Assembly (NCBI RefSeq): GCF_003710805.1
Contig: NZ_RHHB01000002.1
Coordinates: 1 to 64,000 of the forward strand
DNA length: 64,000 nucleotides
Direction of reading: 5' to 3'
Source of the DNA: Agromyces tardus
Lineage (GTDB): Bacteria > Actinomycetota > Actinomycetes > Actinomycetales > Microbacteriaceae
The notes below the pieces were generated by a model. The model had not been told where the DNA came from. It searched no databases and worked only from the letters and a program-made list of their open reading frames with translations. Every line of letters starts with the position of its first letter. The first letter of the stretch is position 1. Below, piece by piece: positions 1 to 64,000 of the stretch. The position numbers were made by a program, and so were the translations under genes.

Positions 1-459
1 ATCTGGGGAGCCGAACGGCGGCGCGGGCGTGCCGGGCACCCCGGCCCGGGCGGCGTCGCGCCAGGCGGCGCGCCATGCGCGTTCGTCGAGTCGCGCGGTC
101 GAGGGGATGCCGGGGCGCAGGTCGACGAGCGGTGCCCTCTCGATGCCGGCCGGGGCCGCGGCATCCGTCGGGGCACCCGTCGCCGCGGTGGCAGCACGGA
201 TGCGGCCGCGCTCGAGCTGCGCGACGCGCGTGGACGCCCCCTGTCGCAGCTCGAGGTAGCCCTCGCCGGCGAGCTGGTCGTAGGCGGCCACGACCGAGCT
301 TCGGGCGACGCCGAGCTCGGCGGCGAGCGCTCGGGTCGACGGCACGGGGTCGCCCGGCCGCAGGGTGCCGTCGAGGATGCCGCGGCGCAGCCCCGCGACG
401 AGTTGCTCGCCGACCGGGCGCGTGCCGTCGCGGTCGATGACGAGGAGTGGGCCGTCCAT
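1..459 (-). CDS. MocR/PdxR-type GntR regulator, cut off by the window edge
   Basis: Reads leftward from an ATG at 459 off the window, so only the first 153 codons are present. Residues 1 to about 75 are a GntR winged helix (RPGDPVPSTRALAAELGVA, then VAAYDQLAGEGYLELR). From about residue 105 the text (LVDLRPGIPS, AWRAAWRDA) matches the beginning of the aminotransferase-like fold that MocR proteins use to bind pyridoxal phosphate. GGGAGG lies 5 nt before the ATG. The gene is divergent from a flavin-binding PNPOx-family gene, and four GTACYRGT boxes lie between them. From family knowledge it would be a PLP-responsive regulator of that neighbour; the missing C-terminus prevents checking the PLP lysine. 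Confidence 0.85.
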   Translation of the reverse strand, partial: MDGPLLVIDRDGTRPVGEQLVAGLRRGILDGTLRPGDPVPSTRALAAELGVARSSVVAAYDQLAGEGYLELRQGASTRVAQLERGRIRAATAATGAPTDAAAPAGIERAPLVDLRPGIPSTARLDERAWRAAWRDAARAGVPGTPAPPFGSPD

Positions 460-493
460 CGCGACCTCCCGACTGGACTGTGCGGATCGCTGC

Positions 494-620
494 GTACTAG
501 TGCGAGCAACGTACCAGTGCGGCGCGCAACCACCAACCGGCCGAGGGCGCCCGGGGCGCAGGGAGCGGCAAACACTGGACTGCCGATACCTGCGCGTACT
601 GGTCTACTCGGCGTACCAGT
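494..620. promoter_or_regulatory. Two pairs of GTACYRGT direct repeats between MocR and PNPOx genes
   Basis: GTACTAGT (494-501), GTACCAGT (511-518), GTACTGGT (596-603) and GTACCAGT (613-620) lie in the divergent intergenic region. Within each pair the repeats start exactly 17 bp apart, so one pair lies toward each gene. MocR regulators are known to bind paired direct repeats, so these are the best candidates for the operators of the 1-459 regulator. That assignment is inference. Confidence 0.6.
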
Positions 621-639
621 TCGGGTCGAGACTGACAAG

Positions 640-1371
640 GTGACCACGACGCAGCCCACCCAGACCATGCCCCTCGGATCCGACCGCCGCATCCGCCGCC
701 TCGCCGACCGGCAGGTGACCGACCGCGCGGCGCTGTACGCGCTGCTCGACGAGGAACTCGTCGGGCACCTCGCTGTGACGATCGCGCGCGAGAGCGCCTC
801 GGCGGCTCCGATCGTCGTGCCGATGGGCTACGCCCGTGTCGGCGACCAGGTGCTGCTGCACGGCTCGACCGGCGGCGGATTCGCCCTGCGCGCGGCATCC
901 GCTCGCAGCACCGTCGCCTTCGCGGTGACCGCGCTCGACGGGCTCGTCTACGCGCGGTCGCTGTTCGACAGCTCGATGAACTACCGCAGCGCGGTCGTGC
1001 ACGGGGTGCTCGAGCCGGTGCCCGACGACGAGGCGGATGCCGCGCTGCTGGCCCTCAGCGAACGGCTGATGCCCGGGCGGCCGGCCGAGGTGCGCGCGAC
1101 CGTGCGCAAGGAGACCGCCGCGACGCGCGTGCTGCGCCTCGCCCTCGACGACGTCGTGATGAAGGCGCGCTCCGGCGGACCCTCCGAAGCGTCCGGCGAC
1201 GGCGAGGATCCCACGGTCTGGGCCGGCGTCGTGCCGCTCCGCCGGGCGTTCGGAGCACCCGTCCCCTCAGTGCTGACCCCTGCGGGTACGCCCCTCCCGG
1301 ATTCGGTGCTCGCTCTGGCGACCGGGTCGTCCCGTTCCGAGACCATCGAAGCAGTGAAAGGAGGTGCGTGA
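640..1371 (+). CDS. Pyridoxamine 5'-phosphate oxidase-family flavin protein (NimA-like)
   Basis: A 243-residue split-barrel protein of the PNPOx-like/nitroimidazole-resistance family: RQVTDRAALYALLDEELVGH, then VVPMGYARVGDQVLLHGS and YRSAVVHGVLE. Such proteins bind FMN or F420; many are annotated as NimA without proof of substrate. I chose GTG 640, which lies just downstream of the GTACCAGT box; ATG 667 is an alternative. The first possible in-frame start (403) would overlap the regulator on the other strand and is unlikely. MocR beside PNPOx is a common pairing linked to vitamin B6 or flavin metabolism. The stop overlaps the start of the following 36-residue ORF, so the two are probably co-translated. 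Confidence 0.82.
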   Translation: MTTTQPTQTMPLGSDRRIRRLADRQVTDRAALYALLDEELVGHLAVTIARESASAAPIVVPMGYARVGDQVLLHGSTGGGFALRAASARSTVAFAVTALDGLVYARSLFDSSMNYRSAVVHGVLEPVPDDEADAALLALSERLMPGRPAEVRATVRKETAATRVLRLALDDVVMKARSGGPSEASGDGEDPTVWAGVVPLRRAFGAPVPSVLTPAGTPLPDSVLALATGSSRSETIEAVKGGA

Positions 1372-1481
1372 TGTTCGCGACCATGCTCGTACTCGGCCTC
1401 ATCGCCGGCGCTGGAATCGTTGCGGGACTCGTGCAGTTCCGACGTGACGGTTACCGCCGTACGCCGACGCTGGCCCCCTGA
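1371..1481 (+). CDS. Small membrane protein, 36 residues
   Basis: MFATMLVLGLIAGAGIVAGL begins a short ORF: one hydrophobic segment (about residues 3-21) followed by a basic tail (QFRRDGYRRTPTLAP). The start ATG overlaps the preceding stop (TGATG), and a strong Shine-Dalgarno (AAAGGAGG, about 1357-1364) lies 6 nt upstream, inside the end of the PNPOx gene. This arrangement strongly suggests translational coupling. Function is unknown. It may be a small regulatory or anchoring membrane peptide for the flavoprotein. Confidence 0.6.
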   Translation: MFATMLVLGLIAGAGIVAGLVQFRRDGYRRTPTLAP

Positions 1482-1736
1482 GCCCCGGTCGGCCGAGTCG
1501 CCGGCCCGCCCGTCCGACGGATGCCGCTCCACGGAGCCGCTCCGCCACGGACCCGCCGCCCTACCCGGACATCCCACCTCTCGAGCGTCGAGCTCGATGC
1601 CGCACCTCAGACGCCCGCGCGCGGCTCTGAGCCGTCGCCTGAGCCTGATGCGCGCAGAAATACGGCGTTCGCCCGAGGAACCCGGGGTGCCTTAGGGAGC
1701 ATCCTCGGATCATCGGGTCGGACCCAGGAGGAGATC

Positions 1737-1922
1737 ATGCAGTACTCGGCAGCATTCGTCGCACAGCACGGGCACCAGGCCGACGTGCACCGCGCCGAAG
1801 CAGCACTCGCACACCGTCGCAGCGCCTCGGAGCGCGCGGCGGACGAGCCGGCCCCCGCGCGCCAGCGCGTGCACTGGTGGAGCCGTCGCCCGCAGCACGC
1901 ACTGCGGCTGGCGCCCCGGTGA
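1737..1922 (+). CDS. Small basic hypothetical protein, 61 residues
   Basis: ATG 1737 follows an excellent ribosome binding site (CCAGGAGGAG). The product begins MQYSAAFVAQHGHQAD and is rich in Ala, Arg and His, with no membrane segment and no recognisable domain; the C-terminal half contains RQRVHWWSRRPQHALRL. The longer in-frame reading from 1521 has no ribosome site and an unlikely composition. It lies 89 nt upstream of the LuxR-type regulator. The RBS is the main support, and the gene could be spurious. Confidence 0.45.
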   Translation: MQYSAAFVAQHGHQADVHRAEAALAHRRSASERAADEPAPARQRVHWWSRRPQHALRLAPR

Positions 1923-2011
1923 GCAGCAGCGCATCGCGCGACATCGCATCCGTCACCCCGCCCGTCCCCGGGCGGGGTGACGCTGTCGGTGGGTCGTGGC
2001 ACGATGACATC

Positions 2012-4990
2012 GTGACCAGCTCCCCGTCGAGCCCGACGATGATCGGGCGCGACTCCGAACTCGCGCGGCTGAACGAACTCCTCGAGGGCGCTCGATCGGG
2101 TGCGCCGTTCACGATCGTGATCGGCGGCGAGGCGGGCATCGGCAAGACCCGGCTCATCCGTGAGTTCGAGCGCGGGCTCGCGCCCGACGTGCGGCTCCTC
2201 GCGGGGCAGTGCGTCGACCTCGGCAGCGTCGCCGCCCCCTACGCTCCGGTCAAGACGGCACTGCGCACCCTCGTCGCCGAGGTCGGCGCCGACCAGGTGC
2301 TCGAGGCGGTCGGGCCGGGGCGGGCAGCACTCGTGGCGCTCCTGCCCGAGCTCGCGGCATCCGGTTCGGCGGCCGACGCGGGTGAGATCGTGATCGCCGC
2401 CGGCGGCGCGGGCAGCGGTCAACTGCACGAGGCCATCGCCGTGCTGCTCGAGACCTTCTCCCGCGAGCGCACCACGGTGTTCCTCATCGAAGACCTCCAT
2501 TGGATCGACGCGGCGAGCCTCGCGCTGCTGCGGTTCCTCATGCGCGCCCTCGGGTCGAGCCGCGTGCTCACGGTGCTCACCTACCGCAGCGAAGACGTCA
2601 CGCGCGGCCATCCGCTGCGCGGCTTCCTCTCCGAGGTCGAACGCGATCGCTGGGTCGAGCGTCGCGAGCTCGGGCGGCTCACGCGCAACCAGGTGCGCAG
2701 GCTCGTGCGATCGCTCATCGTCGACGAGTCCCCGAACGAGCGCGTGCTCGACACCGTCTTCACGCGCAGCGACGGCGTGCCCTTCTTCGTCGAGGAGCTC
2801 GTCGGCATCGACGGATGCCGCGACGAGGGCTTCGTGCCCGACACGCTGCGAGACCTGCTGCTGGCCCGCTACGAGCGGCTGCCCGAGTCGGCGCAGGAGC
2901 TGCTCCGGCTGCTCTCGACGGGCGGCGTGCGCGTCTCGCACGCGATGCTCTCGGCGGTGTACCGCGGCAGCGACGACGAGCTCGATGCCGCCGCCCGCCA
3001 GGCGGTGCACTTCGGCGTGCTCACCATCGACGGCGACGACTACGCGTTCCGGCACGCCCTCGTGCGCGAGGCGATCCTCGCCGACCTGCTCCCCGGCGAA
3101 CGGGCGCGATTCCACGCGCGCTACGCCGAGGCGTACGAGGCGCAGGGCGCCGCCGGCACCCGCCGTGTCGCGGCCGAGATCTCGTTCCACTGGCTCGGCG
3201 CCCACGACGCCGTGCGGGCGTTCCCGGCCACGATGCAGGCCATGCGCGAGGCGCGTGCGGCCGCCGCCTACGCCTCGGCCGCACAGCTCGGTGAGCGCGC
3301 CCTCAGCCTGTGGGACGTCGTGCCCGAACCCGAGGCCGTCGCCGGCATGACCAAGCTCGAGCTCATGGGACGCACGGCCTCGCACCTGCGGAATGCGGGC
3401 GAGGGCGAGCGGTCGCTCGCGCTCGTGCGGGCGGCACTCGCGGAGTGCCCTGAAGACGATCCGCAGTACCCGCGCCTGCTTCGCGACAAGGCGCTCTACC
3501 TGGCGAACGTCGGCCGGCCCGGGTCGATCCCGTTGCTGCAGCAGTCCCTCGAGGCGCTCGAGTCGCGCATCGACGCGGGCGACGAGCCCGCCCGCGAGCT
3601 CCGGGTCACGGTGCTCACGGCGCTCGCCGGGCGGCTCATGATCGAGGCGCGACTCGACGAGGCCGTCGAGACGGCCGAGCTCGCCCTCGCGAGTGCGCTC
3701 GAGCTCGGTTCGAGCCGTGCGGCGTCGGTCGCGCTCAACATCGCCTCGGTCAGCCGTGCCGCGCTCGGCCAGGTCGACCGGGGGCTCGCCGGTCTCGAGC
3801 AGGCGCGCGAGCTCGCCGCGGGCGACGGCAGCGCGCTGTTGCGCTACTGGGTGAACGCCTCCGACCTGTACTACCTCATCGGCGACTTCCCCGAGGCCGT
3901 GCGCCTCGCAGAGGAGGGGCTCGCGCGAGCACGCGAGCAGGGCGTCGAGCGCAGCTCGGGCGTCATCCTCGCGTCCAATGCGGTCGATCCGCTGTTCGCG
4001 CTGGGCGAGTGGGATCGCGCGGCCGCGCTCATCGAGCGCGCGCTCGCGCTCGACCCGCCCGCGCCGTTCCGCGTGTACCTGCAGCGCGCCAAGCTGTGGG
4101 CACTCGTCTGGCGCGGTGAGCCCGAGCGGGCGGCGGAGCTCTTCCGCGCGGTGCGACCGTCGATGGTGCACGTCATGGAGGTCGAGATGCAGACGCGGCT
4201 CGGCGTCGGCCGGGTGGGCGCCGAGATCGCGCTCGCCGTCGGCGACGTCTCCGCCGCGTGGCGTGAGGTGCGCGTCATCCTCGGCGAAGCGCAACGTCCG
4301 CTCGCCGGCTACGCCCTGCCCTACCTCTGGGTCGCCGCCCGGGTCGTCGCGGCGGCACGTGATCGTCCCGAATCGGTGCCCGACGCCGAACGCGAGGAGA
4401 TCCTCGCGGCCGAGGAGGGGTTCCGCGCCCTCATGGTCGACCTCGGCTTCTGGCCCACGCAGCCCGTGTGGCACGCGTTCTTCGAAGCTGAGCTCGCGTC
4501 CGATGCGGTGGCCTGGCGCCGTGCCGTCGGGGCCGCCCGCCAGCCGAGCGCCCGCGGGTTCCTCCTGCCCTACGCTCTCCTCCGGCTCGGTGAGGCCGAA
4601 CTCGCCGCGGGCGACCGACCGGCCGCGAAGGAGGCGCTGCAGGCGGCCTTCGACTCGGCCGTCGCCGGCGGTGTCACCGCGGTGCAGTCCCGCGCAGCAC
4701 GCGTCGCGATGGCCGCGGGCGTCGCCCTCGACGGAGCCAGCGCGGGCGACGCGGGCGGCGGGGCATCCGGAGTCGCCGGCAGTGACGACCCGGCCGACGC
4801 CACCGCCGAGCTCACGGCGCGCGAGCGACAGGTGCTCGAGCTCATCGCGCGGGGTCTCAGCAACCGGCAGATCGGCGAGCGGCTGTTCATCAGTGGCAAG
4901 ACCGCGAGCGTGCACGTCTCGGCCATCCTGAGAAAGCTCGGTGCATCCTCCCGCACCGAGGCCGCCTTCCTGGCCCGCGCGTTACGGTGA
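2012..4990 (+). CDS. Large LuxR-family ATPase transcriptional regulator
   Basis: A 992-residue regulator of the LAL/MalT-like type. It has an N-terminal AAA/NACHT-like ATPase with Walker A GGEAGIGKTR near residue 38 and a Walker B region (VFLIEDLHWID). A long helical TPR-like middle follows, then a C-terminal LuxR helix-turn-helix from about residue 932 (ELTARERQVLELIARGLSN, TASVHVSAILRKLG). Such proteins hydrolyse ATP, sense a ligand through the helical region and activate promoters through the C-terminal domain. I chose GTG 2012 because the homologous part begins at MIGRDSELARLNELL (ATG 2039 is the alternative); a CACGAT box 6 nt upstream suggests a leaderless message. Targets are unknown. 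The downstream peroxidase is separated by a hairpin. Confidence 0.88.
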   Translation: MTSSPSSPTMIGRDSELARLNELLEGARSGAPFTIVIGGEAGIGKTRLIREFERGLAPDVRLLAGQCVDLGSVAAPYAPVKTALRTLVAEVGADQVLEAVGPGRAALVALLPELAASGSAADAGEIVIAAGGAGSGQLHEAIAVLLETFSRERTTVFLIEDLHWIDAASLALLRFLMRALGSSRVLTVLTYRSEDVTRGHPLRGFLSEVERDRWVERRELGRLTRNQVRRLVRSLIVDESPNERVLDTVFTRSDGVPFFVEELVGIDGCRDEGFVPDTLRDLLLARYERLPESAQELLRLLSTGGVRVSHAMLSAVYRGSDDELDAAARQAVHFGVLTIDGDDYAFRHALVREAILADLLPGERARFHARYAEAYEAQGAAGTRRVAAEISFHWLGAHDAVRAFPATMQAMREARAAAAYASAAQLGERALSLWDVVPEPEAVAGMTKLELMGRTASHLRNAGEGERSLALVRAALAECPEDDPQYPRLLRDKALYLANVGRPGSIPLLQQSLEALESRIDAGDEPARELRVTVLTALAGRLMIEARLDEAVETAELALASALELGSSRAASVALNIASVSRAALGQVDRGLAGLEQARELAAGDGSALLRYWVNASDLYYLIGDFPEAVRLAEEGLARAREQGVERSSGVILASNAVDPLFALGEWDRAAALIERALALDPPAPFRVYLQRAKLWALVWRGEPERAAELFRAVRPSMVHVMEVEMQTRLGVGRVGAEIALAVGDVSAAWREVRVILGEAQRPLAGYALPYLWVAARVVAAARDRPESVPDAEREEILAAEEGFRALMVDLGFWPTQPVWHAFFEAELASDAVAWRRAVGAARQPSARGFLLPYALLRLGEAELAAGDRPAAKEALQAAFDSAVAGGVTAVQSRAARVAMAAGVALDGASAGDAGGGASGVAGSDDPADATAELTARERQVLELIARGLSNRQIGERLFISGKTASVHVSAILRKLGASSRTEAAFLARALR

Positions 4991-4993
4991 AAA

Positions 4994-5014
4994 GCGCCCG
5001 CGCACGGCGGGCGC
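4994..5014 (+). terminator. GC-rich hairpin after the LuxR-type gene
   Basis: GCGCCCGC / GCGGGCGC form a perfect 8-bp stem with a 5-nt loop, 4 nt after the regulator's stop. There is no T-tract after it, so it may be a weak or Rho-independent-like terminator of the actinobacterial type. Confidence 0.4.
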
Positions 5015-5040
5015 ACCGGCATCCGAGGGGCAGATCCAGC

Positions 5041-5598
5041 ATGACGCTCGACACCATCCCGTTCCAGACGACGACCGGCGAGTCCACGTCGCTCGCCGCC
5101 TACCACGGACAGGTCAAGCTCATCGTGAACGTCGCCTCGCGGTGCGGCCTCGCGCCCCAGTACGAGCAGCTCGAACAGCTGCAGCGCACCTACGGCGACC
5201 GGGGGTTCACGGTGCTCGGCTTCCCGAGCAATCAGTTCCTGCAGGAGCTCTCGACGAACGAGGCCATCGCGGAGTACTGCTCGACGACGTGGGGCATCAC
5301 GTTCCCGATCTTCGACCGCGTGCGCGTCAACGGGCGCTCGGCGCATCCGCTGTACACCGAGTTGAAGAAGACGCCGGATGCCTCCGGCAAGGCCGGCCGC
5401 GTCGTCTGGAACTTCGAGAAGTTCCTCGTGGCGCCCGACGGCACCGTCACTCGGTTCCGCCCGAACGTCGTGCCCGACCATCCCTCGGTCATCGCCGCCA
5501 TCGAGGCGGCGCTTCCTGCGTCGTGGGCGCCGAGCGCGGCCGACGCCGCGGTCTCGGACTCGGCCGGGTCGTCGTCGCAGGAGCAGGTGGCGTCGTAG
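5041..5598 (+). CDS. Glutathione peroxidase-family thiol peroxidase
   Basis: A 185-residue cytosolic peroxidase. The active-site motif is NVASRCGLAPQY, with a peroxidatic cysteine (not selenocysteine). The conserved Gln (FPSNQF) and Trp/Asn (VWNFEKF) of the catalytic tetrad are present. A second cysteine in IAEYCSTTWGI is placed as the resolving cysteine of thioredoxin-dependent members, so thioredoxin or mycoredoxin is a likelier reductant than glutathione in an actinobacterium. ATG 5041 follows GAGGGGCAGATCCAGC. The C-terminal 25 residues (Ala/Ser-rich, ending SSSQEQVAS) extend beyond the usual family length. It would reduce hydrogen peroxide and organic hydroperoxides. Confidence 0.9.
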   Translation: MTLDTIPFQTTTGESTSLAAYHGQVKLIVNVASRCGLAPQYEQLEQLQRTYGDRGFTVLGFPSNQFLQELSTNEAIAEYCSTTWGITFPIFDRVRVNGRSAHPLYTELKKTPDASGKAGRVVWNFEKFLVAPDGTVTRFRPNVVPDHPSVIAAIEAALPASWAPSAADAAVSDSAGSSSQEQVAS

Positions 5599-5686
5599 CG
5601 GGGTGCGCCGGCGCTCGCCCGGCAGGCTGACTGTCGGGTCTCGGGCCTCGGGCGGCGGGTGGCTGGGGGCGGGGAAAGGGGAGACG

Positions 5687-6322
5687 ATGGCGTCGCGCAG
5701 CTTCGAGCCGGGCGCGTTCGAGTTCTTCGACGAGCTCGCCCGGAACAACTACCGGGAGTGGTTCCAGGCGCATCGCGCCGACTACGAGCGGCTCGTGCGC
5801 GAGCCGCTCGAGCGGATCGCCGCCCGAGCTCAGGAGGCGTACGGGCCCGCGCACGTGATGCGGCCGAACCGCGACATCCGGTTCAGCGCCGACAAGTCGC
5901 CCTACAAGGCCAACGCGGCGATGTCGGCGGGGCGCAGCGCGGCCGTCTACCTCTCGGTGAGCGGGTCGGGCATCGAGGTGGGCGGCGGCCTGTACCAGCC
6001 GACACGCGACCAGCTCGCCAAGGCGCGAGCGGCGATCGCCGACGACGGCGTGCCCGCGCGGGAGCTCGCCGCGATCGTCGCCGACCTCACGGCGGCGGGC
6101 TTCGAACTGGCCGGCCCGCCGCTGAAGACCGCGCCGCGCGGCTTCGACCGCGACCATCGGCACATCGACCTGCTGCGGCTCACCCACTACGCCGCGCTGC
6201 GCTCGCTGCCGCGGGATGCCACCGACCGCATGATCGACGACGCGTGGCAGCAGGTCGCGCCGCTCATCGCGTGGGCCGACGCCCACGCCGGCGTCGCGCG
6301 CGATGATCCCGCCCGGCGGTAG
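5687..6322 (+). CDS. DUF2461 (TIGR02453) family protein
   Basis: A 211-residue soluble protein with the DUF2461 signature: FEFFDELARNNYREWFQAHR at the N-terminus, then NRDIRFSADKSPYKAN, GGLYQPTRDQLAKAR and PRGFDRDHRHIDLLRL. The family is widespread and has no established biochemical role. ATG 5687 follows GGGGAAAGGGGAG. No obvious functional link exists with the peroxidase upstream. Three tandem copies of AGCCGCCGGT (6321-6350) follow immediately after the stop. Confidence 0.85.
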   Translation: MASRSFEPGAFEFFDELARNNYREWFQAHRADYERLVREPLERIAARAQEAYGPAHVMRPNRDIRFSADKSPYKANAAMSAGRSAAVYLSVSGSGIEVGGGLYQPTRDQLAKARAAIADDGVPARELAAIVADLTAAGFELAGPPLKTAPRGFDRDHRHIDLLRLTHYAALRSLPRDATDRMIDDAWQQVAPLIAWADAHAGVARDDPARR

Positions 6323-6350
6323 CCGCCGGTAGCCGCCGGTAGCCGCCGGA
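6321..6350. repeat. Three tandem 10-bp repeats (AGCCGCCGGT)
   Basis: AGCCGCCGGT occurs three times without interruption (the last base of the third differs) directly after the DUF2461 stop. It may have arisen by slippage; no function is implied. Confidence 0.7.
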
Positions 6351-6468
6351 GTCTCAGGGAGGAAGTGCGGGCCTCGGGCCGCTCCGCGACGAGGGGTCGA
6401 TCGGCCCTATGACGGCGCCGGGCAACCGCGATGCTGGGTGCATCGGCCCGATCGCGGAGGAGCGGCCC

Positions 6469-6861
6469 ATGCGCACCCGGAGGATCATCGGACTCGTCAT
6501 CGCGATCGTCGCGCTGCCGCTGCTCGTCGTCGGCCTCATCGATCCGCTCGAGGGCGGCATCGCGCTGCTCGGAGCCATCGCGCTCGGCATCGTCGCGTGG
6601 CTGGCGTCGCGCGTGCCGATTCCGAGGCTCGCGTGGATCGCGGCACTCGCGACGGTGGTGCTCGGAGCGATCACGCTCGGGATCGCCATCTTCTCGGTGC
6701 CCGTCGAGACGGGTCCCGACACGGTCGCGGCACCCCTGAGCGGCGGCCTCGTCGTGTGGAACTGGCTGTATCGCGTCGGCGTGCTCGTGACCGTGGCGGG
6801 CTGGGTCGTCTACCTCATCCGGCTCGTCAAGACGCTGCGCGCTCCGGCGGTGACGCGGTGA
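6469..6861 (+). CDS. Small four-helix membrane protein, unknown function
   Basis: A 130-residue hydrophobic protein with about four membrane segments (IIGLVIAIVALPLLVVGLI, a second around IALLGAIALGIVAWLA, a third around LATVVLGAITLGIAIF, and a last around GVLVTVAGWVVYLI). ATG 6469 has GGAGG 8 nt upstream. ATG 6409 is in frame but lacks a ribosome site. The 3' end overlaps the start of the next, interrupted membrane gene by GTGA, suggesting an operon of two small membrane proteins. I do not recognise the family. Confidence 0.6.
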   Translation: MRTRRIIGLVIAIVALPLLVVGLIDPLEGGIALLGAIALGIVAWLASRVPIPRLAWIAALATVVLGAITLGIAIFSVPVETGPDTVAAPLSGGLVVWNWLYRVGVLVTVAGWVVYLIRLVKTLRAPAVTR

Positions 6862-7229
6862 GCACCCCGCCGGCCCCGGAGCCGGACCGCCAGCCCACGA
6901 ACGTCCCTGAGCGGAAGGGATCGTGGTCCGCGACGCCGTCCCGGCCGATCGGCTGGGTCGCACTCGTGGCCGCGGTCATCGGGCTCGGCTAGTGGATCGT
7001 GCTGCCGCTCATCACCACGCTCTTCCGCGAGATCTTTCCGATCACCGACACCTACCTCATGCCCGTGATCGGCTCGGTGCTCATCGCGATCGCGGCGGTG
7101 GTCAACGTCATCGCACTGTGGCCGGCGCGGCAGCGCAACGTGCTGAACCTCCTCGCCACGATCCTGACGGTGCCCGCGGCACTGTTCTTCCTGACCTTCG
7201 TGATCGGCGAGGGCGTCGCCGGGGCGTGA
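6858..7229 (+). pseudogene. Small membrane protein interrupted by an in-frame amber codon
   Basis: Starting from GTG 6858 (overlapping the previous stop), the frame reads through a Pro-rich head and a first membrane helix (PIGWVALVAAVIGLG). It then meets TAG at 6990-6992 and continues in the same frame as WIVLPLITTLFREIFPI, with two further helices, to TGA at 7229. Both halves have coding-like composition and together would make a 123-codon, three-helix protein. A change of one base from TGG or CAG would explain it. Alternatives are a separate downstream protein from GTG 6999, or a sequencing error. Confidence 0.6.
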
Positions 7230-7297
7230 GCGCGGGCGGCGGGCGCCGCTGGCCCCCCTCGTTGGCGTCGACGTGCCGGTCGATTCTCTCCATGTCG

Positions 7298-7323
7298 CTC
7301 ATGTGACCAGCGCCTCACATGAG
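7298..7323. repeat. Palindrome sharing the core of the 62-kb tandem repeat
   Basis: CTCATGTGA and TCACATGAG form a perfect 9-bp inverted repeat with an 8-nt spacer. The right half (GCCTCACATGAGGCG) continues with AAGCTCAC and matches the core of the 52-bp units at 62101-62308. It lies between the interrupted membrane gene and the convergent end of pepA and could also act as a terminator. Confidence 0.55.
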
Positions 7324-7421
7324 GCGAAGCTCACAGGAGTCACGGGGACACTGTCTCCCGACGTCAGTGACTTCGCCAGGGCACGCCGTGCCGCGCTGAG
7401 GGCCCGTGCCGCGGCATCCGC

Positions 7422-8945
7422 TCAGCCGACCGGCGTGAACCCCCGCGCCACCTCGATGAGGATGCGCGCGCCGTAGCCCGTCGCGCCCTTCGACCGCCAC
7501 GCGTCATCCGCGTCGCTCTGCATCGTGCCCGCGATGTCGAGGTGCGCCCACGGGGTGTCGCCCACGAACTCCGCGAGGAACAGCGCCGCCGTCGCCGCGC
7601 CGGCGTACGGTCCGCCGAGGTTCGAGATGTCGGCGATGTCGGAGTCGAGCTGCTTGCGGTACTTCTTCTCGAGCGGCAGCTGCCATGCGGGCTCGTCGGT
7701 CGCCACGGCGGCGTCGCGCAGCCGGTCGACGAGCGGCTGGCTCGTGCCGAACACCGCGGCGGTCGAGGCGCCGAGCGAGACGAGCGCCGCGCCCGTGAGC
7801 GTCGCGATGTCGATGATCGCGTCGACGCCGTCCTCGGTGGCGAGCACGAGGCCGTCCATCATCGCGAGGCGGCCCTCGGCGTCGGTGTTCTTCACCTCGA
7901 CGGTCTTGCCGCCGCGCGCGGTGAGCACGTCGCCGAGCTTGTACGCCGAGCCCGAGGGCATGTTGTCGGTGCACATCAGCCAGCCCGACACCGTCGCGGT
8001 CGCGCCGAGGTCGCGCAGGGCGGTGAAGGCCGCGAGCACGGATGCCGCGCCGCCCATGTCCATCTTCATGAGCAGGTGCATGGGGTCGCTCGGCTTCAGG
8101 CTGATCCCGCCCGAGTCGTACATGATGCCCTTGCCCACGAGTCCGAGGTGCCCGGTGGACTCGCCCGACGGCGTGTACCGGAGCTTGACGAGCCGCGGCT
8201 CCTCGGCGCTGCCGGCGTTCACGCCGAGCAGTCCGCCGCAGCCCATCTCGATGAGCTGCTGCTTGTCGTACGACTCCACGTGGAACCCGAAGCGCCCGCC
8301 GAGCTGCTCCGCGACCTCCGCCATGTCGGTCGCGGTCAGGTGACTCGGCGGCGTGTTCGCGAGGTCGCGTGCGACGGCGGTGGCGCGGGCCGTCACGAGG
8401 CCGGTGGCGATGCCGGCGGATGCCGTGCCCGCGTCGACCCCGTCGAGGTGCAGCTCCACGCGGCCCAGCCGGGACTCGCGCGGCTCCGACTTGAGCGCGT
8501 CGTACCGGTAGCGGGCGAGCAGCGCACCCTCGGTGAGCGCCCGGGCCGCCGACTCCGCGTCGACCCCGCCGAGCGACGGCACCCGCAGCCCGACGTTCGA
8601 GGCCTTGGGCACGGCACGCACGAACGCGGCGGCCGCGTCGCGCACCGCGGCATCCGTCAACTCGGCCGCCGGCCCCAGTCCGACGATCACGATGAGCGTG
8701 GGCTCGGGGCGGGCCAGCACGATCGACGTGCCCGCCTTCGCCTCGAAGCCCGCGCGCGCGAGCGCCTCGCGGTCGAGTGGCACGCCTTCGGGCAGGTCGC
8801 CGTCGGAGTGCACGAGCACGCCGAGCGCGTCGAGCGCGCCCGCGCCGAGTTCGTCGACGGCGACGACCTCGACGGCGTCGGCCGCGGCGAGCGACGGCAC
8901 GGGGGTGAACTCCGCGGGGATGAGCTTGTTCGGGCTGCGGGTCAT
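7422..8945 (-). CDS. pepA: Leucyl aminopeptidase (M17 family)
   Basis: A 507-residue cytosolic M17 aminopeptidase that releases N-terminal amino acids from peptides using two metal ions. The C-terminal catalytic domain carries the signature KNTDAEGRLAMMDGLVLA, the metal-binding region GLVGKGIMYDSGGISLKP with MKMDMGGAASVL, and IATLTGAALVSLG. The N-terminal domain (about residues 1-170) is the variable macro-like domain. Its start overlaps the stop of the upstream DHA2 transporter gene by 4 nt (ATGA), so the two are cotranscribed and translationally coupled. The coupling of a peptidase to an exporter is unexplained; it may simply reflect compact gene order. Confidence 0.93.
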   Translation of the reverse strand: MTRSPNKLIPAEFTPVPSLAAADAVEVVAVDELGAGALDALGVLVHSDGDLPEGVPLDREALARAGFEAKAGTSIVLARPEPTLIVIVGLGPAAELTDAAVRDAAAAFVRAVPKASNVGLRVPSLGGVDAESAARALTEGALLARYRYDALKSEPRESRLGRVELHLDGVDAGTASAGIATGLVTARATAVARDLANTPPSHLTATDMAEVAEQLGGRFGFHVESYDKQQLIEMGCGGLLGVNAGSAEEPRLVKLRYTPSGESTGHLGLVGKGIMYDSGGISLKPSDPMHLLMKMDMGGAASVLAAFTALRDLGATATVSGWLMCTDNMPSGSAYKLGDVLTARGGKTVEVKNTDAEGRLAMMDGLVLATEDGVDAIIDIATLTGAALVSLGASTAAVFGTSQPLVDRLRDAAVATDEPAWQLPLEKKYRKQLDSDIADISNLGGPYAGAATAALFLAEFVGDTPWAHLDIAGTMQSDADDAWRSKGATGYGARILIEVARGFTPVG

Positions 8946-10645
8946 GCGCCGGCCTCCAGTCGGTCGGGATCGACGACTGCGTCGATCGGGTCGTCGTCGT
9001 CGGGTTCGAGCTTCTCGGGAAGTTCGCCCTTGCGGTAGCCGGGCATGCGCATGGCCGGCACGATGGCGAGCAGCGAGAGCAGGGCCAGCCCGAGCAGCGA
9101 GATCTGCAGTGCGCGCAGGCGGGCGTCCTCATTGATCGCGATCGCGGCGGCCGTCTCGGCGTCGGTCGCCGACGTGTCGGCGAGCACCGCCTCGAGCTGC
9201 TCGTTCGTGAGGAAGTCGGCCTGGTTGATGTTGACCTGGCTGATCAGCTCGTCGCTGATCTCGGGATGCTCGGCCGCCGACGTCGCGAGCGTCGAGGCGA
9301 GGATGCCGACGGCGAACGCCGTGGCGACCGCGATGCCGACCGAGCCCGAGAGGTTGTGCACGAGTCCGCGCCACGCGCCGACGTCGCCCGCGAGCTGCTT
9401 GGGCGCCGCGGAGAGCAGCGTGTTGAACACGAGGGCCACGATCGACCCCTGGCCGAGACCGAGCAGGATGAGGCCGATGACGACGAAGACCTGCCCCCAG
9501 TCACCGCGCACCGTGAACGCGAGCAGCGTGAGCGCGAGCGCCACCACGATGAAGCCCGCCGTCGCGAGCACCCGGGGGCTGAAGCGCCCGTACAGGTAGG
9601 CGATGAACGTCGACGCCACGAAGATCGACAGCGTGTAGGGGATGATCGAGAACGACGTCTCGATGCCCGACAGGCCCTGCACCACCTGCATGTACAGGGG
9701 GATGAGGAAGTTGGCCGCGGTGCCGACGAAGAGCATCGTGGCCATGCAGGCCGTGACCGCGCGCTCCGCGCCGGTGGCGAGCACGCGCAGGTCGAAGATG
9801 CGGGGCTTGCCCGCGGCGCCGCGACGGCGAAGCCAGAGGAAGAACGCCTGCCCGACGACGAGGCCGAACACGATGAGCACGGGCGCCGGCGAGATGCCGA
9901 GGATGTCGAACGGGGCCTGCGCGGTGGCGTTCCAGACGCCCCACGTGTTGAGGCCCGAGAACCCGAAGCTCAGCAGGATGATGGCGACGGCGGCGAGGAT
10001 CGCGCCCGTCCAGTCGATCGTGAGGCCCGGCTGTGGCGGCACCTTCTTGAGGCGGAAGCTGAGCAGCAGGTTGACCGCGCCGAGCGCGACCATGAGCGCG
10101 AACGACCAGCGCCAGCCGATGGTGGTGGCGAACGTGCCGGCGATGAGCAGTGCGAGCACGCCCGCCGCGGGGATCGCCGCCGCGAGGAACCCGATCGCCT
10201 TCGCCTGCGTGTCGCCGTGGTAGTTCGTGGCGATGAAGACCGTGAGCGCGGGGGCGATGAGCGCGATGACGGCGCCCGACGACGCCTGCGCGATGAACAG
10301 CACCGCGGGGCTCTGCGCGAGCGCCACGCCCGCCATCGCGAGCGCGTGGATCGCGACGGCGATCTGGAAGACCCGGCGTGTGCCGAAGCGCGCCCCGAGC
10401 TTCGCACCGAGCAGGATGAACGCCGCCATCGAGAAGGTGCCCGCGGTGATCGCGATGCCGACCGAGGAGGCCGCGGTGTCGAGGTCGCCGGTGATCCCGG
10501 CCATCGACACCGTGAGCGCGTTGACGGCGAACGACGCCTGGATCTGGGTGAGCACCACCACCGCCAGCGGCAGCCACGACGCCTTCACCGCGGCATCCGC
10601 CACGCCCGTCGCCGTGCCGCCGGACGCCTGCGCGTTCGAACTCAT
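8942..10645 (-). CDS. DHA2-family (EmrB/QacA-like) MFS exporter, 14 helices
   Basis: A 567-residue polytopic protein with about 14 membrane helices. It has the MFS loop motif ALGAKLGARFGTRRVFQ-like segment (LGAKLGARFGTRRV) between helices 2 and 3, and the long extracytoplasmic loop before the last helix (HPEISDELISQVNINQADF). DHA2 members are proton-coupled drug or metabolite exporters. No regulator adjoins it; the promoter must lie in the 130-bp gap shared with the divergent SLC13 gene. pepA follows in the same transcript. The substrate is not predictable. Confidence 0.87.
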   Translation of the reverse strand: MSSNAQASGGTATGVADAAVKASWLPLAVVVLTQIQASFAVNALTVSMAGITGDLDTAASSVGIAITAGTFSMAAFILLGAKLGARFGTRRVFQIAVAIHALAMAGVALAQSPAVLFIAQASSGAVIALIAPALTVFIATNYHGDTQAKAIGFLAAAIPAAGVLALLIAGTFATTIGWRWSFALMVALGAVNLLLSFRLKKVPPQPGLTIDWTGAILAAVAIILLSFGFSGLNTWGVWNATAQAPFDILGISPAPVLIVFGLVVGQAFFLWLRRRGAAGKPRIFDLRVLATGAERAVTACMATMLFVGTAANFLIPLYMQVVQGLSGIETSFSIIPYTLSIFVASTFIAYLYGRFSPRVLATAGFIVVALALTLLAFTVRGDWGQVFVVIGLILLGLGQGSIVALVFNTLLSAAPKQLAGDVGAWRGLVHNLSGSVGIAVATAFAVGILASTLATSAAEHPEISDELISQVNINQADFLTNEQLEAVLADTSATDAETAAAIAINEDARLRALQISLLGLALLSLLAIVPAMRMPGYRKGELPEKLEPDDDDPIDAVVDPDRLEAGA

Positions 10646-10763
10646 CTCGCCCCCCGCTCGACCGAGCCACGCGCGTCGGCGGGGCCACAGAACCGACAGT
10701 AGCCCCGAAACGCGCGGGCGCGGTATCCACCGAATGGGTGGTTCCGGGCGGATGCCGCGCCGC

Positions 10764-10769
10764 TAGTCT
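10764..10769 (+). promoter_or_regulatory. -10 box for a leaderless SLC13 transcript
   Basis: TAGTCT lies 6 nt before ATG 10776 with no Shine-Dalgarno between them, the arrangement expected for a leaderless message. Confidence 0.45.
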
Positions 10770-10775
10770 GAGCCA

Positions 10776-12335
10776 ATGGATCCGGTGGCGACCACGCTGG
10801 TCATCCTCGTGCTCGCCATCGTGGCGTTCCTGTCGAATCGCGTCCCCCTGGGGATCGTCGCGATCGGCGTCTCGGTCGCGCTGTGGGCCACCGGCATCCT
10901 CGACCTGGGGCAGGCCCTGTCCGGTTTCGGCGACCCGACGGTCATCTTCATCGCGAGCCTCTTCGTGGTGAGCGAGGCGCTCGACTCGACGGGCGTGACC
11001 GCGTGGGCCGGGCAGCAGGTCATCGGGCGGGCCGGCACGAGCCGCACCCCGCTGCTCGTCGTGGTCTGCGTGCTCGTGGCCGCCGTCACGGCCCTCATCA
11101 GCGTGAACGGCGCGGTCGCGGCCCTGATCCCCGTGGTGGTGGTGGTCGCGACGCGCGCGGGCATCGCCCCGTCGCAGATGCTCATGCCGCTCGCGTTCTC
11201 GGCCCACGCGGGCTCGATGCTCGCGCTCACCGGTACGCCCGTGAACATCATCGTGAGCGAGACGGCGGCGGATGCGGGTGCCCGCCCGTTCGGCTTCTTC
11301 GAGTTCGGGCTCGTGGGCGTCCCGCTCCTCACGGGGACCCTGCTCATCATCGCCGTGTTCGGACGCCGGCTACTGCCAGAGCGGGCGCCGACGAGCCTGC
11401 CGCAGGACGTGACCTCGCATGCTCGCACACTGCGCGAGCAGTACGCGCTGCCCGAGGGCACCGAGCTCATCGGCGTGCGCGAGGGCGCGACCGAGGTCGT
11501 CGTCGCGCCGCGGTCGGAGCTCATCGGGCTGCACCTGTTCCCCGGCATGGCCACGCCGAGCGGCGACCTCGTCGTGGTCGCGGTGCAGCGCGCGGGGGAG
11601 GACCTGCGCGGGCCCGACGCGACGCTGCAGGCCGGGGACACGCTGCTGCTGTCGGGTCCGTGGGAGCTGCTCGAGCGCAACACGTCCGGCCCCGACGTGC
11701 TCGTGGTGGAGGAGCCCTCGCGGGTGCGCCGGGGCGTCCCGCTCGGGGCGGGCGCGAAGCGCGCGATGGTGATCCTCGGCGTGATGGTGCTGCTGCTCGC
11801 CACGGGCGTCGTGCCGGCCGCGATCGCGGGGCTGCTCGCGGCATCCGCCCTCGTGCTCACCCGCGTCGTGACCCCGAAGCAGGCCTATCGCAGCGTCTCG
11901 TGGACGACGGTGGTGCTCGTCGGCGGCATGATCCCGCTCTCGACCGCATTCGTCGAGACCGGCACGGCCGACGTCATCGCGAAGGGACTGCTCGACGTGG
12001 TGGGGGACGGATCGCCGTACCTCGCGCTGCTCGCGATGTGCCTGCTCACGATGGTGCTCGGCCAGCTGATCTCGAACACGGCGACGGTGCTCATCGTCGC
12101 CCCGATCGCGGTCGTGATCGCCGCCGACCTCGGCGTCTCGGTGCTGCCGTTCATGATGGCCCTCGCCGTGTCGGGCGCGGCGTCGTTCCTCACGCCGGTC
12201 GCGACGCCGGCGAACACGATGGTGCTCGAGCCGGGTGGCTACCGGTTCGGCGACTACTGGAAGCTCGGCCTGCCGCTGCTGCTGCTGTTCCTCGCGGTGG
12301 CGGTGCTCTACGTGCCGCTGGTCTGGCCGTTCTGA
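10776..12335 (+). CDS. SLC13/DASS-type permease with a TrkA-C domain
   Basis: A 519-residue transporter of the ArsB/NhaD or DASS superfamily. Two membrane halves (residues about 1-195 and 320-519) contain family motifs SVNGAVAALIPVVVV, LTGTPVNIIVSETA and, in the second half, ISNTATVLIVAPIAVV and SFLTPVATPANTMVL. A cytoplasmic TrkA-C (RCK-C) domain lies between them, about residues 225-295 (SELIGLHLFPGMATPSGDLV, LQAGDTLLLSG), which in relatives binds a small ligand. It probably imports a dicarboxylate, sulfate or similar anion with Na+ or H+. ATG 10776 is preceded by TAGTCT and no ribosome site. Confidence 0.85.
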   Translation: MDPVATTLVILVLAIVAFLSNRVPLGIVAIGVSVALWATGILDLGQALSGFGDPTVIFIASLFVVSEALDSTGVTAWAGQQVIGRAGTSRTPLLVVVCVLVAAVTALISVNGAVAALIPVVVVVATRAGIAPSQMLMPLAFSAHAGSMLALTGTPVNIIVSETAADAGARPFGFFEFGLVGVPLLTGTLLIIAVFGRRLLPERAPTSLPQDVTSHARTLREQYALPEGTELIGVREGATEVVVAPRSELIGLHLFPGMATPSGDLVVVAVQRAGEDLRGPDATLQAGDTLLLSGPWELLERNTSGPDVLVVEEPSRVRRGVPLGAGAKRAMVILGVMVLLLATGVVPAAIAGLLAASALVLTRVVTPKQAYRSVSWTTVVLVGGMIPLSTAFVETGTADVIAKGLLDVVGDGSPYLALLAMCLLTMVLGQLISNTATVLIVAPIAVVIAADLGVSVLPFMMALAVSGAASFLTPVATPANTMVLEPGGYRFGDYWKLGLPLLLLFLAVAVLYVPLVWPF

Positions 12336-12464
12336 GTCGGGAGCTCGCCCAGCGGGCCGGCCGCGGGTCGTCGAGACGGCCCGCGCACGCGGCCTCGCGC
12401 CTAAGCTTGGGGTGAGCCGCGCCCCCAGCTCGACGCATCGAGCGCGCGGCAGATCGGGAGCATC

Positions 12465-13019
12465 GTGGAGATCTTCGAGGGATGGCCGTTGCCCGTCGCG
12501 GTGGCCGCGCTCTTCGTGATCGTGCTCCTGCGCGCGGGCGGTACCTACGCGATCGGGCGCGGATCCCGCGCCGGCGTGAAGCGCCTCCTCGAGCGCCGCG
12601 GGCGGATGGCGCCGAAGTTCGCCCGCGCCGAGTCCGTCATCGGCCGCTACGGTGCGCCGGTCGTCGCGCTCTCGTTCCTCACCGTGGGATTCCAGACCGC
12701 CGTGAACCTCGCCGCCGGCGTGATGCGGATGCCGCTGGTGAAGTACCTTCCGGCGCTGGTCGTGGGCGGCCTCATGTGGGCGACGCTCTACGGCGTGCTC
12801 GGGCTCGCCACGATCAACGCCGTCGTGGCCGCGGCGCAGCGGAATCCGCTCGGGGCCGTGCTCAGCGGGCTGGCGGTCGTGGGGCTGCTCCTGCTCGTCG
12901 AGCTGTTCACGCGGCGGGCCCGCGCGATCGGCGGTGCCCGATCCGAGGCGGGTGGCCGATCCGGCACGGCCGGCCGGCCGGTCGCGTCCGACGAGGACGG
13001 GGCGTCGTCGCAGGCCTGA
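12465..13019 (+). CDS. VTT/DedA-like small membrane protein
   Basis: A 184-residue protein with an N-terminal helix (LPVAVAALFVIVLLRAGGTY), a central hydrophobic hairpin typical of the DedA/VTT fold (YGAPVVALSFLTVGFQTAVN, then AAGVMRMPLVKYLPALVVGG) and a last helix near residue 130. The tail (about 145-184) is charged and disordered. DedA proteins are linked to lipid (undecaprenyl phosphate) transport and membrane potential; this one is shorter than most. GTG 12465 has GGGAG upstream. It ends 22 nt before the ThrE-like gene. Confidence 0.7.
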   Translation: MEIFEGWPLPVAVAALFVIVLLRAGGTYAIGRGSRAGVKRLLERRGRMAPKFARAESVIGRYGAPVVALSFLTVGFQTAVNLAAGVMRMPLVKYLPALVVGGLMWATLYGVLGLATINAVVAAAQRNPLGAVLSGLAVVGLLLLVELFTRRARAIGGARSEAGGRSGTAGRPVASDEDGASSQA

Positions 13020-13041
13020 GCCTGCCGTCGGCGAGCGCGGG

Positions 13042-14808
13042 ATGAGCGAACGGTCGCGGAGGCCCAGGCTCCTCCGCAGCGTGGCGTGCACCGCGGGGAT
13101 CGCGGGATGCGTCTGGGCCGCCGCGGTGGCGGCACCCGCGGCCGCGCACGAGGGCCGGGCCGAGCACGTCGCCGTCGCGGCACCCGCCTCGCCGTCGCCG
13201 GACACGACGCCCGACGCGCCGCCCGACCCGAGCCTCGATGCCACGCCCGTCCCCGAACCGACCGAGCCCGGCGCACCCGAGGCGTCCGTGTCGCCGACGC
13301 CCACGGAACCGGGTGAGACGGCGCCCGAGACGACCGCGCCGGCGGTCGAGACGCCGAAGCCCGAGGACGCGGCGCCGAGCGAGACCCCGACGCCGATCCC
13401 GGGATTCGCACCCGTCGACCCGGCGCTCGCCGCAGCGGGCGGATCGGCGATCTCGTGGCTCATCGCCGCGTGCGTGCTCGTGGCCGGCGCGATCGTGCTG
13501 CTCGCGCTGCGCCGTCGCGGGGAGCAGGACATCACGTCGAGCGCCCGCCTCGCGGAATGGACGGGATCCCGCCCCGTGGTGCCGTCGGGCGCCCCCGACC
13601 CCGCGGCGACCCTCGCGGCCGCGGAGTCCGTGGGCGAGGCGATGATCGACGCCGGCTACTCCGTGGTGACGGTGCGCCAGGTGCTCGACGACGTCGCGAG
13701 CGTGAACGGCCTGCCGTCGAGCGAGGTCGTCGTGTTCCCGACGGCGCTGCTCGTGTCCGCCCGGGGCGACGGCGAGCTCCGCACGGGCGCCGTGACGAGC
13801 GGCGAGAGCAAGCTGCTCCTCGCGCAGGTCGACCACCTGCAGCACACGGTCGATGCGGCGCGAACGGGCGTGCTCGATCCGGCGTCGACGCTCGAGCGAA
13901 TCCGGATCATGCGCGAGCTGCCCCCGCCCTTCACCGCCGTGCAGCGCGTGCTCGGCTACGCCCTCCTCAGCGTGGGCCTCTCGGTGCTGCTGGGCGCCTC
14001 GTGGGCCGGAATCGCGCTGTCCGCCGTGCTCGGGGCGGGCGTGGGCACCCTGCTGCTCGTCGGGGAGCGGGTGCCGCGCCGGTACGGGGCGCTCCTCACG
14101 GTGGCGATCTCGTTCGGTGTCTCGCTCACGGTCTTCCTGCTGCTGCGCGGTCCGTTCGGTCCCGACATCCTGCCGGCGCTCATCGCACCGCTCGTCGTGC
14201 TCCTGCCCGGGGCGCTCCTGACCACCGCGGTGATCGAGCTCTCGACCGGGCAGATGATCTCGGGCGCGGGGCGGCTCGCCGCCGGGGCGATGCAGCTCGT
14301 GCTGCTCGCCGCCGGCATCGTCGTCGCCGGCGCCCTCGTGGGCGTCCCCGGGTTCGACCTCGAGGAGCAGCCCGACCTGCTCGGCCCGGTCGCGCCGTGG
14401 ATCGCGGTCGCGGTGTTCGGCGTCGGCATCGTCGTGCACCAATGCGCGCCGCGGCGGTCGCTGGGCTGGATCCTGCTCGTGCTGTACATCGCCTACGGCG
14501 CCCAGGTGCTCGGTGACATCTTCCTCGGCGGCGTGCTCTCGGCGTTCGTGGGCGCATTCGTGGTCACGCCCGTCACCGCGATCGTGGCCCGCCAGCCGCG
14601 GGGGCCCGCGGCACTCGTGAGCTTCATGCCCGCGTTCTGGCTGCTCGTTCCGGGCGCGCTCGGTCTCGTGGGCGTCGCGAGCGTGCTCACCGGCGATGCG
14701 AACGGCATGAACACCCTCGTCACGACGATCTCGACGATGGTCGCGATCGCGCTCGGCGTGTTGGCGGGCTCCGCCGTCTCGTACCGGATGAAGCGACCGG
14801 CGCTCTGA
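13042..14808 (+). CDS. ThrE-family exporter with a secreted proline-rich N-terminal arm
   Basis: A 588-residue threonine/serine exporter-family protein. The usual parts are a cytoplasmic hydrolase-like domain (about 165-300: SVGEAMIDAGYSVVTVRQVL, VVVFPTALLVSARGDG) and about ten C-terminal helices. It also has an unusual N-terminus: a signal-like hydrophobic stretch (12-36, ending AAPAAAHEG), about 80 residues almost entirely Pro, Thr, Glu, Ala and Ser (43-122), and a transmembrane helix (about 137-156). The arm would therefore sit outside the membrane. ATG 13042 is the only start compatible with the upstream gene. It would export threonine, serine or small peptides; the role of the arm is unknown. 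Confidence 0.82.
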   Translation: MSERSRRPRLLRSVACTAGIAGCVWAAAVAAPAAAHEGRAEHVAVAAPASPSPDTTPDAPPDPSLDATPVPEPTEPGAPEASVSPTPTEPGETAPETTAPAVETPKPEDAAPSETPTPIPGFAPVDPALAAAGGSAISWLIAACVLVAGAIVLLALRRRGEQDITSSARLAEWTGSRPVVPSGAPDPAATLAAAESVGEAMIDAGYSVVTVRQVLDDVASVNGLPSSEVVVFPTALLVSARGDGELRTGAVTSGESKLLLAQVDHLQHTVDAARTGVLDPASTLERIRIMRELPPPFTAVQRVLGYALLSVGLSVLLGASWAGIALSAVLGAGVGTLLLVGERVPRRYGALLTVAISFGVSLTVFLLLRGPFGPDILPALIAPLVVLLPGALLTTAVIELSTGQMISGAGRLAAGAMQLVLLAAGIVVAGALVGVPGFDLEEQPDLLGPVAPWIAVAVFGVGIVVHQCAPRRSLGWILLVLYIAYGAQVLGDIFLGGVLSAFVGAFVVTPVTAIVARQPRGPAALVSFMPAFWLLVPGALGLVGVASVLTGDANGMNTLVTTISTMVAIALGVLAGSAVSYRMKRPAL

Positions 14809-14826
14809 CGGCGGCGCGTCCGAGCC

Positions 14827-15963
14827 TCAGGCCGCGAGCTGGGGATCGGGCTCGCGCGAGGGCTCGGCCTCGGAGGTGTCCGACCCTCGGGCCGCTACTG
14901 CGTCGATGAACCGGATGAACACCGAGATCCAGCCGAAGATGATCGAGAACGCCAGCAGCTCGAACGCGGTGAGGTTCCAGTAGCCGACGGGCTCGAACAG
15001 CACGGCCCCCGCGAGGAGCACGGCCGCGGTGGCGCCGCAGAAGACGAAGAACCGCCGCGGCATCCCGCGCAGCACCCACGGCGACGAGAACAGCAACGCG
15101 AGGAACGTGAGCGACATGCCGATCGCGCAGGAATTGTGCACCGCCATGTTCACGTCGAGCGGGAACAGGCCGACGCCGGCGAGGAGCACGCCCATCACGA
15201 TGAACACGACCGAGACGGCCATCGGCGCCCAGGGGTGCACGAGCACGCCCTGGCGCACCAGGGTCACGAGGTCGCGATTGACGTAGAGCGCGAACGTCGT
15301 GACGAAGAGACCGCCCACGATGAGGGCGATGTTGAAGAGCGCACTCGAGAGGTCGTTCGCGGTGCCCAGCTGGCTGAAGTGGTACTCCCACCACCGCGGA
15401 TCCTGCGATGTCGACATGCTCGCGAGCGTCGACACGGCCATGAACAGCACGAGAAGGGACGCGAGCTTGTTCGTCGTGATCGACGAGACCGAGAGGTAGA
15501 TCCAGTAGCCCACAAGGCCCGTGGTGACGGCGACGAGGCCCGTCCCGACCCAGACGTCGACCGTGAGCCCCTCGAAGCTGCGCTGGAGCAGCACGAAGGT
15601 GCAGACCGTGAGGATCGCCGCGATGATCGCATGCACTGCCGAGACGGTGCCCTCGTCGAGCGAGAACTTCCACGGACGGAGGTCGTGGCGCCATTCCTGC
15701 CCGGGGAGGCTGCGAGACCGCCAGTATCCGATGACGCCCAGGGCCAGTCCGGTGAGGAGGGCTCCGGCTGCGGCGACGATGCCGACCGAGAGACCGCCCC
15801 ACAGCGGCCAGTCCCCACCGGCGAAGAGGACGGCGGCGATCACGCCCATGACCGCCGCCGCGATGGACCCGCCGACGAGGGCCTCGGTCTCGACGGCGAG
15901 GCGGCGTTCCGGCGTCGACTCGATGGGGTCCGCGGCGGGGGCCGCATGCGTCGGTGCTGACAT
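14827..15963 (-). CDS. DUF998-like polytopic membrane protein
   Basis: A 378-residue protein with about nine membrane helices. The segment DPRWWEYHFSQLGTANDLSS followed by ALFNIALIVGGLFVTTF resembles the DUF998 family signature (Trp/Phe-rich loop, LGT, then a helix starting FN). Function in that family is unknown. ATG 15963 fits the start of recognisable protein (MSAPTHAAPAADPIE); longer in-frame readings would run through the neighbouring STAND gene on the same strand and are shadows. The C-terminus is acidic and disordered. It converges on the ThrE-like gene with an 18-nt gap. Confidence 0.65.
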   Translation of the reverse strand: MSAPTHAAPAADPIESTPERRLAVETEALVGGSIAAAVMGVIAAVLFAGGDWPLWGGLSVGIVAAAGALLTGLALGVIGYWRSRSLPGQEWRHDLRPWKFSLDEGTVSAVHAIIAAILTVCTFVLLQRSFEGLTVDVWVGTGLVAVTTGLVGYWIYLSVSSITTNKLASLLVLFMAVSTLASMSTSQDPRWWEYHFSQLGTANDLSSALFNIALIVGGLFVTTFALYVNRDLVTLVRQGVLVHPWAPMAVSVVFIVMGVLLAGVGLFPLDVNMAVHNSCAIGMSLTFLALLFSSPWVLRGMPRRFFVFCGATAAVLLAGAVLFEPVGYWNLTAFELLAFSIIFGWISVFIRFIDAVAARGSDTSEAEPSREPDPQLAA

Positions 15964-16037
15964 GGCCTCATCGTACGACTCGGCGTCGTCGGGCGGCGGC
16001 GTCGCGGCCGGAGTCCGCCCGCGCGCCGAACCGTCGC

Positions 16038-18665
16038 TCAGGTGGGGGTCGCGCCGACCCCGGCCTCCGCCGTCGCCTGGGTGGCGGCGAGCGCGAAGTC
16101 GAGCGCCGCCCGTCGCGGCATCCGCCGTCCCCGCTCGCGGGCGGACTGGAACTCCGCCGCGCGGTCCGACGCGAGGATCCGCTCCACGATCGGGAGGTAG
16201 GTGACGTTCGAGCGCTGGTCCACCAGCCCGGTGCGGATGCGGACGGTCTCGGCCGCGCCGAACAGCGCACCCGCGCGGTCGATGTCGCCGACGGCGGCCG
16301 CGCACGCCGCGAGTCCCTCGAGGGCGTACCCGACGCCGTCCTCGTTGCCGAGCCGGAGCGACAGCTCCAGGTCTCGGACGAAGATGTCGGGGCGCGCCTC
16401 GCCGTGCGCGAGCCTGGCCCAGCCGAGGTTCGCGAGCGTGATGCTCTCGATGAAGACGTCCTCCTGGCGCCGGGCGTCCTCCAGGAGGCCCTCGAAGATC
16501 TCGATCGCCTGATCGACGTCGCCCTTCGACAGCACGAGGTTGCCGAGAGCGTCGCGGAAGAGCCCCGCGAAGGTGGGATGCTCGTCGGGGGTCACGAGTT
16601 CGAGCGCCCGTCGCTGCAGTCCCTCGGCCCGCTCGAAGTCCGGCGGAGTCATCGCGGTGCAGGCGATGGCCAGTGCGGTCAGCGCGCCGCCCTCGCCCAG
16701 CTTGTCGCCGACCGCATGGAAGAGCGCGAGGCTCCACTCGATCGGTCCCAGGTCCACCTGCGCCCCCGGCTGCAGCAGGGAGACCCACGAGGTGAGTCCG
16801 AGCGCGATGGCCCGCGTGTGGTCGCGCAGCGGCACGCCGGCATGCAGGACGTCCTCCATCCATGCCTTCGCTTCGGGGAACTCGCCTCGGATCCACCAGT
16901 AGAGGAAGAGTCGCCAGACGGCGAGGGCCACCGCATCGACCTCCCCCTCGGCGATCATGTGGCGGTAGGCGGCGCGCAGGTTGTCGCGCTCGGCCTCGAG
17001 CCTCGTCAGGGCGCCGGCCTGCGTCGGCCCCTGCAGCAGTGGACCGATCTCGCCCGCGAGCTGCAGGTAGTGCTCGCCGTGCGCGCGGCGCACGGCGGCG
17101 GCGTCCGGCTCGAGTGCGAACCGCGCGCTCGCGATCTCGCGAACCGGCACGAGCATCGAGTACACCGGTACGCCGTCGTCGGCGTGCAGCCGCAGCAGGC
17201 TGCCGTCGACGAGCTCGAGGAGCGGCCCGAGCAGGTCGGCCGCCCAGGGCGCATCCGCGCTGATCGCCTCGACGGCGTCGAGGCTGAAGTCCCCGGCGAA
17301 GACGCCCAGGCGCACGAACAGGGCCCGCGCCTCGGGGCTGAGCAGGTCGATGCTCCACTCCACGGTCGCCTGGATGGTGCGCTGGCGCTCGGGGATGTCG
17401 CGTGCGGCCGTGACGAGCAGGGGCAGCATCCGGTCGAGCCGTCCGAGCATGGCGGCCGGGGTGAGGGCCCGGATGCGGGCGGCGGCGAGCTCGATCGCCA
17501 GCGGCACGCCCTCGAGGGCGAGGCAGATGCGCGCGACGCCCTCGGCGTTCTCGGCGGTCACCTCGAAGCGCGGGTCGGCGGCCCGGGCGCGGTTCAGGAA
17601 CAGCCGCACGGCGGGCGCCTCGGAGATCGACTCCACGGATGCCCGGGCGGGGTCGGGCGGCAGGCCGAGCGGCTCGACGTCGAACACCCGCTCGCCGCGG
17701 ATCCGCAGGCGCGCGCGGCTCGTCACGAGGAACGTCGCGTCGGGCAGCTCGTTGAGCAGGGACATCACGTCGGACGCCGCGCTGAGCACGTGCTCGAAGC
17801 TGTCGAGCACGATGAGGTCGCGTCGGCCGGCTCGCGCGACGCCGAGCTGCTCGCTCAGGGGGCGGTCGCCGCTGTCGCGCACGCCGAGCTCGCGGGCGAT
17901 CGCGGGGAGCACGTCGACCGGCTCGGCGACGTACTCGAGCTGCACGAAGGTGACCCGGTCGAACGACTGCCCGGCACTGCGGGCGACCTCGATCGCGAGG
18001 CGGCTCTTCCCGATGCCGCCCGGGCCCACGAGGGTGATCACCCGTTGGGTGCGGTCGCCGAGCCAGTCGAGCAGGGTCGCGACCTCCTGCTCCCTGCCCA
18101 CGGACTCGGTGTACGGCACGGGGATGTGCTCCGGCGCGAGGGCGGGCGCCTCCTCGACGACGGGCCGCGCGCCGACGCGGGCGGCGTCGAACCGCTCGGC
18201 GAGCAGCGTCGCGAGGTCGCCCTCGATGAGCTCGGCCAGCTGCTCTGTGGTCGTGAACGGGGTGTACGAGGCGGTGTCGTCGTCGCGGATCCGGTTGAGC
18301 AGCTCGGTGAGGCGCTCCTCGCGCTCAGCGGGCTGCTTCAGGTAGATGAGCTTCGGCATGTGCCGTGGAGCGAGCCGGTACTCGTCCTCGAGGCCCGAGA
18401 TCTCCTCGGCGGGGGCGATCCAGCCGTAGTGCTCCCAGTAGATCCCGACGAAGACGTCGCTCTGCTCGAGGTAGGCGCGGTAGAGCTGCTGCGGCGGATG
18501 CGGCCGTGCCCCGAGCTCGAACATGACGGGGGCGAGGTGCAGCCCCTCGATCGCGGCGCGTGCGGCCCGGCGCTCGGGCTCCAGCTCCTTGAGGGTCGAG
18601 CTCACGAAGACCCGCAGCCGTTGGTCGGGCGTGCGGATCGGGACCTCGGGCGCGCCGTCCGTCAT
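16038..18665 (-). CDS. DUF4062-NB-ARC-TPR STAND ATPase (copy 1)
   Basis: An 875-residue signal-transduction ATPase. Residues about 15-110 are DUF4062, a TIR-like fold (RLRVFVSSTLKELEPERRAA, LEQSDVFVGIYWEHYGWI, LEDEYRLAPRHMPKLIYLK). An NB-ARC/NTPase core follows, with Walker A GPGGIGKSR near residue 220, Walker B DLIVLDSFE, and a GLPLA-like motif (CLALEGVPLAIELAAARI). A winged helix and TPR-like repeats (about 560-860) complete it. There is no C-terminal DNA-binding domain. STAND proteins oligomerise when a ligand binds the repeats, and the N-terminal domain is the effector. ATG 18665 was chosen over 18716 because homology to copy 2 begins at PIRTPDQ. A close paralogue lies at 25622-28240. Target and ligand are unknown. 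Confidence 0.85.
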   Translation of the reverse strand: MTDGAPEVPIRTPDQRLRVFVSSTLKELEPERRAARAAIEGLHLAPVMFELGARPHPPQQLYRAYLEQSDVFVGIYWEHYGWIAPAEEISGLEDEYRLAPRHMPKLIYLKQPAEREERLTELLNRIRDDDTASYTPFTTTEQLAELIEGDLATLLAERFDAARVGARPVVEEAPALAPEHIPVPYTESVGREQEVATLLDWLGDRTQRVITLVGPGGIGKSRLAIEVARSAGQSFDRVTFVQLEYVAEPVDVLPAIARELGVRDSGDRPLSEQLGVARAGRRDLIVLDSFEHVLSAASDVMSLLNELPDATFLVTSRARLRIRGERVFDVEPLGLPPDPARASVESISEAPAVRLFLNRARAADPRFEVTAENAEGVARICLALEGVPLAIELAAARIRALTPAAMLGRLDRMLPLLVTAARDIPERQRTIQATVEWSIDLLSPEARALFVRLGVFAGDFSLDAVEAISADAPWAADLLGPLLELVDGSLLRLHADDGVPVYSMLVPVREIASARFALEPDAAAVRRAHGEHYLQLAGEIGPLLQGPTQAGALTRLEAERDNLRAAYRHMIAEGEVDAVALAVWRLFLYWWIRGEFPEAKAWMEDVLHAGVPLRDHTRAIALGLTSWVSLLQPGAQVDLGPIEWSLALFHAVGDKLGEGGALTALAIACTAMTPPDFERAEGLQRRALELVTPDEHPTFAGLFRDALGNLVLSKGDVDQAIEIFEGLLEDARRQEDVFIESITLANLGWARLAHGEARPDIFVRDLELSLRLGNEDGVGYALEGLAACAAAVGDIDRAGALFGAAETVRIRTGLVDQRSNVTYLPIVERILASDRAAEFQSARERGRRMPRRAALDFALAATQATAEAGVGATPT

Positions 18666-18791
18666 GGCGAGACCCTCGGTATCACCGGCGTGCATCCCCA
18701 GTGGGTGCCCATGCACATATTGTGGAGCGCTCGGACAGCGCCGTCCACCACCCCGAATGGGGAATTCGGTGCGAGCCGGGATGCCGCGGCG

Positions 18792-19394
18792 TCAGGCGTG
18801 CGTCCTCGCGGACCCGCTTGCCGGCGCCGCCACCGTGCCGATCGCCAGGTCGATGAGCGCCTCGGCGGCCGCGCGGCCGTCGTCGGCCCAGCTCGGGTCG
18901 CCGGCGATGGCCGCGGAGGTCTGGGCCCCCTCGGCGAGCAGGGAGAGCTGGCGCCCGAGCATCTCGGTGCCGCCGGCCTCGAGGGCCAGCCGCTCGACGA
19001 GCGCCTGGAAGTCGGCCTTCTGCTGCCGCACCACGGCGTGCACGGCCTCGGAGGTCGCACCGGACTCGCCGTAGGTGTTGATGAAGAAGCATCCCCGGAA
19101 GTCGTCGGTCTCGAACCAGGTGCGCAGGAAGTCGAAGATGGCGAGCAAGCGCCCGCGTGCGCCGTCGGCCGAGGCGAGCGACCGGCCGAGGTCGCGATCC
19201 CAGACATGGCGGCGTTCGCCGAGCACCGCCACGACGAGGTCGGCCTTCGACGGGAATACGGAGTAGATGCGCTTGAGCGAGATGCCGGAGGCCGCGCGCA
19301 CGGCATCCATGCCGACCTCGTGGATGCCGCGCGCGTAGTAGAGCGCGTCGGCGGCCGCGACGATCCGGTCGCGCACCTCGTGTTCATCGATCAT
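18792..19394 (-). CDS. TetR-family repressor, probable regulator of the 19482 hydrolase
   Basis: A 200-residue repressor. The N-terminal helix-turn-helix reads IVAAADALYYARGIHEVGMD, with RAASGISLKRIYSVFPSKAD as the recognition region; the remainder is a ligand-binding helical domain of the TetR_C type (FINTYGESG, VVRQQKADFQALVERL). It is divergent from an alpha/beta hydrolase, and two inverted repeats built on GAGAAC-N4-GTTCTC lie between them. It therefore probably represses both itself and the hydrolase. ATG 19394 starts close to the first operator. The inducer is unknown. Confidence 0.88.
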   Translation of the reverse strand: MIDEHEVRDRIVAAADALYYARGIHEVGMDAVRAASGISLKRIYSVFPSKADLVVAVLGERRHVWDRDLGRSLASADGARGRLLAIFDFLRTWFETDDFRGCFFINTYGESGATSEAVHAVVRQQKADFQALVERLALEAGGTEMLGRQLSLLAEGAQTSAAIAGDPSWADDGRAAAEALIDLAIGTVAAPASGSARTHA

Positions 19395-19407
19395 TTCGTC
19401 ATCCCGA

Positions 19408-20324
<917 letters not shown>

Positions 20325-20332
20325 TCGCCGCC

Positions 20333-20371
20333 CGGCTGCGGAGGGCCGCCCCGCCGGGCTCTCCGCAGCCG
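20333..20371 (+). terminator. Terminator hairpin after the alpha/beta hydrolase
   Basis: CGGCTGCGGAG and CTCCGCAGCCG pair over 11 bp around a GC-rich loop, 8 nt after the hydrolase stop and upstream of the LacI gene. Confidence 0.6.
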
Positions 20372-20457
20372 ACCGGGTGACGGGCCGCGAAGTCGCCTTC
20401 GATGCCGCGACGGCCCGCGCGGGCCGACCCCCGCCCCACGTCGTAGGCTCGAAGCAG

Positions 20458-21525
20458 ATGGGCGGATCGCAGGGGGAGCACGGGATGCCGAGGCGCGCCG
20501 AGGGGCGTCCCAGCATCGTCGCCGTCGCGGCCGCGGCCGGCGTGTCGCCCACCACGGTGTCCCACGCGCTCAGCGGCACGCGCCCCGTGCGCGACGAGAC
20601 GCGGGAGCGCGTCCTCCGCGCCGCTGAGCGACTCGGCTACAGCCCCAACCCGATCGCGAGCGGTCTGCGACTCCAGCGCACGGGCGTGGTCGGCTTCGCG
20701 AGCGACCACGTCGCCACGAGCGCGTTCGCCGGTCGCATCCTGCAGGGCGCGCAGGATGTCGCGCGCGAGCGCGGGATGCTGCTCATGGCGGTCGACTCCG
20801 AGGGCGACGCCGACCTGGAGGACCGTCAGCTGCGCTCGCTCGCCGACCACCGCGTCGACGGGATCATGGTCGCGCGCATGTTCCACCAGGTCGTCGGACG
20901 CCCGGCAGCGATCGGCCGCATCCCGGTCGTCCTGGTCGACGCGGTGCCGGCCGAGGGCTGGCGTGTGGCCTCGGTCGCGCCCGACGAGCCCGGAATCGCG
21001 GCGACCGCGGTCGCACGACTGCTCGCCGCCGGCCACCGCCGCATCGCCTTCGCGAACACGACGGACGAGGCGCCAGCGTCTCGTGGGCGGGAGGCCGGAT
21101 TCCGGGCGGCGGTCGCGGAGGCGGGCCTCGGCGCGCGCGCCCTCGTCGAGTACGGCGCCTCCGATGCGGGGGGCGGCAGGGTCGCCGGGATGCGGCTGCT
21201 CGACCGTCCGGCGCAGGACCGACCGACCGCCGTGGTCTGCTTCAACGACCAGATGGCGATGGGGGTGTACCAGGCCGCAGCGGCGCTCGGGCTCGACGTG
21301 CCGCGCGACTGCTCGGTGGTGGGCGTCGACGACCTCGAGATCGTCGCGGCGGCGCTCGTGCCCGCCCTGACCACGGTCGCGCTCCCGCATCGGGAGATGG
21401 GCCGCTCGGGCATGTCGGCGCTCCTCGACCGCATCGAGCGGGGCGAGGGCGAGGCGGATGCCGCGGAGCCGGCCTTCCTGCGCTGCGAGCTGATCGAGCG
21501 CGGGTCCGTCGGTCCGCCGCCCTGA
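20458..21525 (+). CDS. LacI-family regulator (LacI-1)
   Basis: A 355-residue repressor with an N-terminal helix-turn-helix (VAAAAGVSPTTVSHALSG), an intact hinge region (RLGYSPNPIASGLRLQRTG) and a periplasmic-binding-protein-like sensor domain ending in LPHREMGRSGMSALLDRI. The start is taken as ATG 20458, 8 nt after TAGGCT, identical in spacing to the paralogue at 32101; ATG 20485, with GGGGGAG upstream, is an alternative. It converges on the GH32 gene (4-nt gap) and is a candidate regulator of that gene's TTGCAAATCGATTTGCAA operator. LacI-2 is its closest relative in the window (CFNDQMAMGVYQ and GHRR shared). Confidence 0.87.
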   Translation: MGGSQGEHGMPRRAEGRPSIVAVAAAAGVSPTTVSHALSGTRPVRDETRERVLRAAERLGYSPNPIASGLRLQRTGVVGFASDHVATSAFAGRILQGAQDVARERGMLLMAVDSEGDADLEDRQLRSLADHRVDGIMVARMFHQVVGRPAAIGRIPVVLVDAVPAEGWRVASVAPDEPGIAATAVARLLAAGHRRIAFANTTDEAPASRGREAGFRAAVAEAGLGARALVEYGASDAGGGRVAGMRLLDRPAQDRPTAVVCFNDQMAMGVYQAAAALGLDVPRDCSVVGVDDLEIVAAALVPALTTVALPHREMGRSGMSALLDRIERGEGEADAAEPAFLRCELIERGSVGPPP

Positions 21526-21529
21526 CCCC

Positions 21530-23233
21530 TCAACCCGCTGCGCGTGCCGCGGCCCGGTCCACCGGGGCCACGGCGAGGGGCGAGAGCCGCAATGACTCGA
21601 TGACCGTCGTGCCTCCGACGGATTCAACCGCGAGTCCGTTGGCGCAGGGAGCTCCGAACACGAGGCTCGAGAGCACCTGGTCGCCGCCGTTCACGAACAC
21701 CTCGACCGAGGATGCGTCGACGATCACGTCGAGTGTCACGACGCCGTCGTGCGGCGGGGCGGGTGCCGTGCGCACCTCACGGTAGGCGGGCGGCATCGCG
21801 GCGGCGGCCGCGTCGGCATCGCGGGCCAGGAACGCGCGCTGGGTCGCGAAGTCGACGCCCACCGTCGCGAACGACCCCTCGCCGTCCTTGATGCGGAACC
21901 GCACCTCGCGTGCTGCACCGTCGCCGTCGCCCGTCCGGAGGGCGAGGCGCAGGCGGTACGCGTCGGACGCGGGCTGGGGCAATGGCGGGGCCGCGCCCTC
22001 CGCAACCCGGAGGTCCCGTGCCGTCGCAGGGGCACGCTCGAGCGAGGCGAGCCCGTCGTGGGGCGATGAGACGAGCGTCGGCCGGCCGTCGCGGTCGGTC
22101 AGCGCGAGCTCCCGGACGAGCGAGTCCGCGCCGCCGTGCCAGTCCTCGGTGGGCAGGTCGCCCGCGTAGGCCCAGTTGTTGAGCCACCCGATCGCGTACC
22201 GTCCGTCCAAGCGGTCCACGGCGCTCTCGCGGGGGTCGTCCCACGTGACGGTCGCGTAGAAGTCCGAGCCTCGATCGAGCCACTGCGGGTCCGCGGCATC
22301 CGTCGTGAAGGCCTCGCCGTTCCAGTCGCCGGTCCAGTACGCGGTTCCCGTCGACATCCCGTGCCGTTCGCCGTTGGCGCCGGCGACCAGTACCCAGCGG
22401 GTGTCCGAGGGATCCCCGTCGACCGACATCCGGAAGAGGTCGGGGCACTCGAGCACGCCGAGGTCGTCGCGCTCGAAGCCCGAGCGGTACGTCCAGGCCT
22501 TCAGGTCGGGCGACGTGTAGAAGCCCAGCTTGTGGCCCTCCGCGAGCACCATGAGCCATTCGCGGCGCTCCGCGTCCCAGACGATCTTCGGATCGCGGAA
22601 GTGGGGCTCGCCGGGGTTGTCCATCACCGGGTTGCCCTCGAACGGCTCGAACGAGTACCCGCCGTCGGTCGACACGAAGAGCGACTGGCGCTGGATGCCC
22701 TCGTCCTGCTGGGTGAGGATGGCGATGACCGCGCCCGCACCGAAGCCCGCCGTGTCCTCGGTGTCGATCACCGCGCTGCCGGTCTCGATGTCGCCGAGGC
22801 CGTTGGCGTACTTCTCGATGGCGATGCCCTCCTCGCGCCAGTGCACGAGGTCGGTGGAGGTCGCGTGGTACCACTCGGTGCCGTTCCCCTCGGGGTAGTC
22901 GGCGTTGTAGAGGTAGTAGTAATGCCAGCGGCCGTCGAGCCAGAACGGGCGCTGCGGATCGTTCATCCACCGCTCGCCCGGGGTGAGATGGACCGCCGGA
23001 CGGTACGGCGACCAGTCGCCCGGGCGCTCGACGTCCTGTCCGGGCGGCGCCGTCGCGGTCGCGCCCGGAGCCTCCGGCTTCTGGTCGCCGCCGACGAGTG
23101 CGAGTGCGGCGACGACGGCGAGTGCAACGCAGGCCGCGGCGGCGATCGTCCATGCCGCGGGCCGTCGCCAGCGGCCCGAGCGCGCACGCGGACCCGTGCC
23201 GGACGGCACGTCGCGCGAGTGTGTTCGGTTCAT
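21530..23233 (-). CDS. GH32 fructan hydrolase, membrane-anchored or secreted (GH32-1)
   Basis: A 567-residue GH32 beta-fructosidase. A hydrophobic segment at about residues 27-48 without a clear cleavage site suggests a signal anchor. The five-bladed propeller holds the nucleophile in WMNDPQ (89-94), the transition-state Asp in FRDPK (212-216) and the acid/base Glu in ECPDLF (262-267); a beta-sandwich follows from about 400. WMNDPQRPF, rather than WMNDPNG, resembles the levanase/levanbiohydrolase branch, so levan is the likely substrate (inference). ATG 23233 has GGAGG at the right spacing. Its promoter carries a palindrome different from the other fructan genes, implying separate control. 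Confidence 0.9.
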   Translation of the reverse strand: MNRTHSRDVPSGTGPRARSGRWRRPAAWTIAAAACVALAVVAALALVGGDQKPEAPGATATAPPGQDVERPGDWSPYRPAVHLTPGERWMNDPQRPFWLDGRWHYYYLYNADYPEGNGTEWYHATSTDLVHWREEGIAIEKYANGLGDIETGSAVIDTEDTAGFGAGAVIAILTQQDEGIQRQSLFVSTDGGYSFEPFEGNPVMDNPGEPHFRDPKIVWDAERREWLMVLAEGHKLGFYTSPDLKAWTYRSGFERDDLGVLECPDLFRMSVDGDPSDTRWVLVAGANGERHGMSTGTAYWTGDWNGEAFTTDAADPQWLDRGSDFYATVTWDDPRESAVDRLDGRYAIGWLNNWAYAGDLPTEDWHGGADSLVRELALTDRDGRPTLVSSPHDGLASLERAPATARDLRVAEGAAPPLPQPASDAYRLRLALRTGDGDGAAREVRFRIKDGEGSFATVGVDFATQRAFLARDADAAAAAMPPAYREVRTAPAPPHDGVVTLDVIVDASSVEVFVNGGDQVLSSLVFGAPCANGLAVESVGGTTVIESLRLSPLAVAPVDRAAARAAG

Positions 23234-23373
23234 GATCCTCCGTCGTGGTTCGCGCGCCGCCGGCCGTCGGATCCGCCTGCGAGGCGGTCGTCGGACCGGC
23301 GAGGCGCCTTCGCAGCTGTCTGTTCGGGAGAAGCGCAAGCGCCACTCGAGGAGTCGCGGGCCACGCTAACGTC

Positions 23374-23391
23374 TTGCAAATCGATTTGCAA
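23374..23391 (-). promoter_or_regulatory. LacI-type operator over the GH32-1 promoter
   Basis: TTGCAAATCGATTTGCAA is a perfect 18-bp palindrome. On the minus strand TTGCAA, a 17-bp spacer and TAGCGT give a plausible -35/-10 pair, so a bound repressor would cover the -35 and spacer. The central CG is typical of LacI-family sites. A weaker palindrome-like TTTGCATGCGAA lies at 23456-23467. Confidence 0.72.
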
Positions 23392-23497
23392 ACCAGCGAG
23401 CAGTTCCCGCGGCCATGGAAGCGCGATCATCCCCGTCATGGCGCTGATCTGGGGATTTGCATGCGAACGCACCGATCCTCCGAACCTCGCCGCGGAC

Positions 23498-23527
23498 TTG
23501 ACAACGTTGTCAGGATGCGCATAGGTT
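23498..23527 (+). promoter_or_regulatory. Levansucrase promoter with a TGACAACGTTGTCA operator
   Basis: TTGACA (23498-23503), an 18-bp spacer and TAGGTT (23522-23527) form a promoter. The perfect palindrome TGACAACGTTGTCA (23499-23512) overlaps the -35. The same motif recurs at 31424, 35333 and 35413 upstream of the other fructan genes and marks a shared regulon. Confidence 0.78.
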
Positions 23528-23975
23528 CCTGTGCCGGGGGAAGTACAACGCCACGTTCTCGAGGAGCCGCCGAAATCGGCCGCTCACGGACCATCCGGTC
23601 CTCGCACGAAAGCGACGAACGTGAAGACAACGAACGAAACGGCCGTCGCCTGCATCGCAGGCGACGCGCATCGAGGCATCCGCTCGCCCGGCGACCCCGT
23701 CGGCGACGCCGTGCCCGCCCACGACCTCCGGCCGATCGACTGAGCTCGAACGGCCGGCCACGACCGGGTCGGCTGGAGGCGACCGCGACCTCGCCGTCGC
23801 CTGCACCCGCCCCCGGCCGTCGCGACTCGCGCGACGGCCCTCCCGCCGGGTTCCCCCGGGAGCCCGGCCACCCCGGCGGACACGGTCCGCCGATCCGTCG
23901 GCCGTGGACTCGCACTCTCGACACGACCCGTCGCAGCGCGAGCCCGGTCGCACCACACCCTACGAAAGGCACATC
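23528..23975 (+). other. Long structured leader of levansucrase (about 440 nt)
   Basis: No supported ORF lies between the promoter and ATG 23976. Three strong inverted repeats are visible: CGTCGCCTGC/GCAGGCGACG (23644-23666, 3-nt loop), GGCCGTCGCG/CGCGACGGCC (23815-23839, 5-nt loop) and GCCGGGTTCCC/GGGAGCCCGGC (23845-23868). The last two are adjacent and could act as an attenuator or stabilise the message. I do not recognise a known riboswitch. Confidence 0.5.
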
Positions 23976-25562
23976 ATGTCAACATCCACCAGGCGCATGC
24001 GGCGCCCCCTCGTCGGAGGGATCACCGCGGCCGGAGTCCTCGTCGGCACGCTGTTCACGGGCACGGCGGCGGCGGTCGCGCAGCCCGACCTGCAGCCCGG
24101 CGCCGAGCCCACCGTGCACACCCAGCAGGCCTACGCACCGGAGGACGACTTCACCGCGAAGTGGACCCGCGCCGACGCCAAGCAGCTGCAGCGGCTGTCG
24201 GACCCGAACGCGGCCTCCCGCGAGAACTCGATGCCAGCATCGCTCACCATGCCGACCGTCCCGCAGGACTTCCCCGACATGTCGAACGGCGAGGTCTGGG
24301 TCTGGGACACCTGGCCGCTGACCGACGAGCACGGCAACCAGTACAGCGTCAACGGCCAGGAGATCATCTTCTCGCTGGTCGCCGACCGGAGCCTCGGCTT
24401 CGACGACCGCCACGTCTTCGCCAAGATCGGCTACTTCTTCCGCCCGGCCGGGATCCCCGCCGACGAGCGGCCCGAGAACGGCGGCTGGACCTACGGCGGC
24501 CTCGTCTTCAAGGAGGGCGTCACCGGCACGATCTTCGAGGACCAGTCCTACAGCCACCAGACCCAGTGGTCCGGTTCCGCGCGGATCATGAAGGGTGGCG
24601 AGATCAAGCTGTTCTTCACGGATGTCGCGTTCTACCGTGACGCCGCCGGCAACAACATCAAGCCGTACGACCCGCGCATCGCGCTGAGCGTCGGCAAGGT
24701 GCACGCCAACAAGAACGGCGTGAAGCTGACGGGCTTCGACAAGGTGACCGACCTGCTGCAGGCCGACGGCACCTACTACCAGACCGGCGAGCAGAACCCG
24801 TACTTCAACTTCCGCGACCCGTTCACCTTCGAGGACCCGGCGCACCCCGGTGAGACCTACATGGTCTTCGAGGGCAACTCGGCCATGCCGCGCGAGTCCG
24901 CGCAGTGCACCGAGGAGGACCTCGGCTATCGCGAGGGCGACCCCTACGCCGAGTCCCTCGACGAGGTCAACGCCTCGGGCGCGACCTACCAGATCGGCAA
25001 CATCGGCCTCGCGAAGGCCAAGAACGACGAGCTGACCGAGTGGGAGTTCCTCCCGCCGATCCTCTCGGCGAACTGCGTCACCGACCAGACCGAGCGTCCG
25101 CAGTTCGTGTTCAAGGACGGGAAGTCCTACCTGTTCACGATCAGCCACCGCGGCACCTTCGCGGCCGGCCTCGACGGGCCGGAGGGCGTCTACGGCTTCG
25201 TCGGCGACGGCATCCGCAGCGACTTCCAGCCGCTGAACAGCGGGTCCGGCCTGGCCCTGGGCAACCCGACGAACCTCAACTTCGCCGGCGGCCAGCCGTT
25301 CGCGCCGGACTACAACCAACACCCCGGGCACTTCCAGGCGTACTCGCACTACGTCATGCCGGGCGGGCTCGTTCAGTCCTTCATCGACACCATCGGGACG
25401 CACGATGACTTCGTGCGCGGCGGGACACTCGCGCCGACGGTGAAGATGGACATCGAGGGCGCCAGCACGAGCGTCGACTACTCCTACGGGACCGGCGGCC
25501 TCGGCGGCTGGGCCGACATCCCGGCGAACCTCGACGTCAACTCGGGCGGCAAGCTCCAGTAG
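23976..25562 (+). CDS. sacB: Secreted levansucrase (GH68)
   Basis: A 528-residue GH68 fructosyltransferase that transfers fructose from sucrose to growing beta-2,6-fructan, releasing glucose. Signal peptide residues 1 to about 35 (basic start, GGITAAGVLVGTLF, cleavage near AAAVAQ). Catalytic residues: nucleophile Asp111 in VWDTWPL, transition-state Asp in FRDPF (about 281), acid/base Glu373 in TERPQF. ATG 23976 has GAAAGG upstream. Expression is probably repressed by the LacI protein of 34286-35347 through TGACAACGTTGTCA, and possibly tuned by the long leader. Inulosucrase activity cannot be excluded from sequence, but levansucrase is much more usual in this length class. Confidence 0.92.
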   Translation: MSTSTRRMRRPLVGGITAAGVLVGTLFTGTAAAVAQPDLQPGAEPTVHTQQAYAPEDDFTAKWTRADAKQLQRLSDPNAASRENSMPASLTMPTVPQDFPDMSNGEVWVWDTWPLTDEHGNQYSVNGQEIIFSLVADRSLGFDDRHVFAKIGYFFRPAGIPADERPENGGWTYGGLVFKEGVTGTIFEDQSYSHQTQWSGSARIMKGGEIKLFFTDVAFYRDAAGNNIKPYDPRIALSVGKVHANKNGVKLTGFDKVTDLLQADGTYYQTGEQNPYFNFRDPFTFEDPAHPGETYMVFEGNSAMPRESAQCTEEDLGYREGDPYAESLDEVNASGATYQIGNIGLAKAKNDELTEWEFLPPILSANCVTDQTERPQFVFKDGKSYLFTISHRGTFAAGLDGPEGVYGFVGDGIRSDFQPLNSGSGLALGNPTNLNFAGGQPFAPDYNQHPGHFQAYSHYVMPGGLVQSFIDTIGTHDDFVRGGTLAPTVKMDIEGASTSVDYSYGTGGLGGWADIPANLDVNSGGKLQ

Positions 25563-25568
25563 CCGCTT

Positions 25569-25612
25569 GCACGACGGATGCCCCGGGGATCCCCCGGGGC
25601 ATCCGGTCGTGC
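25569..25612. terminator. Strong bidirectional terminator between levansucrase and STAND copy 2
   Basis: GCACGACGGATGCCCCGGGG pairs with its complement across a 3-nt loop, with one bulged base: a stem of 20 bp. It separates the convergent levansucrase and DUF4062 genes. Confidence 0.75.
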
Positions 25613-25621
25613 AGCTCGCCG

Positions 25622-28240
25622 CTATGCCGTGGCGGCGGCGGTGAGCTCGGGCCCGAGCACCGCCTCGAACACGGCGCGACGCGGCATCCGTCGGCCCGCC
25701 GCACGGGCGGCCTCGAACTCGGCGGCCCGGTCGGAGGCGAGCACCGCCGCGACGAACGGCTGGTACGTCAGGTACGACCGCTGATCCGTGAGGCCCGTGC
25801 GCGCGCGCAGCGTCTCGGCCGCGCCGAGGAGGGTGCCCGCCCGGCGCAGGTCGCCGATCGCCGCCGCGGACGCGCTCAGCCCCTCGAGGGCGTACGCGGC
25901 GCCGTCGTCGTTGCGCAGCCGCGCCGCGAGCTCGAGGTTGCGCACGAAGGAGTGGGGATCGGGGCCGACCGACGCGAGCCGCGCCCATCCGATCTGCGTC
26001 AGCGCGATGCTCTCGACGAACAGGTCGCCCGAGCGCTCGGCCTCGGCCTGCGCCTCCTCGAAGAGCTGCAGCGCCTCGGCGGGCCGGCCGCGCTGCAGCA
26101 GGATGCGGCCGAGCGCGGTCCGGAGCAGCGCGCGGAACGTGGGGTCGCGCCGGACCTCGTCGATCTCGAGTGCGGCCCGCTGGCTCGCCTCCGCGCGTTC
26201 GATGTCGGGCTCGTCGATCGACATGCACGCGAGGGCGAGCACCGACAGTGCGATCCCCTCACCGAGCCCGTCGCCCACCTCGCGGAACAGCGCCGCGCTC
26301 TCCTCGAGTGGCTCCGTGCGCACGTCGCCGTCCGTCTGCCAGAGCGGCACCCACGCCGAATAGGCGAGCGCGATCGCCCGCGTACGCTTCGAGAGCGGCA
26401 GTCCGGCCTCGAGCACCCGGACCATCCACGCCTTCGCCTCAGGCAGCAGTCCGCGGATCCACCAGTACAGCAGCAGCCTCCAGACCGCGTCGGCCACCAC
26501 GTCGACCTCCTCGATCGCGATGAGGTGCCGGTAGGCGGCGCGGAGGTTGTCGCGCTCGGCCTCGAGCCGGGCGAGCGCGGTGACCTGCGTTGCGCCGCGC
26601 AGCATCGGCTCGATCTCGACGGCGAGCTGCACGTAGTGCTCGGCGTGGGCGCGGCGCACCGCCGCGGCATCCGGGTCGAGCTCGAAGCGCGCGGTCGCGA
26701 CCTCGCGCACCGTGCCGAGCATCGAGAAGAGCGGCACGCCGGCGTCGTCGCGCTGGCGCAGGAGGCTGCTGTCGACGAGCACGAGCAGGGTGCCGAGCAG
26801 GTCGGCGGCCCACGGGGCGCCGGCGGTGACCGCCTCGACGGCATCGAGGCTGAAGTCGCCTGCGAACACGCCGAGGCGGGCGAAGAGTGCCCGCGGCTCG
26901 GGCTCGAGCAGGTCGACGCTCCATTCGACGGTCGCCTGGATCGTGCGCTGGCGCTCCGGCACGTCGCGGGCCGCGTTCGCGAGCAGGGGCAGCATCCGGT
27001 CGAGCTTCGCGAGCATCGCGGCGGGCGTGAGCGCGCGGATGCAGGCGGCGGCGAGTTCGATCGCCAGCGGCACGCCGTCGAGCGCACGGCAGATGCGGGC
27101 GACGTCCTCGGCGTTCTCCGCGGTGATCTCGAACCGCGGATCCGCTGCCGTCGCCCGGTCCCGGAAGAGCCGCACGGCCGGGGCCTCGAGGATCGCCTCC
27201 ACCGACCCCTCCTCGGGCTCGGGCGGCAGGCTGAGCGGCTCGACGTCGAACACGTGCTCGCTCCGCAGGCGCAGCCGCGCGCGGCTCGTCACGAGCAGCG
27301 TGGCGCCGGGCAGGTCGTTGAGGAGCGCCATCAGGTCGGCGGCGGCCGGCAGCACCTGCTCGAAGTTGTCGAGCACGATGAGGTCGCGCCGGCCCGCGCG
27401 AGCGACCCCGAGCTGCTCGGACAGCGGCCGGTCGCGGGTGTCGCGCACCCCGAGCTCGCGCGCGATCGCCGGGAGCACGTCGGCCGGGTCGCGCACGTGC
27501 TCGAGCATCACGAAGGTGACGCGGTCGAACCGGTCGCCGGCGTTGCGGGCGACCTCGATCGCGAGGCGGCTCTTGCCGATGCCGCCGGGGCCCACGAGGG
27601 TGACGAGCCGACGCGCGTCGTCGTCGAGCCATGCGAGCAGGGTGGCGAGGTCGCGCTCGCGTCCGACCGCCTCGGAGAACGGCGCGGGGACGCGGCCGGC
27701 GGCGCCCGGCTCGTCGGGGGCGGACGCGGCCGGCCCCGCGGCATCCGCTCGCGACGCGTCGAAGCGCTCGGCGAGCAGCGTCGCGAGGTCGGCGGCCAGG
27801 AGGTCGGCGAGCTCGTCGGCGGTGGAGAAGGACTTGTACGACGCGGTGTCGTCGTCGCGGATGCGCTCGATGAGGCCGGCGAGCCGCTCCTCGCGCTGCG
27901 CGGGCTGCTTGACGTAGATGAGCTTGGGCATCTCGCGCGGAGCGAGGCGGTACTCGTCCTCGAGGCCCGAGACCTCCTCGCCGGACGCGACCCAGCCGTA
28001 CTGCTGCCAGTAGAGGCCCACGAACACGTCGCTCTGGTCGAGGTAGGCCCGGTAGAGCTCGCGGGGCGGATGCGGGCGCGCGCCGAGCTCGAACATCACC
28101 GGCGCGAGTCGCAGCTGCTCGATCGCGCCGCGTGCGGCGCGGCGTTCGGGCTCGAGCTCGCGCAGGGTGGAACTGACGAAGACCCGCAGGTGCTGGTCGG
28201 GCGTGCGGATCGGTGGAGCGTCGTAGCGGTCGTTCACCAC
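25622..28240 (-). CDS. DUF4062-NB-ARC-TPR STAND ATPase (copy 2)
   Basis: An 872-residue paralogue of the 16038-18665 protein, co-linear over its whole length. DUF4062 is at about 17-110 (LRVFVSSTLRELEPERRAA, LDQSDVFVGLYWQQYGWV, MPKLIYVK). Walker A GPGGIGKS is at 217-224, Walker B is DLIVLDNFEQ, and VPLAIELAAACIRAL closes the NTPase. TPR-like helices follow to the C-terminus (ASDRAAEFEAARAAGRRMPR). Long identical runs such as EQLGVARAGRRDLIVLD are shared. GTG 28240 (or 28237) follows GGAGG. It lies between levansucrase and the large GH32 gene but has no operator of that regulon. A regulatory role in the fructan cluster or a defence/immune role are both possible; neither is shown. Confidence 0.85.
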   Translation of the reverse strand: MVNDRYDAPPIRTPDQHLRVFVSSTLRELEPERRAARGAIEQLRLAPVMFELGARPHPPRELYRAYLDQSDVFVGLYWQQYGWVASGEEVSGLEDEYRLAPREMPKLIYVKQPAQREERLAGLIERIRDDDTASYKSFSTADELADLLAADLATLLAERFDASRADAAGPAASAPDEPGAAGRVPAPFSEAVGRERDLATLLAWLDDDARRLVTLVGPGGIGKSRLAIEVARNAGDRFDRVTFVMLEHVRDPADVLPAIARELGVRDTRDRPLSEQLGVARAGRRDLIVLDNFEQVLPAAADLMALLNDLPGATLLVTSRARLRLRSEHVFDVEPLSLPPEPEEGSVEAILEAPAVRLFRDRATAADPRFEITAENAEDVARICRALDGVPLAIELAAACIRALTPAAMLAKLDRMLPLLANAARDVPERQRTIQATVEWSVDLLEPEPRALFARLGVFAGDFSLDAVEAVTAGAPWAADLLGTLLVLVDSSLLRQRDDAGVPLFSMLGTVREVATARFELDPDAAAVRRAHAEHYVQLAVEIEPMLRGATQVTALARLEAERDNLRAAYRHLIAIEEVDVVADAVWRLLLYWWIRGLLPEAKAWMVRVLEAGLPLSKRTRAIALAYSAWVPLWQTDGDVRTEPLEESAALFREVGDGLGEGIALSVLALACMSIDEPDIERAEASQRAALEIDEVRRDPTFRALLRTALGRILLQRGRPAEALQLFEEAQAEAERSGDLFVESIALTQIGWARLASVGPDPHSFVRNLELAARLRNDDGAAYALEGLSASAAAIGDLRRAGTLLGAAETLRARTGLTDQRSYLTYQPFVAAVLASDRAAEFEAARAAGRRMPRRAVFEAVLGPELTAAATA

Positions 28241-28433
28241 CGCGCCTCCGCCCCCCGGTCGCGCCTGCCCCGCGGCTGCATGCTGCCATTCTGGGCTGTC
28301 GCGGGCGACGGCGTCCAGCATCGCCGACCCGCGTCGACCCGGCGGAGTCCGCGCCGGCGCAGTCCGGGGGCTGCCGGGGCTCGGCGCGGGTGGGGTGCGG
28401 CCATCCACGCCGCCGCACCCCGACCCGGCCGGT

Positions 28434-31382
28434 TCAGCCGGCGACCCGCACGACGAGCACACCCCCCGGCGTGACGCCCGCCGAGTTCTCGAGCTCGATC
28501 GTGTAGCGGTGCTCGCCCGGCGCTGCGCCCGCGATGTGGAACGCGAAGGTGCGCTCGGAGGTCGAGGTGCGGTACACGCGGTCGAGCACATGCCCGCCCT
28601 CGAGCAGCCGCACCACCGTCGTCGGCTGGCCCTTTCCGACCTTGACCTTGAGGTCGTAGGCGCCATCGGCGTCGGGTCCGTTCCGTGGTCCGGTCAGCGC
28701 GGTGAGCTCGGCCGCGGGTGGCGCGGCGGTCGCACCATCGGTGCCCGCCTCCCTGTACATCGCGCCGTGCAGCGGGGTCACCCTCAGCGATTCGAGCCGG
28801 GCGTCACCCCCCTCGGACCACAGGCCGATCGCCCGGGCGCCCGAGTTCGGGAACACCTGGTCGGTGATCGTGGTACGACCGTCGGCGGCGAAGACCTCGA
28901 CCGATGCCCGATCGACGTACACCGACAGGGCGATCGTGCCGTCCGCCCGGAGCGCGACCGGCGCGTCCTCGATCGACGCGAACGCCGGATGGAACCCGGT
29001 GTTCCCCGAGTCGCGCCGATCGACGAAGAGGCGGGCGGATGCAGCGTCGTAGCCGATCCGCGTCGCGGACTCGCCGTCGCCGAGCACGCTCAGCCCGGCC
29101 GCCGTCGCGTCACCGGGACGGATCACCGCGTCGATGCGCACGACGTCCCCGGAGACCGGCAGCGTCTCGGCGCCCTCGGCGATCGGCCGCGCGCCATCCG
29201 TGAATGCCACGTCGGGGCGTTCGAGCTCGGCGAACTCGGGCACGACCCGCTGCGCGAGGCGCGGCCCTCGGTCGGTCGTCACGAGCGACACCTCGCGCGG
29301 CAGCGCCATGGCGCTGCGCCACGAACCCGTCGGGATGTCGTTCGCGTAGTCCCAGTCGTTCATCCAGCCGAGCATCACCCTGCGGCCGTCGGGGGCGCCG
29401 TTGAACGACACCGTCGCGTAGTAGTCACGGCCCCAGTCGAGCCAGTCGTAGCCCTCGATGCGCGGTGCGGCTGCGGCATCCGAGAACATCACCTGGTCGA
29501 CGAGCACATGGCCCCAGCCGAAGCGGTTGTTGTCGACGATGCGCACGGATGCCTCGCGGCCCGCGAACTCGGCGACGTCCCAGCTCACCCAGTCGAGGTT
29601 CTCGCTGTTGCGGCCAGTGGCCGTGCGCACGACCTCGCCGTCGACGACGAGGTTGACCGACGTCTCCTCGGAGCGCGATTGCGCGGGTTCGGCGCCGAGC
29701 ACGAGGTGGTCGACCGTGAGGTGGCCCCAGCCGCCGGTCGCCTCGTCGTGCACCTGGAACCGCGCGTCACGACCCGCGAACTCGGCGACGTCCCACGACC
29801 GCCAGTTCAGCTGGCCCGCCTCGGGGCCGGTGGCGGTGCGCACGACCTCGCCGTCGACGAGCAGCCGGACCTCGAGCGACCCGTCGAGTCGCTTGCCCCC
29901 GCCGAGGAGGAACGACAGGTCGGTCTCGCCGTCCCGGATCGTGAACGTCGGGGAGGTGAGGTCACCCAGGTTGTCGTCGCCCCTCGGGCCGCCCTCCCAG
30001 GTGTTGAGGCGCTTGGCGCCGAGGTAGTAGTCCCCGCCTGCGGTGGACGGGTTGCGCCAGGGCTCGGCCGCCAGGTCGCCGGTGGCCTCCCAGCCGGTGT
30101 CCGCGAGCGTGGTGCCGTCGGCGAACTCGAAGCCGTCGAAGAGCAGGCGACCCGCGGGCGGCTCGTTGCCGAGCTGCGTGCCCTCGAGGTGGGGGTGGTT
30201 GCCGCCGCCGACGAGCAGGTTCACGAAGCGATCGCCGATCGTGAACGCGGGGGACTCGAGTGCGCCGATCGGCCAGTCGCCGTCGTTGAAGCCGTTCACG
30301 AGGCCGGCGCCGATGAAGCCCGAGACGGCGTTCTGGCCGGGCAGGGTTCCGGATGCCGGAGCGTCGCCCCAGGGGCCGTTGCGCCAGTTCCCGGGCTCGT
30401 TGCCGACGGTCCAGCCGTCGTAGGAGCCGCCGTCGAAGCCCGCGAACAGGTCGCCGTCGGGCGCCGCGGCATCGGACACCGTGCTCTCGGAGGTGAAGGT
30501 CGTCCCGTCGAAGTCGCCCACGAAGTACTGGCCGCCCGAGCCGCCCGCGACCGAGCCCGGGTTGAGGTTCACGACGAGCACCCACTTCGTGTTCGCCGGG
30601 TCGCCGTCGACGGGGAGCGGGAACAGGTCGGGGCACTCCCAGATGCCGCCCGTGGCGTTGGCGGGCCCGAAGTCGCTGAGGTGGGTCCAGTTCCTGAGGT
30701 CGTCGCTCCGGTAGAGCACGACCTTGTACTGCAGCGCCTCGACCGCCGCCATGACCCAGTAGGACTCGCCCGTGCCGGGGTTCGTGTAGCGGAACACCTT
30801 GGGGTCGCGGAAGTTCGCCGAACCGCGGTCGAGCACGGGGTTGCCGGCGTACTTGGTCCACGTCAGGCCGTGGTCGGTGCTGTAGGCGATCGACTGCGCC
30901 TGCGTGCCCGCGCGGGTGGGGTGCGCCGGCGTGTACGCGCTCGTGTAGATCGCGACCATCGGCGGATCCCCGGCGGTGCCGAAGCCCGAGGTGTTGCCCT
31001 CGTCGACGACGACCGACCCGGAGAAGATGTCCTCGATCGCGGTGCCGCCCTCGTCGAAGGTCTGCGCGATGGCGAGGGGCTGCTCCTCCCAGTGCAGGAG
31101 GTCGGTGCTCGTCGCGTGGCCCCAGCTCATGTTGCCCCAGCGGGTGCCGTACGGGTTGTGCTGGAAGAACAGGTGCCAGGTGCCGTCGTCGTAGACGAGG
31201 CCGTTCGGGTCGTTCATCCAGTTCCGCTCCGGCGAGAAGTGGAGGTACGGCCGGTACTGCTCCTCGGCCGGGTTCGGATCGGCTGCCTCCTCGGCGGCGG
31301 CGGGTTGCAGCGAGAGGAGGGATGCAGCGGTCGCGGCCACGGCCACGATCGCGAGTGTTCGGAGAGTTGATACCGTCGTCAT
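28434..31382 (-). CDS. Large secreted GH32 fructanase with nested insert modules (GH32-2)
   Basis: A 982-residue secreted exo-levanase/inulinase-like enzyme. Signal peptide 1-30 (ends LQPAAA). GH32 catalytic residues: WMNDPNG (55-61), FRDPK (191-195), ECPDLF (249-254). The propeller is then interrupted at about 308-645 and resumes at WGRDYYATVSF. The insert holds two related beta-sandwich-like modules; the second (about 409-570) sits inside the first, whose own end (VNLVVDGEVVRTATG to VMFSD) resumes at about 575. The GH32 C-terminal sandwich runs to about 860, followed by a C-terminal Ig-like domain (about 885-982). The inserts are probably carbohydrate-binding. The promoter carries the TGACATCGTTGTCA operator. 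Confidence 0.9.
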   Translation of the reverse strand: MTTVSTLRTLAIVAVAATAASLLSLQPAAAEEAADPNPAEEQYRPYLHFSPERNWMNDPNGLVYDDGTWHLFFQHNPYGTRWGNMSWGHATSTDLLHWEEQPLAIAQTFDEGGTAIEDIFSGSVVVDEGNTSGFGTAGDPPMVAIYTSAYTPAHPTRAGTQAQSIAYSTDHGLTWTKYAGNPVLDRGSANFRDPKVFRYTNPGTGESYWVMAAVEALQYKVVLYRSDDLRNWTHLSDFGPANATGGIWECPDLFPLPVDGDPANTKWVLVVNLNPGSVAGGSGGQYFVGDFDGTTFTSESTVSDAAAPDGDLFAGFDGGSYDGWTVGNEPGNWRNGPWGDAPASGTLPGQNAVSGFIGAGLVNGFNDGDWPIGALESPAFTIGDRFVNLLVGGGNHPHLEGTQLGNEPPAGRLLFDGFEFADGTTLADTGWEATGDLAAEPWRNPSTAGGDYYLGAKRLNTWEGGPRGDDNLGDLTSPTFTIRDGETDLSFLLGGGKRLDGSLEVRLLVDGEVVRTATGPEAGQLNWRSWDVAEFAGRDARFQVHDEATGGWGHLTVDHLVLGAEPAQSRSEETSVNLVVDGEVVRTATGRNSENLDWVSWDVAEFAGREASVRIVDNNRFGWGHVLVDQVMFSDAAAAPRIEGYDWLDWGRDYYATVSFNGAPDGRRVMLGWMNDWDYANDIPTGSWRSAMALPREVSLVTTDRGPRLAQRVVPEFAELERPDVAFTDGARPIAEGAETLPVSGDVVRIDAVIRPGDATAAGLSVLGDGESATRIGYDAASARLFVDRRDSGNTGFHPAFASIEDAPVALRADGTIALSVYVDRASVEVFAADGRTTITDQVFPNSGARAIGLWSEGGDARLESLRVTPLHGAMYREAGTDGATAAPPAAELTALTGPRNGPDADGAYDLKVKVGKGQPTTVVRLLEGGHVLDRVYRTSTSERTFAFHIAGAAPGEHRYTIELENSAGVTPGGVLVVRVAG

Positions 31383-31423
31383 CGACTGGTTCGCCCTTCA
31401 GTGCAGTGGTCACTCATGAGCAG

Positions 31424-31479
31424 TGACATCGTTGTCAGGATTCGGCGCGATGCTACGCACTGTCGACCGGACAATTCAA
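31424..31479 (-). promoter_or_regulatory. GH32-2 promoter with a TGACATCGTTGTCA operator
   Basis: Reading leftward: TTGAAT (31474-31479), an 18-bp spacer and TAGCAT (31450-31455) form the promoter. The operator TGACATCGTTGTCA (31424-31437) lies just downstream of the expected start of transcription, so bound repressor would block it. Confidence 0.75.
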
Positions 31480-31537
31480 GGCCCGGTCTTCGACGGCTGC
31501 GGGCGACGGGCCTGCTGGTGCTGCGTACGCTCGGAGC

Positions 31538-32059
31538 ATGGCTCTGAACGTCCTCGTGCGCCCCGCCGCGATCGCGGATGCCCCCGGCATCGCCGACGTG
31601 CACTGGCGCAGCCACCAGGCCACCTACGTCGAGCCCGGACGGGTGGCGCGCGACGTCGTCGAGGCGTGGACGATGCGCGACCGCATCCTCGCATGGACGA
31701 CGAACGTGGCGATCGCCTCCGGCGCGTTCCCGCCGCCGGAGGGCTTCCGACGCATGACCGTCTGGGTCGCGGTCGACGACGGCCGGGTGGTCGGCTGGGC
31801 GAACACGAGCCGCGGGCGGGACGCCGACGCCCCGCGCGACCTCGAGCTCGAGGGCCTCTACGTGCTCGACGACTACCACGGCCGCGGGGTCGGGCAGGCC
31901 CTCGTCGACGCTGCGATCGGAACCCGCCCGTCGTATCTCTGGGTGCTCGACGACAATCCGCGCGCCCAGGCGTTCTACCGCCGCAACGGCTTCGCCTTCG
32001 ACGGAGCCGAGAAGATCGACGAGTCCTGGCACGTGCGCGAGCTTCGCATGGTGCGCTGA
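31538..32059 (+). CDS. GNAT-family N-acetyltransferase
   Basis: A 173-residue acetyltransferase. The acetyl-CoA binding motif is LEGLYVLDDYHGRGVGQALV (R/Q-x-x-G-x-G/A form RGVGQA), followed by LWVLDDNPRAQAFYRRNGF, the usual motif B of RimI-like proteins. ATG 31538 lies 6 nt after a TACGCT box, with GGAG between. The substrate (an amine on a small molecule, antibiotic or protein) is unknown. It sits between the divergent GH32-2 promoter and LacI-2 (41-nt gap). No obvious role in fructan use. Confidence 0.85.
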   Translation: MALNVLVRPAAIADAPGIADVHWRSHQATYVEPGRVARDVVEAWTMRDRILAWTTNVAIASGAFPPPEGFRRMTVWVAVDDGRVVGWANTSRGRDADAPRDLELEGLYVLDDYHGRGVGQALVDAAIGTRPSYLWVLDDNPRAQAFYRRNGFAFDGAEKIDESWHVRELRMVR

Positions 32060-32100
32060 GGCGTGCTCCGGGCCGCCCGCGCCGCGTAGGCTCCATGGTC

Positions 32101-33345
32101 ATGGGGGACTCGCCGGGGAATCGACGCACGCCGCCCGCTCGCAGCGGGCGACCGGGAATCGCCGACGTGGCGGCCGAGGCCGGGGTGTCGCCCTCGACGG
32201 TGTCGAGCGCGCTGAACGGCACCCGCGCGGTGCGCCCCGAGACCAGGGAGCGCGTCCTCCGGGCGGCCGAACGACTCGGCTACCTTCCGTCCAAGGCGCC
32301 CAAGGCGCCCAAGGCGCCCAAGGCGCCCAAGGCGTCCACGGCGCCCACGGCGCCCAAGGCGCCCGAGGCGTCCAAGGCGCCCGAGGCGTCCAAGGCGCCC
32401 GAGGCGTCCAAGGCGCCCGAGGCGTCCAAGGCGCCCGACGCCCCCAGGGCCGCTCGGGAGGAGTCGCCGCGACCGACCCGAGTCATCGGCGTCATCACCG
32501 ACGGCATCGCCACGACGCCCTTCGCCGGCCGTATCGTGCAGGGCGCGCAGGAGGTCGCACGCGAGCGGGGCGCCCTGCTCATGGTGCTCGACTCCGGCGG
32601 CGACCCAGAGCTCGAGGCGCACCACCTGTGCTCCCTCCCCGAGCACGGCGTCGACGGCGTGCTCTACACGCGCACGGTGCACGCGGAGGTCGAGCGCCCG
32701 CGCGAGCTGGGCGACCTCCCCGTCGTGCTCGTGGGCGCGGCGCCCGCCGACGGCTGGACCGTGCCCGCTGTCGTGCCCGACGAGTACGCCCTCGCGAGCG
32801 CTGCCGTCGCGCACCTGCTGGAGGTGGGGCACCGCCGCTTCGCGTTCCTCACCTCGGACGAGGACACCCCCGCCACGCGCGGGCGCGCCGACGGCTTCGC
32901 ATCCGCCCTCGCGCCCGCGTGGTACGACGGCGCTCGGTCCGTCGTCGAGCGCGCCGCGCCCGACGCGGCGGGCGGTCGGCGCGTGGCCCGGCGCCTGCTC
33001 CACCTCCCCGTCGGGGAGCGGCCCACGGCGATCGTCTGCTTCAACGACCAGATGGCGATGGGCGTCTACCAGGGAGCGGAGGCGCTGGGCCTCGAGGTGC
33101 CGCGCGATGCCTCGGTGCTCGGCATCGGCGACCTCGAACTGCTCACCGAGTCGCTCGACCCCCCGCTCTCCACCGTGGCGCTGCCGCACCGCGAGATGGG
33201 GCGCTGGGGCATGACCGCGCTGCTCGCGCTGCTCGAGGGCAGGGCGGCGGATGCCGCGGAGCCGGTGCAGCTCGCGGGCGAACTCGTCGAGCGTCGCTCC
33301 GTCGCTCGGCCGCGTCGCCTGATCCCCTGGCTCACCGGGCGCTGA
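32101..33345 (+). CDS. LacI-family regulator with a repeat-expanded hinge (LacI-2)
   Basis: A 414-residue paralogue of LacI-1. The helix-turn-helix is VAAEAGVSPSTVSSALNG. Where LacI-1 has the hinge helix PNPIASGLRLQR, this protein has 17 tandem triplets of the form (K/E/T/D)A(P/S), residues 65-115, then an Arg/Pro linker before the sensor domain (RVIGVITDGIATTPFAGRIV). The sensor domain is intact, ending LPHREMGRWGMTALLALL. ATG 32101 is 8 nt after TAGGCT, as in LacI-1. In ordinary LacI proteins the hinge helix inserts in the minor groove and transmits the ligand signal, so DNA binding or allostery may be altered. Possible regulator of GH32-1. Confidence 0.85.
   Translation: MGDSPGNRRTPPARSGRPGIADVAAEAGVSPSTVSSALNGTRAVRPETRERVLRAAERLGYLPSKAPKAPKAPKAPKASTAPTAPKAPEASKAPEASKAPEASKAPEASKAPDAPRAAREESPRPTRVIGVITDGIATTPFAGRIVQGAQEVARERGALLMVLDSGGDPELEAHHLCSLPEHGVDGVLYTRTVHAEVERPRELGDLPVVLVGAAPADGWTVPAVVPDEYALASAAVAHLLEVGHRRFAFLTSDEDTPATRGRADGFASALAPAWYDGARSVVERAAPDAAGGRRVARRLLHLPVGERPTAIVCFNDQMAMGVYQGAEALGLEVPRDASVLGIGDLELLTESLDPPLSTVALPHREMGRWGMTALLALLEGRAADAAEPVQLAGELVERRSVARPRRLIPWLTGR
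32293..32445 (+). repeat. 9-bp/18-bp tandem repeat inside LacI-2
   Basis: Seventeen contiguous 9-bp units, all in frame: four AAGGCGCCC units, four variants, then four 18-bp units GAGGCGTCCAAGGCGCCC and a final GACGCCCCC. It encodes (KAP)4, KAS-TAP-TAP-KAP, (EASKAP)4, DAP. Near-identity of units suggests recent slippage expansion and possible length polymorphism. Confidence 0.9.
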
Positions 33346-33375
33346 GCGCCGCCGCACACGACCGCCGCGCTCGGC

Positions 33376-34281
33376 TCAGGCCTCCGGCGGCACTCGCAGC
33401 AGCGCGCCTTCGGCGCGCACGGTCGCCGCGGCGATGCGCATCGCGTGCTCGAGCGCGGCCTGCCATTCCGCGTCCGTCGACGGCACGCCCGCCGTCGCGA
33501 TCTCGTGCGTGATCGCCGCGAGGGTGGCGTCGCCGCCGCCCATCGTGTCGATCACGGGGCCGTCGAGTGGCACGATCCCCGCGCGCACGGCGCTCCCGCG
33601 GTGGTGCACGGCAGCCCCGTCGCGTCCGGCAGTCGCGAGCACCGCCGGGTCGCCCACCGCGAGGATCCGGTCGACGAACTCGGAGAGCGGTGCGTCGAGC
33701 AGCAGCTCGGCGTCGTCGTCGCCGATCTTCGCCACGAGCGATCGCGACGCGAAGTCGAGGAAGTTGTCGAGGAACCGGGCGCGGTCGTGCATCATGCCCG
33801 AACGCGGGTTGCCGTCGACGACGACGCGCTCCGCGGGCCGGGCGATCGCGTCGACGAGTGCCCGGTACTGCGCCTCGTCATCGAACGGGAAGCAGCTGAC
33901 CACCACCAGGTCGGCCTCGTCGAAGGCGTCGAGCGTGGCCTCGTCGAACCGCAGGGCCCGGCGCTGGGCCGCCTCGTTGAACTCGTAGCGCGGCTCGCCG
34001 TCGGTGCGGTCGCTGACCGCACGCGAGGTGCCGTGCGGCGAGGGGCTCGCGACCAGGTCGACGCCGTGCTCCGCGAGGAAGGAGCGGATCTCGTCGCCCG
34101 GCGCGTCGTCGCCCACCATCGCGACCAGCGTGGGGCGATGGCCGAGCACGGCGAGTCCGACGGCGACGTTCAAGGCGGCACCGCCGACGAAGTCGCGCGA
34201 GCCGGTCGCGTCGCGCAGCTCGTCGATGAGTGCGTCGCCGACGACGACGATGTTCGCAGGGGAACCGATGGGCTGCGACAT
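33376..34281 (-). CDS. PfkB-family sugar kinase, probable fructokinase
   Basis: A 301-residue ribokinase/PfkB-family kinase. N-terminal substrate motif VVVGDALIDEL with GGAALNVAVGLAVLG; the C-terminal catalytic motif is DTMGGGDATLAA (consensus DTxGAGD, here Gly for Ala, with the catalytic Asp retained). It would phosphorylate the fructose brought in by the ABC importer of 35465-38609, most simply to fructose 6-phosphate. It begins 4 nt after the LacI-3 stop, so it is in the same transcript and under the same TGACAACGATGTCA operator. The exact sugar and position phosphorylated are inferred from context. Confidence 0.85.
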   Translation of the reverse strand: MSQPIGSPANIVVVGDALIDELRDATGSRDFVGGAALNVAVGLAVLGHRPTLVAMVGDDAPGDEIRSFLAEHGVDLVASPSPHGTSRAVSDRTDGEPRYEFNEAAQRRALRFDEATLDAFDEADLVVVSCFPFDDEAQYRALVDAIARPAERVVVDGNPRSGMMHDRARFLDNFLDFASRSLVAKIGDDDAELLLDAPLSEFVDRILAVGDPAVLATAGRDGAAVHHRGSAVRAGIVPLDGPVIDTMGGGDATLAAITHEIATAGVPSTDAEWQAALEHAMRIAAATVRAEGALLRVPPEA

Positions 34282-34285
34282 CCGC

Positions 34286-35347
34286 TCAGCCCCTCTCTCG
34301 CGGCGGGATCTCCCCGGAGCCGCGCTCGATCAGACGGGTGGGAACGACGGTGCGCACGGCGGGGCCGGCGTCGCCGTCGAGACGTGCGAAGACCCGCTCG
34401 GCGGCGATGCGCCCGATCTCCTGCGGGTTCTGGGCGACGACGGTGACACCGGGCTCGAGGAGGTCGGCGAGCGGCACGTCGTCGAATCCGACGAGCGCGA
34501 TCGCGTGCTGCAGTCCCGACTCGCGCAGCGCGTGCAGCACGCCGATCGTCACGAGGTTCTGGGCGGAGAAGATCGCGGTCGGCGGGTCGTCGCGCTCGAG
34601 CAGCGCGAGGGCCGCGAGCCGTGCCGTCTCGATGTCGTGCAGGTTCTCGATGACCGGGATGTCGCGGGTCGCGATCCCGGCCAGGCCGAGCTCGTCGAGG
34701 AAGCCGCGACGTCGGGCCTGGGCCGTGCGGATCTCGGCGCGGTCGCCGAGGTAGGCCAGGCGCCGATGGCCTCGCTCGAGGAGGTGGCGTGTGGCGACGG
34801 CCGCGCCCTCGAGGTTGTCGCTGACAACGGTGTCGGATGCGACGCCGGCAGGTTCGCGGTCGACGAAGACGACCGGGGTGCCGCGGCGGAGTTCGGGTGC
34901 GAGGTAGGCCTGGCTCTCGGAGATCGTGGTGAGGATGAGGCCGTCGACGCGGCGGCGGAGGAAGGCGGACACGGCCTCCTGCTCCCGCGCCGGGTCGTCG
35001 TCGAGGCTCGATGCGAACACGGCGACGCCGCGGGCGAGGGCAGCGTCTTCGACGGCCCGATGCACCGCACCCGAGAAGGGGTTGTCGACGCTGCCGACCA
35101 GCAGCCCGATCGTACGGGTGCGCCCGTCGGCCCGGCGGAGATTGCCCGCGTGCAGGTCGGGCTGGTAGTCGAGCGTGCGCGCGGCGGCGGTGACCTTGGC
35201 GATCGTCGCAGCCGACACGTTCGGCTCGCCGTTGATGACTCGCGAGACGGTCTTCACGCCGACGCCGGCGAGCGCCGCGACGTGCCGCATGGTGGGGCGC
35301 GCGCGGGCATTCTCAGGTGCGGCGACGCCGTCTGACAACGATGTCAC
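34286..35347 (-). CDS. LacI-family repressor of the fructan regulon (LacI-3)
   Basis: A 353-residue repressor. Helix-turn-helix MRHVAALAGVGVKTVSRVIN, hinge LHAGNLRRADGRTRTIGLLV, then the sensor domain (VDNPFSGAVHRAVEDAAL; VGFDDVPLADLLEPGVTVV). GTG 35347 was chosen because GGAGA lies 8-9 nt upstream; ATG 35290 is possible. The GTG overlaps the operator TGACAACGATGTCA (35333-35346), implying autoregulation. The motif recurs at the divergent ABC operon, the large GH32 gene and levansucrase, which makes this protein the best candidate regulator for all four. The inducer is probably fructose, a fructose phosphate or levanbiose (inference). Confidence 0.87.
   Translation of the reverse strand: MTSLSDGVAAPENARARPTMRHVAALAGVGVKTVSRVINGEPNVSAATIAKVTAAARTLDYQPDLHAGNLRRADGRTRTIGLLVGSVDNPFSGAVHRAVEDAALARGVAVFASSLDDDPAREQEAVSAFLRRRVDGLILTTISESQAYLAPELRRGTPVVFVDREPAGVASDTVVSDNLEGAAVATRHLLERGHRRLAYLGDRAEIRTAQARRRGFLDELGLAGIATRDIPVIENLHDIETARLAALALLERDDPPTAIFSAQNLVTIGVLHALRESGLQHAIALVGFDDVPLADLLEPGVTVVAQNPQEIGRIAAERVFARLDGDAGPAVRTVVPTRLIERGSGEIPPRERG
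35333..35346 (-). promoter_or_regulatory. Autoregulatory operator at the LacI-3 start codon
   Basis: TGACAACGATGTCA, arms TGACA/TGTCA. On the minus strand TATAGT (35379-35384) is a likely -10 for LacI-3-pfkB; the operator lies downstream of it and overlaps the GTG start. Confidence 0.72.
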
Positions 35348-35375
35348 TTTTCGGTCTCCAATTTGAGAGGTCGGG

Positions 35376-35426
35376 TTGACTATACACATTCCCATGGACT
35401 ACACCTAAGGCTTGACATCGTTGTCA
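35376..35426 (+). promoter_or_regulatory. ABC importer promoter and operator
   Basis: TTGACT (35376-35381), an 18-bp spacer and TACACC (35400-35405) form a plausible promoter. TGACATCGTTGTCA (35413-35426) lies at the expected transcription start, the classic position for repression. Confidence 0.7.
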
Positions 35427-35464
35427 TGAGACGACGGTCGCCTACATCCAGAGGAGATTCATCG

Positions 35465-36559
35465 ATGAATCACGCAGCACTCGGCGCCTTCCGTCGCCGT
35501 CTCATCATTGCCGGCTCGCTCACCGCCGCCGCCGCGCTCGCCCTGTCGGGATGCGCGTCGTCCGGCGATTCGGGAGAAGCCGCCGCCGATGACGCCGTCG
35601 GCGTCTCGCTCATCGTCAAGACCACCAGCAACCCCTTCTTCGTGGCGATGCAGGACGGCGCGGAGGCCGCCGCCGAGAAGCTCGGCGTCGACCTCACCCT
35701 CGCGGCAGGCAAGGAGGACGGCGACGAGGACACCCAGATCCAGGCGATCGAGAACGCGATCTCCAAGGGCGACGCGGGCATCCTGATCACGCCGAACGGC
35801 CCCGGCGTGGAGGACGCCCTCGTCAAGGCGCGCGACGCCGGCCTCTACGTCATCGCGCTCGACACCCCGCCGTCCGACCCCGAGGCGGTGGACATCACGT
35901 TCGCGACCGACAACTTCCTCGCCGGCCAGTACATCGGCGAGTGGACCGCGGCGAAGCTCGGCGGCGAGAAGGCCACGATCGCGATGCTCGACCTGTTCGA
36001 CGACAAGGTCGTCTCGGTCGACGTCGCTCGCGACCAGGGCTTCCTCGACGGGATGGGCATCGACCTCGCCGACGAGACCGTGAACGGCGACGAGGCGCCG
36101 ACCGGCACCTACAGCGGCGGCGACTACGAGATCGTGGGCAATGAGGCCACCCAGGGCGCCGAGGACGGCGGCCGCACCGCCGCAGAGACGCTGCTCTCGA
36201 AGAACCCCGACATCAATGTCGTGTACACGATCAACGAGCCCGCCGCGTATGGCGCCTTCGAGGCGTTCAAGGCCGCGGGGGCCACGAAGGACCTCATCGT
36301 CGTGTCCGTCGACGGCGGGTGCGCGGGCATCGACGCGGTGAAGGACGGCACCATCGGGGCGACGAGCCAGCAGTACCCGCTGAAGATGGCCGAGCTGGGC
36401 GTCCAGGCGGTGTACGACCTCGTGACCACGGGGAAGGCTCCCGAGACGACCGACGGCCTGGACTTCTACAACACGGGCGTCGCCCTCGTGACGGATGACC
36501 CGCAGGGCGGCATCGACTCGATCGACACCGCCGAGGCCGGCGACATCTGCTGGGGCTAG
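35465..36559 (+). CDS. Sugar ABC transporter substrate-binding lipoprotein (FrcB-like)
   Basis: A 364-residue lipoprotein. Signal peptide RRLIIAGSLTAAAALALSGC, with lipobox LSGC. It is a pentose/fructose-type periplasmic-binding protein (Peripla_BP_4): VSLIVKTTSNPFFVAMQDGA, ALDTPPSDPEAVDITFATDN, VYTINEPAAYGAFEAFKAAG, VVSVDGGCAGIDAVKDGTI. ATG 35465 has GAGGAG 9 nt upstream. It captures the sugar, most likely fructose or a short fructan product, for the permease (36712) and ATPase (37749). It lies divergent from LacI-3 behind a shared operator region. Confidence 0.9.
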   Translation: MNHAALGAFRRRLIIAGSLTAAAALALSGCASSGDSGEAAADDAVGVSLIVKTTSNPFFVAMQDGAEAAAEKLGVDLTLAAGKEDGDEDTQIQAIENAISKGDAGILITPNGPGVEDALVKARDAGLYVIALDTPPSDPEAVDITFATDNFLAGQYIGEWTAAKLGGEKATIAMLDLFDDKVVSVDVARDQGFLDGMGIDLADETVNGDEAPTGTYSGGDYEIVGNEATQGAEDGGRTAAETLLSKNPDINVVYTINEPAAYGAFEAFKAAGATKDLIVVSVDGGCAGIDAVKDGTIGATSQQYPLKMAELGVQAVYDLVTTGKAPETTDGLDFYNTGVALVTDDPQGGIDSIDTAEAGDICWG

Positions 36560-36572
36560 TTCCGGCCGCCGC

Positions 36573-36653
36573 GTGAGCGGTGCGGGCAAGGGGTCCCGAC
36601 CGGAGCCCGTCTCCGATCGTCGGGGACGCACCGATCCGGCCCGCACCGCTCAC
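36573..36653 (+). repeat. Intercistronic hairpin between binding protein and permease
   Basis: GTGAGCGGTGCGGGC (36573-36587) and its exact complement (36639-36653) enclose 51 nt, which contain a second imperfect pair (TCCCGACCGGAG / CTCCGATCGTCGGGGA). It starts 13 nt after the binding-protein stop. Such structures between malE-malF-like genes stabilise the upstream message or attenuate the downstream one, giving more binding protein than permease. Confidence 0.65.
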
Positions 36654-36711
36654 CCCCGCCGGCGGCCGATGCCGCCTGCGGACCTCGACCACTTCCGAAT
36701 TGGAGCAGCAC

Positions 36712-37752
36712 GTGAGTCAGCAAACGACCGAGCCGCCGACGTCGGCGCTCGACCTCGCCGAGGAGTTCCTCGACCGCACCACCCCGCTCAGCCGCATCCG
36801 CAACACCCTGCACCGCTACCCCGCACTCAGCCCGGCCATCGTGCTGGTCGTGTCCGTGGTCGTGTTCGGGCTGCTGAACGAACGATTCCTCAATCCCGCC
36901 AACCTCTCGCTCATCACCCAGCAGGTCGCCGTCGTCGGCACGCTCGCGATCGCTCAGACGCTCGTCATCCTGACCGCGGGCATCGACCTGTCGGTCGGCG
37001 CGGTGATGGTGCTGAGTTCCATGGTCATCGCCCAGTCCTCGGTGCAGGCGGGTCTGCCCGCCGTGATCGCCCTCGCACTCGGCCTGGCGGTCGGCCTCGC
37101 CGCGGGCGCCCTCAACGGCTTCCTCGTCACCCGGCTGAACCTGCCGCCATTCATCGTCACCCTCGGCACGCTGAACATCTTCGTCGCGCTCACCCTGCTC
37201 TACTCGTCGGGCGCGACGGTGCGCGGCGCGGAGATGCCCGAACTGCTCACGTGGACCGGGTCGACCTTCGACATCCTCGGCGTCAACTTCACTGTGGGCG
37301 TCGTCCTCATGCTCCTGCTCTACGTGGCGATCGCGTTCATCCTCGCGAAGACCGCGTGGGGCCGCCACGTCTACGCGGTCGGCGACGACCGCGAGTCGGC
37401 GCGCCTCGCCGGCATCCGGGTGAATCGCGTGCTGATGAGCGTCTACCTCGCCGCCGGAGCCATCCTCGCGGTCGGCGCGTGGATCCAGATCGGCCGCACC
37501 AACGCGGCGTCCCCGAACGCGGGCATCGACCTGAACCTCGACTCGATCACCGCCGTCGTCATCGGCGGCACGAGCCTGTTCGGCGGTCGCGGGACGGTGT
37601 GGGGCACACTCCTCGGCGCCCTCATCGTGGGCGTCTTCCGCAACGGACTCTCGCTCGCCGGGCTCGACGTGCTCTGGCAGACCTTCGCCGTCGGCGTGCT
37701 CATCATCGTGGCCGTCTCGGTCGACCAGTGGATCAGGAAGGTACGCGCATGA
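36712..37752 (+). CDS. Sugar ABC transporter permease (RbsC/FrcC-like)
   Basis: A 346-residue inner-membrane permease of the BPD_transp_2 family. It has about nine or ten helices, including VAVVGTLAIAQTLVILTAGI and DLSVGAVMVLSSMVIAQSS (the GIDLSVG motif conserved in ribose/fructose permeases), and VVIGGTSLFGGRGTVWGTLL (the EAA-like GGTSLFGG motif). GTG 36712 follows TTGGAG. The gene overlaps the ATPase by ATGA. It forms the membrane channel for the sugar bound by the 35465 lipoprotein. A single permease gene implies a homodimer. Confidence 0.92.
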   Translation: MSQQTTEPPTSALDLAEEFLDRTTPLSRIRNTLHRYPALSPAIVLVVSVVVFGLLNERFLNPANLSLITQQVAVVGTLAIAQTLVILTAGIDLSVGAVMVLSSMVIAQSSVQAGLPAVIALALGLAVGLAAGALNGFLVTRLNLPPFIVTLGTLNIFVALTLLYSSGATVRGAEMPELLTWTGSTFDILGVNFTVGVVLMLLLYVAIAFILAKTAWGRHVYAVGDDRESARLAGIRVNRVLMSVYLAAGAILAVGAWIQIGRTNAASPNAGIDLNLDSITAVVIGGTSLFGGRGTVWGTLLGALIVGVFRNGLSLAGLDVLWQTFAVGVLIIVAVSVDQWIRKVRA

Positions 37753-38609
37753 CCCCCAACGAGCCCGCCGGCAGCGCCGGCGCAGCATCCGTCGACGACG
37801 CCGTCGGTGCCTTCGCGGATGCCGCGGGCACCCCGACTCCGGCGGGTGACTCCCGCACGCCCATCCTGCGGGCCCGACGTCTCGTGAAGACCTTCGGCCG
37901 AGTCGTCGGCCTCGACGGGGTCAGCCTCGAGCTCTACCCGGGCGAGGTGCTCGCGATCATCGGGGACAACGGCGCGGGCAAGTCGACGCTCATCAAGTGC
38001 CTCACGGGCGCCGAGGTGCCCGACGAGGGCGAGATCTGGCTCGAGGGGCAGCCGGTGCACTTCAAGCGTCCGCAGGATGCCCGGGCGGCCGGCATCGAGA
38101 CGGTGTACCAGAACCTGGCGGTCTCGCCCGCCCTCGACGTCGCCGCGAACCTCTTCCTCGGCCGCGAGGAGCGGAAGAAGGGCCTCCTCGGCTCGGTGTT
38201 CCGGGTGGTCGACCAGAAGGGCATGCGGCAGAGGGCGAGGCAGGAGCTGGCGGCGCTCGGCATCTCGACGCTGCAGGATGTCACGGTGCCGGTCGAGAAC
38301 CTCTCCGGTGGCCAGCGCCAGGCGGTCGCCGTGGCACGCGCCGCGGCCTTCGGGTCGAAGGTCGTCGTGCTCGACGAGCCCACCGCGGCGCTCGGCGTAC
38401 GGGAGTCGAACCAGGTGCTCGAGCTCGTGAAGAACCTGCGCGACAAGGGGATCCCGGTGATCCTCATCTCGCACAACATGCCGCACGTGTTCGAGGTCGC
38501 CGACCGCATCCACATCCAGCGGCTCGGCAAGCGCGCCGCGACGATCACCCCGCAGTCGCACTCGATGACCGACGCGGTCGCGATCATGACCGGGGCCCGC
38601 CGCGGATGA
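37749..38609 (+). CDS. Sugar ABC transporter ATPase, single-domain (FrcA-like)
   Basis: A 286-residue ATPase with Walker A GDNGAGKST (about residues 75-83), Q-loop YQNLAV, signature LSGGQRQAVAVARA, Walker B KVVVLDEPTAALG and switch ILISHNMPHV. It has one nucleotide-binding domain, unlike the duplicated RbsA type, so it resembles FrcA. The first 36 residues (Ala/Gly/Ser-rich) are an extra flexible arm. It starts inside the end of the permease gene (ATGA) and ends inside the start of the monooxygenase-like gene, so the four proteins are translationally coupled. Confidence 0.92.
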   Translation: MTPNEPAGSAGAASVDDAVGAFADAAGTPTPAGDSRTPILRARRLVKTFGRVVGLDGVSLELYPGEVLAIIGDNGAGKSTLIKCLTGAEVPDEGEIWLEGQPVHFKRPQDARAAGIETVYQNLAVSPALDVAANLFLGREERKKGLLGSVFRVVDQKGMRQRARQELAALGISTLQDVTVPVENLSGGQRQAVAVARAAAFGSKVVVLDEPTAALGVRESNQVLELVKNLRDKGIPVILISHNMPHVFEVADRIHIQRLGKRAATITPQSHSMTDAVAIMTGARRG

Positions 38610-38962
38610 GCTGGGCGACCCCGTCCGGGCAGGTCGAGCTCGTCGCGGAGTTCACGGCATTGCCGGGCCGCGAGCAGCAGGTCGAGCAGCTGCTGCTCGA
38701 GCTGACCCACGCCGTTCGGGCCGAAGACGGATGCCTCGTGTTCGACCCCTACGTCGTCACCGGGCCGCCGTCCGGGGCGGGCGTGGTCGCGACCCCCGCC
38801 CCGGACGGCACCCGATACGTCGTCGTCGAGGCGTATCGCGACGCCGATGCCTTCGCCGCGCACCTCGCGGCGCCCCACGGCGCGGTGTTCAACGCTGCCC
38901 TGCGTCCGCTCATCGCGGAGCCCGACGGGTCGCGGCTGACCTTCCTCCGGCGCCTCGCCTGA
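38606..38962 (+). CDS. ABM-family (YgiN-like) small monooxygenase or dimeric barrel protein
   Basis: A 118-residue ferredoxin-like dimeric alpha/beta barrel: QVELVAEFTALPGREQQVEQ, TRYVVVEAYRDADAFAAHL, HGAVFNAALRPLI. The ABM family includes quinol monooxygenases, haem-degrading enzymes and sugar-related mutarotase-like proteins. Start ATG 38606 overlaps the ATPase stop (ATGA), so it belongs to the fructan ABC operon. An insertion (PSGAGVVATPAPDGT) lengthens one loop. Its place in a sugar operon suggests a role on the imported sugar, such as anomer or aldehyde handling, but nothing in the sequence proves it. Confidence 0.75.
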   Translation: MSWATPSGQVELVAEFTALPGREQQVEQLLLELTHAVRAEDGCLVFDPYVVTGPPSGAGVVATPAPDGTRYVVVEAYRDADAFAAHLAAPHGAVFNAALRPLIAEPDGSRLTFLRRLA

Positions 38963-39006
38963 CCGGTCGGGCCGGACCGCTCGACGCGTCCGGCCCGGCC
39001 GACCGG
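38963..39006 (+). terminator. Terminator after the fructan ABC operon
   Basis: GGGCCGGAC/GTCCGGCCC form a 9-bp stem, extended by outer CCGGTC/GACCGG pairs with a 4-nt bulge, immediately after the stop at 38962. It separates this operon from the convergent DUF2652 gene. Confidence 0.6.
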
Positions 39007-39041
39007 CGGCATCCGCTCGCGCCCGCCGCCCGCCGGCGGCA

Positions 39042-39755
39042 TCACCCGGGGGATGCTGCGCGGCGCGGACGCCGCAGGCCGAGCATGTACGGGAGGCCCA
39101 GGCCCGCCGCTGCGAACGTCCTCCCGATGCGGCCCCGCCAGGACGGCGCGGGCAGCGGGAGCGGGTCGCCGAGGTCCCCGACGTCGACGAAGTACGCGCG
39201 GACGGTGCCGATGCCCTCGAGCTCCGGCGAGATCTCGTGCACGGGATCGGGCACCGAGGTCTCATTTGTGCTGTAAAGCTCCTCGGAGAGCAGGACGTAC
39301 TCGGGGATGTCCACCGGGTTCTTCAGCAGGCGATGCACGAGCACGACGTCGATCCCGACGAGGTTGAGCCGCCGCCGGATGGTCTGGGTCGCCACGTCGC
39401 CGATGTGCGCCACGAACTTCAGCTTGAGGTTCTCCGTCTTCTTGCAGCCCGCGCAGGGGCAGAAGTTCTGCTCGACGTTCTGGCGCTCGAGGTGGAACGC
39501 CCGGTGCATGGCGGCGGCCGCCTGGAGGATCTCCGCGACCGTGGCCTCGGGATCGCGTGCGTCCGCCTGACGCGAGAGGAAGGCCGCGTCGCCCTCGATC
39601 TCGATCAGGTCGAAGCCCCGAGCAGCACCGATCACCTTGTCGAGCATGCGGGCGGTGTTCACTTCGGCGTGCGCGAGGCTCAGCCGGTGCGCACTCATGT
39701 ACTCGGTGTAGCCACCGATGTCTGCGATCAGCAGGACTGCCCGCCCGGACTGCAT
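39042..39755 (-). CDS. DUF2652 protein, class III nucleotide cyclase-like
   Basis: A 237-residue protein. LLIADIGGYTEYMSAHRL and DLIEIEGDAAFLS align with the two metal-Asp motifs of class III cyclase domains (ADI-x-x-x-T and GDG). LKLKFVAHIGDV and GIDVVLVHRLLK occupy the later strands, but the Asn of the catalytic VN-x-x-AR motif is not evident. A CPCAGC cluster (about residues 98-103) is a potential metal site. DUF2652 is an uncharacterised family. The adjacent upstream gene encodes a cyclic-nucleotide-domain MFS protein, which makes a nucleotide role tempting, but loss of activity is equally possible. Confidence 0.75.
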   Translation of the reverse strand: MQSGRAVLLIADIGGYTEYMSAHRLSLAHAEVNTARMLDKVIGAARGFDLIEIEGDAAFLSRQADARDPEATVAEILQAAAAMHRAFHLERQNVEQNFCPCAGCKKTENLKLKFVAHIGDVATQTIRRRLNLVGIDVVLVHRLLKNPVDIPEYVLLSEELYSTNETSVPDPVHEISPELEGIGTVRAYFVDVGDLGDPLPLPAPSWRGRIGRTFAAAGLGLPYMLGLRRPRRAASPG

Positions 39756-39799
39756 GCCCTACCATCGCACCGATGACCGAGGTTCTCAACCACGGCACC

Positions 39800-41497
39800 T
39801 CACGCCGCCGGCGGTTCCCCGAGCGGCCCGTTCGGCTCCTTCGGCTCGTAGCGGTCCAGCAGGTCGTCCACGACCGCCGCCGCCTGACGCGCGCTCGGCG
39901 TGTACCCGAGCACGACGGAGAGGAACCGATCCGAGCCCAGCGACTGCAGCCGGAGATCGGTTCGGGCCACCACGGTCGCCGTTCGGCGCTGGCGTCGCAG
40001 CAACGCGATCTCGCCGAATCCCTCTCCCGGGCCGAGCGTCGCCACGAGCCGGCCGTCGCCCACCACGTCGGCCTCGCCCCGCTCGATCACGTAGTAGCGG
40101 TCGCCGACGTCTCCCTGCTCGAAGACCGCGTGGCCCTCGTCCACCGCGACCGGCTCGAGCCCGCGGGCGAGCTGCTCGACGGCGGGCAACGGCAGAGGAC
40201 GGAACATCGGCACGCGCTGGAGCAGTCCGACATCTCCGTCGAGGGCATCGACGGACCGGTCGAGACGCCGCAGCCGCCGCCACGACGCCACCGCGAGCAC
40301 GGGGCACACGAGCCCGATCGCCACCAGCGTGGCCTGGACCCCGACCCATCCGATCAGCGTCGACGCCACGATGGCGCCGATCCCGATGAACACCGTGACC
40401 AGGCTCTCGAGCACCCCGAAGACGCGGGCCAGCACCTCGTCGGGAGCCATCCTGCCGATGAGGGTGAACCCCGCGACGTCGATCAGGGCGTTCCCGACTC
40501 CGACGAAGGCCAGCAGTCCCAGCGCCGCCGATTCCTGCGGAACGAGTCCGACGAGCGTGAGCGGCAGCCCCCACAGGCCGACCCCCACGGCGAACCACGC
40601 CCCCAGCCGGCCGGTCCCGACGAGGAGCGAGGCCGCGAGCGATCCGAGCACCGCGCCCACCCCGACGGCGGCCATGAGGGCGCCGACCCCGGATTCGCCC
40701 GTGCCCAGCAGCTCGATCGCGACCACCACGGAGAGCACCGTCAGCGCGCCCCGGGTGAGCGCCTGCGCCGCGGCGAGGCCCATGATGAGCGTCAGGTCGC
40801 GGTTCCGCGCCACCGCGAGCACGCCGTCGATCGCCTCGCCGACCAGGTTGGGGCGTGCCGGCGCCGGAGGACGCGGAGGGGCGTCGTATCGGAGCCGCAG
40901 CAGCAGCGCGGCGGCCCAGAACGAAGCGGCCGCCGCGACCGCGAACACGACCTCGACCCCGGTGAACCGGAGCAGCACCGCCGCCAGCAGCGGGCCCACG
41001 AGCGTCGCCGCGGAGTCGAGCAGGCCCCGGACCATGTTGGCGCTGGCGAGCTCGTACCCGCTGCGGCACAGCGACGGCAGGAGCGCGGAGTGCGCCGGGC
41101 GGTAGAGGGTCGCGGCGATCGTCGACAGCACCGCGAGCACGTAGACGAGCACCGGCGGGCCCGCCATCGCGACGACCACGGCGGCAGCGGCGGTCGCGGC
41201 GCCGCGCACGACGGACACGAGCACGAGGACCCGCTCCCGGCGCCCTCGGTCCGCGATGGGCGACAGCAGCGGCGCCAGGATCGCGGACGGCACCATGCGC
41301 AGGAGACCCACGAGGCCGAGCGCGACCGCCCCGCCGTCGCGATAGGCGACGATCCCGAGCGCCACCGTGAAGGCCCACTCGGCGGTCCAGGCGCCGAGGA
41401 AGCTGAGCTGGGCACGGCGCAGGTTCGGGTTGCGGGCGTTGCTGGCGAAGGCCTCTGCGGCCTGTCCGAGCCTGCTCCGGCCCCCGTCGGCGCCCAT
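39800..41497 (-). CDS. MFS transporter fused to a cyclic nucleotide-binding domain
   Basis: A 565-residue fusion. Residues 1 to about 410 are a 12-helix MFS transporter (MVPSAILAPLLSPIADRGRR is the MFS loop; VFGVLESLVTVFIGIG in the second half). Residues about 430-545 are a CRP-type cNMP domain (AVEQLARGLEPVAVDEGH, FEQGDVGDRYYVIERGEADV) whose phosphate-binding cassette GFGEIALLRRQRRTATV keeps the Glu and Arg that contact the cyclic nucleotide. Ligand binding is therefore plausible. The gene ends 44 nt before the cyclase-like DUF2652 gene on the same strand. Substrate unknown. Confidence 0.87.
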   Translation of the reverse strand: MGADGGRSRLGQAAEAFASNARNPNLRRAQLSFLGAWTAEWAFTVALGIVAYRDGGAVALGLVGLLRMVPSAILAPLLSPIADRGRRERVLVLVSVVRGAATAAAAVVVAMAGPPVLVYVLAVLSTIAATLYRPAHSALLPSLCRSGYELASANMVRGLLDSAATLVGPLLAAVLLRFTGVEVVFAVAAAASFWAAALLLRLRYDAPPRPPAPARPNLVGEAIDGVLAVARNRDLTLIMGLAAAQALTRGALTVLSVVVAIELLGTGESGVGALMAAVGVGAVLGSLAASLLVGTGRLGAWFAVGVGLWGLPLTLVGLVPQESAALGLLAFVGVGNALIDVAGFTLIGRMAPDEVLARVFGVLESLVTVFIGIGAIVASTLIGWVGVQATLVAIGLVCPVLAVASWRRLRRLDRSVDALDGDVGLLQRVPMFRPLPLPAVEQLARGLEPVAVDEGHAVFEQGDVGDRYYVIERGEADVVGDGRLVATLGPGEGFGEIALLRRQRRTATVVARTDLRLQSLGSDRFLSVVLGYTPSARQAAAVVDDLLDRYEPKEPNGPLGEPPAA

Positions 41498-41606
41498 AGG
41501 GAGACTCTAGGGGGTCCGTCGCACCGCCCGCCGGTCCCGTGACGCTCGCGCTCGGCGGGCCCGGCCGCCGGACCGGGTACGGTGGGGAGGACCCCCGAGG
41601 AGCACC

Positions 41607-42245
41607 ATGAAGCCCGGACCGCGGCGCAGCATCAGCCAGGCCGACATCGTCGACGCCGCCTTCCAGATCCTCGAGGAGAAGGGCTTCGCGGCCGTCTCCG
41701 TGCGCGGGGTCGCCGCCTCGCTCGGCCTCACGCCCACGGCGATCTACACCTACTTCCCGTCGAAGAACGCCCTGCTGCGGGCGATGGTCGAGCACCTCCT
41801 CTCGACGATCGACCTCGCCGCGGCATCCGACGCCGACGTCGCGTGGCGCGACCGGGTGCACGCCCTCGCCGAGACGATGCTGGCCCGGCTCGCCGACCAC
41901 GCCGGCGCGATCGTGCTCGTGACGAGCGGACCGCTCGACGGCCCGCACGCCCTCGGGCTCAACGAGGCGCTCATCGCGGGCTTCGCGAGCGATGGGATGC
42001 CGCAGGGCGACGCCGCGCGGGCCGCCCACGCCGTGCGTGCGTACGTGCTCGGTGCGGCCGCGATCGATGCCGCCGACCGCGCCGGCGACGACGCGGCATC
42101 CGACGACCGTGCCGGCGCCGAGCCGCTGTGGTCGGATGCCGCCGCCTTCCCGCTCACCGAGGCGAGCGCGGCCGTGGCCGCCGCCGACGGGTTCCGCTGG
42201 GGCCTCGACCGGCTGCTCGACGGCCTCGAGCGCCGCGCCGCCTGA
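41607..42245 (+). CDS. TetR-family transcriptional regulator
   Basis: A 212-residue TetR protein: SQADIVDAAFQILEEKGFAA, VRGVAASLGLTPTAIYTYFP form the helix-turn-helix; the C-terminal domain (about 75-212) resembles TetR_C with several Ala/Asp-rich segments. ATG 41607 has CCCGAGGAGC upstream, and TACGGT about 25 nt before it may be the -10. It is divergent from the MFS-cNMP gene (109-nt gap) and may regulate it. No clear palindromic operator is seen in the gap. Confidence 0.85.
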   Translation: MKPGPRRSISQADIVDAAFQILEEKGFAAVSVRGVAASLGLTPTAIYTYFPSKNALLRAMVEHLLSTIDLAAASDADVAWRDRVHALAETMLARLADHAGAIVLVTSGPLDGPHALGLNEALIAGFASDGMPQGDAARAAHAVRAYVLGAAAIDAADRAGDDAASDDRAGAEPLWSDAAAFPLTEASAAVAAADGFRWGLDRLLDGLERRAA

Positions 42246-42252
42246 CGTGACG

Positions 42253-42292
42253 CGACGAGGCGCCGACCCCCGGAGGGGCCGACGCCTCGTCG
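42253..42292. terminator. Bidirectional terminator between TetR and M6 protease genes
   Basis: CGACGAGGCG (42253-42262) and CGCCTCGTCG (42283-42292) form a 10-bp stem, with an inner CCCC/GGGG pairing. It lies between two convergent genes. Confidence 0.65.
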
Positions 42293-42316
42293 TCGGTCGG
42301 GCCGCAGCCCGTCAGG

Positions 42317-45118
42317 TCACTCCGCGCTCGGCGGGGTGACGCTGATGAGCGCTGCGACGTTGCCGTCCAGCGCCTTCGTGACCTTCACGACCGTGCCGTA
42401 GCCGACACCCTCATCTGCCGGGTTGCCCGAGCCGAGCACCGCGAACCCGAGGTCCGTGCCGAAGAGGTCCTCGACGAGGTTGCCGTCGGCGTCGACGATG
42501 CGCGTCGAGTACGGCGCGTTGCCGACCGACGGCACGACGACCGAGCCGTCGCGGTAGCGGTAGAACAGGCTGCCGTTGCGGAACTCGAGTCCGGGAACCC
42601 AGCCCTGGTCGTCGGTGAAGGTGCTCACCGGGTCCATGGCGGGGATGTCGGTGCAGTACTCGTCGGTCAGCGTCGCGCCCGTGATGCACTCCGTGAACGG
42701 GTGCGTCGGCGTGAGGCCGAACGCGACGTTCGAGGACTGCGCCCGCGACGGCATGTTGTTCGTCGTGGTCGGGTCGACGTCGGCCGCGGCGCCGGTGCGG
42801 CGCAGCGGGTCGAAGTGGCTGTCCACGAGGAGCAGGCCGCCCTTGGCGCCGAAGCTCGGCAGCGCGGTCTCGTTCGACCGCACGATGTTCGAGCTGCCGT
42901 ACGTGGTGTCGCGGTACCAGACCAGCGCGCCGGGCGCGTTGTAGGCGAGCTTCTCGACCTTCCACGCGCCGGCGCTGTACACGCTGTTGTACGCGTACTT
43001 CAGGCCCTCGTCGAAGCCGTCGAAGTTGCGCCACTCCACGAGGTAGTACTGCGCCTTCGTGGACGTGCCGGTGTCGATGCGCCAGCCGGGGCCGGTGGTC
43101 GTCGTGAACGACGCGACCTCCGGGGTCCAGCCGTCGGCGCCGTTCTCGACGTCATCGGCCCAGACCTCGGTGCCCGCGCTCGTGAGCGAGAAGTCGTCGC
43201 TGAACCAGCCGCGGTCCTGGTAGGCCGCATCGGTCGCGAGGCGCAGGCGCACGTCGACCGTCTGGCCGGCGTAGGGCGCCAGGTCGACGTAGTCGTGCGA
43301 CCAGCCGTCGGTGGCACCCGTGAGCCCGTACTTCTTGTCGCCGTAGTCGGCCATGCGGCCGTTCGGGTCGGCGTAGCCGTCGGGCGTGGAGACCTCGGTG
43401 CCGTCCTCGGCGTAGACCTTCAGCTCGGTCCAGGTGGAGCCGCCGTCGGTCGAGACCTCGACGAAGCCGTAGTCCCAGTCCTCCTCGATCACGTAGTCGT
43501 TCCACATCCAGAACTTCGCGTCCGCGGGGACGTTCGCGATCGTGCGGGCCAGGCGCAGGTCGGCCCAGTCCTGGTCGGCGCCGGTGTACCACATGTTCTC
43601 GCCGCTGTGCGGCTCGGCGAGGGTGATCACCTTGTTCGGCAGGTTGATCTTCACGCCGTCGGCGGTGCCCTTCTTGGGGCGCGACGTCTGTCCGACCTTG
43701 ACGGTCTTCGGGTCATCGCCCGGGTTCATCACGACCGGGTCGGCCCAGCCGAGCACCCACTTGTCCCAGAGGCCCATGTGCGTGGGCATCGACTGGAAGA
43801 TGGGGCCCGAGTGCGATCCCGACGACATGAGGTCCCAGAAGTCGACGTCGGAGTTGCCGGCGCCGGAGGTGTCGTAGAGGTCGGGCAGGCCGAGGTCGTG
43901 GCCGTACTCGTGCGCGAACACGCCGACGCCCGAGTCCTCGGGCTGCACGATGTAGTTCGAGAGCTTGAGGTCGGTGCCGGGGATGTCCGCGCCGCCCGCG
44001 ACCGCGGAGGAGTGGGCCCAGATCGCGTAGGTGCCCTCGGTGCCGCCGCCACCCGACTTGTCCTCGCCCGCGTGCACGAGCACGACGTGGTCGATCACTC
44101 CGTCGGGCTCGAGCACGTTGCCGTCGCCGTCCCGGTCGCCCTGGTCTTCGAGGTCGTAGTCGGCCCACGGGAAGTCGGGCTGCGCCTGCGCGAGCGCCGC
44201 GACGGCGTCGATCGGCAGCTGGCCCGGACCGAGCGGGTTGTCGGGGTGGCCCTGCATGTCCTGGATCGCCCCGGCCTCGTACTCGCCGGCCTCGTTCTTG
44301 AAGCAGAGGCTCGCGCCGTAGTACGCCTCGGAGTGCGGCACCGTCACCCACGGGGTGGCCGAACCGTGCACGGTGTACGCGCCGCGCGACATCTCCTCGT
44401 ACATGTTCTTCATCGTGTAGCCCGAGATGTCGAAGCCCGGCTTGCCGTCGGGCCCCGTGAGGTCGGTGCGCACGCGCTCCGTGATGCCATCGTCGGTGAA
44501 GAGCATCTTGTTGTAGTGCTCCGACGAGAAGTCGGGCACCCACATCGAGTTGTTGTCCTCGAGGTCGTAGCTCGCCGGGTCGGGGATGTTGTTGTGGAGC
44601 GGGCCGTTCTGCACGTCGCCCGGCTTGCACTCGGCCGACCCGAACTCGGTGGGCACGTATGCTCCGCTGAAGTCGTCGTTCGCCGTCTCGTTGAACTCGA
44701 CGAGGATCGTCAGGAGCTTCGCCTCCTGCGTCCCCTTCGCCTTCTTGAGCGCCTTCGGGCTCTTGCCGGTCTCGATCGACTTCGCCTCGAGCTTGGCGAG
44801 CCCGCGTGCGGCGACCGGGTTGCCCTGCGTGAACTTGCGGTCGAGCGCGTCGGCCTTCTCGATCGCGGCATTCGCGCCCGCACCGCTGCGGCCCGTCTCG
44901 CCGGCCGTGACCTGCTCGTCGGTGCCGAACGCGTCGTCGGCCCGTGGCGCGACGTAGTTCATGTAGTACTCGTCATCGCCGATCACCGGCGCGGAGACGT
45001 GCGATGGCGCCGCCGTTCCCGGTGTCGCGCCCATGGTCGCCAAGCCGGCGGCCGCGAACGCGAGCACGGGAATCATCGCCACCACGCGCCTGCGCGCGCG
45101 GGAGGTGTTTCCTGACAT
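42317..45118 (-). CDS. Secreted M6 metalloprotease (immune inhibitor A family)
   Basis: A 933-residue secreted zinc protease. Signal peptide 1-37 (RRRVVAMIPVLAFAAAG, ends GTAAPS). The zinc motif HEYGHDLGLPDLYD (HExxHxxGxxD, about residue 402) is intact. A calcium-loop-like stretch DQGDRDGDGNVLEPDGVIDH precedes it. The C-terminal part (about 520-930) contains beta-sandwich modules (FWMWNDYVIEEDWDYGFVEV, VDVRLRLATDAAYQDRGWFS) like the MAM-type domains of InhA. InhA-type enzymes degrade extracellular proteins and antibacterial peptides. ATG 45118 has GAGGGGAGC upstream. No neighbouring secretion or inhibitor gene is visible. Confidence 0.92.
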   Translation of the reverse strand: MSGNTSRARRRVVAMIPVLAFAAAGLATMGATPGTAAPSHVSAPVIGDDEYYMNYVAPRADDAFGTDEQVTAGETGRSGAGANAAIEKADALDRKFTQGNPVAARGLAKLEAKSIETGKSPKALKKAKGTQEAKLLTILVEFNETANDDFSGAYVPTEFGSAECKPGDVQNGPLHNNIPDPASYDLEDNNSMWVPDFSSEHYNKMLFTDDGITERVRTDLTGPDGKPGFDISGYTMKNMYEEMSRGAYTVHGSATPWVTVPHSEAYYGASLCFKNEAGEYEAGAIQDMQGHPDNPLGPGQLPIDAVAALAQAQPDFPWADYDLEDQGDRDGDGNVLEPDGVIDHVVLVHAGEDKSGGGGTEGTYAIWAHSSAVAGGADIPGTDLKLSNYIVQPEDSGVGVFAHEYGHDLGLPDLYDTSGAGNSDVDFWDLMSSGSHSGPIFQSMPTHMGLWDKWVLGWADPVVMNPGDDPKTVKVGQTSRPKKGTADGVKINLPNKVITLAEPHSGENMWYTGADQDWADLRLARTIANVPADAKFWMWNDYVIEEDWDYGFVEVSTDGGSTWTELKVYAEDGTEVSTPDGYADPNGRMADYGDKKYGLTGATDGWSHDYVDLAPYAGQTVDVRLRLATDAAYQDRGWFSDDFSLTSAGTEVWADDVENGADGWTPEVASFTTTTGPGWRIDTGTSTKAQYYLVEWRNFDGFDEGLKYAYNSVYSAGAWKVEKLAYNAPGALVWYRDTTYGSSNIVRSNETALPSFGAKGGLLLVDSHFDPLRRTGAAADVDPTTTNNMPSRAQSSNVAFGLTPTHPFTECITGATLTDEYCTDIPAMDPVSTFTDDQGWVPGLEFRNGSLFYRYRDGSVVVPSVGNAPYSTRIVDADGNLVEDLFGTDLGFAVLGSGNPADEGVGYGTVVKVTKALDGNVAALISVTPPSAE

Positions 45119-45523
45119 GCTGCTCCCCTCGAGTGCCCGCGACGGTGATCGCGCGGCACGGATGTCGTGCGCCGGTCAGGCGCACGTAGGGGGAATCCTG
45201 CCCCCCGGAGAGGGGTCCTGTGAAGACCCTCTGAGCAAACCATGACCAATCGTTGCTACTGAGGCATGCTCAGGACCCGATGGCGTGTTTCGTGCGCGTG
45301 CGGCCGGACTTCCGCAGGATGTGCGCTTCTCAGCGCGATTCGGCGCAGATCGCGTGAGGGCACTGTGCGGCATCCGTCGAGCTCGGGTGGCCCCCGCTCG
45401 GGGGCACCGAGTCGGGGGTTCGCCCCTCGACACGGCGCACGAGGCACGCATGCGCCCACCGGGTGACGCGACCGTGCGCACAGTGGAAACGCGGCCGTCA
45501 CACGCCGCGGCTACGCTGCCGCC
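45119..45523. other. 405-bp gap upstream of the M6 protease and MTHFR-like genes
   Basis: No supported gene is seen. The left part must hold the protease promoter (leftward). The right end carries TACGCT 6 nt before GTG 45524, a probable -10 for a leaderless MTHFR-like transcript. TTCCGCAGG-rich and CCCCGAGCGGGGG-like segments (about 45390-45405) form modest hairpins. No tRNA or riboswitch was recognised. Confidence 0.5.
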
Positions 45524-46561
45524 GTGCCCGTCGACGCCCCGGAGTGCCCCAAGCAGATGGAGTACGGCCCCTGCGGCGGCGTCGAGTTCGACGGCCGCTG
45601 CGAGGTGGGCGCGTTCCGGTGCGTCTTCCTCGGGGACGGCATCCGCACCTGGACGGGCATCGACCGCTCCGAGAGCCGTCCCGCCCCGGCCCCGCCGACG
45701 CAGGGCGCCGTGGCGATGACCGCGCTCCTCGCGCGGCGGCAGGTCGTCGTCGCGGACTTCCCCGCCCGAGCCCTCGACGCCGGTTCGGTCGTGCGGTGCG
45801 CGCGCATCCTCTCGGGCGCCGTCGACGCGACGCTCGCGGGTGATGCGGGGAGCGCGCGCGTGCAGTACTCGCCGAGCCTGCGGGCCTCCCTCATCCGGCG
45901 TGAGGGCCTCGCCGTCTGGTCGGGCGTGAACTGCCGCGACCGCAACCGCGTCGCCCTCGAGGGCGAGCTCGCGGGCCTCGCCGAGGTCGGCGTCGCGGGC
46001 GTGCACTGCGTCACGGGCGACCACACGCGCACGGGGCACCGGCCGGATGCCGCGCCCGTCTTCGACCTCGACTCCACCGAGCTCGCGTCGCTCGCCCGGG
46101 CCGCGGGCCACCTCGTCTCCGTCGCCGAGTCGCCCGCCGCGCCGCCCGTCGCCGACCGCGCGGCGCGCCTGCTCGAGAAGGAGCACGCCGGTGCGCAGGT
46201 CTGCTTCGTGAACCACTGCGGCGGTGACGAGTCGGTCGCGACGTTCATCCGCGAGGCGCGAGCGCTCGGCTCGGCGCTGCGGTTCATCCCGTGCGTGCCG
46301 GTCGTCGTCGACCGCGGCAGCGCCGAGCTGCTCGAGTCGTTCACGACACTGCGGCTGCCCGACGGGTTCCTCGCCGGCATCCGCTCGGCCGCGGACCCGA
46401 GGCGCGCGGGCATCGAGGCGGCCGTCGATTCGGGCGAGCGGATGCTGCGCCTCGACGGCGTCGCGGGCGTCGACCTCTCGGGCGGCCCGGGCGTCGGCGG
46501 CGAGGAGGCGTTCGCCGTGGCGCTCGCCGAGATCTCGGAGCGGCTCGGACTCGTCGACTGA
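45524..46561 (+). CDS. Methylenetetrahydrofolate reductase-like protein with MTHFR_C zinc domain
   Basis: A 345-residue protein. It begins with the cysteine motif CPKQMEYGPCGG (residues 8-19) and C-x-VGAFRC, which belong to the MTHFR_C zinc domain usually found at or near the end of related reductases. The remaining 270 residues match the TIM-barrel MTHFR fold (VVADFPARALDAGS, AGVHCVTGDHTRTGHRP, CFVNHCGGDESVATFI, RFIPCVPVVV). Such proteins are linked to C1-tetrahydrofolate produced by demethylation reactions. GTG 45524 is 6 nt after TACGCT, suggesting a leaderless message. Its position at the edge of the catabolic island fits capture of a methyl or formyl group. True reductase activity is not certain. 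Confidence 0.78.
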   Translation: MPVDAPECPKQMEYGPCGGVEFDGRCEVGAFRCVFLGDGIRTWTGIDRSESRPAPAPPTQGAVAMTALLARRQVVVADFPARALDAGSVVRCARILSGAVDATLAGDAGSARVQYSPSLRASLIRREGLAVWSGVNCRDRNRVALEGELAGLAEVGVAGVHCVTGDHTRTGHRPDAAPVFDLDSTELASLARAAGHLVSVAESPAAPPVADRAARLLEKEHAGAQVCFVNHCGGDESVATFIREARALGSALRFIPCVPVVVDRGSAELLESFTTLRLPDGFLAGIRSAADPRRAGIEAAVDSGERMLRLDGVAGVDLSGGPGVGGEEAFAVALAEISERLGLVD

Positions 46562-46583
46562 ACGCGGGGCGGGCGTCGGGCGT

Positions 46584-47366
46584 TCAGTGCATGATCATGC
46601 CGCCCGTGACGTTGAACGCCTGGCCGGTGAGGTAGGCGGCGTCGTCGGTCGCGAGGAAGTGCGCGACGCCCGCCACGTCGTCGGGCGCCCCGAGACGGCC
46701 GAGCGGCGAGTACGAGGACCACTCCGCGACATCCGCTTCGGTGCGCGTCGCCGCCCCCATCTCGGTGAGCACGTAGCCCGGGCACAGCGAGTTCGCGGTG
46801 ATGCCGTGCGGGCCGAGCTCGAGCGCGGTCACGCGGGTGAGCGCGATCACCGCCGCCTTGGATGCCGCGTAGTCGGCCTGGCCCGCGCCGCCCGCCTTCC
46901 CGGCCATGCTCGCGAGGTTGATGATGCGGCCACCGCGTCCCGTCGCGATCATGGCGCGCGCGACGACCTGCGTCGTGAGCAGCATCGAGCGCGCGTTGAT
47001 CGCGAAGGTGCGGTCCCACTGCTCGGCGTCGATCTCGAGCAGGGGCGAGAAGCGCAGGATGCCCGCGTTGTTGACGAGCACCTCGATCCCGCCGAGTGCG
47101 TCGATCGCCTCGCCCACGGCGCGCCTCGTGTCCGCGGCATCGCACAGGTCGACCCGGTGGAACGTGCCGCCGAGGCGCTCGGCCTGCTCGCGGCCGGGCT
47201 CCTCGAGCACGTCGAGGATCGCGACCGTCGCCCCCGATGCGGTGAGGCGGGCGGCGATGGCGGCGCCGATGCCCCGCGCGCCGCCGGTGACGATCGCGCG
47301 CCGGCCCGCCAGCGGAGTGGTGGGAGGCGACGGCGCGGATGACGCGGATGGTGCGGGGGTCTGCAT
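46584..47366 (-). CDS. Short-chain dehydrogenase/reductase
   Basis: A 260-residue NAD(P)-dependent SDR. Cofactor motif VTGGARGIGAAIAARL (TGxxxGIG), DLCDAAD for adenine, NNAG, catalytic Ser in IINLASMAGKAGG, and YAASK (Tyr-x-x-x-Lys). The acidic residue after beta-2 (AILDVLEEPG) favours NAD. ATG 47366 has GGAGG 7 nt upstream. It is the last gene of the leftward island (54613 to 46584) and converges on the MTHFR-like gene. It would oxidise or reduce an alcohol or ketone intermediate; the substrate is unknown. Confidence 0.88.
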   Translation of the reverse strand: MQTPAPSASSAPSPPTTPLAGRRAIVTGGARGIGAAIAARLTASGATVAILDVLEEPGREQAERLGGTFHRVDLCDAADTRRAVGEAIDALGGIEVLVNNAGILRFSPLLEIDAEQWDRTFAINARSMLLTTQVVARAMIATGRGGRIINLASMAGKAGGAGQADYAASKAAVIALTRVTALELGPHGITANSLCPGYVLTEMGAATRTEADVAEWSSYSPLGRLGAPDDVAGVAHFLATDDAAYLTGQAFNVTGGMIMH

Positions 47367-47426
47367 GTCGGCCTCCGATGGGTCGTTCGAGGATGCGGCG
47401 GGCGGCCGCCGCGGCAGGGGCCGGGC

Positions 47427-48074
47427 TCAGCCCGGCAGGCGCACGGCCTCCCAGCCGCCGCCGGATCGCGTGTACTCAACGCGGTTGCTCGGGCCGTCGG
47501 GGTCGCCGCGCCAGAAGGTCACGCGCCGCGGAACCACCCGGAACCCGGTCCACGTCGGCGGCGGCTCGAGGGTGCCCTCGGGATGCTCCGCCGCGAAGGC
47601 GACCCACGCCGCGCGGCGGGCCGCGAGGCCGAGCCCCGCGAGGTCGGCGCCGTTCCGCCACGCCAGGAGCTGCAGGTACCGCGAGCGGGCCGCGAAGGCC
47701 GCGGCGGCCTCCTCGGGGGTGGCGGGCGCCGCGTCGCCCACGACGGTGAGCTGCCGGCCGAGCTCGATCCACACGAACGCCAGCGCCACGCGGGGGTTCG
47801 TCGCGAGCTCGCCCGCCTTGCGGCTGCGGGCGTCGGTGTGGAAGTACAGCGCCTCGCCGTCGAACTCGCTGAGCAGCACATTGCGGGAGTCGGGGTAGCC
47901 GTCGGCGTCGACCGTGGAGAGGGTCATGAGCGGCCGCAGTTCGTCGGCGTTCTCGGGCAGCCACAGCCCGAGCAGCTCCATCGGGTCGGCGAGGGTCTCG
48001 TCGGGGTCCGCCTGGTCGGTGCCGAACGTCTGCGTGCTCGTGATGATGACCGGGAACGGTCCTGCCTCGCTCAC
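47427..48074 (-). CDS. Pyridoxamine 5'-phosphate oxidase-family (PdxH-like) protein
   Basis: A 215-residue FMN split-barrel protein with PdxH motifs: MTLSTVDADGYPDSRNVLLS, ALYFHTDARSRKAGELATNP, VALAFVWIELGRQLTVVGDA, a C-terminal VTFWRGDPDG, and a segment like the PNPOx_C domain. GTG 48074 has GGGAGGAG upstream. The usual role is oxidation of pyridoxamine or pyridoxine phosphate to PLP. In this catabolic run a specialised flavin-dependent oxidation of the island's substrate is also possible. PLP need by an unseen transaminase is a third option. Confidence 0.8.
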   Translation of the reverse strand: MSEAGPFPVIITSTQTFGTDQADPDETLADPMELLGLWLPENADELRPLMTLSTVDADGYPDSRNVLLSEFDGEALYFHTDARSRKAGELATNPRVALAFVWIELGRQLTVVGDAAPATPEEAAAAFAARSRYLQLLAWRNGADLAGLGLAARRAAWVAFAAEHPEGTLEPPPTWTGFRVVPRRVTFWRGDPDGPSNRVEYTRSGGGWEAVRLPG

Positions 48075-48111
48075 GGTGCTCCTCCCTGGTCCGGATGTCT
48101 GGGGGCCACTG

Positions 48112-48894
48112 TCAGTCCGCGCGCGGCGCGGGGTCGAAGCGCGCGATCTCCTCGAGCGAGCGGGCGCTCTCCTCGACCGCGGTCTCGAAGATCTCGGCCC
48201 CGCGCTCCGCGGTCGCCGCCGTCGGATCGCCGATGACGCCGCTCGGGTCGAAGTCGTCGCTCAGCCAGCCGAGGATGACGGGCGTCGAGTGGAAGCCGAT
48301 GCGCGGGAAGGCCGTCAGGTGCTCCGGCACGTGGCGCTCCGCCCGCGAGAGGTCGACGAGGTCGGGGCGAAGGTGCAGCATGAGCGAGGTCTCGCCGTGC
48401 CCGCCGTGGATGCCCATGCCGAGCTCGTCGGGTCCGTCGTCGCCGTCGCCGGCGGGCACGGGGTAGCCCATGAAGAAGGTCTGCAGGCCGAACCGGCGAC
48501 GCAGCTCGCGCAGCGCCACCTGCAGCAGCGCGACGTTGCCGCCGTGGCCGTTGAGGAACACGAGCTTGCGCGCCGGGGTCATCGCGATCGACCGGCCGAG
48601 GTCGACGAGCGTCGCCATGAACGTCTCGGCCGAGAGCCACATCGTGCCCGGCGCCCAGCTGTGCTCGTCGGACTTCGCGTAGGCGATCGGATGCAGCAGC
48701 CACGCGTCGACCCCGCGATCCACCGCCCGGTCGACGGCTGCCGTCGCGACCGCCTCCGCCATGATGCGGTCGGTCGCGAGCGGCAGGTGGTCACCGTGGT
48801 GCTCGATCGCGCCGGTCGGCAGCACGAGCACGGAGTCGGCCGTCAGCGTGCGGGTGACCGCGGGACCGGACAGCTCCTCGAGCAGACGGCTCAC
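48112..48894 (-). CDS. Creatininase-family amidohydrolase
   Basis: A 260-residue creatininase-family protein. Metal and catalytic motifs: PTGAIEHHGDHLPLATD, FLNGHGGNVALL and GIHGGHGETSLML (the three hallmark blocks). The family contains creatininase, mycofactocin protein MftE and the FAPy-type amide hydrolases of riboflavin and F420 synthesis. GTG 48894 overlaps the upstream FAD oxidase stop by GTGA. It hydrolyses a cyclic amide or formamide of unknown nature; opening of a lactam/imide formed by the CodA-type enzyme would fit the island. Confidence 0.87.
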   Translation of the reverse strand: MSRLLEELSGPAVTRTLTADSVLVLPTGAIEHHGDHLPLATDRIMAEAVATAAVDRAVDRGVDAWLLHPIAYAKSDEHSWAPGTMWLSAETFMATLVDLGRSIAMTPARKLVFLNGHGGNVALLQVALRELRRRFGLQTFFMGYPVPAGDGDDGPDELGMGIHGGHGETSLMLHLRPDLVDLSRAERHVPEHLTAFPRIGFHSTPVILGWLSDDFDPSGVIGDPTAATAERGAEIFETAVEESARSLEEIARFDPAPRAD

Positions 48895-50243
48895 GCCGAG
48901 GCTCCGCTGACCATGAGCGGGTTGCTCCCGGCCGTCTCGGGCGTCGGCGCGGGCAGCTTGCCGGGGTTCAGGAGCGCGAGCGGATCGGTCTCGGCCTTGA
49001 GTGCGCGCGTGCGCTCGATCTCGACGTCGACGTACCACTGGTGCGGGTTGTGGGTGTTCACGCCGAGTTCCGCGAGCGCCGCGAAGCCGGCGACCACTGC
49101 CTCCTCGCTCTCGTACTCGCCCGCGAGCATGCCGATCGGCCGGCCCTTCTGGGCTTCGATGTGCAGCATCCCGCCGGGGTAGACGGCGTGCACCTCGTCG
49201 ATGCGTTCGACGAGGGCGTCACCGCCGACCTCGACGTGGAAGTACGTGCCGGGGTAGGCCTTCTGCAGCCACTCGATCGGGTGGTTGTACGAGATCATGC
49301 TGAGCCGCATGATCTCCTGTGCGCCCTCGCGCACCTCCTCGACCACGCCGCCCGCCGACTCGACGAGGGCGGATGCCGCTGCCACCGCGCCCGCGTCGAG
49401 GATGGCGCGCAGGCTCGCGCGGCCCTTCGGGATGCCGGTGTTGGCCGGCAGGGCGTCGGCGAGCGTCGCGAGGTCGGCCGAGACGAGCCGCGGCGTCGGC
49501 TCGAGGTCGCCGACCTCGCGGAGGATCGAGAGCGCCTGTGCGAAGTCGTCGAAGCTCGCGTAGAACGCGCGCCACTCCTGCAGCGGCTCGAGGCGCACGG
49601 TCGCGCGGGCGATGATGCCGGCCGTGCCGTAGTTGTGGAGGTAGGGCTGCGCGGCCGCGCCCTCGACGTGCACGAGCTCGGCGTCGCCCGTCGCGTGCAC
49701 GACGTCGAGCGCGATGACGAAGGGCCCGCCCGCGATCACGCCGTGGGCGATGGAGCCCGTGCCGCCGGAGCCCCCCGAGAGGAACCCGCCCAGGGTGCTC
49801 TGCGCCGTCGACGGGTACATGAGCAACTGCTGGCCGGCCGACCACGCCTGGTTCTCGATCATGGCCATGACGGCGCCCGCGTCGGCCGTGACGAAGCCGT
49901 CGCCGACCTCGACGATCGTGCGCGCGCGGCTCAGGTCGAGCACGAGGCCCCCGGCCATGGGGATGCCCTGGCCGTAGTTGCCGGTGCCCTTGCCGCGCGG
50001 GGTGATCGGCACCCCGTGGCGCACCGCGGCGGCGACGACCTGTGCGATCTGCTCCGCGGTGGCAGGGTAGGCCACGGCGTCGGCCAGTCCGAGCGGGAGC
50101 TTGGCCGAGATGACGGGGGAGAGCCTGCATCCGTCGACGGACGCGCGCTCGCGGGTCGCGAGGTCGACGCTCACGCCGCGCTCGCCGAGCAGCTCGGCGA
50201 GTTCGGCGACGAGACCGGAGAGGTCGGGGGTGGTCGAGGTCAT
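48891..50243 (-). CDS. FAD-binding oxidase (GlcD/VAO-like)
   Basis: A 450-residue FAD-linked oxidase or dehydrogenase of the FAD_binding_4 family. The nucleotide-binding region reads PATAEQIAQVVAAAVRHGVP, ITPRGKGTGNYGQGIPMAGG, then YPSTAQSTLGGFLSGGSGGT and GSIAHGVIAGGPFVIALDVV. The C-terminal substrate domain is GlcD-like, ending NPGKLPAPTPE. It oxidises an alpha-hydroxy acid, alcohol or amine. Its stop overlaps the creatininase start, and a REP-like palindrome lies immediately upstream (50271-50356), between it and the ABC binding protein. Confidence 0.85.
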   Translation of the reverse strand: MTSTTPDLSGLVAELAELLGERGVSVDLATRERASVDGCRLSPVISAKLPLGLADAVAYPATAEQIAQVVAAAVRHGVPITPRGKGTGNYGQGIPMAGGLVLDLSRARTIVEVGDGFVTADAGAVMAMIENQAWSAGQQLLMYPSTAQSTLGGFLSGGSGGTGSIAHGVIAGGPFVIALDVVHATGDAELVHVEGAAAQPYLHNYGTAGIIARATVRLEPLQEWRAFYASFDDFAQALSILREVGDLEPTPRLVSADLATLADALPANTGIPKGRASLRAILDAGAVAAASALVESAGGVVEEVREGAQEIMRLSMISYNHPIEWLQKAYPGTYFHVEVGGDALVERIDEVHAVYPGGMLHIEAQKGRPIGMLAGEYESEEAVVAGFAALAELGVNTHNPHQWYVDVEIERTRALKAETDPLALLNPGKLPAPTPETAGSNPLMVSGASA

Positions 50244-50270
50244 GCGGGGCCCTTCGTGTGGTGTCGGAGC

Positions 50271-50356
50271 GCTGGTCGAGCTGCCGGCGGGGGCCGGCGT
50301 ATCGAGACCCGGGGGCGCCCGGGTCTCGATACGCGGCGAGCCGCTCCTCGACCAGC
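50271..50356. repeat. REP-like palindromic element, Microbacteriaceae style
   Basis: A nested palindrome. Outer arms are GCTGGTCGAG (50271-50280) and CTCGACCAGC (50347-50356); inner arms are CGTATCGAGACCCGGG (50298-50313) and its exact complement (50318-50333) around a 4-nt loop. It lies between two genes of one operon and may protect the upstream message or reduce readthrough. I recall similar CTGGTCGAG/GTATCGAGAC palindromes as common between genes in this family of bacteria. Confidence 0.7.
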
Positions 50357-50369
50357 GAGGGTCGGTCGG

Positions 50370-51536
50370 CTAGAAGCCGATCGACGTGTCGATGAACTCG
50401 TTGGTGTAGAGGTCCTCGGCCTTCAAGTCGGCCGGGATCTCGAAGCCCTGCTGCGAGTAGATCGGCGTGACGATGTCGAAGAGCTCCTGCACGCGGTCGG
50501 CGTCGAGGTTGCCCAGCGTGTCGTCGGGCCCGTTGCCCACGAGCTCGCTCTGCAGAGTCTCGACCGAGTAGTCGGCGACGCCCTGCGAGTAGACCCAGCC
50601 CGTGTCGTACGCGTCGACGAGCTCGAGGATGAGCTCGTTCGTCGCGTCGGGGTCGGCGAAGTAGTCGATCTCGGCCTGCTGCAGCACCGGCACGAGGGCC
50701 GTCAGGCAGTCGGCGTACTTCGTGACGTTCTCGGGCTTCAGCGAGAGCACGGCGGCGTACTTGGGGTAGCCGGCGTCGTTGATGAGCTGGTAGTCGACGT
50801 CCTTGCCCCACTCCGGGATCTCGTTCTTGTAGATGTACGGCTCGGCCGACGCGAAGCCCTGCTGGGCGATCTTGCCGCCCTCCGACACGAAGACGGCGGG
50901 GCTGCCGTCGTAGGTCGCGTCGACCTGGTCGGCGCTCAGCACGCCGGATCCCACGAAGTAGTCGATGTAGGTGCCGCCGGGGAAGACGCGGATGGTCGCG
51001 CCGGCCTTGCCGAGGTCGGCGATGCTCGTCACGTCGGGGTAGGTCTCGGGATCCCACATGATCATCTGCGGGTCCTTCTCCAGCGGCGCGAAGACGCCGA
51101 CGGTGGGCAGGTCGGTCGCGTGCGCGATCGCCTCGTCGGTGCCGACGTACGCCATGAAGATGGAGTCGTCGCTGTACATCTGCGCGTTCGGCTGGGTGAA
51201 CCCGGTGGCCGGTCCGCCCGCGAGGATCGTGACGTCGACGCCCGTGTACTCGCCGCTCGCCATGAGCGGGCCGGTGACCGACTTGACCGAGTCGTCGACC
51301 GAGTAGGTGTCGCCGAGGAGCTGGTACAGGTGGCCGTGCTCGGCCTCGGGGTTCCAGTCGGTCTGGATCTTGATGTCGGCGGGGCAGCCCGCGGCCGCGA
51401 GGTCGACGCTGCCGATCTCGAGGTCGGCTGCGTCGGTCGCCTCGGTGCCGCTGGCCGTGCTGCTGCAGGCTGCGAGGGCGAGGCTGCCGGCCATGAGGCC
51501 GGCGACCGCGGCCGCGCGCTTGGTGGTGGTGCGCAT
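50370..51536 (-). CDS. NMT1/THI5-type ABC substrate-binding lipoprotein
   Basis: A 388-residue lipoprotein. Signal RAAAVAGLMAGSLALAAC with lipobox LAAC. It is an NMT1/THI5/SsuA-like protein: DIKIQTDWNPEAEHGHLYQL, LAGGPATGFTQPNAQM and VGTDEAIAHATDLPTVGVFA. Relatives bind HMP, thiamine precursors, riboflavin, pyrimidines, taurine or nitrate; DWxPE-x-EHG is typical of those binding aromatic N-heterocycles. ATG 51536 has AGAGGAG upstream. It feeds the permease (51652) and ATPase (52584). Substrate unknown; the neighbouring CodA-type enzyme suggests an N-heterocycle. Confidence 0.87.
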   Translation of the reverse strand: MRTTTKRAAAVAGLMAGSLALAACSSTASGTEATDAADLEIGSVDLAAAGCPADIKIQTDWNPEAEHGHLYQLLGDTYSVDDSVKSVTGPLMASGEYTGVDVTILAGGPATGFTQPNAQMYSDDSIFMAYVGTDEAIAHATDLPTVGVFAPLEKDPQMIMWDPETYPDVTSIADLGKAGATIRVFPGGTYIDYFVGSGVLSADQVDATYDGSPAVFVSEGGKIAQQGFASAEPYIYKNEIPEWGKDVDYQLINDAGYPKYAAVLSLKPENVTKYADCLTALVPVLQQAEIDYFADPDATNELILELVDAYDTGWVYSQGVADYSVETLQSELVGNGPDDTLGNLDADRVQELFDIVTPIYSQQGFEIPADLKAEDLYTNEFIDTSIGF

Positions 51537-51651
51537 GAGTTCTCCTCTGGTGTGGGGCGGTGCTGTGGTGGTGCCGGGTGGTGCGGTCAGGGGGAGGGGG
51601 CGAGCCGACGGGGCGGCTCCGGGGCAGCGGGTGCCGCGTGGCATCCGCGGA

Positions 51652-52587
51652 TCAGGCGAAGTCGTACCACTTGCCGACGACCCGCTTGCCGAGCCAGCCG
51701 AAGAACCAGAAGACGACCACGCCGAACAGCGAGGCGAGGATGATCGCCGCGAAGAGCGGCTCGGCGTTCAGGCGCGCCTGGTACTTCGAGATGAGCGCGC
51801 CGATGCCGGGCGTGCCCCGCTGGAAGAAGAAGTCGCCGACGATCGCGCCGACCACGGCGAGGCCGGCGGAGATGCGCATGCCCGCGAAGATCGCGGGGAG
51901 CGCGGCCGGGAACTGCAGCTTCTTGAGCACGATCCACCGGCTCGCGTGCTGCAGGGCGAAGAGCTCGCGCTGGCCGGCGTCGACCGACTGCAGGCCGAAG
52001 AGCGTGTTCGACACCATCGGGAAGAGCGCGATGAGGATCGCGACGATCACGCGGGCCGTGAAGTCGAAGCCGAACCAGAAGCCGATGAGCGGAACGAGCG
52101 CGAGGATCGGGATGGTCTGCAGGATGACGGCGTAGGGGTAGAGCGACCGCTCGATCCACCGCGCCTGGTTCATCGCCACCGCCCAGACGATGCCGAGCAC
52201 GATCGCGATGACGAGGCCTGTGAGGGCCACGACCGCCGTGTTCCAGAGCGCCTCGTACATGTCGGGCGCGACCTGGGGGTCGAAGTACACCGCGAAGACC
52301 GCGTGCGGCGGCGGCAGGAGGTACGACTTCGAGGGCTCGAGGATCACGGAGCCGACGAGGTACCAGAGGCCGACGATGACCACGGCGACCGCGACCGGCG
52401 GACCCCAGTTCGCGATGCCGCCGCGCCAGCGGCGGGGCTTCAGCGGCACGGCGGCGGCCGTGTCGGGCGAGACCTCCTGCTCGGTCTCGCGGTGCTCGAG
52501 CTCGCGGTGCTCCTCGGTCGTGAGGTCGTCGACCGCCTCGGCGGCGTCCATCCCCTCTGGTCCTGCGATGATGCGCTCGGTGCTCAT
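51652..52587 (-). CDS. ABC permease (SsuC/ThiX-like)
   Basis: A 311-residue BPD_transp_1 permease with about six helices. The N-terminal 55 residues are acidic and disordered (TTEEHRELEHRETEQEVSP), then PPVAVAVVIVGLWYLVGSVI begins the first helix. The EAA loop is HASRWIVLKKLQFPAALPAI followed by FAGMRISAGLAVVGAIVGD. ATG 52587 overlaps the ATPase end by ATGA. It forms the channel for the NMT1-type importer. Confidence 0.9.
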   Translation of the reverse strand: MSTERIIAGPEGMDAAEAVDDLTTEEHRELEHRETEQEVSPDTAAAVPLKPRRWRGGIANWGPPVAVAVVIVGLWYLVGSVILEPSKSYLLPPPHAVFAVYFDPQVAPDMYEALWNTAVVALTGLVIAIVLGIVWAVAMNQARWIERSLYPYAVILQTIPILALVPLIGFWFGFDFTARVIVAILIALFPMVSNTLFGLQSVDAGQRELFALQHASRWIVLKKLQFPAALPAIFAGMRISAGLAVVGAIVGDFFFQRGTPGIGALISKYQARLNAEPLFAAIILASLFGVVVFWFFGWLGKRVVGKWYDFA

Positions 52588-53360
52588 GCGCCGTGCCCCT
52601 CTCGGAGTGCGTGCGAGACCTCGCCGACGAGGGCGGCGAACTCGGCGGTGTAGCGGATGTCGGGATCCCGCGGCATCGGGAAGGGCACGTCGAAGCCGTC
52701 GACGATGTGCCCGGGGCGGCCCGACATCACGATGACCTTCGTCGAGAGGTAGACGGCCTCGCTGACGGAGTGGGTGATGAACAGGCCCGCGAACTGCTGC
52801 TCGACGAAGAGCTTGAGCAGCTCGTCGTTCAGGTACTCCCGGGTGATCTCGTCGAGCGCGCCGAACGGCTCGTCGAAGAGGAAGAGCTCGGGGTCGAGGG
52901 TGAGCGAGCGGGCGAGCGAGGCCCGCATGCGCATGCCGCCCGAGAGCTGGCGCGGCAGGTGCTTCTCGAACCCCGACAGGCCCACCAGGTCGATCGCCTG
53001 CTGCGCCTTCGTGCGGCGCACCGCCTGCGTGTCCCACTGCAGCTCGGCGAGCAGCTCGACGTTCTGCCGCACGTTGCGCCACGGCAGGAGCGTCGGGTCC
53101 TGGAAGACGTAGCCGACGCGCGTGGTGTTCACGGTCGCGGTGCCCTCCGAGGCGGACTCGAGTCCCGACGCGATGCGCAGCAGGGTGCTCTTGCCGCAGC
53201 CCGAGGGGCCGACGACGGTGACGAACTCGCCGCGCTGCACCGTGAGGTCGACGCCCGAGAGCGCGATCGTGCCGTTCGGATACGTCAGCTGCACGTTCCG
53301 GAAGTCGAGCAGCGTCGACGTGGTCGTGGTCGGGCTCTCCGTCGCGGTCATGCGACTCAC
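52584..53360 (-). CDS. ABC ATPase (SsuB/TauB-like)
   Basis: A 258-residue nitrate/sulfonate/taurine-type ATPase. Walker A GPSGCGKST, Q-loop VFQDPTLLPW, signature LSGGMRMRASLARSL, Walker B LFLFDEPFGALDE, switch LFITHSVSEAV. Start is GTG 53360, overlapping the amidohydrolase stop (GTGA); ATG 53351 with AAAGGGG upstream is an alternative. It powers the importer of 50370-52587. Confidence 0.92.
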   Translation of the reverse strand: MSRMTATESPTTTTSTLLDFRNVQLTYPNGTIALSGVDLTVQRGEFVTVVGPSGCGKSTLLRIASGLESASEGTATVNTTRVGYVFQDPTLLPWRNVRQNVELLAELQWDTQAVRRTKAQQAIDLVGLSGFEKHLPRQLSGGMRMRASLARSLTLDPELFLFDEPFGALDEITREYLNDELLKLFVEQQFAGLFITHSVSEAVYLSTKVIVMSGRPGHIVDGFDVPFPMPRDPDIRYTAEFAALVGEVSHALREGHGA

Positions 53361-54613
53361 CCCTTTCCGATGAGGAGTCCGGACGGCAGCGCGGCCGGGG
53401 GCTCGGCGATCCGGTGATCGACGGTGGTGCGGGCCACGACGCGGCCCGCGTGGATCACGATGCGTTCGGCGGATGCCTCGGCGATGACCTCGCCCAGGCT
53501 CGCGCCGCGCACGGCCACGAACTCGGCGGCTGCGCCCGGCACGGCGCCGGCCCGCGGCATCCGCATGACGTCGCGTGCCCCGTTCGAGACGAGGTGCCAG
53601 GCCGTCTCGAGGTCGAGGTGGCCCGCGACGACGAGCAGTGCGGCCGTCTCAAGGGCGTCGCTGCGGCCGAGGGGGTTGAAGGGGTCGCGCACGTTGTCGG
53701 CGCCCGCGCCCACGACGGCGCCCGCGTCGAGGAGCGGACGCAGGGCGGTGAGCCCGCGCGGCGTCGAGACGGGATGCTGCCGGCCCTGCAGGTAGAGGTT
53801 CGTGATCGGCAGGCTCACGACGCCGATGCGCGCCTCGACGAGCTCGGCGATGACCACGGCGAGCTCGTCCTCGGGCAGCGTGCCGAGCCGCACGCTGTGG
53901 CCCGCGGTGCGCACGAGGTGCTCGGGCCAGTCGCGAACGACGCGAGCGAACTCGCGCATCGTGACGGGACCGTCGAGCGACTCGTCGGTGTGCAGGTCGG
54001 CGCCGATGCCGCGTCGCTCGGCGATCGCGAGCAGGCGGCGCACCTCGGCGTCGGGATCGTCGGCGAGGTGCGGCGCGCCGCCGGCGAGGTCGAGCCCGCG
54101 GTCGAGGGCGCCCTCGATGGTCGCGTCGTCCATGCCGACGGGCGGCAGGGCGACGAGTTCGAGGTGCAGGTAGCCGGCGAGGTCGTCGCGCAGCCGCACG
54201 AGTGCATCGACCCCGCGGTACGGGCGGTCGCCGGGGAGGAGGTTGACGTGGCTGCGGATGGCCGTGGTGCCCGTGCGCAGCAGCTTCAGCGCCGCCGTGC
54301 GCGCACGCAGGTAGATGTCGTCCTCGGAGAGGTGCTCCTGGAACGCGTGGAACGTCTCGATCGCCTGCTCGAGGTCGCCGAATGGCGGGTCGATCGCGTC
54401 CCAGGTGAGCGCCTTGTCGAGGTGGGCGTGCGGCTCGGCGGCCGCGGGGAGCAGCAGGTACCCGGCGAGGTCGACGACGCCCGCGGCATCCGTCGCCACC
54501 GCCGTGCCGGCCGGCAGCACCTCGACGACGGCGCCGTCGGCGATCACGACGTCGCAGACTCGACCGTCGCCGAGCGTGGCTTCACGGAGCAGCGACACGG
54601 GCTCGGGATGCAC
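53357..54613 (-). CDS. CodA-type cytosine deaminase-family amidohydrolase
   Basis: A 418-residue metal-dependent hydrolase of the cytosine deaminase family. All ligands fit CodA: EPHAHLDKALTW (two His), ADLHTDESLD (His and catalytic Glu region), AGHSVRLG (His) and AGADNVRDPFNPLGR (Asp). It would deaminate or hydrolyse an N-heterocycle. GTG 54613 follows GGAGG. It is the first gene of the leftward operon with the NMT1-type importer, so it probably acts on the imported compound. Divergent from the XRE-cupin regulator. Cytosine itself, isocytosine, creatinine-like rings and triazines are all possible. Confidence 0.85.
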   Translation of the reverse strand: MHPEPVSLLREATLGDGRVCDVVIADGAVVEVLPAGTAVATDAAGVVDLAGYLLLPAAAEPHAHLDKALTWDAIDPPFGDLEQAIETFHAFQEHLSEDDIYLRARTAALKLLRTGTTAIRSHVNLLPGDRPYRGVDALVRLRDDLAGYLHLELVALPPVGMDDATIEGALDRGLDLAGGAPHLADDPDAEVRRLLAIAERRGIGADLHTDESLDGPVTMREFARVVRDWPEHLVRTAGHSVRLGTLPEDELAVVIAELVEARIGVVSLPITNLYLQGRQHPVSTPRGLTALRPLLDAGAVVGAGADNVRDPFNPLGRSDALETAALLVVAGHLDLETAWHLVSNGARDVMRMPRAGAVPGAAAEFVAVRGASLGEVIAEASAERIVIHAGRVVARTTVDHRIAEPPAALPSGLLIGKG

Positions 54614-54670
54614 TGGGTCGCCTCCTGCAGCGGTCGTGGGGTGGGGGATGCCGCACGTCGTCGGGTGGCG

Positions 54671-54708
54671 ATGTTGATAGCCTCAATGTTGATGGCCTGA
54701 ACATGTTC
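54671..54708. promoter_or_regulatory. Direct repeats and palindrome between amidohydrolase and XRE-cupin genes
   Basis: ATGTTGAT occurs at 54671 and 54686 (15-bp period, extended as TRGCCT), followed by the palindrome GAACATGTTC (54699-54708). This is the A+T-richest part of the divergent gap and a candidate regulator site for the island. Confidence 0.45.
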
Positions 54709-54823
54709 GAGCGTAGGCACGTGCCGTTTCGGCCGCGTAACCCGAGTGTTTCGGTTCCAAGACACCGTCGTGTCGGGGCGTGCACCGGCCCCACGATGGA
54801 GCGTGAGAGAGGTGGGAGCTGCG

Positions 54824-55516
54824 ATGGCGACGGCGAGGGTGGAAGGCGAGGCGCACGCCGAGCGCGGCGGCATCGACCGCCAGGTCGAGCTCCTCGGCGC
54901 GCGCATCCGCACATTGCGACGGGCCCGGTCGCTCACGCTCGTGCAGGTGGCCGAGCTCTCGGGCCTCTCGCACCCGTTCCTGAGCCAGGTCGAGAACGGC
55001 CGGGCGCGCCCGAGCTTCGCCTCGCTCGACCGCATCGCGCGGGCGCTCGGCACCACCCAGGTGGAGCTCTTCGCGGCACTCGCCCAGTCGGCGCCCGCCG
55101 CCACGCCGGCGTCCGGGGCGGTCGTGATCGACGAGGGCATCGGCATGTCGGGGCCGTTCGCCGAGGGCTCCGCACGCGTGCTCGTCGCCGGCGCGTCGGC
55201 GTTCACGCCGATGGAGTTCGTCTCGGGCAACCGCGAGTTCGGCGAGTACTTCGTGCACGACGAGGAGGAGTTCTGCTACGTCGTCGAGGGCATGATCGAG
55301 GCCGACTTCGGCGGAGCCGAGACGCGCATGCTGCACGCCGGGCAGGCGTTCTACTACCGCGGCGGCACGCCCCATCGCTGGCGCTCGCCCGACGGCGCGG
55401 TCTACCGGGTGCTCGTCGTGAAGCAGCGGATCGCCCCGGCCGACGTCGCCCCGGATGCGGCGGGTGGCGCGGTCGGCTCGGCCGACGCGGCCACCGCGGC
55501 AGGCGCGCCCGCATGA
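54824..55516 (+). CDS. XRE-cupin transcriptional regulator
   Basis: A 230-residue regulator. The XRE helix-turn-helix (about 20-80) is LGARIRTLRRARSLTLVQVA, LSGLSHPFLSQVENGRARPS. The cupin domain (about 120-200) is FGEYFVHDEEEFCYVVEGMI, MLHAGQAFYYRGGTPHRWRS, with metal-like His/Glu residues. Such regulators (HipB/PuuR-like) sense the substrate of the adjacent catabolic genes. ATG 54824 has GAGGTGGGAG upstream. It overlaps the reductase gene by ATGA and is divergent from the amidohydrolase-ABC operon, so it is the probable regulator of the island. Confidence 0.88.
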   Translation: MATARVEGEAHAERGGIDRQVELLGARIRTLRRARSLTLVQVAELSGLSHPFLSQVENGRARPSFASLDRIARALGTTQVELFAALAQSAPAATPASGAVVIDEGIGMSGPFAEGSARVLVAGASAFTPMEFVSGNREFGEYFVHDEEEFCYVVEGMIEADFGGAETRMLHAGQAFYYRGGTPHRWRSPDGAVYRVLVVKQRIAPADVAPDAAGGAVGSADAATAAGAPA

Positions 55517-56463
55517 CCGCCCCCGCCCCCGAGTTCGACGTCGTCGCGCGCGGCACCGCGACGATCGCCGACGACATCGTGCGGGTCGACCTCGTGCGGG
55601 CCGACGGCACGCCGTTCCCCGAATGGCGCCCCGGCGCGCACGTCGACCTGCTGCTGCCCATCGGCGTGGAGCGCCAGTACTCGCTCTGCGGGGACCCGGC
55701 CGACCGCGCGACCTGGACGATCGGCGTGCTGCGCGAGCAGGACGGGCGCGGTGGGTCCGACTGGGTGCACGACAGCCTCGCGGCGGGCGCGACGCTGCGC
55801 GTGCGCGGTCCGTGGAACCACTTCGCGATGGCGGATGCCGCGCGCTACCGCTTCGTCGCGGGCGGCATCGGCATCACGCCGCTCCTGCCGATGATCCGCG
55901 CCGCTGCGGCATCCGGAGCCGACTGGACGCTCGACTACGCAGGACGCACCGCCTCGCGCATGGCGTTCGTGCCCGAACTCGCTGCGCTCGCCGCCGACCG
56001 GGTGCGCCTGCACGTCGCCGACGAGGGACGCCGGCTCGACCTCGGGTCGCTCGCGCCGCAGCCCGGCGAGCTGGTCTACGCGTGCGGACCGGCCCGCCTG
56101 CTCGACGAGCTCGCCGAACGCTCGGCGGACTGGCCGCCCGCGACCCTGCACGTCGAGCGCTTCGAGGCGAAGCCGCTCGCCGAGCCCGTGCTGCACGAGT
56201 CGTTCGAGGTCGAACTGCTGCTCTCGGGCGAGACGGTCACCGTGCCGCCCGACCGCACCGTGCTCGAGGTCGTCGAGGAGGCGGGCGTCTTCGTGCTGTC
56301 GTCGTGCCGCGAGGGCACGTGCGGCACGTGCGAGACGGTGGTCGTCGAGGGCGAGGTCGACCACCGCGACTCGATCCTGAGTCCCGAGGAGCAGCGGGCG
56401 AGCGACCGCATGATGATCTGCGTCTCGCGGGCGGCGTGCCCGCGCCTCGTGCTCGAGCTCTAG
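55513..56463 (+). CDS. VanB-type (phthalate dioxygenase reductase) 2Fe-2S oxidoreductase
   Basis: A 316-residue reductase. The N-terminal FMN/FAD domain has GVERQYSLCGDP (RxYS), the NAD domain has FVAGGIGITPLLPMI and YACGPARLLDELAE, and the C-terminal plant-type ferredoxin has CREGTCGTCE plus the distant Cys in MMICVSRA (C-x4-C-x2-C...C). Such proteins pass electrons from NAD(P)H to a Rieske oxygenase, as in O- or N-demethylation. No oxygenase gene is in the window. It starts by ATGA overlap with the XRE-cupin gene. Confidence 0.9.
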   Translation: MTAPAPEFDVVARGTATIADDIVRVDLVRADGTPFPEWRPGAHVDLLLPIGVERQYSLCGDPADRATWTIGVLREQDGRGGSDWVHDSLAAGATLRVRGPWNHFAMADAARYRFVAGGIGITPLLPMIRAAAASGADWTLDYAGRTASRMAFVPELAALAADRVRLHVADEGRRLDLGSLAPQPGELVYACGPARLLDELAERSADWPPATLHVERFEAKPLAEPVLHESFEVELLLSGETVTVPPDRTVLEVVEEAGVFVLSSCREGTCGTCETVVVEGEVDHRDSILSPEEQRASDRMMICVSRAACPRLVLEL

Positions 56464-56501
56464 GAGCCCGGGTCCGGTCCAGCGGAGGCGCCGCGCCCTG
56501 C

Positions 56502-57803
56502 TCAGCGCCCGACGCGCGCCCGCATCGCCGCCACGAGCTCCCGGTCGTCGGCCGTGACGAGCTCGTAGTCGCGCACCACCACGCGGCCCGCGACGATCAC
56601 GTGCCTCGGCCGCCGCCCCGGCGATGCCCACAGGAGCCCCGCCACCGGGTCGGCGACGCCGGCATCGGCGACGCCCGAGACATCCCACACGCAGAGGTCG
56701 GCCGCGGCGCCGGGGCGCAGGTGCCCCAGCTCGGCGCGCCCGAGCCCGAGCGCCGACCCCTCGGTGGCCATGCCCAGCACGTCCTGCGCGGCCAGCGCCG
56801 GCCCCACGAGCCCCGAGACCTGCATGGCGAGGCGGGCGTCGGCGAGCAGGTGGCCGGCGTCGTTCGATCCGCCTCCGCTCGTGCCGAGCCCCACGACGAT
56901 GCCGGCGTCGCGCAAGGCGGCGACCGGGGCCACGCCCCAGCCCATCACGACGTCGCAGCCGGGGGCATGGGTGGCGGTGATGCCGGATGCCGCGAGCCGG
57001 GCGATCTCGTCGTCGGTCACGCCGCACAGGTGCGCGAGGGTCACGTCGGGCGCGAGCCAGCCCCACTCGTCGAGCAGCTCGAGCGGACGCCGCCCGTAGC
57101 GCTCGAGCGAGACCGCGACGTCGACCTGCTCGTTGGCCTGGGTGCGGCGGCGGAGCCCGTGCCGCGCGGCGACCTCGCCGAGCAGCCGGAAGGTGGCCTC
57201 GCCGTCGCTGTGCACGCCGGCCGGGCCGACGGCGAGCTGCAGCATGCCGTCGGCGGAGACGCCGGTCGCGCCGAGCGGGAGCGCGCCGGCGATCGCCTCG
57301 GCCGAGGTCGCGGCCTCCTCGGGGTCGTCGCGTGCCGCCCCGCGCACGAATGCGAGGCGCGCGCCGAGGTCGCGGGCGGCGTCGGCGGTCGCCCTCGCGA
57401 TGCCGACGGAATCGGCCCCGGCCGGCCACGTGAGATGGTGGTCGGCCACGGTCGTCACGCCCGAGAGCAGGCCCTCGGCGAGGCCGACGCGGGCGGCGAT
57501 CGACGCGAGCCCGGGGTCGACGACCGCCTCGCCGTACGCCGCCGCCATCGTCGGCAGCCACTGCGCCATGGGCACGCTGCGCGTGCCCGGCAGCGTGCGG
57601 AACGCGCTCTGCAGCAGGTGGTGGTGGGCGTTGACGAGACCGGCGGTGACGACGCATCCGCTCGCATCGATCGTCGTCAGGTCGACCGGCGCAGTGCCGG
57701 CCGGCCAGGCGTCGACGACGACCCCGCGCGCGACGTGCAGGTCGCCGCCCCGCACGGTGCGGGGGTCGACGAGGATCGCTTCGGCGCCGGTGAGGGAGAG
57801 CAT
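56502..57803 (-). CDS. TRZ/ATZ-type (8-oxoguanine deaminase-like) hydrolase with atypical metal site
   Basis: A 433-residue amidohydrolase. VNAHHHLLQS (58-67) and LAHLCGV (His258) match the family. At the third ligand, where relatives have HTHLAE, this protein reads RTQANE (220-225: Gln222 for His). Where relatives have VDGS(A/S)SND, it reads TSGGGSND (Ser309 for Asp). The remainder, including VAHCP-like THAPGCDVVMGWGVAPV and the C-terminal beta-sandwich (LRPGAAADLCVWD), is well formed. It may use another metal geometry or another reaction, as TrzN does with its Thr, or be inactive. ATG 57803 is 7 nt after TAGAAC. Confidence 0.8.
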   Translation of the reverse strand: MLSLTGAEAILVDPRTVRGGDLHVARGVVVDAWPAGTAPVDLTTIDASGCVVTAGLVNAHHHLLQSAFRTLPGTRSVPMAQWLPTMAAAYGEAVVDPGLASIAARVGLAEGLLSGVTTVADHHLTWPAGADSVGIARATADAARDLGARLAFVRGAARDDPEEAATSAEAIAGALPLGATGVSADGMLQLAVGPAGVHSDGEATFRLLGEVAARHGLRRRTQANEQVDVAVSLERYGRRPLELLDEWGWLAPDVTLAHLCGVTDDEIARLAASGITATHAPGCDVVMGWGVAPVAALRDAGIVVGLGTSGGGSNDAGHLLADARLAMQVSGLVGPALAAQDVLGMATEGSALGLGRAELGHLRPGAAADLCVWDVSGVADAGVADPVAGLLWASPGRRPRHVIVAGRVVVRDYELVTADDRELVAAMRARVGR

Positions 57804-57866
57804 GGCGACCGTTCTAGCAGCGGCGTGTGTCGCGGGTGTGTCGGGCACCCGCGCCGCCGTGCCGGG

Positions 57867-58553
57867 TCAGCCGAGCAGCAGGGTGCGCAGCTGGTCGGTC
57901 GAGTGCACGACCGCGTAGGTGTCGGCCGCCTCGGCGGGGGAGCCGTAGCCCCACTCCACGAGGATCGTGGGCACGCCGTGCGCGGCCGCGCCGAGCGTGT
58001 CGTACGCACGGTCGCCGACCATCACGGGGTCGGAGACGTCGGCGCCGCGCTCGCGGAGCTCGCGCAGCGCGAGGCCGACGATCTCGGCCTTCGTGCTGAT
58101 CTCCTCGTCGTCGCTCGCGCCGGCGATCACCGTGAAGTACCTGGTGAGATCCGCGTGCTCGAGCACGGCACGCGCCATGGACTCGGGCTTCGACGTGGCG
58201 AGCGCGAGGGGCACGCCGGCGGCGTGGATCCGCTCGAGCACGCCGGCCACGCCGGGGAACACGGGCGAGCGCATCGCGCGCGGCTCGTAGTGCGCGCGGT
58301 AGATCTCGAGGGCGCGCCAGGCCTCCTCCTCGGTGAAGTCCGAGGTCATGCGGAGGCTGTCGAGCAGGGGCGGGCCGACGAAGGCGAGCAGTTCGTCCTC
58401 GGGCGGCACGGGCAGGCCGAGCGTGGAGAACATGTGGGCGAGTGACGTCGTGATGTCCGAAGCGGAGTCGATGATGGTGCCGTCGAGGTCGAACAGCACG
58501 GCCGACCAGGTTCGCGTCGGGGGCAGCGTCTGGGTGGGCATGGGGAGAGTCAC
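57867..58553 (-). CDS. HAD-family phosphatase (phosphoglycolate phosphatase-like)
   Basis: A 228-residue HAD hydrolase. Motif I VLFDLDGTIIDS, motif II LALATSKPES, motif III Lys in STKAEIVGLAL, and motif IV VMVGDRAYD. The small cap after motif I suits gph-like phosphatases. GTG 58553 lies 6 nt after a minus-strand TAGGAT, suggesting a leaderless message. Substrate may be 2-phosphoglycolate, a nucleotide or sugar phosphate. Confidence 0.87.
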   Translation of the reverse strand: MTLPMPTQTLPPTRTWSAVLFDLDGTIIDSASDITTSLAHMFSTLGLPVPPEDELLAFVGPPLLDSLRMTSDFTEEEAWRALEIYRAHYEPRAMRSPVFPGVAGVLERIHAAGVPLALATSKPESMARAVLEHADLTRYFTVIAGASDDEEISTKAEIVGLALRELRERGADVSDPVMVGDRAYDTLGAAAHGVPTILVEWGYGSPAEAADTYAVVHSTDQLRTLLLG

Positions 58554-58702
58554 CGTGACATCCTAGGTGGCACTTCTCAGAAACCGCTGACCGCTCGGTC
58601 GGGAGAAGGTGTGAGAATCGCTCATGGCTGCAGGGTGGCACAACGGGCCGCCGGGGCACCAATCGGGGCGTACGGTCCGGTTCGGAACGGGCGGCGTCGG
58701 CC

Positions 58703-59398
58703 TCAGAAGAGCCGGGCGTGCCCGCCGTCGACGCCGCGCATCGCGTCGTAGTCGAGCACGACGCAGCGGATGCCGCGGTCCTCCGCGAGGGTGCGGGCCT
58801 GCGGCTTGATCTCCTGCGCCGCGAAGACGCCCGTCACGGGCGCGAGCAGCGGATCGCGGTTCATGAGCTCGAGGTAGCGGGTGAGCTGCTCGACGCCGTC
58901 GATGTCGCCGCGGCGCTTGAGCTCGACCGCGACCGAGCGGCCCGTGGCATCCGTCGCCAGGATGTCGACCGGCCCGATCGCGGTCATGTACTCGCGACGC
59001 ACCAGCCGGTAGCCGTCGCCGAGGAGCTCGATCTGCTCGGCGAGGAGCTTCTGCAGGTGCGATTCCACGCCGTCCTTCACGAGGCCCGGATCGGCGCCGA
59101 GGTCGTGCGCGGAGTCGTGCAGCACCTCGTGGATCGACACGATGAGCCGATCGGCGGTCTTCGTGTGGGTCACCTGCCAGAGCTCGACGATGCCCGCTTC
59201 GCGCTGGTCGTCGTCGGGCTCGAGCGACTGGAGCGTGCAGGGCGGGCTCATCCAGTTGAGCGGCTTGTAGCTGCCGCCGTCGGAATGCACCAGGAGGCTG
59301 CCGTCGCCCTTCACCATGAGCAGGCGGGTGGCGAGCGGCAGGTGCGCCGAGAGCCGGCCGGCGTAATCGACGGAGCAACGGGCGATGACGAGACGCAC
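58703..59398 (-). CDS. nucS: Mismatch endonuclease NucS (EndoMS)
   Basis: A 231-residue nuclease matching NucS, which replaces MutS-MutL in most actinobacteria by cutting both strands at G-T, G-G and T-T mismatches. N-terminal DNA-binding domain [40 protein letters not shown]; catalytic RecB-like domain with Asp in GPVDILATD and VAVELKRRG (Glu, Lys). The C-terminal ...HARLF is like the terminal motif that binds the sliding clamp. It is one of the better lineage markers here. Divergent from the DHFR-like gene. Confidence 0.95.
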
Positions 59399-59444
59399 CC
59401 GACGAGTCTACGATGGGCGCACGTCATCGCCGGGGGAGGGCTCG

Positions 59445-60005
59445 ATGGGTCGGCTCGTCTACTCCACGCTCGCATCGCTCGACGGGTTCATCGCCGACGA
59501 GGACGGCCGCTTCGACTGGGCGGTGCCGAGCGCCGAGGTGCACGCCGCCGTGAACGCGCGCCTGCACGGCGTCGGCACCTTCCTGCTCGGGCGCCGGCTC
59601 TACGAGGTCATGCGCGCGTGGGACGCCGTCGACGTGACCGGGCAGCCTGCGGAGGTGGTCGGGTTCGCGCGCATCTGGCGCGCCGCCGACAAGGTCGTGT
59701 ACTCGCGCACCCTGCGCAGCGTCGAGGAGCCCCGCACGCGGCTCGAGCGGCACTTCGAGGTGGACGGAGTCCGCCGGTTCGTCGCCGCCGCCGGGCGCGA
59801 CGTCGCGATCGGCGGCCCCGACCTCGCCGCCGCCGCGTTCCGCGCCGCGATCGTCGACGACGTGGTGCTGCACGTGTTCCCGGTGCTCATCGGGGCCGGC
59901 ACCACGGCGTTCCCCGCCGACGTGCGGCTCGACCTCGAGCTCGTCGCGGAACGCCGCTTCGGCGACGGCGTCGTCGGGCTCGAGTACCGCCGCGCGCGTT
60001 CCTGA
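59445..60005 (+). CDS. Dihydrofolate reductase-family (RibD-C) protein
   Basis: A 186-residue RibD_C/DHFR-like reductase: RLVYSTLASLDGFIADEDGR, VGTFLLGRRLYEVMRAWD, DVAIGGPDLAAAAFRAAIVD, LHVFPVLIGAGTTAF. These proteins reduce pterins or pyrimidine intermediates with NADPH, but the members outside RibD are largely uncharacterised. ATG 59445 follows GGGGGAGGG. The -10 box TACGAT lies about 30 nt upstream. Confidence 0.85.
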   Translation: MGRLVYSTLASLDGFIADEDGRFDWAVPSAEVHAAVNARLHGVGTFLLGRRLYEVMRAWDAVDVTGQPAEVVGFARIWRAADKVVYSRTLRSVEEPRTRLERHFEVDGVRRFVAAAGRDVAIGGPDLAAAAFRAAIVDDVVLHVFPVLIGAGTTAFPADVRLDLELVAERRFGDGVVGLEYRRARS

Positions 60006-60050
60006 GGGGCACCCCGACCCCGCGCCGCCCCGACCTCTCGCCGCCGCGGG

Positions 60051-60524
60051 TCAGCTCGCGGGCGGCCCGTCGTAGGGCCGAGCCTCGTGGTGCCGGCGGC
60101 CGTGCGTGCGATTGCGTTCCTTCATCTCCGCCTCGTAGACGTGTCGCCGACCCTCGACCAAGGCCTCGCGTGCCGCACGCTCCGAGTCCTTCACGGCCGA
60201 GTAGTAGCCGTCGTCGTACTCCTCGACGATCTGGAACGTCCAGCGTCCCTCGAGCACGTTCCGCCCGATGATGCACTCCTGCAGCTCATCGGCGATCTCG
60301 TCGTGGCCCGCACGGCGGAAGAGCTCGACGGCCTCGCCGATCTTCATGTCGGCCATGCCCGTGAGGCGATGCCAGTGGTACAGCGAGCCGCGGGCGTCCT
60401 CGATCACCTCGAGCGCCTCGGAGTACTTGCCGAGCGCCTCGACGGTCAGGTCGCTCACGCCGCTCGGTCGCGTGTGCTCGGCACGCGGATCGTCGTCGGG
60501 CACGGGGTCGGGCGTCACGCTCAT
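60051..60524 (-). CDS. Conserved hypothetical protein, 157 residues
   Basis: A soluble, charged protein: VSDLTVEALGKYSEALEVIE, RGSLYHWHRLTGMADMKIGE, VELFRRAGHDEIADELQECI, GRNVLEGRWTFQIVEEYDDG, and a basic His/Arg-rich C-terminus (GRRHHEARP). It looks mostly helical. I recognise it only as a type of actinobacterial conserved protein without a name. ATG 60524 begins the recognisable part; no strong ribosome site is obvious. Confidence 0.7.
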   Translation of the reverse strand: MSVTPDPVPDDDPRAEHTRPSGVSDLTVEALGKYSEALEVIEDARGSLYHWHRLTGMADMKIGEAVELFRRAGHDEIADELQECIIGRNVLEGRWTFQIVEEYDDGYYSAVKDSERAAREALVEGRRHVYEAEMKERNRTHGRRHHEARPYDGPPAS

Positions 60525-60601
60525 GGCGGCATTCTGCCCCGCGGATGCCGCCGCCGACAGGACCTTGCGCCCGTGGCGGCGGCGTGCCGCCGACGCCGTC
60601 G

Positions 60602-61936
60602 TCAGCTCGGGATGCGGACGCGGGCGCGGGGCCCGGACTGCTCGCGCGCGGCCGGAGCCGCGAGCCCCGCCACGACCATGAGCCCGACGATGAGCAGCAG
60701 CGCGTTGAGGATGCCGAAGTGCTGTCCGAGGAAGCCGATCACGGGCGGCCCCACCAGGAAGGCGCAGTACCCGATCATCGCGACGGCGCTGACGCGTGCC
60801 GCGGCATCCGCTCGATCGGGCACGTCGGCCGCGGCCGACATGCCGACCGGGAACGCGAGCGAGCAGCCGATGCCCCAGAGCGCCGTGCCGACGATGAGCA
60901 TCCACGGCTCGCTCGAGAAGATGAACAGCGAGAGCCCCACGACGCCGATGACCGCCATCGCCCGCAGCATGGCCACGCGACCGAAGCGGTCGATGAACGG
61001 GCCGCCGAGCACGCGCGCTGCCGTGATCGAGATCGTGAAGACGGTGAACACGGCGGCGCCGATCGTCTCGTCGTACCCGTGTCCGTCGACGACCGCGAGG
61101 GCGAGCCAGTCGTTCGCGCTGCCCTCGGCGAAGGTCATGCCGAGCATGATCACGCCGATCAGCAGCAGGCGCCCGTCGGTCCAGACCGCGAGGCCGCGCT
61201 TGAGGCGCACGGTCCACGGCTCGCGCGGGGTCTCGGTGTGCGGGTCGTCGCCGAGCTCCTCGCGCACCGGCACGAAGCGCACGGCGACGATGGCGGCCAC
61301 CGCGATGAGCGCGGCGATGACGCCCAGGTGCGCCGCGACGACGATGCCGAGCGCGGATGCCGCGGCCGCGAGCGCGGCGCCGGCGACCGTGCCGAAGCTG
61401 AAGAACGCGTGCATGAGCGGCATGACGGTCTTGCCGAGCTCGCGCTCGGCCTCGGCGCCCTCGACGTTCATCATCACGTCGACCGCGCCGTTGCCGAACC
61501 CGAACAGCACGAGGCCGATCGCGAGCATCGGCACCGACGGGAGGATCGATCCGCCCACGCCCACGAACACGAGGCCGACCGACACGGTGATGAGCACGCC
61601 GGCCATGCCGAGGCGGGCGCCGAAGCGGGCCATGAGCGGGGGAGCGGCGATGAGGCCCACGATGGAGCCGATCGAGCCCGCGAGGATGACGAGGCCGACG
61701 CCCTGCGTGCTGAGGCCGACGTCGTCGCGCACCGCGGGGATGCGGGCGACCCAGCTCGCGAGGCTCAGGCCCGAGAGGAAGAAGATCGCGAAGATCGCGT
61801 TGCGCCAGGCGACGAGCTCGCGGCGGGGCCGGGCCGGGTCGGAGGGCGAGCCGGCGGTGCCGGCGGCGGCGCGGTCGGCGTGCGGGACTTCCTGGTTCTC
61901 GGCCATGGCGGGTGCGGGGTCGTGGTGCTGCGACAT
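60602..61936 (-). CDS. YbjJ/FucP-type MFS transporter
   Basis: A 444-residue, 12-helix MFS protein. It has the family's WVARIPAVRDDVGLSTQGVG after helix 1, GFGNGAVDVMMNVEGAEAER (conserved acidic/Asn loop of the YbjJ group) and WGIGCSLAFPVGMSAAAD in the second half. The group is annotated as sugar or inner-membrane transporters without proven substrate. ATG 61936 is the likely start. Its promoter carries a tandem pair of TCGAATCGATTCGA palindromes (61983-62011), so it is tightly regulated by a factor not in this window. Confidence 0.85.
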   Translation of the reverse strand: MSQHHDPAPAMAENQEVPHADRAAAGTAGSPSDPARPRRELVAWRNAIFAIFFLSGLSLASWVARIPAVRDDVGLSTQGVGLVILAGSIGSIVGLIAAPPLMARFGARLGMAGVLITVSVGLVFVGVGGSILPSVPMLAIGLVLFGFGNGAVDVMMNVEGAEAERELGKTVMPLMHAFFSFGTVAGAALAAAASALGIVVAAHLGVIAALIAVAAIVAVRFVPVREELGDDPHTETPREPWTVRLKRGLAVWTDGRLLLIGVIMLGMTFAEGSANDWLALAVVDGHGYDETIGAAVFTVFTISITAARVLGGPFIDRFGRVAMLRAMAVIGVVGLSLFIFSSEPWMLIVGTALWGIGCSLAFPVGMSAAADVPDRADAAARVSAVAMIGYCAFLVGPPVIGFLGQHFGILNALLLIVGLMVVAGLAAPAAREQSGPRARVRIPS

Positions 61937-61982
61937 TACTGCCTCGTCGTCGAAGTGGGGCCGGATGCCGGCCAGGTGTCGG

Positions 61983-62042
61983 TCGAATCGATTCGAGTCG
62001 AATCGATTCGACCACAATACCGAGTGGCGTTCGGCGGTGCAA
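61983..62042 (-). promoter_or_regulatory. Promoter and tandem palindromic operator of the MFS gene
   Basis: Reading leftward: TTGCAC (62037-62042), a 17-bp spacer and TATTGT (62014-62019). Immediately downstream are two perfect TCGAATCGATTCGA palindromes (61998-62011 and 61983-61996), with a 15-bp period. This is a strong repressor site. Confidence 0.78.
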
Positions 62043-62100
62043 GTCCGGCCGGCCGGTCATCGCCGCGTTCGGAGGCCGCCTCGACCGCGGCGTACTTCGC

Positions 62101-62308
62101 GGCGGGCTCGCGTGAGTGCAGCCTCATGTGAGGCGACGCGCAGCTGAGCCACGGCGGGCTCGCGTGAGTGCGGCCTCATGTGAGGCGACGCTCAGATGAT
62201 CCACGGTGGGCTCGCGTGAGCGCGGCCTCACATGAGGCGACGCGCAGCTGAGCCACGGCAGGCTCCCGTGAGCGCGGCCTCATGTGAGGCCACGCTCACT
62301 TGAGCCAT
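62101..62308. repeat. Four tandem 52-bp repeats with a GCCTCAYRTGAGGC core
   Basis: Units start at 62101, 62153, 62205 and 62257, exactly 52 bp apart and nearly identical. Each contains GCGTGAG, then the palindrome-like GCCTCATGTGAGGC (CACATG in unit 3), then CGACGC and CAGCTGAG. They lie between the divergent MFS and tdh promoters. The core matches 7315-7325 near pepA. There are no variable spacers, so it is not a CRISPR array. Confidence 0.88.
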
Positions 62309-62724
62309 GGCGGAACTGTGCCGCGCCGCAATCGCGACCCGCGAATCCCGCCCCGCCCGCCGCCGGCGGCCTGCACGCGGGGACCCCGAAGGCAGCAGTC
62401 ACGGCCGCCGACGCGCACGGATCCGCATCGGTCAAGTCCGCGGAAAGGGGGACTGGCGGCCCGCCTGCCGCCGTGTGAGGATCACCCCAATCGAGGATGG
62501 TGGCAACTTGCACCGCCACCGTCCTCGTCCAATTTCCGGGCCGCACCGCCGGGCATCGGCTCGAAGCGCCCGCCGTGCGGCTCCCGCGCAACCCCAGCCG
62601 TGCGACATCCGCTCGCCGCCGTCGTTACGATGATCGGGTCACCTCGACGCGCGCCGTGACCCTCGGTGCGTGAGCTCGGCACCGCACACCCCCGCGGCGC
62701 CCGTACGAAACGGACACCCCGCCG
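62309..62724. other. 416-bp gap upstream of tdh
   Basis: No supported gene. TACGAT (62626-62631) is a possible -10 for tdh, giving a leader of about 90 nt. No clear hairpin terminator, tRNA or riboswitch was recognised. Confidence 0.45.
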
Positions 62725-63768
62725 ATGAAGGCACTGTACAAACCCGCGCCCGGCGCCGGACTCGAACTCGTCGACCGGCCGGAGCCCGAGACGGGGCCCG
62801 CCGACGTGAAGATCCGGGTGCTGCGCACCGGCATCTGCGGCACCGACCTCCACATCGAGAAGTGGGACGACTGGGCCGCCGCCGAGATCCGCACCCCGCT
62901 CATCCCCGGGCACGAGTTCTACGGCGAGGTCGTCGAGGTCGGCGAGCTCGTGCACGACGTCGCAGTGGGCGACCGGGTGTCGGGCGAGGGTCACATCGTC
63001 TGCGGCATGTGCCGCAACTGCCGCGCGGGGCGCCGCCAGATGTGCATCCGCACGCAGGGCGTCGGCCTGCACCGCGACGGCGCGTTCGCGGAGTTCATCG
63101 TCATCCCCGGCGAGAACGTCTGGGTGCACCACGCCGACGTCGAGCCCGAGGTCGGCGCGATCTTCGACCCGTTCGGCAACGCCGTGCACACCGCGCTCGC
63201 GTTCTCGCTCGTCGGCGAGGACGTGCTCGTCACCGGCTGCGGCCCCATCGGCCTCATGTCGATCGCGGTCGCCCGCCACGTGGGCGCGCGCTTCATCGTC
63301 GCGAGCGACGTGAGTCCCGCGCGGCTCGAGCTCGCGCTGCGGATGGGCGCGGATGCCACGGTCGACGTGTCCCGCGAGCGCATCCACGACGTGCAGCCGC
63401 GCCTGGGCATGCGCGAGGGCTTCGACGTCGGATTCGAGATGAGCGGAGCGGCATCCGCCCTGCCCCAGATGATCGAGAACATGAACCACGGCGGCCGCAT
63501 CGCCCTGCTGGGCCTGCCGAGCGAGCCCTACGCGATCGACTGGGGCAAGGTCGTCACGCACATGCTCACGCTCAAGGGCATCTACGGTCGCGAGATGTTC
63601 GAGACGTGGAACTCGATGAGCGCGATGCTGCAGACGAGCGCCGAGCTGCGCTCGCGCATCGCCTCGATCATCAGCGACCGGTACCCCGCGCGCGAGTGGC
63701 GTGCGGCGTTCGACGCGGCCGCCTCGGGCGGCGTGGGCAAGGTCATCCTCGACTGGACGGAGCTCTGA
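62725..63768 (+). CDS. tdh: L-threonine 3-dehydrogenase
   Basis: A 347-residue zinc MDR dehydrogenase that oxidises L-threonine to 2-amino-3-ketobutyrate with NAD. Catalytic zinc site [13 protein letters not shown] and [13 protein letters not shown]; structural zinc cysteines [15 protein letters not shown]; cofactor fold [18 protein letters not shown]. The Tdh signature GHEF-x-G and [13 protein letters not shown] are present. kbl follows after 0 nt (stop 63766-63768, ATG 63769), so the two-step threonine-to-glycine pathway is complete in this operon. Confidence 0.94.
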
Positions 63769-64000
63769 ATGTACGGATCGGTGAAGGACCAGCTGCGGGC
63801 CGAACTCGACGAGATCGAGGCGGCCGGGCTCACGAAGCGCGAGCGCGGCATCCACGGGCCGCAGTCGGCCGAGATCGAGGTCGCCGGCCGCGAGGTGCTC
63901 AACTTCTGCGCGAACAACTACCTGGGGCTCGCGAACGATCCCCGCATCGTCGCCGCGGCGCACCGCGGCCTCGACGAGTGGGGCTACGGACTCGCGAGCG
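63769..64000 (+). CDS. kbl: Glycine C-acetyltransferase (2-amino-3-ketobutyrate CoA ligase), truncated by window end
   Basis: Only the first 77 codons are present: [60 protein letters not shown]. This is the N-terminus of Kbl, a PLP enzyme that cleaves 2-amino-3-ketobutyrate with CoA to glycine and acetyl-CoA. It starts directly after tdh, which makes its product. The PLP lysine lies beyond the window. Confidence 0.93.

Follow-up and report, generated by a model that had tools for sequence, protein, structure and literature searches.

One palindrome, TGACAWCGWTGTCA, stands at four promoters in a stretch of the Agromyces tardus genome that carries sucrose- and fructan-acting genes, and it raises the question of which regulator reads this element and which sugar pathway the genes under it serve. 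The window, i.e. the whole stretch of DNA that was analysed, is 64 kb long.

A palindrome at four promoters

The window contains four exact matches to TGACAWCGWTGTCA (23499-23512, 31424-31437, 35333-35346 and 35413-35426), which are located, as the initial annotation had proposed, at the promoters of GH68, the large GH32 (GH32b), LacI-3-pfkB and the ABC importer. The genome-wide scan suggested at that stage gave these four exact sites and none beyond them in 4.06 Mb, whereas 0.00028 per 64 kb and 0.018 per genome are expected under a first-order Markov model with the window composition; the reversed pattern, used as a control, had no match in the whole-genome scan. Allowing up to two mismatches gives 30 places in the genome (the four exact sites, one with one mismatch and 25 with two). 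With up to three mismatches the window holds eight sites against 3.5 expected, a number reached in 4 of 100 shuffles; since this count is unremarkable, the signal lies in the exact sites. The sole one-mismatch site of the genome (C67:38708) lies near a called permease start beside a GH106 rhamnosidase gene and is no evident fructose target.

The operators and their assigned promoters are as follows:

23499..23512, plus strand: op1, TGACAACGTTGTCA, at the GH68 promoter; exact match, promoter geometry
-35 TTGACA 23498-23503 and -10 TAGGTT 23522-23527, plus strand: GH68 promoter, footprint-based
31424..31437, minus strand: op2, TGACAACGATGTCA (read on the minus strand), downstream of the GH32b promoter; exact match, most conserved 14-mer of the GH32b upstream alignment
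-35 TTGAAT 31479-31474 and -10 TAGCAT 31455-31450, minus strand: GH32b promoter, footprint-based
35333..35346, minus strand: op3, at the LacI-3 start; exact match, mean conservation 0.95 against a background of 0.72 in 50 loci
35376..35408, unstranded: putative divergent promoters that overlap, flanked by op3 and op4; blocks CTTGACTaTA and CTAgACCTa conserved in 50 loci
35413..35426, plus strand: op4, at the importer promoter, at about +1; exact match, most conserved 14-mer (0.98) of the divergent-promoter alignment

The earlier statement that each site overlaps a -35/-10 element or a start site is roughly right. It holds for op1, which covers most of the GH68 -35 TTGACA, and for op3, which comes right after the initial G of the GTG that starts LacI-3, but the assigned -10 is followed by op2 at a distance of 12 bp and, in the importer promoter, by op4 at 7 bp. 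Between op3 and op4, the candidate elements are TTGACT/TACACC for the importer (plus strand) and TTAGGT/TATAGT for LacI-3 (minus strand), with each -35 on or beside the other's -10; we infer that these elements function as promoters. The promoter assignments rest on phylogenetic footprints, and a generic sigma-70 scan detected none of the promoters at the four operators. Among the 14-mers of their own alignments, the operators rank 1 and 3 of 185, 1 of 317 and 14 of 887 in conservation.

LacI-3 and its probable operator in relatives

34286..35347, minus strand: LacI-3, LacI-family regulator; Pfam LacI and Peripla_BP_3, motif co-occurrence

LacI-3 matches PF00356 (HTH) and PF13377 (a periplasmic-binding-type effector domain), both above cut-off. 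The stretch studied has three LacI genes, and LacI-3 alone carries the site at its own start, in agreement with the initial annotation. The element has the features of an autoregulated local LacI regulon: it is an even palindrome with a central CG, occurs at the regulator's own and the target promoters, and is conserved with the orthologues. Among 60 Agromyces genomes, which are not phylogenetically independent, LacI-3 and the exact motif are each present in 29, the two sets being identical, and 31 have neither. Two of these genomes (G212 and G232) possess LacI-3, the importer, pfkB and the motif while GH68 and GH32b matches are absent genome-wide, and no LacI-1/2 match was found in the stretch examined around their locus. 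Thus, the motif accompanies the LacI-3 gene and the importer genes.

Across the best 80 of 221 LacI-3 relatives, many of them from the 60-genome Agromyces set, the motif near LacI-3 is exact in 62 and has at most one mismatch in 79, L233 being the single locus without a site; an in-gene control gave 0 of 80. Pairs of sites (up to two mismatches each) occur at 78 of these 80 loci, 76-80 bp apart in 77 of the 78, and a divergent set of 50 loci shows the pair in 49, at 77-80 bp. The core retained in relatives consists of the importer and LacI-3. DNA looping between op3 and op4 was considered and rejected: a spacing of 76-80 bp corresponds to about 7.5 turns, and no tetramerisation tail was judged to be present in the 353-aa LacI-3. 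Promoter geometry is therefore the preferred cause of the fixed distance.

A survey of the LacI family describes, in the portion of its text available, local autoregulated sugar regulons, including those of the fructose/fructo-oligosaccharide regulators FruR and BfrR, with autoregulation in 72% of the regulators studied (PMC4052901). The LacI-3 system is like these in its central-CG palindrome, autoregulation, location of the regulator beside transporter and enzymes, and sugar pathway. It differs in its paired sites, which are 76-80 bp apart whereas the survey reports peaks at 13, 22 and 32 bp, and in the overlap of op3 with a start codon, whereas fewer than 1% of surveyed sites lie in coding regions (PMC4052901). 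That same portion names no LacI-3-type regulator, and no word of the main text starts with TGACA. Among the papers listed in literature searches, titles and abstract openings yielded no description of the LacI-3 regulon, and the exact string TGACAACGTTGTCA had no match in the literature searched. The comparative data make a role of LacI-3 as an autoregulated local repressor a well supported prediction.

Enzymes, importer and kinase

21530..23233, minus strand: GH32a, endolevanase-like, divergent from GH68; PDB 9H8I (endolevanase LevB1) and levan fructotransferases
23374..23391, unstranded: second, distinct palindrome, TTGCAAATCGATTTGCAA; 15-base core once in the genome
23976..25562, plus strand: predicted secreted GH68, beta-fructofuranosidase of the K-1 type; PF02435, 86% identity to 3VSR
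28434..31382, minus strand: GH32b, putative exo-fructanase (exo-inulinase-like); PDB match 8I12, Pfam GH32N and GH32C
33376..34281, minus strand: pfkB-family sugar kinase, 4 bp downstream of LacI-3; Pfam PF00294
35465-38609, plus strand: importer genes overall, FrcBCA-like
35465..36559, plus strand: FrcB-like sugar-binding protein (SBP); 54% to an SBP of Sinorhizobium meliloti (locus in frc gene order) and 54% to Neorhizobium frcB
36712..37752, plus strand: FrcC-like permease; 50% to its counterpart in that S. meliloti locus
37749..38609, plus strand: FrcA-like ATPase of 286 aa with one nucleotide-binding domain
38606..38962, plus strand: ABM-domain protein (PF03992), last gene of the importer operon, adjoining the ATPase in many relatives

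The GH68 gene had been labelled a levansucrase, a name that the comparison leaves unconfirmed. Its product shares 423 of 490 aligned residues (86% identity, 995 bits) with the beta-fructofuranosidase of Microbacterium saccharophilum (Arthrobacter sp.) K-1 (3VSR); the next-best solved relative, a levansucrase, scores 644 bits. PF02435 matches the GH68 fold, and the residues that we take to be catalytic, Asp111, Asp281 (in RDP) and Glu373 (in DQTERP), are present; inspection of the N-terminus by eye suggests that the protein is secreted. At the position of Lsc3 Glu146, a correspondence drawn through the WSGS motif, it has Gln197, and Kozakia baliensis GH68 has Glu. Gln is invariant among the 15 genus relatives whose identity is 68% or higher and whose sequence extends over this position (L144 and 14 others, the latter with no less than 85%); Glu is found in Kozakia, L123-L126 and a second, 65%-identical copy (L165). 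The Lsc3 Asp333 position is occupied by Glu403, and by Asp in Kozakia, but Glu403 is not diagnostic because L123, L124, L126 and L165 share the Glu and the Bacillus subtilis enzyme carries Asn. The K-1 enzyme has the same Gln and Glu at both positions. On sucrose alone, it is said to carry out mostly hydrolysis. Its transfructosylating activity is described as high in a study that also states, in the text available, that levansucrases usually have Glu at the Lsc3 Glu146 position and that a change to Gln in Lsc3 lowers levan and raises fructo-oligosaccharides (FOS) (PMC6271050). A K-1-like GH68 would thus be expected to yield monosaccharides and short oligosaccharides, not polymer. Identity to K-1 is, however, no measure of product: Cellulosimicrobium cellulans MP1 is a levan producer, and its GH68 has 58% identity with that of M. 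saccharophilum (PMC8325422). The GH68 of the window may form levan or FOS.

GH68 is present in 16 of the 29 LacI-3-bearing Agromyces genomes. The upstream DNA could be read for 16 GH68 copies of the genus, that of the window among them, and 12 of these have an exact op1; L137, L149 and L165 have none and L144 has two mismatches. Outside the genus, an order draw gave one-mismatch sites upstream of 2 of 16 GH68 genes (L266 and L278) and no operator upstream of the other 14, and in other genera of a family draw the operator was not found upstream of GH68 in L123, L124 and L126 or, with up to one mismatch allowed, in L125.

GH32b is probably a secreted exo-fructanase of the exo-inulinase-like type: its best PDB match, the exo-inulinase 8I12, aligns in two stretches, since an insert (roughly residues 310-640) interrupts the GH32 module. 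All 30 orthologues of more than 50% identity that were kept, the one in the window among them, are preceded by the exact motif at a distance of roughly 42-114 bp. Distant GH32b-like genes in L110 (44% identity) and in L275 and L276 (53-54%) lack the operator. A. tardus itself has another GH32b-like gene (C1:198717, 57% over the matched part), which has no exact site.

The gap shared by GH68 and GH32a holds op1, whose promoter faces GH68, and the TTGCAAATCGATTTGCAA palindrome, which is nearer the GH32a start. GH32a is probably governed by this palindrome of its own and not by op1; TTGCAAATCGATTTGCAA is a probable GH32a operator with LacI-1 as its likely reader. Counted by eye, LacI-1 lies beside GH32a in 9 of 9 GH68/GH32a loci that have the TTGCAAATCGATTTGCAA palindrome and enough DNA, and in 0 of 3 loci lacking it (L137, L141 and L149). 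In all 11 GH68 loci with both elements (close relatives, window included), the TTGCAAATCGATTTGCAA palindrome (up to three mismatches) lies 125-126 bp from an exact op1, although the GH68 start is anywhere between 94 and 476 bp away from op1. As 125-126 bp is about 12 helical turns, both palindromes would lie on one face of the DNA. The gap might then be a two-input switch in which LacI-1-type and LacI-3 repressors interact or jointly gate both genes, so that sensing of fructan fragments and of fructose would together gate an endolevanase and a sucrose-splitting enzyme; this idea is doubtful, and the 171 bp spacing in L144 (op1 with two mismatches) speaks against it.

The importer is of the FrcBCA type, with FrcB and FrcC homology, a single-domain ATPase and the frc gene order, and is predicted to transport fructose. 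Fructose is the function described for the S. meliloti frc locus (PMC10433430, text available in part). The S. meliloti record used here, whose genes are taken as frcBCA from gene order since it does not bear that name, encodes an SBP, a permease, a single-domain ATPase, an overlapping kinase-like gene, a divergent ROK regulator and an RbsD/FucU gene. The SBP, permease, single-domain ATPase and divergent regulator are common to both loci, and by coordinates the ATPase counterparts have 260 aa in S. meliloti and 262 aa in Neorhizobium. The regulator is of the ROK family in S. meliloti and of the LacI family in Agromyces, which, unlike S. meliloti, also has a PfkB kinase beside LacI-3 and GH68/GH32 enzymes under the same operator. 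The pfkB gene probably encodes a fructokinase; a specificity for fructose is faintly suggested by its best NCBIfam match, fructokinase NF006957 (75 bits, under the cut-off of 450), and a PDB search at 1e-15 gave no match.

Regulon model and its alternatives

In the proposed model, LacI-3 would bind TGACAWCGWTGTCA at the four promoters and keep the regulon off without fructose or a close derivative. The inducer would release LacI-3 from op1 (the GH68 -35), from op2 and op4 (near transcription starts) and from op3 (the LacI-3 start codon). Secreted GH68 would split or transfructosylate sucrose, secreted GH32b would free fructose from fructans and fructo-oligosaccharides, the FrcBCA-type ABC importer would take up the fructose, and the PfkB kinase, likely co-transcribed with LacI-3, would phosphorylate it. 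It is probable that LacI-3 represses this fructose-capture regulon (GH68, GH32b, importer and LacI-3-pfkB) as long as neither fructose nor a close derivative has entered the cell. Sequence shows the motif, its positions, its conservation, the gene content and the homologies; from these we infer LacI-3 as binder and as repressor, fructose as effector and the enzyme products.

The single repressor for all four units in the initial annotation finds comparative backing in LacI-3, but its levan store-and-recover cycle finds none. GH68, whose family includes levansucrases, does lie side by side with two GH32 genes, of which GH32a resembles endolevanase and levan fructotransferase, and C. cellulans MP1, whose levansucrase and levanases lie in one cluster, makes levan, for which its authors suggest a possible carbon-storage role (PMC8325422). 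That levan is made by GH68 when sucrose is plentiful and later digested by the GH32 enzymes, all under LacI-3, is nevertheless improbable given the 86% identity of GH68 to K-1 with Gln197 in place of the usual levansucrase Glu, the exo-inulinase-like GH32b, the different palindrome of the endolevanase-like GH32a and the optional nature of GH68 (16 of 29 genomes). Moreover, one repressor that frees maker and breaker together would cause synthesis and hydrolysis at once, not storage followed by recovery. The sacB-yveB-yveA cluster of B. subtilis and sacC1-levB-sacC2-ls of C. cellulans MP1 likewise group a sucrose-acting GH68 gene with fructan-degrading genes, but these are operons with levansucrase, whereas Agromyces has separate promoters, a common operator and a K-1-type GH68 (PMC8325422, text available in part).

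Another LacI protein could be the reader. In a wider family draw the exact motif occurs in 18 of 29 genomes with LacI-3 and also in 16 of 170 without it. Exact sites in some relatives adjoin other LacI genes with differing recognition helices, so the palindrome may have further readers within the LacI family. Some of the extra sites are next to genes that resemble LacI-1 at about 46% identity and are accompanied by CUT1-type binding proteins. A main role of LacI-1, LacI-2 or several paralogues here has little probability, however, because LacI-3 and the motif coincide across the 60 genus genomes, loci exist with both and no LacI-1/2 match nearby, the recognition helices of LacI-1 (SPTTVSHA) and LacI-2 (SPSTVSSA) differ from that of LacI-3 (VKTVSRVI), neither gene has such a site of its own, and TTGCAAATCGATTTGCAA fits LacI-1 better (9 of 9 against 0 of 3 loci, eye count). 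Nor is a regulon for ribose, allose or a fructose oligomer, with an effector other than fructose, likely. The nearest solved SBP relatives are ribose-binding and the top LacI-3 scores are to RbsR models, below their cut-offs, but the SBP and permease are 54% and 50% identical to S. meliloti genes in frc-locus order, the SBP is equally close (54%) to a gene annotated frcB, and the operator is common to fructose-releasing enzymes.

The best reading of the locus is an ordinary fructose-harvesting regulon for sucrose and fructans, a known kind of circuit, and not levan storage. With it, the Agromyces fructan/sucrose island and the LacI-3-importer core of several actinobacterial genera gain a probable regulator, operator and role. 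It also corrects a likely mis-naming, the 'levansucrase' GH68 being K-1 beta-fructofuranosidase-like. The host phylum is described as under-represented among reconstructed LacI regulons (PMC4052901, text available in part), and the motif provides a means of locating fructose regulons there.

The palindrome and the genes that carry it

The initial annotation placed the palindrome TGACAWCGWTGTCA at the promoters or start regions of GH68, GH32b, LacI-3 and an ABC importer, and exact matches were found at all four. A scan of the whole genome (4,060,518 bases, 91 contigs) identified these as the sole exact copies. The reversed control pattern has no match in the same 91 contigs, and the dinucleotide composition of the window predicts 0.00028 exact matches per window and 0.018 per genome. 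The four sites span less than 12 kb, each in the upstream or start region of one of the four genes. Inexact copies in the whole genome number one with one mismatch and 25 with two. The one-mismatch copy (C67:38708, equivalent to L005:1501) falls within the first codons called for a permease gene, with a divergent GH106 rhamnosidase gene on its other side, and was not counted in the regulon. Gene coordinates were taken from frame composition and translation, and families were assigned by Pfam, the GNAT-type protein being named by eye.

Genes of the stretch (coordinates, strand, product)
20458-21525, forward, LacI-1
21530-23233, reverse, GH32a
23976-25562, forward, GH68
25622-28666, reverse, DUF4062/AAA/TPR (DUF4062-NB-ARC-TPR) protein, between GH68 and GH32b
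28434-31382, reverse, GH32b
31538-32059, forward, GNAT-type protein
32095-33345, forward, LacI-2
33376-34281, reverse, PfkB kinase
34286-35347, reverse, LacI-3
35465-38962, forward, binding protein, permease, ATPase and ABM protein, in that order

LacI-2 contains a 9-bp tandem repeat in 16 copies (32291-32436) that codes for a linker rich in Lys, Ala and Pro, about 50 residues long, between the DNA-binding and effector domains; outside this linker LacI-1 and LacI-2 are 58-69% identical. Tandem copies of the DUF4062-NB-ARC-TPR protein, for which PADLOC gave only a weak mad8 match, adjoin GH32b in several relatives (L129, L132, L151). The GH32 module of GH32b is interrupted by an insert, some 330 residues long (310-640), in which similar segments recur (by eye), and its PDB matches align on either side.

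LacI-3 and its putative operators

Among 60 Agromyces genomes, a LacI-3 orthologue (E up to 1e-80; partial in G219) occurs in 29 and the exact motif in the identical 29 (Fisher p ~1e-17, an overstated value because related genomes are not independent). GH68 above the family cut-off (16/60) and strong GH32b matches (26/60) all fall within these 29. Genomes G212 and G232 carry the motif at LacI-3, the kinase and the importer, while GH68 and GH32b are unmatched across the whole genome and LacI-1 and LacI-2 have no match within the stretch around the locus. We also scanned a 420-base stretch around the start of the LacI-3 match in the best 80 of 221 relatives, named loci from Agromyces, Leifsonia, Cryobacterium, Arthrobacter, Glycomyces, Herbiconiux, Microbacterium and others, partly from the same genomes as the genus survey. 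The motif is exact in 62 of these best 80 loci and present in 79 when one mismatch is allowed; 78 have a pair with at most two mismatches each, spaced by 76-80 bp in 77 and by 67 bp in one. A control stretch inside the LacI-3 gene contains the motif in none of the 80. On comparative grounds, the case for LacI-3 reading the motif and controlling both itself and the importer is strong.

Promoters were assigned from conservation and spacing in aligned orthologous upstream regions; a generic scan found none of them. The LacI-3/importer gap has two sites 77-80 bp apart in 49 of 50 aligned loci, and these operators rank 3 and 1 for conservation among 185 14-mers. Two more conserved blocks, CTTGACTaTA and CTAgACCTa, fit overlapping divergent promoters, the -35 of each on or beside the other's -10. 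Unusual details are the operator pair held at 76-80 bp around this putative promoter overlap and the operator abutting the regulator's start codon. Upstream of GH32b, the operator is invariant in 24 aligned loci, just downstream of a conserved putative promoter of the TTGCAT/TAGCAT type. In 12 aligned GH68 loci, picked for having the operator, CATAG comes after CTTGACAACGTTGTCAG at -10 spacing, which would place the operator over the -35; in the window the operator lies 476 bp upstream of the start codon. In the same 24 loci the spacer of the GH32b promoter (31455-31479) also shows a conserved odd palindrome, TGTCCG.CGGACA, which is weaker in the window (TGTCCGGTCGACA) and might be bound by a second regulator.

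Across the family the link between palindrome and LacI-3 is not exclusive, since a draw of 199 genomes has the exact motif in 18 of 29 with LacI-3 and 16 of 170 without, and several exact sites in other genomes precede LacI-1-like genes that are accompanied by CUT1-type binding proteins. The recognition helices of these LacI-1-like proteins differ from that of LacI-3. Such copies in other Agromyces (L163:5384, L167:4624, L169:7390 and L172:7377; the genes in L163 and L169, those scanned, adjoin the binding proteins) suggest either an extension of the regulon or cross-reading by other LacI proteins.

The exact operator precedes 12 of the 16 genus GH68 copies with readable upstream DNA, the window included and L138 (contig edge) and L162 (fragment) left out; of the other four, L144 has two mismatches in its site, and L137, L149 and L165 lack one upstream. 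In the family draw, no operator was found at the GH68 loci from other genera (L123, L124, L125, which is 40% identical, and L126, from a partial match). An order-wide draw gave GH68 matches in 18 of 396 genomes. Of the 16 that lie outside the genus, L266 and L278 carry a site with one mismatch upstream of GH68; in the rest, the DNA covered has none at up to two mismatches, except L280, where an exact site lies upstream of a GH32b-like gene. The lower-identity GH32b-like genes of L110 (44%), L275 and L276 (53-54%) lack the site, and the second GH32b-like gene of this genome (C1:198717) has no exact one. Some relatives have one more exact operator, accompanied by a GH32b-like promoter, between convergent GH68 and GH32b (L127:6517, L137:5763, L149:5833, L141:11878), perhaps a remnant of GH32b duplication.

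Fructan enzymes and probable fructose capture

The enzymes do not bear out the proposal that levan synthesis and breakdown form a store-and-recover cycle. The GH68 protein and the K-1 beta-fructofuranosidase of Microbacterium saccharophilum are 86% identical (423/490 aligned residues); given sucrose alone, the K-1 enzyme reportedly carries out mostly hydrolysis. The window enzyme has Gln197 at a position that is usually Glu in levansucrases, where the same change in Lsc3 lowers levan and raises FOS (PMC6271050). All 15 genus relatives at least 68% identical with the site covered also have Gln; Glu occupies this position in Kozakia baliensis, L123-L126 and a 65%-identical second copy in L165. 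The closest PDB matches of GH32b are exo-inulinases (8I12, then 1Y4W). Those of GH32a are the endolevanase LevB1 and levan fructotransferases, but the DNA upstream of GH32a carries another palindrome, TTGCAAATCGATTTGCAA, with a core found once in the genome; thus, the enzyme likeliest to cut levan internally has no evident place in the LacI-3 regulon. However, levan is made by Cellulosimicrobium cellulans MP1 (PMC8325422), which counts against a non-levan reading of the window GH68; the MP1 GH68 and the M. saccharophilum enzyme share 58% identity.

The binding protein and permease of the importer are 54% and 50% identical to those of a Sinorhizobium meliloti locus in frc order (divergent ROK regulator and RbsD/FucU gene, binding protein, permease, 260-residue ATPase and overlapping kinase-like gene), and the binding protein is 54% identical to that of a Neorhizobium gene annotated frcB. 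The S. meliloti frc locus transports fructose (PMC10433430), and the importer of the window resembles FrcBCA. The kinase is PfkB-type, its best match being a sub-threshold fructokinase. Importer and kinase together suggest a fructose-capture scheme: secreted enzymes would act on sucrose and fructans to release fructose, which the importer would bring in and the kinase would trap, and LacI-3 would derepress enzymes, importer and kinase, with fructose as its presumed effector.

The two-palindrome gap between GH32a and GH68

Another unusual detail is the distance from TTGCAAATCGATTTGCAA to the GH68 operator (23374-23512), 125-126 bp in all 11 loci with both (the window and 10 relatives), in which the operator lies 94 to 476 bp from the GH68 start; this constancy could come partly from shared descent, the loci being close relatives. 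The palindromes are 171 bp apart in L144, where the operator is degenerate. Counted by eye, LacI-1 stands beside GH32a in 9/9 loci with a TTGCAAATCGATTTGCAA-type palindrome and enough flanking DNA and in 0/3 without it, and the second palindrome goes with LacI-1.

The LacI-3 system would be of an ordinary kind, a local autoregulated LacI regulon like those described in PMC4052901; no description of such a regulon for this lineage was found in the titles and abstract openings of the papers searched. The two-palindrome gap between GH32a and GH68 is the most novel lead.
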